DNA of 45,846 nucleotides from Gilliamella sp. App4-10. GTDB lineage: Bacteria > Pseudomonadota > Gammaproteobacteria > Enterobacterales > Orbaceae. Positions 1 through 45,846 of this stretch are shown piece by piece. The position numbers were made by a program, and so were the translations under genes. Within the stretch, counting starts at the first letter, position 1; each line of letters opens with the position of its first letter. A model generated the notes under the pieces. That model had not been told where the DNA came from and ran no database searches. It saw nothing but the letters and a program-made list of their open reading frames with translations. The stretch lies in NCBI RefSeq assembly GCF_001690495.1, contig NZ_LZGS01000025.1, positions 1 through 45,846 on the forward strand. The letters are read 5' to 3'.

Positions 1-601
1 TGTCCATATTGTTTTCCTATTTTCCCTAAAATCTCTATATTTTATTGTTAATGAGGTGATTGGCTTATCGTTATTTATAGTATTGTTTTAAGCATAAACG
101 ATAATGGAAACAGAGTATAAACCATTTTAACGCAACGTTAACCTTTTTAATCAATACTTTTGCTTAATATCAATAATATCTGTTAACTAAACGAGTATCT
201 GGTAGCTGCTTAACGCCTTTATTTAAAAAGCGATTTAAGCAACGCTATACTTTATTAAGTACATTTTTTAACCTGTTAAATGAAAAATAATTTTATGCTG
301 AAGCGGTATAGATTTCTGGATATGTTAACTAGAAATTCCGTCTTTTTTAATAAAGAAAAGCTCAGTTTTATTGCTGACTGTGCTATAACTATATGAAATT
401 TAAAGATTAATTGGTAGAATGAAAAATCCTAATATTCCCTCTATTTTATTCTAATATTACTTTAATAAAAACAATGCATTATAAAATCATTGTTATTATT
501 AAAATCATTGAAAAAGTTGGTGGAAATTTGGTGTTAAATATTTTAATAATAAAACAATGTGTTATAATTGGAGTGTTCCCTATACACATAGGGATAAACC
601 G
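1..601. repeat. Left arm of a >=601-bp perfect inverted repeat (CRISPR leader module)
   Basis: Position p here pairs with position 41528-p at the other end of the window. I compared the two arms line by line as reverse complements and found no mismatch or gap from 1 to 601. The arm holds, from left to right, the reverse complement of the first seven bases of a vgrG-like gene (CAT at 5-7), the leader of array 1 and its first repeat. Identity ends exactly where spacer 1 starts. The arm is cut by the window edge, so the duplication is probably longer and may include a second vgrG to the left. Confidence 0.95.
8..572 (+). promoter_or_regulatory. CRISPR array 1 leader / divergent vgrG promoter region
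   Basis: This AT-rich, ORF-poor stretch lies upstream of array 1 in the reading sense in which the repeat ends GATAAACCG, the usual leader side for type I-E. It must also carry the promoter and ribosome binding site of a vgrG-like gene reading left from about 7. Visible motifs are a tandem AAAATCATTG at 483-492 and 501-510, and an IHF-like AATCAATACTTTT near 152. Assigning promoter boxes by eye is unreliable here. A possible -35 TTGGTG at 517-522 with -10 TATTTT at 539-544 is only a suggestion. Confidence 0.7.
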
Positions 602-1457
602 TTTGCGCGCTATGTCTTGAACTGATAGCGGTTGTGTTCCCTATACACATAGGGATAAACCGAAATCGATCACCAGTCATCCGATGGCAGTATGGTGTTC
701 CCTATACACATAGGGATAAACCGTGTGATATTTATGTAATTAAGTTGCCGGGAACGTGTTCCCTATACACATAGGGATAAACCGGAGGTTTTAAAGGTGG
801 TTAATGAGTTGAGGGAGTGTTCCCTATACACATAGGGATAAACCGCGTTGATACGTGTTTTTACTCTGCTGAGCTGTGTGTTCCCTATACACATAGGGAT
901 AAACCGAAACTGTACAAGACATATATCAAGTGGTGGCCGTGTTCCCTATACACATAGGGATAAACCGTAATGAAAATGGTGAGGTCGCATTTAGAATTAG
1001 TGTTCCCTATACACATAGGGATAAACCGGTTACCTAAAAGGTTGTCCTTATACTCCAATCGTGTTCCCTATACACATAGGGATAAACCGGAGTAAATAGA
1101 ATGAATGTTAAAATAATGTTTGTGTTCCCTATACACATAGGGATAAACCGACTATTTCCCATTTTTTGAAAACGGAATGGAAGTGTTCCCTATACACATA
1201 GGGATAAACCGCTAACGAAATAACATGGTTTAAATTCGAGGGTGTGTTCCCTATACACATAGGGATAAACCGACATTTTCCCGCTCGTCGGCGATATGGA
1301 TATCGTGTTCCCTATACACATAGGGATAAACCGTTAAAGATTGATGCCATCTGTATTTCCATTCAGTGTTCCCTATACACATAGGGATAAACCGGGCTTG
1401 CTGTCTAATGAATGTTGATTTATCTGCTGTTCCCTATACACATAGAGGAATAAACTC
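573..1457 (+). CRISPR. CRISPR array 1, type I-E-like repeat, 15 repeats and 14 spacers
   Basis: Fourteen identical 29-base repeats start at 573, 634, 695, 756, 817, 878, 939, 1000, 1061, 1122, 1183, 1244, 1305 and 1366, a strict 61-base pitch with 32-base spacers. Each begins GTGTTCCC, ends GATAAACCG and has an inner palindrome CCCTAT-ACAC-ATAGGG. The start, end and length match the E. coli type I-E repeat class. A fifteenth, degenerate repeat (1427-1457) has a two-base insertion and end changes, which marks the old, leader-distal end. The 14 spacers are all different by eye. No cas gene is in the window, so the array depends on a cas operon elsewhere or is an orphan. Confidence 0.98.
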
Positions 1458-1557
1458 TCAAGCTAGAATGGCTCATAGCGATGAAAAATCAACTAAATTT
1501 TATACCAAAAACCATACCGAATGGGTTGAAGTTCCGCACATCCAAATCGTAATTTAA
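1458..1557 (+). pseudogene. C-terminal remnant of a tyrosine recombinase (integrase)
   Basis: The reading frame that ends at the TAA at 1555-1557 encodes a tail with ARMAHSDEKSTKFYTKNH followed by TEWVEV. The spacing of the His and Tyr (MAHSD...T.FYT..H) resembles the last catalytic box of phage and island tyrosine recombinases. Nothing upstream in this frame belongs to the gene: the frame runs straight into the degenerate last CRISPR repeat. So only about 33 codons survive, fused in frame to array sequence. The family assignment rests on a short motif; the fragment nature is certain. Confidence 0.5.
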
Positions 1558-2391
1558 GCGGGGGTAAAACTCGTTTAAGTTATTGATATCTATAACACTC
1601 CCTAAACCCCTGTTTTTTCTTACAGTTAAAAGCAAATAATTAATTGAATTATATCATTATTTTTAGTGTTAGAACCTAATTTTAACATAGTGGGGGGGCA
1701 GTGGTTAGAGTCCACCTAAGCGTACCATTCTAAAGCCTTACCTAAAAAGCCTTTAAAGTGATTACCTTAAATCTATCTTTTATTAGTGAGATAAAATGAG
1801 GGTAAAAATGATATCATCGAATAGCTCTTTAAATGCTAACAACTTCAAAATAAACAAATTTTTTGCAAAAAAACCTCAATAAAATCAATACTTTTCCTGA
1901 CCGATTTTTTGCTTAAAATTTGAGTTTTATTTTGGTGGAAGGAGTTTGATTATTTTTAATACGTGGCTTAACTCGTCTCCGGTTTGATAACATTCTACTC
2001 ATTTAACTTTCCCCTTTTTCATTATCAATTTCAAAAAGCAATTTATATATTTCTTTCATAGATTCGAATCGCTCTTTAGTCCAATACTGGCTATTCTGTT
2101 ATTGTTGTCGATTTGATATTAATAGTTTTTTGCTTGTCATTACTGAATATGCTCAAAAGAATATATAGGTTGCATGTTTTCTATTAGGTTAAGTATGCAG
2201 TCTTTGCTAAAACATAAGTATTTCTTGAAACTTTTGACAAAAATCAGTCACTTTTGTTGATACAATTTGCATACTTTCTGATTTATTTATATTTAAATGC
2301 TTTTTATCGTGGCAAATACTCTGTTTTTTAGTGATTCTATTTTAGAAATGGCTCCAACCAACTAGCTTCTCATTTTTGGTATTTATAAAAT
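1558..2391. other. Gene-poor scar between the array and guaA
   Basis: No intact gene longer than about 30 codons is visible on either strand, and I see no tRNA. The minus strand carries two tiny overlapping frames (see the entry at 1913-2140). With the recombinase tail just to the left and the 3' end of guaA just to the right, this is best read as the decayed end of an integrative element. I did not find a convincing second copy of the guaA 3' end here that would mark an attachment site. Confidence 0.45.
1913..2140 (-). pseudogene. Two tiny broken minus-strand frames
   Basis: From the ATG at 2138-2140 the minus strand reads MTSKKLLISNRQQ, hits a TAA at 2099-2101, then continues in the same frame as QNSQYWTKERFESM...LLFEID to a stop at 2003-2005. 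Directly adjoining that stop (TAAATG) a second frame of 29 codons, rich in Arg and Lys, runs to 1913. The amino-acid composition of the first frame looks like real protein interrupted by one nonsense change. I do not recognise either product. The position next to an integrase tail suggests small island genes. Confidence 0.3.
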
Positions 2392-2424
2392 AAAAAAACA
2401 GCCTGTTTTTAGGCTGTTTTTTTT
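2392..2424 (-). terminator. Bidirectional terminator downstream of guaA
   Basis: A 7-bp stem (ACAGCCT 2398-2404 with AGGCTGT 2411-2417) is flanked by A residues on the left and a T run on the right, so it can stop transcription on both strands. It lies about 30 bases past the guaA stop codon. Confidence 0.85.
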
Positions 2425-2456
2425 AAAATTTTTAAACCAGTTTTAGGAACGGTTAG

Positions 2457-4040
2457 CTATTCCCATTCTATAGTCGCCGGTGGTTTTCCGCTTATATCAT
2501 ATACGACACGAGAAATACCATTGACTTCGTTGATGATTCGATTGGATACTCGCCCTAAGAAGTCATAAGGTAAATGAGCCCAATGTGCGGTCATAAAATC
2601 GATGGTTTCAACAGCACGCAGTGAAACGACCCAGTCATATTTTCGACCGTCACCCATTACGCCAACAGAGCGTACTGGTAAAAATACGGTAAAAGCTTGG
2701 CTGACTTTGTGGTATAAATCTGCCTTATATAGCTCTTCAATAAAAATGGCATCGGCTTTGCGTAATAAGTCACAATATTCTTTCTTTACTTCACCAAGTA
2801 CCCGCACACCTAAGCCTGGTCCTGGAAATGGGTGACGATAAAGCATGTCATAAGGTAGCCCAAGTTCTAAGCCCACTTTGCGAACTTCGTCTTTAAATAG
2901 TTCTCTCAAAGGTTCGACCAAGCCCATTTTCATATCTTCGGGTAAGCCACCAACATTATGATGTGATTTAATTACATGGGCTTTGCCGGTATCAGCAGCT
3001 GCCGATTCAATAACATCAGGATAGATAGTGCCTTGAGCTAACCATTTTACCTCTTTTAACTTTGCTGCTTCTTCATCAAATACAGCAACAAATTCACGTC
3101 CAATAATTTTGCGTTTCGCTTCGGGATCTGCTTCACCTTTTAGTGCAGCTAAAAAACGCTCTTCGGCATTTACGGCAATAATATTTAAGCCAAATTTATT
3201 ACCAAACATCTCCATAACTTGTTGTGCTTCGTTCAAGCGTAATAAGCCATGATCAACAAAGACACAAGTTAACTGATCACCAATCGCTTGATGCAATAAC
3301 AATGCTGTAACAGAAGAATCTACCCCACCCGATAAACCGAGTAAGACTTTGTCATTACCAACCTGTTCTTTAATTCGAGCAATAGCATCGGTAATAATTG
3401 AAGATGGTGTCCAAAGTTTTTCGCAGTGACAGATATCAATCACAAAACGTTGCAATAACTCGAAACCTTTAACTGTATGAGTCACTTCTGGATGGAATTG
3501 AACTCCATAAAATTGTTTTTCGTCATTAGCCATAATAGCAAATGGGCAAGTTTCAGTACGACCAATCAGAGTAAAACAGTCAGGCAAGGCTGTTACTTTG
3601 TCACCGTGGCTCATCCAAACATCAAGTTGATGAATACCTTTTTCGCTTGTGCTATCCAATATGCCATCAGTTAATTTTGACGATCCCACAAGATCCACTT
3701 TAGCATAACCAAATTCACGTTGGTTAGAACCAGTCACTTGCCCCCCCTTACCAACTTGAATGGCCATAGTTTGCATGCCATAACAGATACCCAAAACAGG
3801 TACACCAGCATTAAAGACATATTGTGGAGCTCGTGGACTATTAGCTTCTGTGGTACTTTCTGGACTTCCTGATAGAATAATACCTTTAGGATTAAATTGT
3901 TTGATTTTCTCTTCTGATACATCCCACGGCCAAAGTTCACAGTACACACCAATTTCACGAATACGTCGAGCAATTAATTGAGTAACTTGTGAACCAAAAT
4001 CGAGGATTAATATGCGCTGTTGGTGGATGTCTTTTTTCAT
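2457..4040 (-). CDS. guaA: GMP synthase (glutamine-hydrolysing)
   Basis: Converts XMP to GMP with ATP and glutamine, the last step of guanine nucleotide synthesis. The 527-residue product is close to the E. coli enzyme throughout. It has a class I glutamine amidotransferase domain (Cys86 in GICYGMQ, His and Glu in FHPEV), then an ATP pyrophosphatase domain (SGGVDSS near residue 230), then the dimerisation domain ending in PPATIEWE. The frame is open 18 codons further upstream, but I chose the ATG at 4038-4040 because the family starts there and AGGA lies about 9 bases ahead. guaB is not adjacent, unlike in E. coli. The 3' end of guaA is a known insertion site for genomic islands, which fits the debris beyond it. 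Confidence 0.97.
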
Positions 4041-4262
4041 CAATTTTATTCCTAAACTATGAACTAATACAAAATCAGGGTGATATTGTACCATTTACCA
4101 AATAAATTGAGAGCATTAATTAAAAACAATTATAAATATTTTATATTATTAATAATTTTGAAATCATCTTATTACAGAATTCAATATCATGGTCATCAAA
4201 CCAACCTTGTGATAAGTCAACAAATCAAAAAAATTGAATTCTCTTTACTTAATTAATAAGTA

Positions 4263-4277
4263 AACTTATAATAAGTT
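4263..4277. promoter_or_regulatory. Palindromic operator candidate ahead of the SRPBCC/marR pair
   Basis: A perfect 7-1-7 palindrome (AACTTAT, A, ATAAGTT) sits about 20 bases before the first start codon, inside a stretch that repeats related half-sites (AAGTAAACTT, GTTAACTTAC). MarR proteins bind such AT-rich palindromes, and the second gene of the pair is a marR homologue, so autoregulation is a reasonable inference. Confidence 0.5.
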
Positions 4278-4298
4278 AACTTACCAAAAGGAGGCTCT

Positions 4299-4730
4299 AT
4301 GAATACCATTTCAATTTCTTTCATATTACCAACCAAAGCTAAACCAACTCAAATTTGGCAATACTATACTGATCTTAATTTAAGAAAATTATGGGAAACT
4401 GATCTTGAAGACTTTCGTATATTTGGTAACTTAAAAACAGGGGCTAAAGGTATTTTCAAATTACAAAATATACCGAAAATGGAAGTGACTTTATCAAAGA
4501 TTATTGATGAGCAAGAATTTACAGAACAATTTGATATGCCTGAAATAGGTTTACTGTTTTTCTCACATCAAATTATTGAAATATCGCATAATCAATATGC
4601 ATTAAAATCAGAAATTTCTCTAAAACCGGATCCAAAAATGGATACTAAAGCATCCTATGATTTTATAAAACAGATTTCAGATGATATTATTGATAAAACT
4701 TACAAATTAAATGGCTTAGTTGAAGGGTAA
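4299..4730 (+). CDS. SRPBCC-fold (START/Bet v1-like) small protein
   Basis: The 143-residue product starts with ISFILPTKAKPTQIWQYYTD and goes on with LRKLWETDLEDF. This is the usual opening of polyketide-cyclase/START-like proteins, where a first strand leads into a helix with a conserved Trp. The rest alternates strands and a long C-terminal helix, as expected for a single-domain ligand-binding cup. No signal peptide or membrane segment is seen. A strong GGAGG lies 6 bases before the ATG. The stop is 3 bases before the next ATG, so it is co-transcribed with the MarR-type gene. The natural ligand cannot be told from sequence; sensing or binding a hydrophobic compound under MarR control is an inference. 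Confidence 0.7.
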   Translation: MNTISISFILPTKAKPTQIWQYYTDLNLRKLWETDLEDFRIFGNLKTGAKGIFKLQNIPKMEVTLSKIIDEQEFTEQFDMPEIGLLFFSHQIIEISHNQYALKSEISLKPDPKMDTKASYDFIKQISDDIIDKTYKLNGLVEG

Positions 4731-4733
4731 ATT

Positions 4734-5201
4734 ATGACAAAGGACAATAAGTTTTTGACTCAATTCCAAACTGATTCTGAATCTATTGGTTTTATTTTTA
4801 TGAAAACTTATTCGTCCTGGCATACGAATATCAAAAATTGCTTGAAAAAACAGTCTATCACTCATCCTCAATTTATAGTGCTTGCAACGCTTGCTTATCT
4901 ATCACAGCAACCAGACGAAATAACACAAGTTATTTTATCAAATAAAACAAATATCGATGTGATGACAATGTCCCAAATATTAGAGAATTTAGAAAAAAAG
5001 GATTATATAAAACGCTCTTGCTCAATTAAAGATAGTCGAGCAAAATCCATTCAATTAACACAAAAAGGATTGAATAAAGCAAATGAAACTGTACCTTTGG
5101 TTGAACAAATAGATAAAGATTTTTTTTCAACACTACAAGGTGATAAAGAACAATTTATGAAAATGTTATTAACACTATTAAAAACCAACATGGAGGGATA
5201 A
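4734..5201 (+). CDS. MarR-family transcriptional regulator
   Basis: A 155-residue protein with the MarR layout: N-terminal dimer helices; a winged helix-turn-helix around residues 45-110, with THPQFIVLATLAYLSQ, then DVMTMSQILENLEKKDYI and the wing SIKDSRAKSIQLTQKG; and a C-terminal dimer helix. The wing sequence (DSRAKSIQLT.KG) is the most diagnostic part. It follows the SRPBCC gene by 3 bases and probably represses the pair through the palindrome at 4263-4277. The ligand is unknown. Confidence 0.85.
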   Translation: MTKDNKFLTQFQTDSESIGFIFMKTYSSWHTNIKNCLKKQSITHPQFIVLATLAYLSQQPDEITQVILSNKTNIDVMTMSQILENLEKKDYIKRSCSIKDSRAKSIQLTQKGLNKANETVPLVEQIDKDFFSTLQGDKEQFMKMLLTLLKTNMEG

Positions 5202-5370
5202 AATCATTTATAAATTTTTATTATTTATTGTTTTTATCAACTTTGAATGCTTGGATTTGACTTAAAATAAGTTTTTGAAAACTTTGTCTCAAATTTCTAA
5301 AACAAAATACTTTAAAACTGAATCGTTATAACTCAAGCTGTTAAAGCTCATTACTTGACTAAATTTAATT

Positions 5371-5398
5371 AAAAAAAGGTGATATTACATCACCTTTT
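5371..5398 (-). terminator. Terminator downstream of pta
   Basis: Ten-base stem AAAAGGTGAT (5374-5383) with ATCACCTTTT (5389-5398) and a 5-base loop. On the minus strand it is followed by a T run (5377-5371). It lies about 27 bases past the pta stop codon and may also stop the marR transcript coming from the left. Confidence 0.85.
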
Positions 5399-5425
5399 AT
5401 CTATAGTTAGAACGTTTTGCTAAAC

Positions 5426-7576
5426 TTATTTTGCAGCGTTTTGTTCTTGTGCTGATTGAATTGCGGTTAATGCAATGGTGTAGACAATATCGTCAACTAA
5501 TGCACCACGAGACAAATCATTAACAGGTTTACGCATACCTTGTAGCATAGGACCAATCGAAACAAGATCGGCTGAACGTTGTACAGCTTTATATGTCGTA
5601 TTACCTGTATTAAGATCAGGGAAGATAAATACTGTTGCTTTACCTGCTACTTGTGAATTTGGCGCTTTCGATTTTGCTACATCTGGCATTACCGCGGCAT
5701 CATATTGCAATGGACCATCGATCATAAGATCTGGACGTTTTTCTTGAGCAATGCGAGTTGCTTCTTTCACTTTTTCAACATCAGCACCTTGACCCGAGCT
5801 ACCTGTTGAGTAAGAGATCATCGCAACGCGTGGTTCAATACCAAAGGCAATTGCTGTATCAGCTGATTGAATCGCAATTTCGGCTAACTCTTGTGCATTT
5901 GGATCTGGATTAATTGCGCAGTCGCCATAAATATACACTTGATCAGGCATTAACATAAAGAATACTGATGAAACAAGTGAACTACCCGGGGCAGTTTTAA
6001 TTAATTGTAATGGTGGACGGATAGTATTAGCAGTTGTATGCACAGCACCTGACACTAAACCATCAACTTCATTTGCTTCAAGCATCATTGTACCAAGTAC
6101 TACATTATCAGCTAATTGCTCTCGAGCAATTACTTCTGTCATACCTTTATTTTTACGTAATTCAACTAAACGAGGTACATATTTTTCACGAATTAATTCA
6201 GGATCAACAATTTCAACACCTTGACCTAAACTCACGCCTTGAGAAGCGGCAACTTTACGCACTTCGTCCGGATTACCAATTAATACGCATTTAGCGATAT
6301 TACGCTCAGCACAAATTGCTGCTGCTTTAACTGTTCTTGGTTCATCACCTTCTGGTAATACCACTACTTTTTTCGCATTACGCGCAAGTTCAGTTAATTG
6401 GTAACGGAATGCAGGAGGAGACAGACGACGTGCAGAATTTACCACTTCATTTAATGATTTAACCCATTTAGCATCGATATGGTCAGCTACATAATTTTGG
6501 GTATTTTCCATACGTTCTTTATCATCCACAGGGATTTCTAAATTGAATTGTTGTAAATTAATCGACGTTTGGAAAGTGTTAGTTTTAACTGTAAATACAG
6601 GTAACCCCGTATCAAAAGCAGGTTGGCATAATTTTGCGATTTTTTCGTCGATTTCGTAACCACCAGTTAAAAGTACACCACCAATAGCCACACCATTCAT
6701 AGCAGCTAAACTAATCGTCACTAATACATCAGCCCGATCAGCAGAAGTCACTAACAGTGCATTTGGTTGTAGATGACTGATAATGTTAGGCACACTACGT
6801 GAGCAAAAAGATATATGTTTAATGCGGCGATTTTTGATATCACCTTCATTAATAATTTTAGCGTCAAAATGTTTAGCAATATCAATAGAACGACAAGCAC
6901 TTAAATCCATATTCCAAGGAATACACCCAAGTATTGGCAATGGACTATGTGCATTTAAATCATCGATAGTGATTTTTTTATCATCAAATTTAGGTGTGTG
7001 ATAAATTTCAGCGACATCAGGACGAGCAAGACTTTGTTCTTCAACTGGCGCATTGACTTTATTAACAATCACACCAACGATTTTTTCGTTTTTAATGCCA
7101 CCAAAGTTAGATCGAGCAATTTCAATACGATCTCTAAGTTGCTCTGGCGTATCTTTGCCCATATTGACCACAAAAATAATTTCGGCACCAAGTGTTTTAG
7201 CAATATTATTATTGAGTTCATTAGCAAAAGGATAATCAGACGTAGGTACAATCCCTTCAACCAAAACAACATCAGCACCTTTCGTGTTTTCAGCATAAAG
7301 GGCTACGATTTCTTCCATTAACACATCTTGTTGATTTAAACCTAATAGGTTTTCAACATGGCTCATTTTAAGCGGTTTTAGTGTTGGGATTGAAGTGTTA
7401 TGACTAACTAAAGTTGTCGTATTGTCTGGCGCATCGCCACCCGCTCTAGGTTGTGCTACTGGTTTGAACACGTTTAAGTTAATACCTTGACGCTCCATAG
7501 CTCGAATAACACCAAGACTCACCCCCGTTAAACCAACGTTGGTACCGGTAGGAATGAGCATAATAGTACGAGACAT
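5426..7576 (-). CDS. pta: Phosphate acetyltransferase
   Basis: Interconverts acetyl-CoA plus phosphate and acetyl phosphate plus CoA; with AckA it forms the acetate overflow/uptake pathway. The 716 residues match the long enterobacterial form (about 714). There is an N-terminal P-loop/BioD-like domain ([17 protein letters not shown]), then a DRTGG domain around residues 220-340 ([20 protein letters not shown]), then the catalytic PTA domain from about 390 ([36 protein letters not shown]). It lies 66 bases after ackA in the same direction, with a hairpin in the gap, so part of the ackA transcript may stop before pta. Confidence 0.97.
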
Positions 7577-7611
7577 AATTTTTACCTCTTAATTCTTTTT
7601 ATATAAAAAAC

Positions 7612-7632
7612 AAACCGCCATTTAGGCGGTTT
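7612..7632 (-). terminator. Intergenic hairpin between ackA and pta
   Basis: Eight-base stem AAACCGCC/GGCGGTTT with a 5-base loop (ATTTA on the plus strand). On the minus strand it is followed by a T-rich stretch (7610-7600). It could reduce read-through from ackA into pta or stabilise the ackA message. Confidence 0.65.
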
Positions 7633-7642
7633 TAAATATTTA

Positions 7643-8848
7643 TTACGCAGTTAGGCGCGCAGCATCTTGAGCAATGACAAGCTCTTCATTAGTTGGGATT
7701 ACCATCGCAATAGCTGAACCCTCTTTAGTGATTGTGCCACCTTTACCAAAACGCGCAGCTAAGTTACGCTCTTGATCAAGTTCAAAACCAAGAATAGTTA
7801 ATTTTTGTAATGCCATACGACGCACTTCTTCAGCGTTTTCACCGATACCACCAGTAAATATGATAGCATCTAAACGACCGTCTAAAAGCATTGCATAACC
7901 ACCGATATATTTGACTAAACGATGAACAAACACATCTAAAGCGTTTTTAGCGTTTTCATCTGTTTCGTAATTATCGGTAACATAACGACAGTCGCTACTT
8001 ACACCTGTCAAACCTAATAAACCTGATTTTTTGTTTAAAAGATTATTAATATCAGCAACCGACATTTTTAAATTGTCGTGTAAGAAGAACATAATCGCTG
8101 GGTCGATATCACCACTTCGTGTACCCATGACTAAACCTTCAAGTGGAGTTAAGCCCATTGAAGTTTCAACACATTTACCATTTTTAACGGCAGTGATTGA
8201 TGCACCATTACCTAAGTGACAAGTGATCACATTAGTTTCTTCAACTGGTTTATTCAATAATCTTGCCGCTTCGCGACTAACATAATAATGACTAGTACCG
8301 TGGGCACCATAACGACGAACTCCATGTTTAGTATAAAGTTCGTTAGGAAGAGCATATAGATAAGCTTCTTTTGGCATTGTGGTATGGAATGCAGTATCAA
8401 ATACAGCAACGTTTTTAGTTTTTAAGTGTGGGAAGGCAGCAAAGGCTTCTCGAATACCGATTAAATGCGCAGGGTTATGTAATGGTGCAAATGCAGCGGC
8501 ATCTTCGATTCCTTTTAATACTGAATCATCAATAATCACTGATTGTGTATATTTTTCGCCACCATGAACGATACGGTGACCAATCGATTTTATACTATCT
8601 AATAATTCTGGTTTTTGTGGGAAGATGCTATTAACAATAAAACGAATTGCTTCGCTGTGTGCTGCGCCAGCACCTAAAGAAGCTTCGTTCTTAACACCAT
8701 CAAGTTTCCACTTAATACGAGCATCAGGAAGATGAAAACATTCAGCTAATCCAGATAAAAACTCATCACCATTTTCAGGGTTGATAATGGCAAATTTTAA
8801 TGATGAACTTCCGCAATTAAGAACAAGAGCGTTATTACTTGATGACAT
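7643..8848 (-). CDS. ackA: Acetate kinase
   Basis: Phosphorylates acetate with ATP, or makes ATP from acetyl phosphate in fermentation. The 401-residue protein follows the E. coli sequence end to end: [13 protein letters not shown] at the N terminus, [10 protein letters not shown], the catalytic region [28 protein letters not shown], and [13 protein letters not shown] near the C terminus. The frame is open 14 codons further up, but the ATG at 8846-8848 gives the family length and has AGGA about 7 bases ahead. First gene of ackA-pta; yfbV diverges upstream, as in E. coli. Confidence 0.97.
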
Positions 8849-8880
8849 AGTAATTCCTATAAATTGAATAAAAAGACATA

Positions 8881-8921
8881 TACCAATCAAAATTGGTAAC
8901 TTAACACATGATTAAAATCAA
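8881..8921. promoter_or_regulatory. Two palindromes upstream of ackA, one FNR-like
   Basis: TACCAAT (8881-8887) and ATTGGTA (8892-8898) form a 7-4-7 palindrome. Next to it, 8908-8921 reads ATGAT-TAAA-ATCAA, one mismatch from the FNR/CRP-type consensus TTGAT-N4-ATCAA, about 60 bases ahead of the ackA start. Oxygen control of ackA-pta is known in enteric bacteria; that this site does it here is inference. Confidence 0.45.
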
Positions 8922-9020
8922 TGTGACTACGCTAAGGTGACTTCTGATATCTTGTTTTTTGAGATAGAATAAAGAGAGCCCCCAATTTGAATGGGACTAT
9001 TTTAAGATAATAAGAAGTGA

Positions 9021-9494
9021 ATGTCGAGGAATCACAAAAATATGAATTTAATAAATACATTTAAAGCGGGACAAAGATATATAAAGCTTTGCCCGATAGA
9101 CAAACAACTAGCTCATTCATTTCCTGAATTAAAAATCATTAATTACATAAAAACCGCAACTAAATACTTGCCCCCTATCATTATTGGCTTACTACTTTGG
9201 CAATATTACATGTCGGCACAAATTGCGGTAACAGTAATAACCATACTATTTACCTTAAGCATGCCGCTACAAGGAATATTTTGGTTAGGCAAACGCGCTC
9301 TATCCCCCCTTCCGCTTAACTTAATTGATTGTTATAACCAATTAAAAATAAAGTTAATTGCTAAAAAAATCATCGCCGAACATAGCACAAAAGACAATAA
9401 ATTAACATTTGAAGCTTTTATGACCCTTATCAATTTAGCGAAATTGCACTTAGGAGATTATTTTGGACAAGATGATGATTCCTCACCTTATTAG
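9021..9494 (+). CDS. yfbV: UPF0208 membrane protein YfbV
   Basis: A 157-residue protein of the YfbV family, whose E. coli member affects chromosome macrodomain (Ter) insulation. Shared features are the N-terminal F..GQ.Y...P...L motif, two membrane segments (about 49-66 and 70-86), and the conserved loop MPLQGIFWLGKRALSPLP. It diverges from ackA, the same neighbourhood as in E. coli, which strengthens the call. Start is uncertain: the upstream ATG gives the family length, while an internal ATG at codon 8 has GAGGAA about 11 bases ahead. priC follows 14 bases later, so the two probably share a transcript. Confidence 0.9.
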   Translation: MSRNHKNMNLINTFKAGQRYIKLCPIDKQLAHSFPELKIINYIKTATKYLPPIIIGLLLWQYYMSAQIAVTVITILFTLSMPLQGIFWLGKRALSPLPLNLIDCYNQLKIKLIAKKIIAEHSTKDNKLTFEAFMTLINLAKLHLGDYFGQDDDSSPY

Positions 9495-9508
9495 AAAAGG
9501 TAACAACA

Positions 9509-10039
9509 ATGGCAAATTTACTCACAACACTACAAAATCAAATTGACAAACTAGAACAACAAATCAATTTAACAAACGAGCAACAATTTCACGAGCCTTA
9601 TTTTGACGAGCAGCTGTTTCAAACAACTAAAATAGTGACAGACAAAACGTTTTACCTTGAAAAAATCAAACAAACTTATCAAGCATTAGTCGCGAATATC
9701 GAATCAGAAAAAATTGAACAAATGACTTTTTTATCAGAAACATTAGTCAACCAAATGGCAGCCCTAACTCGCGAACTTGCGACCCATAACTTGCGCCAAA
9801 AAAAGTCTCAACCCATTATTGAAGAAACTTTGGCCCAAAAACACATGCGTCATTTAGATTACTTGCGCCGACTACAAGAGATGAAATACGAACTAGAACT
9901 ATCACCTGAAATTATTAACCAAAGCAAAATAGCCACACTTGATAACCGAATTTACCGCTGTGAACAGGCGATTAAAAAAATTGAATTTGATATGGAATGT
10001 GATATTGATGGATTTCATAAAAATACTGAATTAGATTAA
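9509..10039 (+). CDS. priC: Primosomal replication protein N''
   Basis: PriC helps reload DnaB at stalled forks. The 176 residues are almost all charged helix, as in the family, and the signature FDEQLFQTT near residue 30 and LAQKHMRHLDYLRRLQEMK in the C-terminal half line up with E. coli PriC (FDRHLFQTR, RKRIQHQDFERRLREM). Homology is distant at the N terminus. It follows yfbV by 14 bases with AAAGG before the ATG. Confidence 0.85.
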   Translation: MANLLTTLQNQIDKLEQQINLTNEQQFHEPYFDEQLFQTTKIVTDKTFYLEKIKQTYQALVANIESEKIEQMTFLSETLVNQMAALTRELATHNLRQKKSQPIIEETLAQKHMRHLDYLRRLQEMKYELELSPEIINQSKIATLDNRIYRCEQAIKKIEFDMECDIDGFHKNTELD

Positions 10040-10311
10040 TACAACATAAAAATCAATAAATTAATTTTAACAAATATTAAAATATCTAAACACAGATAAG
10101 CGAGATCACCTGTTTATTGAAATTTAATACAAAAATAGCATACAAATTATTATATATTTGTTAAAACATACCCCTTTTATCAATACTATTCTTATGTCCA
10201 AAACGAATATTGTTATAATTATTAATTAGTATCATCTTTTTAAGTTATCTTTATAATAATAACAAAATTACTAAGATTATCCGTTTTTAAATCATTTATA
10301 AGGATTCATCC

Positions 10312-11277
10312 ATGAGTAGAATATTTGATGATAACTCGCAAACTATTGGTTATACGCCTCTTGTTCGTCTAAAACACTTTGGTAATGGTAATATTTTAGC
10401 CAAAATTGAGTCCCGTAATCCAAGTTTTAGCGTCAAATGTCGAATTGCCTCGAACATGATTTGGGACGCAGAAAAGCGCGGTTTATTAACCTCTGATGTT
10501 GAATTAATCGAACCAACAAGCGGTAATACAGGTATTGCGCTTGCTGCTGTTGCGGCTGCTCGTGGCTATAAATTAACTTTAACCATGCCTGAAAGCATGA
10601 GCATTGAACGTCGAAAACTGCTAAAAGCCTTAGGTGCAAATTTAATTTTAACTGAAGCAGCCAAAGGGATGAAAGGCGCAATCGAAAAAGCCGAAGAAAT
10701 GGTGGCAAGTGATCCTAAAAAGAACCTCATGCTACAACAATTTAGTAATCCTGCTAACCCAGAAATCCACGAAAAAACAACGGGCCCCGAAATATGGCAA
10801 GATACTGATGGTCAAATCGATATTTTTATTGCTGGTGTCGGAACGGGTGGTACATTCACTGGCGTAACGCGTTATATCAAAAAAAACCAAGGCAAAAATA
10901 TTACTGCGGTTGCCGTTGAACCCACCAATTCACCCGTCATTAGCCAAGCACTAGCAGGCGAAACTATTAAGCCAGGACCGCATAAAATTCAGGGCATTGG
11001 AGCTGGTTTTATTCCTGCAAATCTTGATTTAACTTTAATTGATATAGTCGAAAAAGTATCAAACGAAGACGCTATCGAAACAGCTCGCGAATTGATGGAA
11101 AAAGAAGGCATATTAGCTGGAATATCATCGGGTGCTGCCGTTTTTGCTGCGGATCGCTTAGCAAAATTACCTGAATATGCCAGCAAAACCATTGTGGTGA
11201 TTTTGCCATCTTCTGGCGAGCGTTATTTAAGTACCGATTTATTTAGTGGGATTTTTACTGAAAAAGAACTCGGTTAA
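10312..11277 (+). CDS. cysK: Cysteine synthase A (O-acetylserine sulfhydrylase)
   Basis: Makes cysteine from O-acetylserine and sulfide using pyridoxal phosphate. The 321-residue protein is close to E. coli CysK along its whole length. The PLP lysine is K42 (NPSFSVKCR), substrate loop [11 protein letters not shown], phosphate-binding loop [11 protein letters not shown], and the C-terminal motif [16 protein letters not shown] lies 8-9 bases before the ATG. It stands alone, with a 270-base AT-rich upstream region and a terminator behind it. Confidence 0.97.
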
Positions 11278-11306
11278 GTCAAAATTAGTAATATAAAATT
11301 AGTAAT

Positions 11307-11340
11307 AAAAAACGTGATTCATCCAATAATCACGTTTTTA
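11307..11340. terminator. Bidirectional terminator between cysK and ruvB
   Basis: Stem AACGTGATT (11311-11319) with AATCACGTT (11328-11336), A run on the left and T run on the right. It serves the convergent cysK and ruvAB units. Confidence 0.85.
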
Positions 11341-11368
11341 TTCACATTAAATCGCTCTCAACCTTAAC

Positions 11369-12379
11369 CTAATTATCCTGAATAATGCCAAAATGGCGAT
11401 ACGCATGTGGTGTTGCGATTCTGCCACGAGGTGTTCGTTGAATATAACCTTGTTGAATTAAAAACGGTTCGAGAACATCTTCTATCGTTTCGCGCTCTTC
11501 ACCAATTGCAGCAGCAATATTATCTAATCCGACTGGACCGCCCATGAATTTTTCGATAATAGCCAGCAACAATTTACGATCCATATAATCAAAGCCCTCA
11601 TTATCAACATCGAGCATATCCAGCGCTTGAGTTGCGATTTTTTTGTCGATAATCCCTTTTGATTTTACATCGGCATAATCGCGTACACGGCGCAAAAGAC
11701 GATTTGCAATTCGCGGTGTACCTCGTGAACGTTTAGCAATTAAATGCGCGCCTTCGTCTGACAGATCCATTCCCAAAAATTTTGCACTGCGGCTAACAAT
11801 ATATTCCAAATCTTCAACTCGATAAAATTCAAGGCGCTGCACAATACCAAACCGATCCCGCAGCGGTGAAGTTAACGATCCAGCACGAGTTGTTGCGCCA
11901 ATCAATGTAAAAGGCGGAAGATCGATTTTAATTGAACGCGCTGCTGGTCCTTCGCCAATCATAATATCTAATTGGTAGTCTTCCATCGCAGGGTATAGGA
12001 TTTCTTCAACTACTGGGGACAGTCGGTGGATTTCGTCAATAAACAGTACATCGTTAGGTTCTAAATTGGTCAGCATGGCGGCTAAATCGCCGGCCTTTTC
12101 TAACACAGGGCCTGATGTAGTGCGTAAATTAACATTCATTTCGTTGGCCACAATATTGGCTAACGTTGTTTTACCAAGTCCTGGAGGGCCAAATATAAGC
12201 ACATGGTCGAGCGCATCACTACGCTGTTTAGCAGCTTGAATAAAGATTTTCATCTGTTCGCGAACTTGTGGTTGACCTATGTATTCGTCCAAATATTTAG
12301 GACGAATGGCACGATCTAATGATTCTTCTTCCTTTTGCACTTGTGGAGCAATCAAACGATCCGCTTCAATCATAATCAA
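11369..12379 (-). CDS. ruvB: Holliday junction branch-migration ATPase RuvB
   Basis: Hexameric AAA+ motor that with RuvA moves Holliday junctions. The 334-336 residue protein shows Walker [10 protein letters not shown], Walker B FIDEIHRL, sensor [11 protein letters not shown], the arginine-finger region SPLRDRFG, and a winged-helix C terminus ([10 protein letters not shown]). Two ATGs sit two codons apart (12379 and 12373); E. coli RuvB starts at the second (MIEADRL). It follows ruvA by 7-13 bases. Confidence 0.97.
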
Positions 12380-12386
12380 TCCCTAT

Positions 12387-12998
12387 TTACAATGCTGATT
12401 TTAAAGCTTCACGAATCAGCGTTTCGCAATTCATGTCAGGATTAATCACCTTATTAATGATACGGCTAGCTTCTTGTGGCTTATACCCTAATGCAACTAA
12501 AGCCGAAACCGCCTCACCTTCAATTTGGTTAGCCGATTTTTGAACGATATTTGTATCAATAACCGAGCTAGAACCTAATGATTGTTCTCCAAAACAACGC
12601 TTAATGCGATCTTTCATTTCAACAATTAATCGCTGTGCGGTTTTATTGCCCACGCCCGGCAATTTAACTAGGCTTTTAATTTCACCTTCTTCAACAGCAT
12701 TAATAAATTGCGATGCTGACATGCCCGAAAGAATGGCTAATGCCAATTTAGGCCCCACGCCATTAACTTTAATGAGTTCACGAAATAATTCACGCTCTTG
12801 TTCTTGATTAAAGCCATACAATACTTGCGCATCTTCACGCACGGCAAAATGGGTTAACACAATGACTTCTTGCCCGTTTTCGGGCAATTCATAAAAACAG
12901 GTCATCGGCATAAACACGTCATAACCAACGCCAGCGACTTCAATCAGTACTTTAGGAGGTTGCTTTTCAATAATGGTGCCACGTAAACGACCAATCAC
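12387..12998 (-). CDS. ruvA: Holliday junction recognition protein RuvA
   Basis: Tetrameric DNA-binding partner of RuvB. The 203 residues show the N-terminal OB fold ([18 protein letters not shown]), two helix-hairpin-helix motifs ([16 protein letters not shown] and [16 protein letters not shown]), and the RuvB-binding C-terminal domain ([16 protein letters not shown]). First gene of ruvAB; ruvC is not next to it. Confidence 0.97.
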
Positions 12999-13268
12999 AA
13001 TATATCCTTAATAATAAAGCGTAACTAATAAGCAAATAATAAGGTGTAGTTTACCTGATAGCAAAAAAATAATAAAGAAAAACTGTATAAATAGACAGTT
13101 AAACCAAATATTAATTATCATCAATATCATTTAACTAAATGATATATAGAGCCTATTTATATATAATACCGGTAAAAAATGGTCAATTTGTTTATAAACG
13201 TTGTAATTATTCAATAATTAAGAAATATGCTTTGAAGACATAATTTATTCCATTAAGGAGCGTTATAT

Positions 13269-14068
13269 ATGATTAGTCAAATAAAAAAACTTTGTAAAGA
13301 TAAAAATAATGAAGATGCCTATTATGGATTTATAAGAGCTTTGGATGAAGGAAAGGATTATTATTTTGCTAAAAAGGATTTTGATAATTTACCTATAGAT
13401 GAAATAGGTCTACGAGTGACATTTACTGCCAATGAAAAAGATTCCGGTCAACGATTTGCAACAAATATCAAAATTATCAGCGATCAAGCAGCAGAAAACA
13501 ATGAACAGAGTTTGTCTACTAATAAATCTTTGGCAAATAAAATTGATGCCAAAGGCTATCAAACACGTTTAATAAATTCAGTCCAACAGATCAAATACAT
13601 TGATGATCCACTAGCGTTTGAAGATGCCGTCTTCGATTTATTAAAAGTGACTGGTTTAAACAAAATATTTCAATTTGATCGTGATAATCAAGCGGGTAAG
13701 GCCGATGGTTTTTTTATTATCGAAAATTTAGCTGTAATGTATGACTGTACGCTACAAAAAACTTTGAATCGTTTAAAGAAGAACAGATAGAAAACTACAT
13801 CAATAAACTGAACCAAAAAGCACAACTAACCTTCAATATTAAAAAAAATGACGGCGGAATCACCCCTAAAACGATACCATTAACGGGCAAAAATAAACAA
13901 GTTTGGATCATTACCAAAGGAGAAAGCAAGGAGATAAGCGATTTCGATAATGTAAAAGTCAAAGAAATTTCGATATATGATTTGTGTGAAATTTACAAAA
14001 AACGATTAAGTGATATTACTTACGATAATGAAAAACTAGTAAACGATTTTATCTTTATTGGGAAATAA
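13269..14068 (+). pseudogene. Cold-shock-domain plus PD-(D/E)XK-like nuclease, frameshifted
   Basis: Begins at the ATG at 13269 behind AAGGAG and reads 173 codons to a stop at 13790. A second frame carries the evident continuation from about 13762 (NFESFKEEQIENYINKL) to TAA at 14068, for a full protein of about 266 residues. The two frames join at a run of six A at 13756-13761; one more A, or a -1 slip on AAA, restores it. Residues 18-70 resemble a cold-shock/OB domain (YYGFIRALDEGKDYYFAKKD, IGLRVTFTANEKDSGQ). Residues ~140-230 look like a restriction-endonuclease fold: KADGFF, then VMYDCTL, then a strand KQVWIITKGE. The usual E-X-K is D-C-T, so catalysis is uncertain. It lies beyond ybaB, convergent with it, where E. 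coli has recR. Function unknown; a nucleic-acid-targeting defence protein is a guess. Confidence 0.6.
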
Positions 14069-14077
14069 TTCTGACGG

Positions 14078-14112
14078 AAAAAGCGGAAAGCAAATATAAT
14101 TTGCCTTTCCGC
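14078..14112 (-). terminator. Terminator for dnaX-ybaB
   Basis: Long stem GCGGAAAG-CAAAT (14083-14095) with ATTTGCCTTTCCGC (14099-14112), one bulged base and a 3-base loop, followed on the minus strand by five T (14082-14078). It lies between the convergent broken nuclease gene and ybaB. Confidence 0.75.
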
Positions 14113-14134
14113 CTACTGTCAAAATAAGCTACAC

Positions 14135-14470
14135 TTAAAACGGCATTTTAAAACCTGGTGGTAATTGTATACCACCGGTAACTTGTGCCATTCTTTCTTT
14201 TTGAGCTTCATCTAAACGGCGAGCCGCATCATTATAAGCCGCTGCAATAAGATCTTCTAACATCTCTTTATCATCAGTCATAAGAGATGGATCAATTTCG
14301 ACACGCTTACAGCTGTGTGTACCATTAATAGTGACTTTAACTAAACCAGCACCCGATTCGCCAGTCACTTCTAATTTAGCGATCTCTTCTTGTGCTTCTT
14401 GCATTTTTGCTTGCATTTGTTGGGCTTGTTTCATTAAATTGCCCAAACCACCTTTTCCACCTGAAAACAT
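14135..14470 (-). CDS. ybaB: YbaB/EbfC family nucleoid-associated protein
   Basis: A 111-residue DNA-binding dimer protein. It has the N-terminal [20 protein letters not shown] helix, the central strand [20 protein letters not shown], and the C-terminal [12 protein letters not shown], all family hallmarks. It follows dnaX by 33 bases. In E. coli recR comes next; here the next gene is on the opposite strand and is the broken nuclease gene. Confidence 0.96.
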
Positions 14471-14503
14471 AATAATTCCTCATAAAAAAAAATACAGCTA
14501 TAA

Positions 14504-16651
14504 TTATACAGGACGAACACTTGCTTCATCAATCTTGGCGTCAAAATATCGACAAATTATTGCCACTTTTGGATCTTCAGCAATGTTTTTTTTGGCTTGC
14601 GCCAATTTTTGTTGATACAACTCGTCGCGCATTTCAATTGGCGTCTTATAGTTTTGATTATCATCAACAATAATCTTTACATCAAGCTCTTTCTTACGAT
14701 GTTCACAAAGAGCTCTTTGCACTTTAGTCACATTATTTATTGAATTAATCAAATGTTTAACTGCCGAACGCATATGCAGCACAATAGTGTTATTATCCAC
14801 TTTTTCAAACGCAGAATTAACTACGATTTGCTTAATCAACGGCGACAAATCCAATTGTTCAATTTCGGCACACCAAGCATCTTTTTGTGCCATTTCGGTA
14901 ATTAGTTTTTGGATCATTTCAGGCGTTTTACTGCCATTAAGTGACTCACGAAAGGCCTTAGTATCAATCACTAGCTCTTCCTTCATAGCAATTAAACCAC
15001 TGGCTTGCCATTGATAATTTTCAGCGGTAATTTCTTCTACATTATTATCGCAACTACTATTATGACTATCAGTATTATCATCGCTTACTGGCGTGGTGTT
15101 ATGTTTAATTCGCGCCAATGATTCATGCATGGTTGAGTTTTTAGGTTGATGCACCTCAACCGTTTCAGACTTTTTTGAATTTTGTTCCCCGTTCATCAAC
15201 TGCATACGCATTTCTAAAATACTTTTGGTCATCGACGAAACTTCATCGGGAATAGTTAGATCAGCCGTTGCCGGTTTGGCTGCAGTTGTTTGCTTTGCTT
15301 TTGAAGGTGCAACGGTTGCCAAATCGCTTGTTTCTTGGTGCTGACTTTGTTCCTTTGGTGATAATAAAGACGAACTTGCCTTTGGTTGTGACGCAATCTG
15401 CTCAGCGTGATTAAGTGGCGGGCTGACATGCAGTGCACTTATGGTGTGTGTAGATTGAGATTGTTGAATTTGAGTTTGTTTTTTAACTTGATTTACAACC
15501 TGATTATTAATTTCTGCTTGCTTATTCGTTCTCGTCTGCACCGTTGGTTGTGGTTTCGCATCAACCGCCTTTGGCATAAAAGCCAAGGCACGCAAAAAGC
15601 TCATTTCAACGCCAATTTTTTTATCGGGTGAAAAAGCAAGTTCTTTACGACCCATTAACAAAATTTGATAAAACAACTGCACATCGTTGGGCGCCATATA
15701 TTGCGCTAAAAAACGGATACGTACTTCGTTATCGGTATAATCGCCCAATGCACTTGGCACTACTTGCAATAACGCAATTTGATGCAACAAGGTGATAGTT
15801 TCAGCTAACAAATTATCCCAATCAATACCTTGCACGGCGGCCGCTTCAATTTGTTGCATTAAGGCATTACCATCACCATTATGCAAAGCTTCAATAATAG
15901 TAAACGGAATTGACTTATCCAGCGTGCCAAGCATGACCGCCACCGATTCGGTATCAACCTTACCGTTGCCAAGGGCAATGGCTTGATCAGTTAAACTAAG
16001 CGCATCACGCATACTGCCATTAGCAGCTTTAGCTAATAACGCAATGGCTTTGGGATCGTTATTGATTTGCTCTAATTGTAAAATATGCTCAAGTTGCTGA
16101 CCAATTAACGCTGTATCAAGTACATTTAAATGCAAATGCAAACAGCGTGACAATATCGTTATAGGTAATTTTTGTGGATCTGTAGTCGCCAATAAAAACT
16201 TAACATGCTCAGGTGGCTCTTCTAAGGTTTTAAGGAGTGCATTAAAACTACTTCGCGACAACATATGCACTTCGTCAATCAAATAAACCTTAAAACGTCC
16301 TTTGGTTGGTAAATATTGGATATTATCAAGGATTTCGCGCGTATCTTCGACCTTGGTACGCGATGCAGCGTCGATCTCGAGCAGATCGACAAATCTGCCT
16401 TGCTCAATATCACGACAATTATCACAAATCCCACACGGCGTTGCAGTAATGCCAGTTTCACAATTCAGTCCTTTTGCTAACAAGCGCGCAATCGACGTTT
16501 TACCTACACCTCGAGTGCCCGAAAACAGATAAGCATGATGAACTCGCCCAAGCGAAAGTGCATTAGACAGAATTTTAAGAACATGTTGCTGCCCCACAAC
16601 CTCAGAAAATGATTTTGGTCGCCATTTGCGTGCCAGAACTTGATAACTCAT
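14504..16651 (-). CDS. dnaX: DNA polymerase III subunits tau and gamma
   Basis: Clamp-loader ATPase and replisome organiser. The 715-residue tau form shows MSYQVLARKWRP at the start, Walker A GTRGVGKTS, a four-Cys zinc module (CETG...CGICDNCRD), Walker B LIDEVHML, and sensor ATTDPQKLP. A Gln/Ser-rich linker (~370-510) follows, then the tau C-terminal domain ending EASVRPV. I placed the start at the ATG 16649-16651, three codons inside the longest frame, to match the family. The linker carries an E. coli-like -1 frameshift site at 15170-15176, so a shorter gamma form (about 495 residues) is expected. ybaB follows. Confidence 0.97.
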   Translation of the reverse strand: MSYQVLARKWRPKSFSEVVGQQHVLKILSNALSLGRVHHAYLFSGTRGVGKTSIARLLAKGLNCETGITATPCGICDNCRDIEQGRFVDLLEIDAASRTKVEDTREILDNIQYLPTKGRFKVYLIDEVHMLSRSSFNALLKTLEEPPEHVKFLLATTDPQKLPITILSRCLHLHLNVLDTALIGQQLEHILQLEQINNDPKAIALLAKAANGSMRDALSLTDQAIALGNGKVDTESVAVMLGTLDKSIPFTIIEALHNGDGNALMQQIEAAAVQGIDWDNLLAETITLLHQIALLQVVPSALGDYTDNEVRIRFLAQYMAPNDVQLFYQILLMGRKELAFSPDKKIGVEMSFLRALAFMPKAVDAKPQPTVQTRTNKQAEINNQVVNQVKKQTQIQQSQSTHTISALHVSPPLNHAEQIASQPKASSSLLSPKEQSQHQETSDLATVAPSKAKQTTAAKPATADLTIPDEVSSMTKSILEMRMQLMNGEQNSKKSETVEVHQPKNSTMHESLARIKHNTTPVSDDNTDSHNSSCDNNVEEITAENYQWQASGLIAMKEELVIDTKAFRESLNGSKTPEMIQKLITEMAQKDAWCAEIEQLDLSPLIKQIVVNSAFEKVDNNTIVLHMRSAVKHLINSINNVTKVQRALCEHRKKELDVKIIVDDNQNYKTPIEMRDELYQQKLAQAKKNIAEDPKVAIICRYFDAKIDEASVRPV
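15144..15176 (-). promoter_or_regulatory. Programmed -1 ribosomal frameshift signal in dnaX
   Basis: On the minus strand 15176-15170 reads A AAA AAG, in the zero frame exactly as in E. coli dnaX (TCA AAA AAG). After a -1 slip the next codons are GTC and TGA (15167-15165), giving a gamma protein ending Lys-Lys-Val. Eight bases further a 6-bp hairpin can form (GGTTGA 15161-15156 with TCAACC 15149-15144). A GGGGAA about 10 bases upstream could play the Shine-Dalgarno-like stimulator role. Confidence 0.85.
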
Positions 16652-16660
16652 AATCACCAT

Positions 16661-17301
16661 AACTCATTGCCTTTGAATTTGACGCTAATCATACCATAAA
16701 CTGGCAAAATAATCTTTATACAGACAATAATTGATGCAATACTAAGCAATACAAATTAAACTGCTACAAGTCAAAATTTGCTGTTGGCAAACAAAACACT
16801 ATTATTCTCAACTACAAAAAATGAAGTTATCCTTGTTGCTATTCCATTATGGTAGTCATTAACTATGCAAACCTATTCATTAATATTTTTCCTTACCATT
16901 TTCTCGCACTTTCTCGGTAACATAACTAGCAATAGTAATACAGATAATAATCTCTAACCAAAACTGGTCAAAACTAGGTTAATTCACGTTTTGTAATCAT
17001 TCATTTTAAGAATTTGATTGGGATGACAACACATTATTTAAACCCAAAAATTAAGAAATATTTGTTAAACTCGATGGTAAAAATAGGATTTTTGTTTTCA
17101 ATAACCTTTTTTATGGCTTTTTAGATTTCTGTTTTTATCACTTTTCATTTAACAATAAAGATGGTTGACAGGTTTGTATTTTTTCGATAATGCGTAAATT
17201 TAACCGCTAAAAAATTCAGATAATGATTTGATTTTATTTGTTTTTTCTTTATGTTTTTTAGAGGAGGAAACTGCAAAAAATAAACAAGCTCTCCACCTAA
17301 T
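16661..17301. other. Intergenic region between dnaX and holC
   Basis: About 640 bases without an intact gene. The minus strand has a ~33-codon frame without a start codon (about 16880-16980; LEIIICITIASYVTEKVREN), which could be the tail of a decayed membrane protein. The part from about 17087 to 17245 shows the same ordered blocks as 28014-28170 and looks like a copy of a dispersed AT-rich repeat. Confidence 0.4.
17087..17245. repeat. Dispersed intergenic repeat, copy A
   Basis: Shares, in order, blocks with 28014-28170: ATTTTTNTTTTCAA, CCTTTTTTAT, a TTTTTGATAAT-like block followed by GTAAATTT, then TTATTTAATTT-like ends with GATTTTATTT. The match is imperfect and AT-rich, so it needs an alignment to confirm. 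Confidence 0.35.
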
Positions 17302-17757
17302 TTATTCGCAAGTGATTGGAATCGTTTTAAGATTAAATCCGGCCTCTTTATATAACTTATATCTTGCCCTTGCAAGTGACTTTAGTCGTTCATTAACTGG
17401 CACAAAATCAATAATATCATAATAAACACCAGCAAATTCCGGAAATTGTTCTTGTAAATTAATCAACAACTGGCGAGTGCTACTACTGCGTTTTTCTGGC
17501 CAGCAGATTTCAACGGGAGATCCCCCTTTCATGCCTTCGCCAGCTAAATTGTGTGGTACAAAACTGGCGGTATCGAGTTGCCAAAGGTATTCATCTATTC
17601 GCTCGGCTTGAGCCTGATCTTGACAAGCAACTAGCACGCGCTGTTTGGCGTGCCAGGCTTTAACTATCTTTTGGCATGCTAGCTTTTCATAAAATAGCAT
17701 GCCCGATTCGTTGGCTTCTGTTTGGTTTTCAAGTAAATAGAAGATCACTTTTTTCAT
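17302..17757 (-). CDS. holC: DNA polymerase III subunit chi
   Basis: Clamp-loader accessory subunit that links the psi subunit to single-strand binding protein. The 151-residue product begins MKKVIFYLLE, has KAWHAKQRVLVACQDQAQAE and the family motif LDEYLW (here IDEYLWQLD), followed by FVPHNLAGEG and CWP. It follows pepA by 16 bases, the same order as E. coli pepA-holC; valS, which follows in E. coli, is absent here. Confidence 0.92.
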   Translation of the reverse strand: MKKVIFYLLENQTEANESGMLFYEKLACQKIVKAWHAKQRVLVACQDQAQAERIDEYLWQLDTASFVPHNLAGEGMKGGSPVEICWPEKRSSSTRQLLINLQEQFPEFAGVYYDIIDFVPVNERLKSLARARYKLYKEAGFNLKTIPITCE

Positions 17758-17773
17758 AAATTCTTAGCTCGTT

Positions 17774-19255
17774 TTATTGATCTTGTAGATATTGAATCAA
17801 CATCGCAACTGGGCGACCTGTTGCGCCTTTTTGCCCGCCCGACTTCCATGCAGTGCCGGCAATATCTAAATGTGCCCATTGATATTTTTCGGTAAAGCGT
17901 GATAAGAAGCAAGCAGCGGTAATGGTGCCACCATCACGTCCACCTGCGTTGACAATATCAGCACAAGTTGATTTGATTTGTTCTTGGAACTCACTATCAA
18001 TTGGCAGAGCCCATGCTTTGTCGCCCGATTTGTTGGAAGATGCTATCAATTGAGCAATTAGCTTGTCGTTGTTACCCATTACCCCGGTGTAGTGATGACC
18101 CAACGCAACGATACAAGCGCCTGTTAAGGTGGCAATGTCAATAACAGTTTTTGGATTGTAACGTTCAACATAAGTTAACGCATCACACAATACTAAGCGC
18201 CCTTCGGCATCGGTGTTAATGACTTCAACCGTGGTGCCTGACATGGTGGTGAGTATGTCACCAGGGCGATAACTGTTGCCGTCGGGCATATTTTCACAAC
18301 CCGCCATGATGCCAACCACGTTAATAGGTAATTTGAGTTCAGCTACAGCTTGCATAACGCCATAAACGGTCGCCGCGCCACACATGTCGTATTTCATTTC
18401 GTCCATGCCAGCAGATGGTTTGATGGATATTCCCCCTGAATCAAACGTTAGCCCTTTGCCGACTAAGACATAGGGTTGGTCTTTTTTATCTTTAGCGCCT
18501 TGGTATTCCATCACTGTCATGATTGATTCATTTTGCGATCCACGTCCGACGGCTAAATAGGCATTCATGTTTAATTTTGCCAGCTCGTTTTCGCCAAGGC
18601 AGGTAACTTTTAATGATGAGTGTAATTTGCCAAGCTGTTTGCCTTGTTCGGCTAAGTATTTTGCATTACAAACATTTGATGGCATATTGGCAATCGTTTT
18701 TGTTGTCGCAATGGCATTCGCAATAATTTGCCCTTGCAACAAGTTATCAGTTAAAGCTGATAATGCTTTTTTGTCGTGGATTAATAATGTGACGTTAGTT
18801 AGGCTAGGTACTGGGGTTTTCGTAGTTTTAAATTCATCAAATCGATAAGTTATGTCACTCACAATTTGTGGCAGTTGTTTGGCAACTTCAAGGCTATTTA
18901 CTTTATTGAACGCAAATAAATCCCAGGTAATATTTTTAATTTTTTTAGCAAGTAACTCTTTTATGACCGCTTGAATAACTTTTGTAGCTTGAATTAAGTC
19001 AAAATCTTTGTTTTTGCCACATCCAACAAATAAGATCTTTTGTTTTAAGCTATTACTGTTTGGATATAACAAGGTGGTTTGACCCAGTTCACCACTTATG
19101 TCGCCTGATTTGATAAGTTCACTAACTAAGCCATTGGTTGATTTATCGATATCTTTAACAAAATCAGACTGGCTTTTTCCTGAATCAATTGAAATAACTA
19201 AACACTCTGTTTTTTGTTTGGTTATAATAGCGCTGTTTTTTATTTGAAATTTCAT
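17774..19255 (-). CDS. pepA: Leucyl aminopeptidase A
   Basis: Hexameric two-metal M17 aminopeptidase; in E. coli it also acts as a DNA-binding accessory protein in Xer recombination and carAB control. The ~493 residues show the N-terminal domain (MKFQIKNSA), metal and catalytic motifs LVGKGLTFDSGGISIKP and MKYDMCGAA, and NTDAEGRL. The longest frame starts four codons earlier (19267); the second ATG fits the family better. Divergent from lptF, with a long palindrome in between; holC follows. Confidence 0.95.
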   Translation of the reverse strand: MKFQIKNSAIITKQKTECLVISIDSGKSQSDFVKDIDKSTNGLVSELIKSGDISGELGQTTLLYPNSNSLKQKILFVGCGKNKDFDLIQATKVIQAVIKELLAKKIKNITWDLFAFNKVNSLEVAKQLPQIVSDITYRFDEFKTTKTPVPSLTNVTLLIHDKKALSALTDNLLQGQIIANAIATTKTIANMPSNVCNAKYLAEQGKQLGKLHSSLKVTCLGENELAKLNMNAYLAVGRGSQNESIMTVMEYQGAKDKKDQPYVLVGKGLTFDSGGISIKPSAGMDEMKYDMCGAATVYGVMQAVAELKLPINVVGIMAGCENMPDGNSYRPGDILTTMSGTTVEVINTDAEGRLVLCDALTYVERYNPKTVIDIATLTGACIVALGHHYTGVMGNNDKLIAQLIASSNKSGDKAWALPIDSEFQEQIKSTCADIVNAGGRDGGTITAACFLSRFTEKYQWAHLDIAGTAWKSGGQKGATGRPVAMLIQYLQDQ

Positions 19256-19343
19256 AATGCTTCTCATTTGTGAATGGGTAGAGATTGTTAATATTCTATC
19301 GGTTCATTGTTAGATAGCAACAAAAAGATAACTAAAACCAAAC

Positions 19344-19368
19344 AAATCAGATTATAATAATCTGATTT
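19344..19368. promoter_or_regulatory. Perfect 11-3-11 palindrome between pepA and lptF
   Basis: AAATCAGATTA (19344-19354) and TAATCTGATTT (19358-19368) are exact reverse complements around a 3-base centre. It lies between divergent genes and lacks a clear T run, so it looks more like an operator or hairpin in the lptF leader than a terminator. The binding protein is unknown. Confidence 0.5.
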
Positions 19369-19392
19369 TGTGCCAACATGTATAGGTAAAAT

Positions 19393-20496
19393 GTGATAAT
19401 TCGTCGATATTTAGTTAAAGAGACATTGAAAACCCAAGGGGCAATATTGTTTATTTTATTGCTGATTTTCTTTTCTCAAAAATTAATTAGAATTTTGTCG
19501 AGTGCGATTGACGGTTCAATCCCCCGTGAATTAATTATGCCGTTGTTAGTTTTGGGCGTGTCGAATATGGCTGATCTTATTTTGCCGTTGAGCCTTTTTC
19601 TTGGTGTATTAGTTACCTTTGGGCGCCTTTATTCTGACAGCGAAATGGTGGCAATGCATGCTTGCGGAGTTAAAAAGAATTTGACTTATCAAGTGGTGCT
19701 TTTTCTTTGTATTTTAACCTGCATATTAACGGCACTCAATTCGCTTTGGTTTGGTCCTTGGTCTAACGTTAAGCAAGATCAGTTGCTTGCCAATGCTAAG
19801 ATAAACCCTAGTTTAGCGGGGTTGTTAGCTGGGCAATTTCAACAAACACCTGATGGTAATTCGGTGATTTATATTGGTAATGTGAATAATAATAATTTAG
19901 AAAATGTGTTTATTGCTCAAATTAAACCAAAAGCAAATCAACGACCTTCTATTATTATTGCCAATAAAGGTAAGACTGGGCATGATAATGAAGGTAATCA
20001 AATCATCACTCTTGAAAATGCCAATCGTTATGAAGGCACTGCGCAATTAAAAGATTTTCGGATTTCAAACTTTCATAATTATTTAGGCATCATTAAACCC
20101 AAAGAGTTAAATACCAACGAGGGCTCAGACAAAGTGGATGTTCAGCAGCTGGGGTTATTAGCACTGACCAACATTAATACGCCTAAAGCTAATGCAGAAT
20201 TTTATTGGCGTGTAACGTTGATTGTTTCGGTGCCATTGATGGCATTTTTAGTTATTCCACTGAGTGTATCTAACCCACGCCAAGGACGCCTTGCACAAGT
20301 TTTACCGGCTTTACTACTTTATTTGGTTTACTTTTTGTCGGCCAGTTCCATCAAAGCTAATGCGGGTAAAGGTCGATTAGATCCCGAATTATGGTTCTAT
20401 ATGCTGAATTTAGGATATTTTGTATTGGCGTTAATTTTGAATTGTTGGGATAACCTATTTATGCGTAAACTTCGCTTAAAATATACGGCTTCTTAA
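19393..20496 (+). CDS. lptF: LPS export ABC transporter permease LptF
   Basis: Inner-membrane permease of the LptB2FG complex that extracts lipopolysaccharide. The 367 residues match E. coli LptF: MIIRRYLVKETLKTQ, then two membrane helices with FSQKLIRILSSAIDG between, the coupling motif SEMVAMHACG, a periplasmic beta-jellyroll (~130-265), and three C-terminal helices. The start is GTG at 19393 (AGGT about 8 bases ahead); a nearby ATG at 19391 is out of frame. lptG follows after 10 bases. Confidence 0.96.
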   Translation: MIIRRYLVKETLKTQGAILFILLLIFFSQKLIRILSSAIDGSIPRELIMPLLVLGVSNMADLILPLSLFLGVLVTFGRLYSDSEMVAMHACGVKKNLTYQVVLFLCILTCILTALNSLWFGPWSNVKQDQLLANAKINPSLAGLLAGQFQQTPDGNSVIYIGNVNNNNLENVFIAQIKPKANQRPSIIIANKGKTGHDNEGNQIITLENANRYEGTAQLKDFRISNFHNYLGIIKPKELNTNEGSDKVDVQQLGLLALTNINTPKANAEFYWRVTLIVSVPLMAFLVIPLSVSNPRQGRLAQVLPALLLYLVYFLSASSIKANAGKGRLDPELWFYMLNLGYFVLALILNCWDNLFMRKLRLKYTAS

Positions 20497-20506
20497 GGAG
20501 AAAAGC

Positions 20507-21571
20507 GTGTTTTCGATTTTAGATCGTTATATCGGTAAAACTATTTTAAGCACCATTGGTGTTAGCCTTTTTTTACTTATTAGTTTGTCGGGTATTATCC
20601 GTTTTATTGATCAGCTACGAAAAATTAAAGTTGATTATGATGCGTTTTCGGTGGGTATTTATACCCTGTTAATGGTGCCAAAAGATTTAGAAGTGTTCTT
20701 TCCTATGGCAGCACTGTTAGGAGCTTTAATTGGTTTGGGCTTGCTGGCATCACGCAGTGAGTTAATTGTAATGGAAACCTCGGGCTTTAGCCGTTTTAAA
20801 ATTGCGTTTGCGGTGATGAAAACCGCTTTACCATTAGTGTTAATTACCATGGCGATTGGTGAATGGGTTGCGCCGGTTAGTGAACAAACTGCACGCAATA
20901 TGCGTTCTGAAAAACTTTATGGTAATTCGTTAATGGCCGAACAAGGTAGTCTTTGGGCAAAAGATGGTAAAGATTATGTATTTATTGGGCATGTGAATAA
21001 CGATAATTCAATTTCTAATGTTTATATTTATTCGGTCGATGATAATAAGCTACTATCTATTACCCACGCCGCCTATGGTGTTTATGAAAACGATAGTTGG
21101 ACTTTGTCGCAAGTCGAAAAAAATGAGCTAACGGTGCCCAATAAAGTAGTGGGTGTCAATATGGTCTCCATCCCTTGGAAAACGAATATTACTCCTGATA
21201 AATTAAGTATTGTAGCGTTTGATCCTGACTCGTTGTCGGCTTCGGGACTTTATCAGTATTCACAATATCTCAAAAATTCAGGACAAGATACCAAATATTA
21301 TGATTTGCTGTTTTGGAAAAAGATTATCAAACCAGTATCCGTTGCGGTGATGATGTTGCTAGCGTTGTCGTTCATCTTTGGTCCGCTACGCAGCGTGTCA
21401 ATGGGAATTCGGGTGCTGATTGGCATTAGCTTTGGTTTCTTGTTTTATATTGCCGATAATTTGTTTGCTCAAGTGAGTATTGTAATAGGTATTTATCCTA
21501 TTATTGGATCGCTAATAACCAGTTTTGTATTTTTGTTGATTAGTTATATTCTATTTAAACGAAAGAATTAG
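20507..21571 (+). CDS. lptG: LPS export ABC transporter permease LptG
   Basis: Partner permease of LptF. The 354 residues begin MFSILDRYIGKTILSTI, have SELIVMETSGFS as the LptB coupling region, a periplasmic beta domain (~125-260), and C-terminal helices with FGPLRSVSMGIRVLIGI. AAGGAG lies 8 bases before the start. A strong terminator follows. Confidence 0.96.
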   Translation: MFSILDRYIGKTILSTIGVSLFLLISLSGIIRFIDQLRKIKVDYDAFSVGIYTLLMVPKDLEVFFPMAALLGALIGLGLLASRSELIVMETSGFSRFKIAFAVMKTALPLVLITMAIGEWVAPVSEQTARNMRSEKLYGNSLMAEQGSLWAKDGKDYVFIGHVNNDNSISNVYIYSVDDNKLLSITHAAYGVYENDSWTLSQVEKNELTVPNKVVGVNMVSIPWKTNITPDKLSIVAFDPDSLSASGLYQYSQYLKNSGQDTKYYDLLFWKKIIKPVSVAVMMLLALSFIFGPLRSVSMGIRVLIGISFGFLFYIADNLFAQVSIVIGIYPIIGSLITSFVFLLISYILFKRKN

Positions 21572-21589
21572 ACTCGTTAAGGTTTTATT

Positions 21590-21620
21590 AATCCTATCAT
21601 CTTAGATGATAGGATTTTTT
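21590..21620 (+). terminator. Terminator of lptFG
   Basis: Twelve-base stem AATCCTATCATC (21590-21601) with GATGATAGGATT (21605-21616), 3-base loop, then TTTTATTTT. Confidence 0.9.
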
Positions 21621-21651
21621 ATTTTGTTACGTTTATTCTGTCCGTGTTTAT

Positions 21652-22095
21652 TTACTCTTTGTCAAATAGCTTTAAATACTGCCCATAGCCTTCATCTTCT
21701 AGTTCATCTTTAGGTATAAATCGTAAAGAGGCCGAGTTGATGCAATAGCGCAAGCCTCCTAGGGCTTTTGGACCATCATTAAAAACATGCCCAAGATGAG
21801 AATCAGCATTCATGGAGCGTACTTCAGTACGTCGCATACCAAAACTGGTGTCTTTTTTTTCAACGATATTGCCCTTTTCTATCGGTTTAGCAAAACTGGG
21901 CCAGCCACATCCTGAATCAAATTTATCTAATGAAGTAAATAACGGTTCACCAGATACAATGTCAACATATAGTCCTTCTTGATGATTGGCGTTAAATTCA
22001 TTTTCGAACGGCGGTTCTGTCCCATTTTTTTGAGTTACATAATATTGCATAGGTGTTAATATGGATAGAGCTTTTTCTTTCATCGTTTTATTCAT
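21652..22095 (-). CDS. msrB: Peptide-methionine (R)-S-oxide reductase
   Basis: Repairs the R isomer of methionine sulfoxide. The 147 residues carry [19 protein letters not shown] and the catalytic [11 protein letters not shown]. The four zinc cysteines of E. coli MsrB are missing: the sites read [10 protein letters not shown] and [11 protein letters not shown]. This zinc-free form resembles the MsrB domain of Neisseria PilB. It is the last gene of msrA-cytochrome b561-msrB. No signal peptide is evident. The start could lie a few codons downstream. Confidence 0.94.
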
Positions 22096-22147
22096 AAGCC
22101 ACCTTCTCGTTATGTTATTTAATGTTGTTTATTTTAATTAATGGTGA

Positions 22148-22675
22148 TTAATTTCGATTTAACATCGATTGCAACACTTTATCTTTAATCCAAAAATAAT
22201 GATACAAAGCACCAACTATATGTATGATAAGTAAAACTAAAAATAAATATGAACAAACTTGGTGAATTTTATGAAATAATAGATAAGTTTCATTTGGCAT
22301 ATCAATGGCAGGTATAGAGATGATACCAAAAATATTCAGTGATCTGCTGCTCATCAAGTAGCCTGAAAGCGGTACAATAATTAATAAAATGTAAATAAAT
22401 CCTTGCGTTGCTTTTGATAAAATACGCTGTAGTTTTTGATTCCTTGGCAAACCATCAGGAACGCCTTGTCTTTTAATGACGAAAAACCGCCATATTGTTA
22501 TTACAAAAATCAGCATACCAAAGGATTTGTGCAATACATAAATAGTAAATATACCACCCAAATATTGTGACAACGTCACTTTAAACATCATCAATAAAAA
22601 CGTTAATACAACCAGTATTACGGTTAACCAATGGATCCATTTTTGTTTACTACTGTATTGTGGGTAGTTTTGCAT
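22148..22675 (-). CDS. Cytochrome b561 family protein
   Basis: A 175-residue four-helix membrane protein. Candidate haem ligands are in KWIHWLTV, YVLHKSFGM, LFHKIHQVCS and IIHIVGALYHY, the pattern of the bacterial diheme CybB/b561 family. Such proteins oxidise quinol in the inner membrane. Sitting between msrA and msrB, it may feed electrons to a repair or redox partner, but the Msr proteins here show no export signal, so that link is inference. It starts 7 bases after the msrA stop. Confidence 0.88.
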   Translation of the reverse strand: MQNYPQYSSKQKWIHWLTVILVVLTFLLMMFKVTLSQYLGGIFTIYVLHKSFGMLIFVITIWRFFVIKRQGVPDGLPRNQKLQRILSKATQGFIYILLIIVPLSGYLMSSRSLNIFGIISIPAIDMPNETYLLFHKIHQVCSYLFLVLLIIHIVGALYHYFWIKDKVLQSMLNRN

Positions 22676-22682
22676 TATTAAT

Positions 22683-23222
22683 TCATCCTTTATTTGATTT
22701 TTGCCAATGTTGAGCCAAAAAATCAGATCGCCTTGATAATTGGTAATATTGGTTGTATTGTTGAGGCTGTTTAGTGTAATAATTTTGGTGATAGTCTTCA
22801 GCTGGATAAAAAGCCACCGCAGGCTCTATCGCAACACCAATTGGCTTATCAAACTTTCCACTATCTTGTAACGTTTGTTTAGACGCTAATGCTTGTTTAT
22901 GTTGATATTCATTGTGATAAAAAATAGCTGGGCGGTAAGAATTTCCACGATCAGCAAATTGCCCTTGAGAATCGGTTGGATCGATTTGTTGCCAAAAGAT
23001 TTCAAGCAATTTTTTATAGCTGATAAGTTTGGGATCAAACGTAATGAGGACTGCTTCGGTGTGCCCTGTTGTACCTGAACAGACTTGCTGGTAAGTTGGG
23101 CTTGCAACATGACCACCGGTATACCCCGATACAACTTTAATCACCCCTTCATACTGATCAAAGGGTTTTACCATACACCAAAAACAACCGCCTGCAAATG
23201 TTGCTTGTTCATATTGCTGCAT
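22683..23222 (-). CDS. msrA: Peptide-methionine (S)-S-oxide reductase
   Basis: Repairs the S isomer of methionine sulfoxide. The 179-residue form from the ATG at 23220-23222 has GGAG 7 bases ahead and places the catalytic motif GGCFWC at residues 11-16 (Cys13). Further family motifs are [43 protein letters not shown] and AEDYHQNY. The frame is open 18 codons upstream, but that extension is not family-like. First gene of the three-gene unit. Confidence 0.95.
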
Positions 23223-23373
23223 AATAATCTCCGATTTAATAATGACTTTATTTTTACCTAACATCAGCATTATCATTAAAATGAGTTACCATTAGTTAAC
23301 ATCTTACTTGAAAATGTTCAAAAAAAACACCATATCATTAATCAACTATTCCAGTTATAAAAAGGATACATTT

Positions 23374-23646
23374 ATGGCAAGTGGATGGGCATCTGACGAT
23401 GCCGTTAATCAACAAATCGAAGGCACTATTGCCGATGCTATCGAAAATGCAAGACGACAACTCAATCACAGTACCACTAGCGCTCATTTTTGTATTGAGT
23501 GTGGAGAACCTATTGCCGCAGCCAGAAGAGCGGCATTACCCGGCGTACAATATTGCGTATCTTGCCAACAAGAACTCGATAAGCAATTGGCTAAAGCGAC
23601 AAGTTTATATAACCGCCGTGGTAGTAAAGATAGCCAACTGCGTTAA
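23374..23646 (+). CDS. DksA/TraR-type C4 zinc-finger protein (YbiI-like)
   Basis: The 90-residue protein from the ATG at 23374 (AAGGA ahead) matches E. coli YbiI: MASGWASDDAVNQQI at the start, a four-Cys zinc finger (CIECGEPI...YCVSCQQE), and NRRGSKDSQLR at the end. The longest frame starts 22 codons earlier, but that stretch is not conserved and overlaps the promoter region. The family resembles the zinc finger of DksA without its coiled coil; the role is not established. Confidence 0.9.
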   Translation: MASGWASDDAVNQQIEGTIADAIENARRQLNHSTTSAHFCIECGEPIAAARRAALPGVQYCVSCQQELDKQLAKATSLYNRRGSKDSQLR

Positions 23647-23674
23647 TCAAAACATAAATCTAATTAATCAATCT

Positions 23675-23699
23675 AAAAAATGGGTGGATTACTCCACCC
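23675..23699 (-). terminator. Terminator of the YetF-like gene
   Basis: Stem GGGTGGA (23682-23688) with TCCACCC (23693-23699), 4-base loop, followed on the minus strand by T from 23680 to 23675. Confidence 0.8.
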
Positions 23700-23716
23700 T
23701 AGAAAAGGGATAATGG

Positions 23717-24367
23717 TTATTTTTTACCTTCACGAATCGCATCATAAGGATAAATAAGTAACTTATTATCAAACCATTCAGCACAAAAAATATCTTCTAT
23801 TTTTTCATAACCTTGTTTTGAAATTTCACGTTTAACCCAATCTTCATCTTTTTTGAGTTGATCAAGATTATCATGACTAATGCCGCCATTTTCAATGATA
23901 AGCACAGCGATATCTTTATCGCCTTTTTTGATTAGGGTTAAAGAACCATTGAGTTCATACCAAACTTCTTTTAATTCATCAAATGAAGCTATACCTTGTA
24001 TATTCACTAAAGTTTCAAAATCTCTTACCGGTAAGTTGGCTTTTATAAAATTATCTGTTATTAAATGTCCATTTTTCACTAATTGGATTGGTTCGCCATC
24101 TATGGCATCGCGTAGGCGTGAGTTTTTAGATTTGATAAAACGAATTAAAACCAGTAAACCCGCCCAAATAGCGACTAACCCAGCGGATTGCCAAGGCGAT
24201 ACTGTTGGGCTAAGTAATGCGCCCCCAACCAGAGCACCAATTACCATGCTACCAACCTGATCAAGCTGGGACATTGGCGCAATTTGGCTTTTGCCTGACA
24301 ACTTCACATAAACAAGTAAAATAATTAATGCTAACAAAAATTTTGGCGTCATTTCTAATAAATACAT
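23717..24367 (-). CDS. DUF421/YetF-family membrane protein
   Basis: A 216-residue protein with N-terminal membrane helices (about 9-22, 38-56 and 61-78), the conserved KLSGKSQIAPMSQLDQVGSM stretch, and a cytoplasmic domain from ~85 with GEPIQLVKNGHL and DELKEVWYELNGSL. This is the YetF/YcaP layout. The biochemical role of the family is unknown. Single-gene unit with its own terminator. Confidence 0.85.
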   Translation of the reverse strand: MYLLEMTPKFLLALIILLVYVKLSGKSQIAPMSQLDQVGSMVIGALVGGALLSPTVSPWQSAGLVAIWAGLLVLIRFIKSKNSRLRDAIDGEPIQLVKNGHLITDNFIKANLPVRDFETLVNIQGIASFDELKEVWYELNGSLTLIKKGDKDIAVLIIENGGISHDNLDQLKKDEDWVKREISKQGYEKIEDIFCAEWFDNKLLIYPYDAIREGKK

Positions 24368-24885
24368 TTCCTTTCTCCAAGTTAAACATTATATGTTGAA
24401 CTACAATCCCAAATGCAGAATTAAATAGAAACTTCTATATTGAAACAGGTAACAATTTATATAAAAATCGAAGTAACTTTTGTTTGATAGATTGAAAATT
24501 AATCCATGTTTATTTTTTTATGATAAAATCTAAACATGTTTACAATTATTAAGATAAGCTAGTAACTATATTATACTCGAAAATTTGAATAAATTATAAG
24601 ATTATTATTTTGATTGCAATAACTAATTTCTATTATGTAATGCGATTTTGGCATGATGAAATATTAAGTGATTGTAATGGATAAAATACGATTAATTATT
24701 ACTTAAAAACTTGCTCGCATTATGCAGGCCATTATTTGCAAATTTTCAAAGTCACAATAGCTAATGCATTGTCTTCCCTCCCTTAGAATACTTACTGTTA
24801 AATTAGCAGTACCTTTCATGATAACTTTTGTTTACGTCGAATTATGAATCTAGTTTGATAAAGTTAATTATTTATTTCAATTAAA
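24368..24885. other. Intergenic region without recognisable gene
   Basis: About 520 AT-rich bases. I see no intact reading frame, tRNA or clear hairpin. It lies between the YetF-like gene and the HPP gene remnant and may be degraded coding DNA. Confidence 0.4.
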
Positions 24886-25336
24886 CTATAAGGTTAGTCG
24901 CTTATTCTCATTTATGAACTTTACTATTAAAAAACGCAAACCAATAGAGCAGCCACTTGTTTTTCCAGTAAAATTATTAATAATGTACGCAAAGATGACT
25001 AAAGCGTTAGAGTCCGATAACACCGGAAACAGTAAGAAGCTAAAATCATAATGAACTTGACTTGTCGTTAACAATATGACTAACGGATTAGCGCCTGCTG
25101 GCGGATGCCCACATCGAAATAACTACATTGCAAATGGCACTCCCCACAACCAAGGCGATAACTAATGCTGAGTCACCGAGCAACTTTAAAAATAATAAGC
25201 CGATAAGCGCTGATATTAAGTGCCCAAAGATGATATTCCTAGGCTGCGCCAAAGGAGGCTGAGAAACGGCAAATAAAATAACACACAAAGCTTCAAATGG
25301 AGCCATGATAAAATAGCTAGCAGAGTATGTTGTCAA
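24886..25336 (-). pseudogene. HPP-family membrane transporter remnant (truncated, frameshifted)
   Basis: Frame A (25336 to 25088) reads APFEALCVILFAVSQPPLAQ, GHLISALIGLLFLKLLGD, the central part of HPP-family proteins, then runs off to a stop. Frame B picks up with RCGHPPAGANP near 25110-25080, the family's name-giving motif, followed by SFLLFPVLSD. The frames rejoin if one base is removed near 25114. The N-terminal membrane segments are missing and the end after NNFTGK does not look native. Family members are integral membrane proteins, some linked to nitrite transport. Confidence 0.8.
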
Positions 25337-25342
25337 ATGTAA

Positions 25343-25678
25343 AAACTATTTGAGTGGCATGAAAAGTGGTCTTGCAAAGAGAATTTTTACCGTTGCTTAT
25401 TTATGCGAGCAATGGAAGAAATGTATAAAGATTTGCCCTGCATATCGGATATTGTTATCGAACATAATGCATTCATTCGAAAGATTATTTTCTCAAAGCT
25501 TGAAGATTATCCTGATAAAGCCTCTTTAACCAATAAGCTAATGGTAATACTTGAAGGAATGCTTAATATTAGTGTGGTATACAAAACGGATCAACGCCTG
25601 CATAAGCAAACTCAACAAGATACACTTAGCCTTGTACCTGATTTGCTAAATAACGAGTCGGTCATTAAGACAGATTAA
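25343..25678 (+). pseudogene. C-terminal part of a TetR-family regulator
   Basis: After an in-frame TAA at 25340-25342 the frame reads LFEWHEKWSCKENFYRCLFM, then RAMEEMYKDLP, EHNAFIRKIIFSKLED, and NKLMVILEGMLNISVVY. This matches the ligand-binding half of TetR regulators (RGC.F..A..E near the start, then L...L.EG.L). No helix-turn-helix domain precedes it. The first ATG at 25403 is inside the domain, so no functional repressor is expected. It is head-to-head with the HPP remnant. Confidence 0.6.
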
Positions 25679-25829
25679 TTAAAAGTAAGTATTGTATTAA
25701 AAAGCCAAATAGTTCGAAATAAAAGCGAAGAAACATAATGAAGTGTGTATGACACATCCAGCAACACTAGCGCATTGCTGTTGAATATTAAAGTCATAAA
25801 CAGCAGTTATCTGGCTTTTTTAGTATGTT

Positions 25830-25882
25830 ATTTGTAGGTTCATTACAGTAACTTAAAGAATGACTGTAATAAACCTACAAAT
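25830..25882. repeat. Long imperfect inverted repeat downstream of hcp
   Basis: ATTTGTAGGTTCATTACAGT (25830-25849) pairs with 25863-25882 at 19 of 20 positions around a 13-base loop. There is no T run on either side, so it is not a typical terminator; it could protect the 3' end of the hcp message or be a small mobile-element relic. Confidence 0.55.
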
Positions 25883-25922
25883 GAAAAAATAAATGTTGTT
25901 ATATACCATTATTACTCCCCCA

Positions 25923-27623
25923 CTACTTTGAGAATAATTGATTTTCTTGAGTTTCAGCTACACGAGATATTAATATTTGATCAAGATCTTTATTTGCCTC
26001 TGTGGTAATCCGTAAATCAAAATTTTCTTGCAAAATATTCAGCAAATTTTCAGTTAAAAATTCTGGTATCGAAGGACCTACATAAATTCCTTTTATTCCA
26101 AGCGATAATAACGTAAGTAAAATAACAATGGCTTTTTGTTCAAACCAAGATAACACCAATGTTAACGGTAACTCATTCACTTCTAGTTTAAAAGCTTCAG
26201 CTAACGTAAGTGCAAGTTGAATTGCGGAATATGCATCATTGCATTGTCCAATATCCAATAAACGAGGGATACCATTAATATCTCCAAAATCATGCATATT
26301 AAAACGATACTTACCACATCCCAATGTCAGAATAACACTATCTTTTGGCACTTGCTTTGCCATTTCTGCATAGTAATGACGTTCACTTTTACTACCATCA
26401 CAGCCCCCTATTAAAAAGAAGTGTTTAATATTACCTGCTTTAACCTGTTCAACAACGGTTGGAGCAACATTTATTAACGTATTTCGAGCAAAACCAACAG
26501 TAATATAGTGTTCAATTTCTGTATAATCAAATCCGGGTAGCTCTAAAGCACAATTAATAACAGGGGTAAAATCATTCGTTTCAATATGAGTTACTCCCGG
26601 CCAACCAACCATGCTTCGAGTAAAAATACGAGTGCCATATCCGTGAGAAAAAGGATTAATTATACAATTTGAAGTCATCACAATTGCTCCAGGAAAGTTA
26701 GCAAATTCTCTTTGTTGATTTTGCCAAGCACTACCGTAATTACCAACTAAATGTGGATACTTCTTCAATTCGGGATAAGCGTGAGCAGGCAGCATTTCAC
26801 CATGGGTATATACATTGATGCCTTTTCCTTGAGTTTGTTCTAAAATCAAACTTAAATCATGAAAATCATGTCCAGAAACTAAAATACATTTGCCTGCAAT
26901 TGGCTTGGTATTAACCTTTGTGGGTACAGGATGACCAAACGAATTCGTTTCACCTGAATCAAGCATCGCCATAACTTTATAATTCAAATGCCCAATTTGC
27001 ATTGACAATTCAAATAACTGATCAATGTCGGTCGGATTATCACCTAATACGTTCATAAAATGATGATATTCACCATATATTTCATCGTTAAATTGCCCTA
27101 ATACAGCCGCATGTTCCATATATGCTGCAGCTCCTTTTAAACCATATAAAGCTAATAAGCGTAGTCCAATAATATCATCCCCTACTTGCCCTTTCTCTCG
27201 ATTTAACATGACATAAGGTGCAAATTCTAAAAGCCCTTTCTTTGTATTTGGATAGTTAAGTTTTGCGACAAAAGTTAAAGGAGGTATAACTTCATTAGCT
27301 TTATTCGCAGCTTCTTTAGCTTTTTGTTCCAATTGTTGACTAATTTTTTGTGCTTGTTCAAGATAATCTAGCATTCTATCTGCATCGAAATTGACATTGG
27401 TTAATGTGGAAAAAAAAGTTTGAAATGACCACCTATCTATTTCACTGTCTATAATTTGATATTTCCGGCAAACAGATGCCCAGAATGAAACTCTTTGTAA
27501 ACTAGCAACTAAAACATCTTGCAGATCAGAAACCTCAGCTGTTTTACCACACATACCTTTTACATAACTACAACCTTTTTTATTTGATTTTGTTATTGTT
27601 TGCTCACATTGAATACAAAACAT
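25923..27623 (-). CDS. hcp: Hybrid cluster protein (hydroxylamine reductase)
   Basis: Iron-sulfur-oxygen cluster enzyme that reduces nitric oxide or hydroxylamine under anaerobic nitrosative stress. The 566 residues follow E. coli Hcp. N-terminal cysteines C3, C6, C18 and C25 (CIQCEQT...[11 protein letters not shown]) fit the [2Fe-2S] class of enteric bacteria. Hybrid-cluster motifs include [42 protein letters not shown] and [15 protein letters not shown] lies about 6 bases before the ATG. The reductase gene hcr, its usual partner, is not next to it. Confidence 0.96.
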
Positions 27624-28275
27624 AATATCTCCCTGATTTTATCTCCTTATATAACCCTATATATAAAATACATGTTTAATAAAAAAATAAAATGAAAACA
27701 TTAAATTTTGTTGATGTAACTATTCCCTAAAATAGCACAGCGTCTATTTTGAGATAGTAATACCTTTTTAACTTTGTTGCATTGCATTTCAATACGACTC
27801 ATTTGTAAACAATAACCGCAGCTATTAGAGAAAATTAACGCATATTTAGATAAAAATACGTCAGGAAGGTTATTGATTTTATTTGATTTTTAATTATATT
27901 AAAATCAATTAGTTATATAGGATTGCTATTTTATTATGTTAGCTTAACCGCCTATGCGGCGGTAAACAAGAAGCGGGTATACTATAAAACTTGTTTGGCA
28001 AAAGACAAATATGATTTTTATTTTCAAAAGCCCTTTTTTATCAGTAATATTTAATTTTTTGTTTTTATTTATTGATAAAAAAGGGTTAGATGAGTTTTTA
28101 ATTTTTTGATAATAAGTAAATTTTATTGTTAAAAAAACTTTCAGGTAGCTTATTGATTTTATTTAATTTTAATCTAACCATAAACCTTTGCTACGCCGTA
28201 TTTTCCTCACGATAAAAATATCCTTTGTTGCCTACATTCAATAATAAAATTACAATAATTTTCTTTTAACCACTT
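27624..28275. other. Intergenic region upstream of hcp
   Basis: About 650 bases without a gene. It holds a GC-richer hairpin (ACCGCC 27950-27955, GGCGGT 27958-27964 region) in otherwise AT-rich DNA. A second copy of the dispersed repeat lies at about 28014-28170, and a partial third tail of it (TTATTGATTTTATTTGATTT) at about 27871-27890. I could not place a convincing NsrR or FNR site for hcp. Confidence 0.4.
28014..28170. repeat. Dispersed intergenic repeat, copy B
   Basis: Same block order as 17087-17245 (GATTTTTATTTTCAA, CCCTTTTTTATC, TTTTTTGATAATAAGTAAAT, TTATTGATTTTATTT). Both copies lie in long intergenic gaps. The similarity is imperfect and partly driven by AT richness. Confidence 0.35.
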
Positions 28276-28785
28276 ATGGTAAAAAACATGATCACTTACC
28301 ACAATGCTACATTAGAAGATTTACCTTTTATTGTCGATGTTTATAATTCAACGATTGCTGGGCGCCAAGCGACTGCCGATACGGAGCCTGTTTCTGTTGA
28401 AAGTCGATTAGAATGGTTTTACCTGCATAACCCTAAAAATCTTCCGATTTGGTTGATAAAATATCAAGATCAGCCTTGTGGTTGGATTAGCTTATCTTCG
28501 TTTTATGGTCGCCCTGCTTTTTATAAAACCGTTGAGATTAGCTTATACCTTCATCAAGATTTTCGAGGTAAAAAAATTGGTCAATTTATGGTAGATAAAA
28601 TTGAACAATTTGCCAAGCAGGCGGGAATTGAGGCAATTTTTAGCTATGTATTTGGGCATAACTTACCTAGTGTTAATTTATTTAAAAAAATGCAGTATCA
28701 ACAATGGGGGCTTCTTCCAAAGGTCGCTGAACTGGATAATGTTCAGCGTGATTTGCTGATATTGGGCAAACGATTAGATTCATAA
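28276..28785 (+). CDS. GNAT-family N-acetyltransferase (phosphinothricin acetyltransferase-like)
   Basis: A 169-residue acetyltransferase. It has the N-terminal ITYHNATLEDLPFIVDVYN, ADTEPVSVESRLEWF, the acetyl-CoA loop LHQDFRGKKIGQFMVDKIEQ, and NLPSVNLFKKMQYQQWG, the order seen in the Pat/MnaT (YncA) group that acetylates amino-acid amines such as methionine sulfone or sulfoximine. Substrate is not proven. Start may be the ATG at 28276 or the one four codons later; neither has a strong ribosome binding site. The rhomboid gene follows after 40 bases. Confidence 0.85.
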   Translation: MVKNMITYHNATLEDLPFIVDVYNSTIAGRQATADTEPVSVESRLEWFYLHNPKNLPIWLIKYQDQPCGWISLSSFYGRPAFYKTVEISLYLHQDFRGKKIGQFMVDKIEQFAKQAGIEAIFSYVFGHNLPSVNLFKKMQYQQWGLLPKVAELDNVQRDLLILGKRLDS

Positions 28786-28825
28786 ACCGCTTTCAATAAA
28801 GTTTCACTATCCTAAAGGATTTTTA

Positions 28826-29560
28826 ATGAGTACCTTAAATGATATTAAATATTACGCAAGTCAATCTAAAATCACCTCGACTTTAGTGGTGATAAATATC
28901 CTTTGCTTTTTTGTCTTTCGATTACTTGATAGTCGTGGTTTTTCGATACTTTATGAAAATGATTTTTTGATTGATTGGGGTGCCGATGTTGCAGGACTGA
29001 CCTTTTCTGGCCAATATTGGCGTATGTTTACCAATTTATTTATGCATGCTAGTTTTACCCATTTAGCTATGAATATGCTGGCGTTATGGAGTATTGGACC
29101 AATTTTAGAACAGCGTATACCGCACATGGCTTTTATTGGTATTTATCTTTTTTCAGGACTAGTGGGGAGCTTATCAAGTGATATTGCCACCATTAATCAA
29201 AATGTGATCAGCTGTGGTGCTTCGGGGGCTATTTTAGGCATTATTACCGCCTTACTAGCTTATTGCTTGGTGTTTAGAAGCAATATACAAGAAATGCCGA
29301 TCAAAGCGATGCTGGTCAGTTTAGTCTTAACGGCTGGGCTAGGGATATTACCTTCAATCAATAATATGGCGCATATTGGGGGGGCTTGTGCTGGTTTTGT
29401 GCTTGGTGGACTGATTTCGTTGTGTCTTAAAACGTTTAAATATCCAAATAAGTTAATCTTATTTATTATTAGTTTACTATTTGTTATTACCGCATTCGGG
29501 TTATATATAGGGTATATGCATTATGCCCTACCCAATGGGTATTACCTTTACTATAAATGA
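28826..29560 (+). CDS. Rhomboid-family intramembrane serine protease
   Basis: A 244-residue protein with about seven membrane helices. The catalytic dyad is Ser133 in CGASGAILG and His183 in NMAHIGGA. Other rhomboid hallmarks are WRMFTNLFMHASFTHLAMNM (WR, H and N residues) and the GxxxG-rich last helices. It lacks the N-terminal cytosolic domain of GlpG, so I leave the symbol empty. AAGGA stands before the start. Confidence 0.9.
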   Translation: MSTLNDIKYYASQSKITSTLVVINILCFFVFRLLDSRGFSILYENDFLIDWGADVAGLTFSGQYWRMFTNLFMHASFTHLAMNMLALWSIGPILEQRIPHMAFIGIYLFSGLVGSLSSDIATINQNVISCGASGAILGIITALLAYCLVFRSNIQEMPIKAMLVSLVLTAGLGILPSINNMAHIGGACAGFVLGGLISLCLKTFKYPNKLILFIISLLFVITAFGLYIGYMHYALPNGYYLYYK

Positions 29561-29561
29561 T

Positions 29562-29601
29562 AAAAAAGCGCTGATGATAAACAATCAAACAGCGCCTTTT
29601 T
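29562..29601. terminator. Bidirectional terminator between the rhomboid gene and lolE
   Basis: Stem GCGCTG (29568-29573) with CAGCGC (29590-29595), flanked by six A on the left and five T on the right, loop 16 bases. Serves the two convergent units. Confidence 0.8.
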
Positions 29602-29615
29602 ATGCGTGCTTAATG

Positions 29616-30860
29616 CTAAAAACTATTTAAAATTCGAGCAGGTTCGATCTTACAAGCTCGTTTAGCTGGATAATAGCTCGCAATTAAGCTAAGTAACATG
29701 GAAGTTATAAACACTACCAACACATCAAATAGATGAATTTCGGAAGGTAAAAAATCGATAAAATAGATATTACTATTTAAGATTTTATGCCCCATTAATG
29801 ACTCAACAATCCCCATAATATTCGACAGTTGCCAAGACAAGACTACCCCTAAAATTACCCCGATTAAGCTGCCAATTAATCCCGAAATCACCCCATACCA
29901 AATAAAAATATGTGTGATTAGTTGGTGGGTTGCGCCTAAGGTTTTTAATATAGCAATATCACGTTGTTTGTCTTTTACGGCAATAACTAACGTTGACACA
30001 ATATTAAAACAAGCAACGCCAATAACCACAATCATAGCTAGATACATAATTTGCCTGATCATTTGAATATCGCGATACATAAAGCCAAAGGTCTGTTCCC
30101 AACTATTAAATAACAGATTTTCGTCAAGCTCTAATGCGGCTTTACCCATAAGGTTATTAGCTTGATAAACATCTTTCACATTTACCATAATACCTGTAAC
30201 GCTATCGCCCATATTCAATAGTTTTTGTGCATCGGTCAACGGAATCAACGCCACATTGTTACTTAAGCTACCGCTTAATTCTAAAATACCGACCACTTGC
30301 AAACGGACTCTTTTGGGTGGTTTGAGTTGGTTTGGACCGCTCGAAACAGGAATTAATAACGAAACCCATCCCCCTTCGTTCACCGACAAGTTTTTGGCAA
30401 GTCCTGCACCAATAATGATTTGTTGACTATCGGGTTTAAAATCTTGCCATTTATTATTCAGCACATAATTGGGTAGTGCACTGATTTTTTTTTCTTGTTC
30501 GGGGTCAAGGCCTTGTACTTGGACTGCACCAAGTTTGCTACCATTTTCAATTAATCCGGTAAAATTAACAAATGGTAAGGCTGACACAATATTGTTATCG
30601 GTTTTAAGCTCTTGTTGCACATGGCGCCAATTAGCTAAATTGCCATATTCTGGATATAATTGACCATGTGGTACGACCGATAAAACACGATGATGTAGCT
30701 CCCGTTCAAAGCCATTCATAGCACTTAAACCAATAATTAAGGCTGCGATACCAATAGCAATACTGAGTGTTGAAATAATCGAAATTAACGACACCATACC
30801 ACTTTTGCGACGCCCTTTTCGAAACTTGATGGCAGTAATTAAAGACAAATTCATATTCAT
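29616..30860 (-). CDS. lolE: Lipoprotein-releasing ABC transporter permease LolE
   Basis: With LolC and LolD it extracts lipoproteins from the inner membrane and passes them to LolA. The 414 residues have the MacB/LolCE layout: helix 1 (SIISTLSIAIGIAALIIGLS), a periplasmic domain (~50-270), and three C-terminal helices with VKDKQRDIAILKTLGA as the LolD coupling region. It follows lolD by 6 bases and ends in a shared terminator. LolE rather than LolC is chosen by position and by its N-terminal sequence. Confidence 0.94.
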   Translation of the reverse strand: MNMNLSLITAIKFRKGRRKSGMVSLISIISTLSIAIGIAALIIGLSAMNGFERELHHRVLSVVPHGQLYPEYGNLANWRHVQQELKTDNNIVSALPFVNFTGLIENGSKLGAVQVQGLDPEQEKKISALPNYVLNNKWQDFKPDSQQIIIGAGLAKNLSVNEGGWVSLLIPVSSGPNQLKPPKRVRLQVVGILELSGSLSNNVALIPLTDAQKLLNMGDSVTGIMVNVKDVYQANNLMGKAALELDENLLFNSWEQTFGFMYRDIQMIRQIMYLAMIVVIGVACFNIVSTLVIAVKDKQRDIAILKTLGATHQLITHIFIWYGVISGLIGSLIGVILGVVLSWQLSNIMGIVESLMGHKILNSNIYFIDFLPSEIHLFDVLVVFITSMLLSLIASYYPAKRACKIEPARILNSF

Positions 30861-30866
30861 TATCCA

Positions 30867-31571
30867 TTAATTGTTATCTGATGATGCACTATCGAAAAGT
30901 TGCCCATCTCTCATTACCCATTGTTTATCAAGTTTCTTGGCTAATTCAAGATCATGCGTTACAACCAAAAACGCTGTGCCGTGTTCACGGTTTAATTGAA
31001 TTAGCAGTTCAAAAATGGAGTCAGCTGTTGATTTATCAAGATTACCCGTTGGCTCATCAGCCATTACTAAAGCAGGGTTATTAATTAATGCACGCCCTAT
31101 TGCTACTCGTTGACGTTCTCCCCCCGAAAGTTCAGAAGGTCGATGATTGGCGCGTTTGACTAAGTTAACCGAATCTAGCATTGCCATAGCCCGTTTTTTA
31201 GCTTCATGTGGCAAAACGCCACCAATTAACAGTGGCATTGCGATATTTTCAAGCGCCGTAAAATCAGGTAATAAATGATGAAATTGATAAACGAAACCGA
31301 TTTCTTGATTGCGTAGACGTGCCTTTTCTTGTTCGGATAATTGATTTAGCTGATGAGATTTAAAAATAATTTCGCCTGAGGTTGGTTTATCAAGTCCACC
31401 GAGTAAATGCAATAAGGTACTTTTACCTGAACCGGAACTTCCAATAATGGCAAGTAAAGATTTTGAATCAATATCAAACGAGACATTTTTTAACACCTCG
31501 GTCACCATTTTGCCTTCATTATAGGTTTTATAAAGATTTTTTGCGCTTAGCAATATTTGTGAATTATTCAT
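30867..31571 (-). CDS. lolD: Lipoprotein-releasing ABC transporter ATPase LolD
   Basis: The 234 residues carry Walker [13 protein letters not shown]-loop region [12 protein letters not shown] (Lol-type [18 protein letters not shown]), signature [15 protein letters not shown], and Walker [15 protein letters not shown] place the start at the ATG at 31569-31571, which overlaps the end of lolC (reading ATGAATAA), typical of translational coupling. The longest frame starts 12 codons earlier inside lolC. Confidence 0.96.
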
Positions 31572-32775
31572 AACGTAAAGCCTCGGCAGGTTGAATATTG
31601 GCTGCACGATAGGCAGGATAAAGAGTTGAAATTAACGATAACATAAGTAATCCGGTAATAATTAAAATAACTTGCGATGGTTCGACCAGTGACGGTAGCA
31701 AAATACCCGCTAAAGATAAACCTAATACTTGCATGATTTCGTTTAAGTTAATAGCAAGTAGCAGCCCTAAAATACTACCTAACAACGTACCAATTATCCC
31801 GGAACTTGCGCCTTGAATAATAAAAATTAACATAATTTTAAAACGAGACAAACCTTGTGTTTTTAAAATAGCGACTTCGCCTTGCTTTTCCATTACTAAC
31901 AAGCTTAACGAGGTAATAATATTAAAAGCTGCCACAATCACAATCAAGCTAATGAGTAACCCCATGACATTTTTTTCCATTTTAATGGCTTGAAATAATT
32001 CACCCCGTTTGGCTCGCCAATCGTTAAACACTAGGCCTTCTGGTAATGGCATATCCGTTACCGACGCGATATCTAACGGGTTGTCTAAAAACAGACGCCA
32101 ACTGCTAATCATATTGGCAGGATAACGTAATAGATTTCTAGCATCAGATTGATTGATATAAATAAGCGATTGATTAATATCATGGTTAACACTAAACAGT
32201 CCAACAATGTTAAATAAACGCTGCGAAGGAATACGCCCAACTGGGGTGATTTGACTTGCGCTGGTCACCAATAAGCGAATTTTGTCACCCACAGTTACGC
32301 CCAATTGATTGGCTAATGTTTGTCCAATAATGACATTATACTGCCCCGCTTGTAGATCCCATGCCGATCCGCTATAGATATAATCATTGATAGGATCATA
32401 ATCTTCTGGGTTAATCCCCATCAACGTACTTACGGTAATACTTTGTTCACTCTGCAATACCACATCGCTAGTGACTAAAGGTGTAATACGATTAACACCT
32501 TTAATCTTTTCAAATGACGAGCTAGGATTAGCACTTGGATCAAGTTTTCCTTGAATAGAGGTGATTTGTGCTTGGGGAAAGAATCTTAAAATACTGTTTT
32601 GCATCTGGTCTTCTAATCCATTCATCACAGATAACACAACAATTAGACCAATAGAACCCAGCATAATGCCAATCATTGACAACCATGACACAAAGCGACC
32701 AAATCCATCCGTTTTTTGCCCGTATACATAACGCAAACCGATATAAAATACTAATGGACGAAATATTTTTGACAT
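31564..32775 (-). CDS. lolC: Lipoprotein-releasing ABC transporter permease LolC
   Basis: The 403 residues show the N-terminal [20 protein letters not shown], helix 1 ([19 protein letters not shown]), a periplasmic domain, and three C-terminal helices with [17 protein letters not shown]. First gene of lolCDE, divergent from mfd. Confidence 0.94.
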
Positions 32776-32924
32776 AAACGTATATATTACCTAAAACTTT
32801 TAGACAAAGTTTTGCTAGTTAAATGCAAGGTGCTTATCATACAGGATTAAACAGTTATAGAAAACAACCACGTACTTACGTTATAATCTGGCGATAATTT
32901 TTCAACGATATCTACAAATTCATC

Positions 32925-35900
32925 ATGCCTAAAACAGTTAATATTTCAAACATAATTCCTCAAAAGTCAGGTGAAGTAAAGCAAATTGGGCAGCTTGTTG
33001 GCTCATCCTTATCACAATTTTGTGCCCAAGCAATAGATGCACATGAAGGTTTAGTTGTGATTGTGACCGATGATATGCAACAAACCTCGCGTATTCACGA
33101 AGAACTTAAACAATTTTCACCATTTCCTTCTATTATCTTTCCTGATTGGGAAACATTGCCTTATGATAGCTTCTCGCCCCATCAAGATATCGTATCAGAA
33201 CGCCTGTCTTGTCTTTATCATCTTGGACATTTAACCAAAGGAGCATTAATTTTACCCATTAATACCTTAATGCAAAAAGTTTGCCCACAAAGCTATTTGG
33301 GTGGGCACGTGTTTATGATGAAAAAAGGCTTACAAATTAGTCGTGAACATTTACGCCTTCAACTTGAAAATGCTGGCTATCGCTCAGTCAGTCAAGTAAT
33401 GGAACATGGCGAATATGCTACTCGTGGTGCTTTGTTTGACATCTATCCGATGGGCAGTGATAAGCCCTATCGTATCGATTTTTTTGATGATGAAATCGAC
33501 AGCATTCGCACTTTTGATGTCGAAACTCAGCGTACCTTTGATGAAATCGCTGAAATACAATTGCTACCAGCGCATGAGTTTCCTTTTGATAAAACGGCAA
33601 TCGAACTGTTTCGTAGTCAATGGCGAGAACAATTTGAGGTCAGATTAGATGCAGAAAGTATCTATCAGCAAGTGAGCAAAAATATTTTGCCAACGGGTAT
33701 TGAATATTGGCAAGCACTGTTTTTTAACGAACCATTAACACCGCTATTTTCTTATTTTTTAGCTAATACCTTAATTATTAATACCGTTAATATTGAGCAA
33801 TATGCTAACAAATACTGGCAAGACATTACCCAGCGTTATGAAAGCCGCAAAGTTGATCCTATGCGACCATTGCTTGCACCTAGTGTTATTTGGTCTAAAA
33901 CTGACGAAATTTTTGCCAATTTTAAATGCTACCCAAGAATGGTTGTATCACATGTGGCAACGGCAGAATCAAGTAAAAACCTTAACTTACTTTATGCCGA
34001 GCTACCTAATATTGCTATTGAGATCCAACAAAAAGATCCTTACTTGCAATTTCAAAAATTTGTTGACGATTTTTCAGGAAAAATCATCTTTTCAGTTGAA
34101 TCAGAAGGACGCAAAGAAGCATTACAAGAAATTCTTGGACGCATTCGTATTCATCCAACCACCATCAATCAGCTTGATGAGCTCAAAAATTCTGATAGCC
34201 GATTTTATTTAATCGTTGGTGCTAGCGAGCAAGGTTTTATTAATCAGCAAGATAATTTTGCGTTTATTACCGAAAATGAGTTATTAGGGCGGCGGATTAT
34301 TCGTCGTAGAAAAGAAAGTAAACAAGCCATTAATACCGATTCACTTATTCGAAGTTTAGCTGAACTCACACCTGGTAAACCCGTTGTTCATTTAGAACAT
34401 GGTGTCGGTCGCTATGCAGGGCTCACCACATTAGAAACAGGCGGCATTACGGCAGAATATCTCATTTTATTATATGCTAATGAGACCAAACTTTATGTGC
34501 CAGTTTCGTCATTAAACTTAATAAGTCGTTACTCTGGCGGCGATGAAGAAAACGCCCCACTAAATAAACTAGGCTCTGATGCTTGGAGTAAAGCTCGGCA
34601 AAAAGCAGCCGAAAAAGTGCGCGATGTCGCAGCGGAATTACTCGATATTTATGCCGAACGTGAAAGCAAACCCGGATTTCAATTTCAACAAGACCGAGAG
34701 CAATATGAACTATTTTGCCAAGGATTTCCTTATCAAGAAACCAGCGATCAACAAAATGCCATTGGAGCAGTCATTGGCGACATGTGCTCGCCTTATGCCA
34801 TGGACCGATTAGTCTGCGGTGATGTGGGGTTTGGTAAAACCGAAGTTGCCATTCGTGCTGCATTTTTAGCTGTTATTAATCACAAACAAACCGCTGTTTT
34901 AGTGCCAACAACTCTACTTGCTGAACAACATTACGAAAGCTTTTGCGACCGTTTTGCCAATTGGCCTATCCGTATAGAAAGCCTGTCTCGCTTCAAAACC
35001 GCCAAACAACAAAAAGCCATTATAGAAGCCCTTGGCGAAGGCAAAATTGATATTGTGATTGGTACACATAAATTGCTACAAGAAGATATCAAGTGGAAAG
35101 ATTTAGGTTTACTAATTGTTGATGAAGAACACCGCTTTGGCGTTCGTCAAAAAGAACGCATTAAAGCAATGCGAGCAAATATCGATATTTTAACGCTAAC
35201 AGCAACCCCAATTCCACGAACGCTAAACATGGCGATGAGTGGTATGCGAGATCTTTCGATTATCGCAACGCCACCTGCTCGCCGGCTGGCGGTAAAAACC
35301 TTTGTTCGAGAATATGATGATCTTGTGATTAGAGAAGCCATTTTACGTGAAATTTTACGTGGTGGTCAGATTTATTATTTACACAATGACATCTCTGATA
35401 TCGAAAAAGTCAGCGAAAAACTGGCAGAACTGGTGCCCGAAGCACGCATTACCATTGGACATGGGCAAATGCATGAACGCGACTTAGAACGTGTGATGAA
35501 TGACTTTCATCATCAACGCTTTAACATACTTGTTTGTACTACCATTGTTGAAACGGGTATCGACATTCCTAACGCTAATACCATTATTATTGATCGTGCC
35601 GATAAATTCGGTTTAGCTCAGTTACATCAACTCAGGGGGCGAGTTGGACGTTCTTACCATCAAGCCTATGCTTATTTATTAACGCCACATCCTAAATTAC
35701 TCACTAAAGATGCTAAAAAGCGCTTAGAAGCTATTGCCTCGCTTGAAGATTTAGGCGCAGGTTTTGCGCTAGCCACACACGACCTTGAAATTCGGGGGGC
35801 AGGCGAGCTATTAGGTAGCGATCAAAGTGGGCAAATTGAAACTATTGGCTTTAACCTTTATATTGAACTGCTGGATGAAGCCGTTAAATCACTAAAAGAG

Positions 35901-36383
35901 GGTAAAGAGCCAACCCTAGAATCATTACTCAATAATCAGCAAACTGAAATTGAGTTACGTTTGCCAATACTGATTCCTGATGATTTTATTCCCGATGTTA
36001 ATACACGCTTATCGCTATATAAACGCATTGCGAGTATCACCGATCTTGTTGAACTCACCGACATTCAAGTCGAAATGCGTGATCGTTTTGGTCAATTGCC
36101 CGATGCTGTGCTGTTTTTATTAGAAACCACCAAAATCCGTTATCATGCAAGTCAATTAGGCATTACCAAAATCGAATTTGGCGAGAAAGGTGGTTATATT
36201 GAATTTGGTAGCAATAATAAGGTATCAGTCGATTATTTAATTGAAATGATTCAAAAAGAGCCAAAAAATTATCGCCTAGAAAGCTCAAATCGATTAAAAT
36301 TACAAAAATCAGAATTACAGCGAATCGATCGTATTGAATATATTAAAAATTTGTTGTCTGATTTTGCAAATCATCAAGAATGA
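32925..36383 (+). CDS. mfd: Transcription-repair coupling factor
   Basis: Removes RNA polymerase stalled at DNA damage and recruits UvrA. The 1152 residues equal the family length (E. coli 1148). Order: UvrB-like domain (ISNIIPQKSGEVKQIGQLVG, PDWETLPYDSFSPH); RNA polymerase interaction domain near 480-540 (GKPVVHLEHGVGRYAGL); helicase motifs Walker A CGDVGFGKTEVA, DEEHRFG, TATPIPRTL; second helicase half with QLRGRVGR and the TRG motif region; C-terminal autoinhibitory domain. It diverges from lolC and has no close partner except the following YdgA-like gene 32 bases on. Confidence 0.97.
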   Translation: MPKTVNISNIIPQKSGEVKQIGQLVGSSLSQFCAQAIDAHEGLVVIVTDDMQQTSRIHEELKQFSPFPSIIFPDWETLPYDSFSPHQDIVSERLSCLYHLGHLTKGALILPINTLMQKVCPQSYLGGHVFMMKKGLQISREHLRLQLENAGYRSVSQVMEHGEYATRGALFDIYPMGSDKPYRIDFFDDEIDSIRTFDVETQRTFDEIAEIQLLPAHEFPFDKTAIELFRSQWREQFEVRLDAESIYQQVSKNILPTGIEYWQALFFNEPLTPLFSYFLANTLIINTVNIEQYANKYWQDITQRYESRKVDPMRPLLAPSVIWSKTDEIFANFKCYPRMVVSHVATAESSKNLNLLYAELPNIAIEIQQKDPYLQFQKFVDDFSGKIIFSVESEGRKEALQEILGRIRIHPTTINQLDELKNSDSRFYLIVGASEQGFINQQDNFAFITENELLGRRIIRRRKESKQAINTDSLIRSLAELTPGKPVVHLEHGVGRYAGLTTLETGGITAEYLILLYANETKLYVPVSSLNLISRYSGGDEENAPLNKLGSDAWSKARQKAAEKVRDVAAELLDIYAERESKPGFQFQQDREQYELFCQGFPYQETSDQQNAIGAVIGDMCSPYAMDRLVCGDVGFGKTEVAIRAAFLAVINHKQTAVLVPTTLLAEQHYESFCDRFANWPIRIESLSRFKTAKQQKAIIEALGEGKIDIVIGTHKLLQEDIKWKDLGLLIVDEEHRFGVRQKERIKAMRANIDILTLTATPIPRTLNMAMSGMRDLSIIATPPARRLAVKTFVREYDDLVIREAILREILRGGQIYYLHNDISDIEKVSEKLAELVPEARITIGHGQMHERDLERVMNDFHHQRFNILVCTTIVETGIDIPNANTIIIDRADKFGLAQLHQLRGRVGRSYHQAYAYLLTPHPKLLTKDAKKRLEAIASLEDLGAGFALATHDLEIRGAGELLGSDQSGQIETIGFNLYIELLDEAVKSLKEGKEPTLESLLNNQQTEIELRLPILIPDDFIPDVNTRLSLYKRIASITDLVELTDIQVEMRDRFGQLPDAVLFLLETTKIRYHASQLGITKIEFGEKGGYIEFGSNNKVSVDYLIEMIQKEPKNYRLESSNRLKLQKSELQRIDRIEYIKNLLSDFANHQE

Positions 36384-36415
36384 TAATTTAAAATATAATT
36401 AATAAGAGAATTATA

Positions 36416-37699
36416 ATGAAAAAAACCACACTTGCTATAGGAATCGTTGCTGTATTAGGTATTGCCTACGTAGGTACGTCATGGTACACCGGTAACATGC
36501 TCGAAAATCATATCGACCACCAATTAACACAAATCACAAACAAAGTTAACCAGAGTCAAGACGATTTCACGTTTTCTGTTACCCAAAGTCATTATCAAAA
36601 AGGTATCTTTTCAACTAAATTACATTTAACCGTTACAGCGTCACCTCAAAATGCAACAGGTGAAGATACTCAACCAAAAACTTTTTTTGATGATGATGTC
36701 ACCATTCATCATGGTCCCTTCCCTATTGCGGCACTAGCTAAAGGAACCTTTGTTCCACAAATGGCTTGGTTAGAATATGAAATGACCGAACAAGCCAATA
36801 CACAACTTTGGAAACTAGCCGGTAATCAGCCTTTTATTACTGGACATGTAGGTGTAAGTTATGGAGAATATCTCACAGTTAAACTAGCAAGCAAAGCGAT
36901 TAATGTCACTCAAGATGAATTCCCATCAATTGATGGTGGATTTGAACTTGGAAAAGGCGATTATACCATTAAGAGCAACTCTAATGGCTCTGACATTTCA
37001 ACTAATATAAAAATCGATAAACTTTCATTAACCTATCCTATTTCGTTTAAATCAAAACCCGTTTCACTGGTTATTAATAAATTTGTGATGAACCAAACAA
37101 ATGTCTTAAATAACACCACCAACACTGTCGATGGTTCGTTTTCAAGTAGTGTTGATTCGATTATTTATGGTCAACAAAATCTAGGTAATGGATCATTAGA
37201 TATTAACTTTAAAGGGCTTGATAAACACCTGTTTAGCAATCAATTGGGAATGGGCGAATCTGGCTCAGAGGATGCCGATAAAAAGCACAATATCCAACTC
37301 TCGTTAAATAAATTCAATTGGCACACTCCTGCTGGCGATATTAATGCGAACCTAATGTTTGATCTATCTGATGTTGATAGTGTAGCTATTGATGAAGCAG
37401 ATTACGACAAAATCAACACACTTAAATTAAAGCTTGAAGCGCCATTTGACGTATTAGCTCATTTATCTGCGCAAATTGAAAACCCTAACGCTAACGATGT
37501 AACGCCAGAACAAGTTGCTAAAGCAAATCAAAACTTACAATTTATGTCGGCATTAATGATAAGTAACTCTCAATTTTTGACTACAAGCAATGGTGAAACT
37601 AAAGGTATCTATTCTGATGTTAGCCTAACTAAAGATAGTGATGAAGTTAGCGTAAATGGCAAAACAGTAACCAAAGAAGAATTCTTTGATCACTTATAA
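36416..37699 (+). CDS. YdgA-like DUF945 family protein
   Basis: A 427-residue protein with an N-terminal hydrophobic segment (TTLAIGIVAVLGIAYVG, residues 4-20) that could be a signal anchor. It is followed by SWYTGNMLENHIDHQL, the family opening (short spaced residues then Y.G), SVTQSHYQKGIFSTKLHL, and HHGPFP. Domain DUF945 proteins (YdgA, YihF) share these points; they are envelope proteins of unknown function with distant AsmA-type features. The ATG has AGAG about 8 bases ahead. A weak hairpin with TATTTTAT follows at 37731-37757. Confidence 0.85.
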   Translation: MKKTTLAIGIVAVLGIAYVGTSWYTGNMLENHIDHQLTQITNKVNQSQDDFTFSVTQSHYQKGIFSTKLHLTVTASPQNATGEDTQPKTFFDDDVTIHHGPFPIAALAKGTFVPQMAWLEYEMTEQANTQLWKLAGNQPFITGHVGVSYGEYLTVKLASKAINVTQDEFPSIDGGFELGKGDYTIKSNSNGSDISTNIKIDKLSLTYPISFKSKPVSLVINKFVMNQTNVLNNTTNTVDGSFSSSVDSIIYGQQNLGNGSLDINFKGLDKHLFSNQLGMGESGSEDADKKHNIQLSLNKFNWHTPAGDINANLMFDLSDVDSVAIDEADYDKINTLKLKLEAPFDVLAHLSAQIENPNANDVTPEQVAKANQNLQFMSALMISNSQFLTTSNGETKGIYSDVSLTKDSDEVSVNGKTVTKEEFFDHL

Positions 37700-37730
37700 C
37701 TAGCCAATTAATTTCTCAAACTAACCCATT

Positions 37731-37757
37731 CCGCCACTAATGCTGGCGGTATTTTAT
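37731..37757 (+). terminator. Weak terminator after the YdgA-like gene
   Basis: Stem CCGCCA (37731-37736) with TGGCGG (37744-37749), 7-base loop, then TATTTTATCTTTT. The T tract is interrupted, so termination may be partial. Confidence 0.55.
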
Positions 37758-37787
37758 CTTTTATAACTAGAACAAAAAAGCACACTT

Positions 37788-39188
37788 ATGAATACAAATT
37801 CATCATCCACATCGGAAAACCAATTTAAACGAACTATGCAAACCCGCCATTTAATTATGCTATCGCTGGGTGGCGTTATTGGTACCGGTCTATTTTTTAA
37901 TACAGGATATATTATCGCCACTGCAGGCGCAATGGGTGCTATTATTGCTTATTTAATTGGTGCACTAGTCGTTTATTTAGTGATGTTGTGCCTTGGTGAG
38001 TTGGCAGTTGCTATGCCAGAAACCGGCGCGTTTCACTCCTATGCTTCGCGCTTTATTAGCCCAGGTACTGGTTATACCGTTGCTTGGCTGTATTGGTTAA
38101 CTTGGACAGTGGCACTCGGTTCCAGCCTAACCGCAGCTGGCCTATGTATGCAATATTGGTTTCCTACTGTTTCGGTCTGGGTTTGGTGTTTAATCTTTTG
38201 TATCGTGATTTTTGCGTTAAACATCGTGACCGCACAATTTTTTGCCGAAAGTGAATTTTGGTTTTCAATCATTAAAGTGATCACTATTATCATCTTTATT
38301 ATTGCCGGTGCCACTGCTATCTTTGGCTTTGTTCCAATGAAAAACGACATGCCAGCCCCCTTTTTACATAATATTACCGATAATGGTTGGTTACCGAATG
38401 GCATCACCCCAATTATTATGACCATGGTTTCCGTCAATTTTGCTTTTTCAGGTACAGAGCTAATCGGCATTGCAGCAGGCGAAACCCATAATCCTGAAAA
38501 ATCGATCCCACTGGCGATAAAAACAACTATTTTAAGATTGATTATCTTTTTTATTGGAACGATTTTTGTGTTAGCGGCGCTATTGCCTATGGATCAAGCT
38601 GGCGTTATTACCAGCCCATTTGTGATGGTATTTGAAAATATCGGCATTCCATACGCAGCCGATATATTTAATTTTGTCATTTTAACGGCTATTTTATCAG
38701 CTGCCAATTCAGGGCTTTATGCCGCTGGGCGTATGTTGTGGTCGCTGTCGAATCAAGGTACATTACCAAAGTGCTTTGCTAAATTAACCCATAAAGGCAT
38801 TCCAGCCACCGCTATTGCAGTGAGTATGCTTGGCGGATTATTAGCATTATTTTCAAGTGTGATAGCGCCCGATACTGTGTTTGTAGCATTAACCGCTATT
38901 TCTGGCTTTGCCGTGGTGGCAGTTTGGTTAAGTATTTGTGCTTCGCATTACTTTTTTAGAAAGCAACTATCTGCAACTGAGCAAAAAGCACTAAAATATA
39001 AAGCACCATTTTATCCGTTTGTACCTATTTTAGGCTTTATTTTATGCTTAATTGCCTGCATTGGTTTAGCATTCGATTCTGAACAACGCATTGCGCTTTA
39101 TTGTGGTATTCCTTTTGTGATTGTCTGCTTTATTGCCCACCACTTTACCCAAGCCTATCAAAAGAGAGTAGTGAAAAATGATAACTAA
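37788..39188 (+). CDS. mmuP: S-methylmethionine permease
   Basis: Amino-acid/polyamine/organocation transporter with about 12 membrane helices. The 466 residues are very close to E. coli Mmu[81 protein letters not shown], and [20 protein letters not shown]. It brings in S-methylmethionine, a plant methyl donor, for MmuM. Its end overlaps mmuM by 11 bases. Confidence 0.95.
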
Positions 39189-40116
39189 TCATCCAATTAG
39201 CACATTGTTAAAGCAAAAAAAGCACATCATCATTGATGGTGCACTAGCCAGCGAACTGCAACATCGTGGATGCGATCTTAATGATAGTTTATGGTCAGCA
39301 AAAGTGTTAATTGAAAAGCCCGAACTAATCCGCCAAGTCCATTATGACTATTTCAAAGCTGGTGCTGATTGTGCTATCACTGCTAGCTATCAAGCCTCGC
39401 CATTAGGGTTTGAAAAAAAGGGGATTACGTTTGAAGAATCTATCAAACTAATTAAAACCAGCGTTGAACTTGCACAGCAAGCTAAGCTGCAGTATTTGAA
39501 TGAAACAAACCGAAATAAAACATTATTAATTGCCGGTTCAGTCGGTCCTTATGGGGCATATCTTGCCAATGGTTCAGAATATACCGGTGACTATCAACTT
39601 ACCGAATCTGAATTTATTGTCTTTCATCGTGATCGTATTCAAGCCTTGATTGAGGCTAAGGTTGATATCCTTGCTTGCGAAACTCTACCTTCATTTGCTG
39701 AAATCAAAGCGTTAGTTAAATTGATACAACAGTTTCCTACAATCAACGCTTGGTTTTCGTTAACATTAAAAGATGCCCAGCACCTTAGCGATGGTTCGCC
39801 GTTATCACAAGTTATCGATTATTTAAACAATATCGAACAAATTGTGAGCATTGGTGTTAACTGTATTGCGTTAGAAAACGTGACACCAGCGTTAGAAGTA
39901 CTAAATAAACTCACCTCCAAACCATTAATTGTTTATCCAAATTCAGGTGAACAATACAATCCAATCACTAAACAGTGGCACAAAAATCATCAACATAATT
40001 GCACTTTCAGCAATCAACTGCCAACTTGGGTTAAATTAGGCGCAAAATTAATTGGCGGCTGCTGCCAAACAACGCCGAATGATATTGAAGAAATTGTGAG
40101 GTTATTAAAAAGCTAA
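39178..40116 (+). CDS. mmuM: Homocysteine S-methyltransferase
   Basis: Transfers the methyl group of S-methylmethionine to homocysteine, giving two methionines. The 312 residues show [46 protein letters not shown], and zinc ligands in [11 protein letters not shown] (first Cys) and GGCCQTTP (two Cys). Overlaps mmuP, so the pair is translated together, as in E. coli mmuPM. Confidence 0.96.
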
Positions 40117-40377
40117 TTGTATGAAACTATTTCAAATGAAATGCTTAATGTAGACAATGGTAACTTTTAGATTTAGCGACTAAATAAAAGCAAACAGTAA
40201 TACATATTAATAACCCGCCTAGCGGATAAAAAAGAGATATTTCTTAAAAAAACTGAATGTTTTTTGTCAAGAAATTTCAGGTAATACCTATGTTTTAGTA
40301 TAAAACAACATAATAAATTCAATAGCAAGAGAGCAAGCTATTTGTTGTTTAGGTCATATTCTGTAAAGATGGGCGAA
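40117..40377. other. Intergenic region between mmuM and array 2
   Basis: About 260 AT-rich bases with no gene. A loose hairpin (GATATTTCTT near 40231, AAGAAATTTC near 40269) is the only structure I see. No recombinase fragment is present here, unlike at the distal end of array 1. Confidence 0.4.
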
Positions 40378-40955
40378 AATGAAAATCCTATAGGTATACG
40401 AAACACCCTTGATTAATGTTTATTAATGCGTATTGATACGGTTTATCCCTATGTGCATAGGGAACACACCTCTTCTGCAGTGGGGTTTTCGTCAATAAGC
40501 GGTATCCCTATGTGCATAGGGAACACTCCATCTGCGTGTTTAACGGCTTCTTCAATGGCGGTTTATCCCTATGTGTATAGGGAACACTTGTTTACCGCTA
40601 TTGAAACCGACACAAATATCGGTTTATCCCTATGTGTATAGGGAACACTAAATGTCCACTTAATGATAACCGAGAGTTTACGGTTTATCCCTATGTGTAT
40701 AGGGAACACCGATTTAGTAATTGCGTTAATGCTGGTTGATACGGTTTATCCCTATGTGTATAGGGAACACCTATTTACTCCTTGCGTAGCTAATTAAAGT
40801 ATACGGTTTATCCCTATGTGTATAGGGAACACAATACAAGGGTTTTGATGATTTTTGCAATTACGCGGTTTATCCCTATGTGTATAGGGAACACGATAAC
40901 AATGATTTTGCTTGCTCGAGCAAATCCGGTTTATCCCTATGTGTATAGGGAACAC
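40378..40955 (-). CRISPR. CRISPR array 2, same repeat as array 1, 9 clear repeats plus one decayed
   Basis: Repeats are the reverse complement of array 1 and occupy 40439-40467, 40500-40526, 40559-40587, 40620-40648, 40681-40709, 40742-40770, 40804-40832, 40866-40894 and 40927-40955; the leader is to the right. Spacers are 32 bases except two of 33 (40771-40803, 40833-40865). The two clear distal repeats share a change (GTGCAT for GTGTAT on the plus strand), and the one at 40500 has also lost two bases. A decayed tenth repeat at 40378-40406 lies one 32-base spacer further. No spacer looks shared with array 1. Confidence 0.97.
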
Positions 40956-41527
40956 TCCAATTATAACACATTGTTTTATTATTAAAATATTTAACACCAA
41001 ATTTCCACCAACTTTTTCAATGATTTTAATAATAACAATGATTTTATAATGCATTGTTTTTATTAAAGTAATATTAGAATAAAATAGAGGGAATATTAGG
41101 ATTTTTCATTCTACCAATTAATCTTTAAATTTCATATAGTTATAGCACAGTCAGCAATAAAACTGAGCTTTTCTTTATTAAAAAAGACGGAATTTCTAGT
41201 TAACATATCCAGAAATCTATACCGCTTCAGCATAAAATTATTTTTCATTTAACAGGTTAAAAAATGTACTTAATAAAGTATAGCGTTGCTTAAATCGCTT
41301 TTTAAATAAAGGCGTTAAGCAGCTACCAGATACTCGTTTAGTTAACAGATATTATTGATATTAAGCAAAAGTATTGATTAAAAAGGTTAACGTTGCGTTA
41401 AAATGGTTTATACTCTGTTTCCATTATCGTTTATGCTTAAAACAATACTATAAATAACGATAAGCCAATCACCTCATTAACAATAAAATATAGAGATTTT
41501 AGGGAAAATAGGAAAACAATATGGACA
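40927..41527. repeat. Right arm of the >=601-bp perfect inverted repeat
   Basis: Exact reverse complement of 1-601 by line-by-line comparison. It covers the first repeat of array 2, its leader, the vgrG ribosome binding site and the first seven bases of vgrG. How far the identity continues into vgrG cannot be seen because the partner runs off the left edge. Confidence 0.95.
40956..41520 (-). promoter_or_regulatory. CRISPR array 2 leader / vgrG promoter region
   Basis: The 565 bases between array 2 and vgrG. On the minus strand they are the leader of array 2; on the plus strand they must hold the vgrG promoter, with AGGAAA about 9 bases before its ATG. The tandem AAAATCATTG motif of the array 1 leader is present at the same distance (63-91 bases) from the first repeat. 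Confidence 0.7.
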
Positions 41528-44025
41528 ACACGCTTAATCCCTTAATCGGTGAATTTGGGGACGGATTAGTGACGGGTTTAGGGGGCGTTAGCCATAATCG
41601 CTATAGCTTAACTGTTGAGGGGCTGCGCTCGCCGATTTCGGTTTGGCATGTTGACGGTAATGAGTCGTTAAACCAGCCTTGGCGTTATGTGATTACGTTT
41701 ACCAGCTCTGACAAAGCGTTATCCATTGATTCAGTGCTTAATCAAAAAGCCACATTCTCTTTTAATCCTGTTATCCATCAACCGTATCAAAGCGTAATGT
41801 CAACAATCTCATCGTTAAGTGACTTACCGTCGGTGAATGATAAGCGCACCTTACATGGAGTGATTACCGAATTTAGCCAGTTATCCGTCAATAAAGAGGA
41901 AGCCCATTATCAGGTGGTGTTATCCTCGTGTTTAGCACGGCTGGCTATTGGGCAACATAGTGCCATATTTCAACAGCAAAGCGTGGTGAGTGTAGTTGAA
42001 GACGTGCTGCGCAGTCATGGTTTGACGGGCATTGATTACCGTCTAGAGTTAAAAGAGAGCTATCCTGAGCGGGAGTTTATCACGCAGTGGCAAGAAAGTG
42101 ACCTTGAATTTATTCAACGCTTATTGGCTGATGTGGGTATCTGGTTTCGCTTTGAAACCCACGCCGAGCACCACTGTGATGTAATGGTGTTAAGTGATTA
42201 TGAGCAAGGCTATGCGCAAGTGGCCGATATCGACGATAAACCGCCCAGTGGCACGCTCGATAGGGGTGTGGAAAGTGTGTGGGATATCAGCCTGCATAGC
42301 GAAGTGGTGGTCTCCTCAGTCAAAGTACAAGACTATCACTACCGTGATGCCCTCGCCGATTTACAGGGCGAAATAAACACCCAACCCAAAGACCGCACCA
42401 CCTATGGCAGCGACTACCGTTATGCCGAGCACTATCAAGGCTTAGATAGCAACGGACAGGAAAATCCACACACTCGTGGTGATGATAATCGTGATAACGG
42501 CAATAATTCTAATGAGAATAATACGCATGACGATAATCAGATTGAAAGTGGTCAGTGGTATGCGCGTATTCGTCATGAACAGGCCATTAGCCAGCAAATT
42601 ATCCTCAAAGGCAAGAGTAATCACTATAACCTTGCTCCCGGCCAATGGATTAACCTCAACGGCAGCCCGCTGGCAGATATCAATGACGGTATCATCATTT
42701 TAAGTGTGCAGGGGCAGGGTAATCGCACTGATGCTTATGAGCTCACCTTTACCGCCATTCCTTATCACCCCTTAAAACCCTATCGCCCCGCGCCCATACG
42801 CTGGCCACAAGTCAGTGGTACGTTACCGGCAAGGGTCACCAGCCCCGACAATGATACCTATGGCTATATCGACCCGCAAGGACGCTATCGAGTTAAATTT
42901 AATGTTGACCTGAAACAATGGAAAAGTGGCATGGAAAGCTTGTGGGTCCGTTTAGCTAAACCGTATGCGGGTAACACCTATGGCTTTCACTTCCCGTTAA
43001 TTGACGGCACTGAAGTGGCCATCGCCTTTATGCAGGGCAATCCCGATAGGCCGTATATCGCCCATGCGATGCATGACAGTGCTCACCCCGACCTTGTTAC
43101 CACCATTAACAAACACCGCAATGTGATTCGCACGCCGGCTAATAACAAACTGCGCATGGATGATAAACGTGGGCAAGAGCATATTAAACTGGCCACCGAA
43201 TACGGCAAAACTCAACTTAATTTGGGGCATTTGGTCGATAATAAAAAACAACCCCGCGGTGAAGGCTTTGAGCTGCGCACTGACGAATGGGGGGCGATTG
43301 CCGCCAATAGAGGCTTATACTTAACCACCCAAACCCAGCCGAAAGCGCAAGGCAAACAACTCGATATGCAAGCGGCAATAAGCCAACTTGAAAATGCCCT
43401 CTCTATTGCTAAAGCCCTACAAAATGCCGCCACCCAATCCGACGCGCACAGCGCCGATACCGACAGCCAAGCGCAACTTAAAGCCAACTTAACTCAGCTA
43501 ACCCAAAGTGGCCTACTGGCCTATGCGCAAGAAGGCATGGCCCTAACTAGTCCTGAAAACATCCAACTGACAACAGCGAGCAGCCTCACCTTAACCAGCG
43601 AACATCAAACTGATATCAACGCTTTAAAAAATGTCACCCTCTCATCGGCTGAAGCGATTGGCTTATTTGCGCAAAAAGCGGGCATGAAACTGTTTGCTAA
43701 CCAAGGCGATATTGAAGTGCAAGCCCAAAACGCCAACCTCAATATGGCGGCCAAGCAAGATATTAAAGTGGATAGTGTGGATGGTAAAGTCACCATTACC
43801 GCCAAAGATAACCTCACCCTCATTTGTGGTGGCTCTTATATCAAAATTAGCAGTGAAGGCATTGAACTGGGCACGCCAGATAATGTCTATCTTAAATGTA
43901 ATGTGATGCAGAAGATGGGGCCGGCAAGTCATCATTTATCCACAAAACTGAATATTAATAATCAAGAGCTCGAGGCCTTATTAAAAAAACATATATCGTT
44001 TAACTCAAAAGGCTTTTCCGCATAA
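41521..44025 (+). CDS. vgrG: Type VI secretion system tip protein VgrG
   Basis: Trimeric spike of the T6SS. The 834 residues show the gp27-like base (YSLTVEGLRSPISVWHVDG, then REFITQWQESDLEFIQRLLA and DVGIWFRFE, residues ~25-400), an Asn/Asp-rich loop near residues 310-340, the OB/gp5 part (ARVTSPDNDTYGYIDPQGRY, WVRLAKPYAGNTYGFHFPL, GTEVAIAFMQGNPDRPYI), and a C-terminal DUF2345 beta-helix region (~640-800; LTTASSLTLTSE, ITAKDNLTLICGGSYIKI). No enzymatic extension is evident, so it probably carries a separate cargo, likely the next gene 17 bases on. It reads as visibly GC-richer than the core genes, suggesting transfer. Confidence 0.96.
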   Translation: MDNTLNPLIGEFGDGLVTGLGGVSHNRYSLTVEGLRSPISVWHVDGNESLNQPWRYVITFTSSDKALSIDSVLNQKATFSFNPVIHQPYQSVMSTISSLSDLPSVNDKRTLHGVITEFSQLSVNKEEAHYQVVLSSCLARLAIGQHSAIFQQQSVVSVVEDVLRSHGLTGIDYRLELKESYPEREFITQWQESDLEFIQRLLADVGIWFRFETHAEHHCDVMVLSDYEQGYAQVADIDDKPPSGTLDRGVESVWDISLHSEVVVSSVKVQDYHYRDALADLQGEINTQPKDRTTYGSDYRYAEHYQGLDSNGQENPHTRGDDNRDNGNNSNENNTHDDNQIESGQWYARIRHEQAISQQIILKGKSNHYNLAPGQWINLNGSPLADINDGIIILSVQGQGNRTDAYELTFTAIPYHPLKPYRPAPIRWPQVSGTLPARVTSPDNDTYGYIDPQGRYRVKFNVDLKQWKSGMESLWVRLAKPYAGNTYGFHFPLIDGTEVAIAFMQGNPDRPYIAHAMHDSAHPDLVTTINKHRNVIRTPANNKLRMDDKRGQEHIKLATEYGKTQLNLGHLVDNKKQPRGEGFELRTDEWGAIAANRGLYLTTQTQPKAQGKQLDMQAAISQLENALSIAKALQNAATQSDAHSADTDSQAQLKANLTQLTQSGLLAYAQEGMALTSPENIQLTTASSLTLTSEHQTDINALKNVTLSSAEAIGLFAQKAGMKLFANQGDIEVQAQNANLNMAAKQDIKVDSVDGKVTITAKDNLTLICGGSYIKISSEGIELGTPDNVYLKCNVMQKMGPASHHLSTKLNINNQELEALLKKHISFNSKGFSA

Positions 44026-44042
44026 GGAATAAGGCAATCAAC

Positions 44043-45846
44043 ATGACCATAAAAAGAATCGACAATTTCAACTTTCCCGTTGGTGAAAAACAACTCAGTC
44101 AAGATGCGTATTATAAAGCGTTATCAGAGGCAATCAGTGGCTTTTATCCGTTTGGTGAAAATGGGATATGGCATGGGGGGATCCATCTTGATGAAAGGGT
44201 ACTAAAGAAAATTGATAATGACGGTAAATTGCGTTGTATGGCTCATGGCGAAGTGGTTGCTTATCGAGTCGATAATATTTACCATAAAATAGTGTATCAG
44301 GACAATGTTGAGCTAAAAACGCCTTATAAAGAACAGCAAAAAGTGGCGTATTTCTCAACAGGATTTGCCTTAGTTAGACACCTATTACAAATGCCTAAAG
44401 TCGCAAATGCAACTAATACGCCCCCCTCAATAACCTTATACAGTTTATATATGCATCAACTCGATTGGTATGGTTATCAGCAAAAAGGACAAGAAAGCGG
44501 TAGTCAGGTGAATTACCCTTGTTATTGGCAAGCGCAAGCAGGGAAAGTGGATGAAAAAAAAGCAGACACCATTGCTGGCAGCGTGATATGTGAAAAGGGA
44601 AAAGACACAAAGATTATGGGTTTATTGCTTAAAGGCAGTAAAGTACGTTTAGGTGAACAAAAAGCAAATATGCCTGGTTGGTATAAAATTGTGTCGATAA
44701 CCGCAGGTACGGTGGTGACACCAAACGGCTTTCAAAATGAATTGGGCAATATTACCGGTTATGTTTGGCATAATGATATTGGCACGACAGCAGCCGATAG
44801 ACCGACAGGAAAGACAGCGGAAGCCAATAAGGATTATGAAATCTGCAAAGAAGATAATAAAAAAGTGGGCAAACCCGAAGTTGAAGTCAAAGGCATTGCG
44901 GTTTATGGCACCGCGAATGACAGTCAAAAGTTGACCTATTTGCCACAAACCGCGACTTTTGAATTGGATGGGCAAGAAAATGGCTATGCTAAAATCCGTA
45001 AAATTGGTAATTGCACTGTGCCGGCGGTCTTGGTTGCAGAAAATGGCGGGGATGAAGCGCCACATAAAGGGTATGTCAAATTATCCTCACTAATAGTGAC
45101 CCAACTTAAACCTGAAAAATTAGATAAAGTGGTGGTATTAAAAACGCCTGTGCCAATTAATAAAGGCGACTTTATAGGTTACATCGGCCATAATGTCAGC
45201 CAATCCGAACGTTTTGACGAGCCTAAAGAAGCCCCGTTATCGAACATGAAACGGGCGTTAGACAAGCAATTACAGCAAATGGCACACATTGAATTACTGA
45301 CCTGTGATGATTTGCCGGCGTTTATCACTAAAACCCGCGCTTTAGCGGACAAGCTGCCTGAAAGCGAAAAGAGTATCATATTAGTTGAAAAAGAGGCGCA
45401 ATTAGTTCAAGCTGCTAAACCGGCAGGTTGGTTAAGCCCTGGGGTGGCGATTCATTTTACCGACACTACCGAGAGCTACTATATTAAAATCAAACCGGTC
45501 TATACCGTCAATCTTCCCTCAAGATTTTTTCATACTTCAACCGAGCAGCCGTTATTCGACACAGGGGTTGGCAAGGTGGTTAATGGCATTAATGGAAAGA
45601 TACAGGCAAAAAGCCCGTCAGCGCAACCGTACACCTTAACCGCAAGTGAGAAAATGTATGTAAGGCGGATATATCCCGAATTAACCGAGGCAGATATCCC
45701 CGATAAAGTTGAGCTAATTAGTGGCGGAAAGGGGCAAGATACGACGTTACCGAGTGTCTATTCTGAGCCTGCGAATGATGATGATTTTTTCACGATTCGC
45801 TTTATGATTGAAAACAAGCCGTACTGGATAGCCGCCAGTAAAGTCT
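44043..45846 (+). CDS. Probable T6SS cargo effector, incomplete at window edge
   Basis: An open frame of 601 codons from the ATG at 44043 runs past the window end. It starts 17 bases after vgrG behind AAGG. The N-terminal part has GIWHGGIHLDERV and MAHGEVVAYRVDNIYH, which looks like a partial lysostaphin/M23-type fold (the H.G..L...G.V.A..DGEVV pattern), though the second metal motif is not clear. Repeated modules with short strands (GYVKLSSL, KGDFIGYIGHN, GYAKIRKIGN) resemble SH3-like wall-binding repeats. The catalytic end is expected beyond the window. Calling it a peptidoglycan-targeting effector is inference from position and these weak motifs. Confidence 0.6.
   Translation, partial: MTIKRIDNFNFPVGEKQLSQDAYYKALSEAISGFYPFGENGIWHGGIHLDERVLKKIDNDGKLRCMAHGEVVAYRVDNIYHKIVYQDNVELKTPYKEQQKVAYFSTGFALVRHLLQMPKVANATNTPPSITLYSLYMHQLDWYGYQQKGQESGSQVNYPCYWQAQAGKVDEKKADTIAGSVICEKGKDTKIMGLLLKGSKVRLGEQKANMPGWYKIVSITAGTVVTPNGFQNELGNITGYVWHNDIGTTAADRPTGKTAEANKDYEICKEDNKKVGKPEVEVKGIAVYGTANDSQKLTYLPQTATFELDGQENGYAKIRKIGNCTVPAVLVAENGGDEAPHKGYVKLSSLIVTQLKPEKLDKVVVLKTPVPINKGDFIGYIGHNVSQSERFDEPKEAPLSNMKRALDKQLQQMAHIELLTCDDLPAFITKTRALADKLPESEKSIILVEKEAQLVQAAKPAGWLSPGVAIHFTDTTESYYIKIKPVYTVNLPSRFFHTSTEQPLFDTGVGKVVNGINGKIQAKSPSAQPYTLTASEKMYVRRIYPELTEADIPDKVELISGGKGQDTTLPSVYSEPANDDDFFTIRFMIENKPYWIAASKV

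What the first reader, a model, noticed from the sequence alone, without database searches (positions are those of the whole stretch)
1..41527. Perfect 601-bp inverted repeat of a vgrG/CRISPR-leader module bracketing 40 kb of core genes
Bases 1-601 equal the reverse complement of 40927-41527 with no difference I can find, and identity stops exactly where the spacers begin. Each arm contains the start of a vgrG, the full leader and the first repeat. Such a repeat should allow inversion of the core block (guaA to mmuM) by homologous recombination. It also implies recent duplication or ongoing gene conversion of the CRISPR leader together with a T6SS tip locus. Sequence identity is seen; inversion is inferred.
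Basis: partly seen in the sequence, partly recalled or inferred. Interest (0 to 1): 0.85.

Follow-up and report, generated by a model that had tools for sequence, protein, structure and literature searches.

The report
Recombining vgrG-CRISPR leader modules in Gilliamella
A bee-gut bacterium carries several near-identical copies of a DNA module that joins a weapon gene to a CRISPR memory array; two copies facing opposite ways flank a 40-kb stretch of chromosome, and gene order in relatives suggests that this stretch has been flipped by recombination between them.

Summary
The repeat is real: bases 1-601 equal the reverse complement of 40927-41527 exactly. Base 1 is the contig edge, so the arm is cut short there; the true arm probably runs about 293 nt into vgrG (inferred). 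The host is a Gilliamella. The arms are two of four vgrG/type I-E CRISPR modules found in this genome (100, 100, 99, 86%). One spacer of each array matches viral contigs beside AAG. Related species carry arrays at the same places (A beside guaA, B beside mmuM), with leaders only 80-83% identical to these, so the exact identity here reflects homogenisation within the genome. Arrays A and C24 share their last spacer and a 97% trailer, so a whole array was copied. Gene order supports a past inversion: ribE's 3' side faces mmuM in 13 of 13 relatives with both on one contig; here mmuM leads through vgrG to an effector cluster, while ribE's 3' side faces a vgrG that among the contig ends compared fits only the left arm. 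This rests partly on elimination (about 0.65). The distal leader is vgrG-upstream DNA. Ongoing flipping is untested. CRISPR-linked large-scale recombination is known; I found no report of this composite.

The parts
1..601 (+). Left arm: first 7 nt of vgrG (on the - strand, cut by the contig edge), vgrG upstream DNA, CRISPR leader and first repeat of array A
   Evidence: exact match to revcomp 40927-41527; contig edge
246..426 (+). Distal leader part, homologous to DNA upstream of vgrG in relatives whose vgrG has no array there
427..572 (+). Proximal leader, homologous to leaders of dispersed arrays in other Gilliamella genomes
573..1454 (+). CRISPR array A: 15 repeats (last one degenerate), 14 spacers, 61-nt period; spacer 2 matches a viral contig 33/33 beside AAG
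1395..1999 (+). Last spacer, last repeat and trailer of array A, 97% identical to the trailer of array C24; no match at this locus in G006 and G023
2457..4094 (-). guaA, left end of the bracketed core block
32925..36383 (+). mfd, inside the bracketed block
37788..39188 (+). S-methylmethionine permease, inside the block
39178..40116 (+). mmuM (homocysteine S-methyltransferase), right end of the core block
40440..40955 (-). CRISPR array B: 9 repeats, 8 spacers; spacer 4 matches two viral contigs 32/33 beside AAG
40927..41527 (-). Right arm: first repeat of array B, leader, vgrG upstream DNA and first 7 nt of vgrG
41521..44025 (+). vgrG (T6SS tip protein with DUF2345), head to head with array B
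   Evidence: TIGR01646 358 bits, PF05954, PF13296, PF10106
44043..45845 (+). Effector-like gene cut by the contig edge; a homologue in G024 has 1146 aa; no NCBIfam family, and only a sub-threshold SH3_3 match in Pfam
45799..45846 (+). 48-nt exact overlap with the start of contig C40, which holds orphan C-terminal cassettes of the same effector family

Best explanation
In this Gilliamella lineage a type I-E CRISPR leader-array lies head to head with a vgrG as one composite module present at several chromosomal sites. Because vgrG is multi-copy and nearly identical, the modules recombine with each other: conversion keeps leader and vgrG start identical (inferred from the identity pattern), whole arrays are sometimes copied (A and C24, shown by shared last spacer and trailer), and a crossover between the inverted copies A and B turned the guaA-mmuM block round relative to its flanks (inferred). 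After copying, each array gains its own spacers at the leader end (inferred from differing spacers with a shared last one). Whether the block still flips is unknown.
For: Exact 601-bp identity; four module copies. Orthologous array sites: A in G006 and G023, B in G019, C in G019. Yet G000 leaders A, B, C24 and C35 form one clade, 100/98/91-92% alike against 80-84% to the 11 leaders of four other genomes over the proximal part; DNA beyond the array at locus B is 87% identical between G000 and G019. A and C24 share the last spacer (1 mismatch) and a 606-nt, 97% trailer not matched at the guaA locus of G006 and G023. vgrG on C12 equals the right-arm vgrG over CDS nt 51-293, then diverges (84 mismatches in 1728), as at the end of a conversion tract. 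Junctions: mmuM points at ribE, 0.8-12 kb away, and ribE at mmuM, in 13 of 13 relatives with both on one contig. In G000 mmuM leads to vgrG, effector and C40 (48-nt overlap); the effector's cassettes lie on C40 and C42, and C42 goes on to genes that flank guaA in G017. ribE is on C12 with its 3' side towards a vgrG whose start differs from every other open vgrG start compared. By eye, a decayed vgrG remains at locus B of G019 (tblastn found none).
Against: The left arm-C12 link is by elimination in a fragmented assembly: six open vgrG 5' ends (one divergent, on C2) against four 3' starts, so a piece is missing. C40-C42 show no overlap, and the 48-mer at the right end occurs four times in the sequences counted. 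queH is within 31 kb of guaA in only 4 of 9 relatives with both on one contig. In three relatives (G007, G008, G024) ribE lies between mmuM and guaA, 1.8-6.9 kb from guaA, though with its 5' side towards guaA. G003 and G023 have mmuM and ribE on different contigs and three genomes gave no mmuM match. Outside G000 the leaders do not group cleanly by genome: D and E leaders of G017, G019 and G023 are 98-99% alike across genomes, and A of G006 and G023 fall apart from their D/E copies. A and B share no spacer or trailer.
Confidence: 0.7

Rival explanations
1. Simple recent copying: one vgrG-leader-array module was copied over another site, giving two identical copies; no inversion followed.
For: Exact identity and the copied array A/C24.
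Against: Array sites A and B are both occupied at the same places in other species, so neither site is new; copying between existing sites overlaps with the main reading. The swapped outside neighbours need a further event.
Confidence: 0.17
2. Homogenisation of vgrG is the only active process; the CRISPR leaders are passengers beside vgrG and the arms have never crossed over.
For: vgrG upstream copies without arrays are homogenised too (C10 98% over 1-337, C27 99% over 1-126). Recombination of T6SS genes in bee-gut bacteria is described (PMC8125069, passages seen). The promoter scan shows no special control region.
Against: Leaders away from vgrG (loci D, E, G006:C79, G017:C8) share 573-895 bp ending at the first repeat, so arrays have been copied without vgrG as well; neighbours look swapped.
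Confidence: 0.2
3. Assembly artefact: one arm is a collapsed or misplaced copy.
For: The left arm lies at a contig edge in a 53-contig assembly.
Against: G006 shows vgrG-leader-array-guaA independently, G019 an array beside mmuM at the orthologous place, a 99% copy was kept apart, and each arm runs into its own spacers.
Confidence: 0.04
4. A dedicated site-specific recombinase inverts the block (phase variation).
For: Inverted repeats flank the block.
Against: Arms of at least 601 bp that belong to a dispersed family point to general recombination. No dedicated search for a recombinase was made.
Confidence: 0.04

Closest known systems
CRISPR loci credited with large-scale chromosomal recombination in Thermotoga (DeBoy et al. 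2006, J Bacteriol: not held; seen as cited in passages of PMC5637354)
   Same: Several CRISPR loci in one chromosome linked to large-scale recombination.
   Different: Here the shared DNA is leader plus vgrG start, the leader is homogenised and partly made of DNA from upstream of a T6SS gene. What exactly recombined in Thermotoga I did not see.
Recombination among rhs and vgrG T6SS genes with orphan cassettes by C-terminal displacement in bee-gut bacteria (PMC8125069, passages seen)
   Same: Multi-copy vgrG, orphan cassettes, recombination between copies.
   Different: The held text of that paper has 0 occurrences of CRISPR; here CRISPR arrays ride on the recombining module.
Type I-E CRISPR arrays (AAG as the usual motif is recalled)
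   Same: 61-nt period, leader, I-E cas genes in the genome, spacers matching viral contigs beside AAG.
   Different: Six arrays found; one is beside the I-E cas genes; four are head to head with vgrG or a vgrG fragment.

Membership tests
Type I-E CRISPR array | 28-29 nt repeats with about 32-33 nt spacers | tested here: met
Type I-E CRISPR array | I-E cas genes with cas1 and cas2 in the genome | tested here: met
   C1: cas8e, 11e, 7e, 5e, 6e, 1, 2; cas3 of this operon was not scanned
Type I-E CRISPR array | Spacers match invaders next to AAG | tested here: met
   2 of 4 spacer patterns tried (of 22 spacers in A and B) hit viral contigs, 3 contigs in all, each with AAG
Type I-E CRISPR array | Transcribed and processed; new spacers acquired | not testable with these tools
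   needs RNA and acquisition assays
T6SS VgrG | VgrG domains above curated cut-offs | tested here: met
   TIGR01646 358 bits (cut-off 121.8), PF13296, PF10106
Inversion by recombination between inverted CRISPR loci | Near-identical inverted repeats of useful length at both ends | tested here: met
   601 bp, 100%
Inversion by recombination between inverted CRISPR loci | Relatives with the opposite orientation relative to flanks | tested here: inconclusive
   ribE 3' side faces mmuM in 13 of 13 relatives, not in G000; left junction by elimination
Inversion by recombination between inverted CRISPR loci | Both orientations in one culture | not testable with these tools
   no reads available
Site-specific phase-variation switch | Dedicated recombinase beside the invertible DNA | not tested
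   no dedicated scan made

The most novel reading that the evidence does not exclude
The T6SS vgrG family acts as a vehicle that multiplies CRISPR acquisition sites: an array fused to a vgrG spreads by vgrG-to-vgrG recombination, its leader absorbed vgrG upstream DNA, and that composite leader was then copied to sites without vgrG. The cell thus keeps several parallel memories under one homogenised leader, possibly controlled together with its T6SS, and rearranges its chromosome as a side effect.
Probability: 0.35. Interest if true: 0.78.

Novelty: new variant of a known kind. Interest (0 to 1): 0.62.

Why it matters
Leaders at several CRISPR sites are kept nearly identical within this genome, are chimeric with DNA from upstream of a T6SS gene, and sit at points where gene order changes. 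If borne out, this is a testable case of how arrays multiply away from cas genes, how spacer sets are spread over sites, and how antibacterial weapon genes shape chromosome order in bee-gut symbionts.

Tried and rejected
Rfam gave no family at gathering score and ARAGORN no tRNA. Phage-record search with whole arrays: array A one weak hit (E 0.9), array B none. Two of four spacer patterns had no hit in viral contigs, nor had the repeat. Promoter scan of the right arm: 6 sites against 4.6 (sd 2.2) expected, so no support for shared control. The idea that arrays lie beside vgrG across the genus was rejected: in complete genomes G001, G012, G024 and G029 the nearest leader-vgrG distance is 16-113 kb, G004 and G015 have arrays but no PF13296 match, and G025 has vgrG but no leader match. 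DeBoy 2006 is not held. A search for recombination between CRISPR with genome rearrangement and inversion gave 0 papers. The listings (5 of 5 papers; 20 of 200; 20 of 52; 8 of 11; 6 of 6; 10 of 11) show no title or abstract start that describes a vgrG-CRISPR module; the papers themselves were not read except passages of two. In DNA fetched by then, 13 non-array matches were found for 324 spacers, none from A or B; four of the 324 are duplicates of one G012 stretch held twice.

Mended on checking: queH near guaA is 4 of 9 relatives, not 4 of 8, and three relatives have ribE also near guaA. For these I lowered the inversion from about 0.7 to about 0.65 and the main reading from 0.72 to 0.70, and raised the simple-copying rival from 0.15 to 0.17.
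Full report
Observation. Window bases 1-601 and the reverse complement of 40927-41527 are identical, 0 differences; the match ends at base 602. The window is the whole of contig C25 of a 2.43-Mb, 53-contig assembly. The left limit is an assembly break 7 nt inside vgrG. vgrG is multi-copy here and several contigs begin or end inside it.

Host and setting. Its closest vgrG relatives in named genomes are Gilliamella, and G006, of the same genus, is App6-5 by matching contig lengths. There are type I-E cas genes on C1 and I-F cas genes on C35. I found the repeat family at five places (C25 twice, C24, C35, C39) plus a related array beside the I-E genes. Four of these six arrays, A, B, C24 and C35, are head to head with a vgrG or vgrG fragment about 570-600 bp away; for A only 7 nt of vgrG are visible. 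They are copies of one another, so these four are not independent cases.

The arrays look like I-E memory. A has 14 spacers, B has 8. Spacer A2 matches a viral contig 33 of 33 and spacer B4 two viral contigs 32 of 33, each with AAG at the junction. Two of the four patterns tried found nothing.

Composite leader. The proximal part (427-601) matches leaders across the genus. The distal part (246-426) matches DNA upstream of vgrG genes in App6-5, WF3-4 and some other named loci that have no array there. In the 17 stretches of distant species given to it found only two short matches (55 and 72 nt, 76-78%), both in one G012 stretch. Leaders at loci D, E, G006:C79 and G017:C8, which are not beside vgrG, carry the distal part too and share 573-895 bp ending at the first repeat with each other. 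The simplest reading: an array fused with a vgrG upstream region in an ancestor and the chimeric leader was then copied elsewhere. That direction is inferred.

Homogenisation. Locus A is occupied in G006 (with vgrG) and G023; locus B in G019, where vgrG-upstream DNA remains and a decayed vgrG stretch can be seen by eye although tblastn found none; locus C, beside a catalase-like gene (under the curated cut-off), in G019. Had each array only descended at its place, leaders would group by locus. In G000, A, B, C24 and C35 form one clade; proximal identity is 100% for A/B, 98% for C24 and 91-92% for C35, against 80-84% to the 11 leaders of G006, G017, G019 and G023. B and C42 of G019 also group. 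Against a general rule: D and E leaders of G017, G019 and G023 are 98-99% alike across genomes, the A leaders of G006 and G023 stand apart from their D/E copies, and some nodes of this 16-leader tree are weak. C39 of G000 is only 74-75% like the other G000 copies.

Whole-array copying. A and C24 share only their last spacer (1 mismatch) and a 606-nt stretch at 97%. At the guaA locus of G006 and G023 the conserved flank begins about 50 nt after the array; in G000 about 670 nt after it, so a C24-type trailer looks imported at A. A and B share no spacer and no trailer.

Inversion. Numbering window genes 1 (guaA) to 30 (mmuM): in G001, G003, G012, G017 and G029 the mmuM part and the guaA part face each other across 46-74 kb; G000 and G019 have 1-30 together with guaA and mmuM pointing outwards (not all genes 2-12 fell in the stretches fetched). 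So the block is derived and several events are involved. In 13 of 13 relatives with both on one contig, of 18 relatives searched, mmuM and ribE point at each other 0.8-12 kb apart. ribE is named. In G000 mmuM is followed by array B, vgrG and a cut effector gene, whose end overlaps the start of C40 by 48 nt; among ten contigs tested (C42 by its first 20 kb) only C40 begins so, but the 48-mer occurs four times in five sequences counted. In G000 the downstream cassettes of this family lie on C40 and C42. C42 leads on to an HlyD/RND-adaptor-like gene, two ABC-permease-like genes and queH (queH and the second permease are named from recall, no NCBIfam match at 1e-20). In G017 these lie next to guaA. 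queH is within 31 kb of guaA in 4 of 9 relatives with both on one contig; in the other five it is 232-361 kb away. ribE is on C12, which starts at vgrG nt 51; its 3' side faces that vgrG. Other open vgrG starts compared (C24, C37, C27, C53, divergent C2) differ from C12, C24 by one base. C12 equals the right-arm vgrG over nt 51-293 and then diverges. By elimination the left arm runs into C12 and the true arms are about 887 bp. ribE and the queH side would then be swapped, as an A-B crossover predicts. In G007, G008 and G024 ribE also lies 1.8-6.9 kb from guaA, but by its 5' side; the 3' side towards guaA would be special to G000. I put the inversion at about 0.65.

What is not shown. No reads, so no test of flipping; no expression data; promoter scan at chance. 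In the complete genomes searched, arrays do not sit beside vgrG. Of 78 loci, 4 have an I-E array of two or more repeats in the flank held (wkB308, wkB108, App6-5, Choc4-2); many loci are cut at contig edges.

Known context. CRISPRs credited with large-scale recombination in Thermotoga (PMC5637354 passages, citing DeBoy 2006). Recombination of rhs and vgrG in bee-gut bacteria (PMC8125069 passages). Joint quorum control of CRISPR and T6SS in Aliivibrio wodanis is a title and abstract start seen in a listing only (PMC8861277). I saw no description of a vgrG-CRISPR module in the listings; most subscription papers are not held.

Verdict. A real, non-trivial feature: a new variant of recombination at CRISPR loci, the vgrG fusion and leader homogenisation being the new parts.

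Noticed in passing
L203:60-3622, L217:1650-1921, L238:3219-3429 (wkB308, wkB108, Choc4-2): I-E arrays lie upstream of a vgrG with the trailer side facing it, the other way round from the window; possibly separate pairings.
   Followed up: partly
L109, L110, L111 (G001) and L104 (G012): Clusters of several separate leader-array units a few kb apart in one orientation, with single-repeat remnants.
   Followed up: no
G019:C25:3581-3996 versus G023:C41:11717-12986 and G017:C20:133184-133539: Array E keeps its leader-side genes in all three; in G019 the trailer is shared with G023 for about 275 nt and then other genes follow, as if a break fell just beyond the array.
   Followed up: partly
G023:C6 array A spacer 1 and G023:C41 array E spacer 10; G023:C41 array E spacer 9 and the last spacer of G000:C35: Identical spacers at different array loci, within a genome and across species.
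   Followed up: no
G000:C12:2-2587: The vgrG at the start of C12 is interrupted (two open frames and a stop).
   Followed up: no
G003:C45:334304-334982 (L260): A 103-bp piece of the vgrG upstream region is present three times upstream of a vgrG.
   Followed up: no
G000:C40 and C42: Runs of orphan C-terminal cassettes of one effector family, with an IS3-family transposase at C42:9575-10444 and an IS-like end of C40 (by eye).
   Followed up: partly
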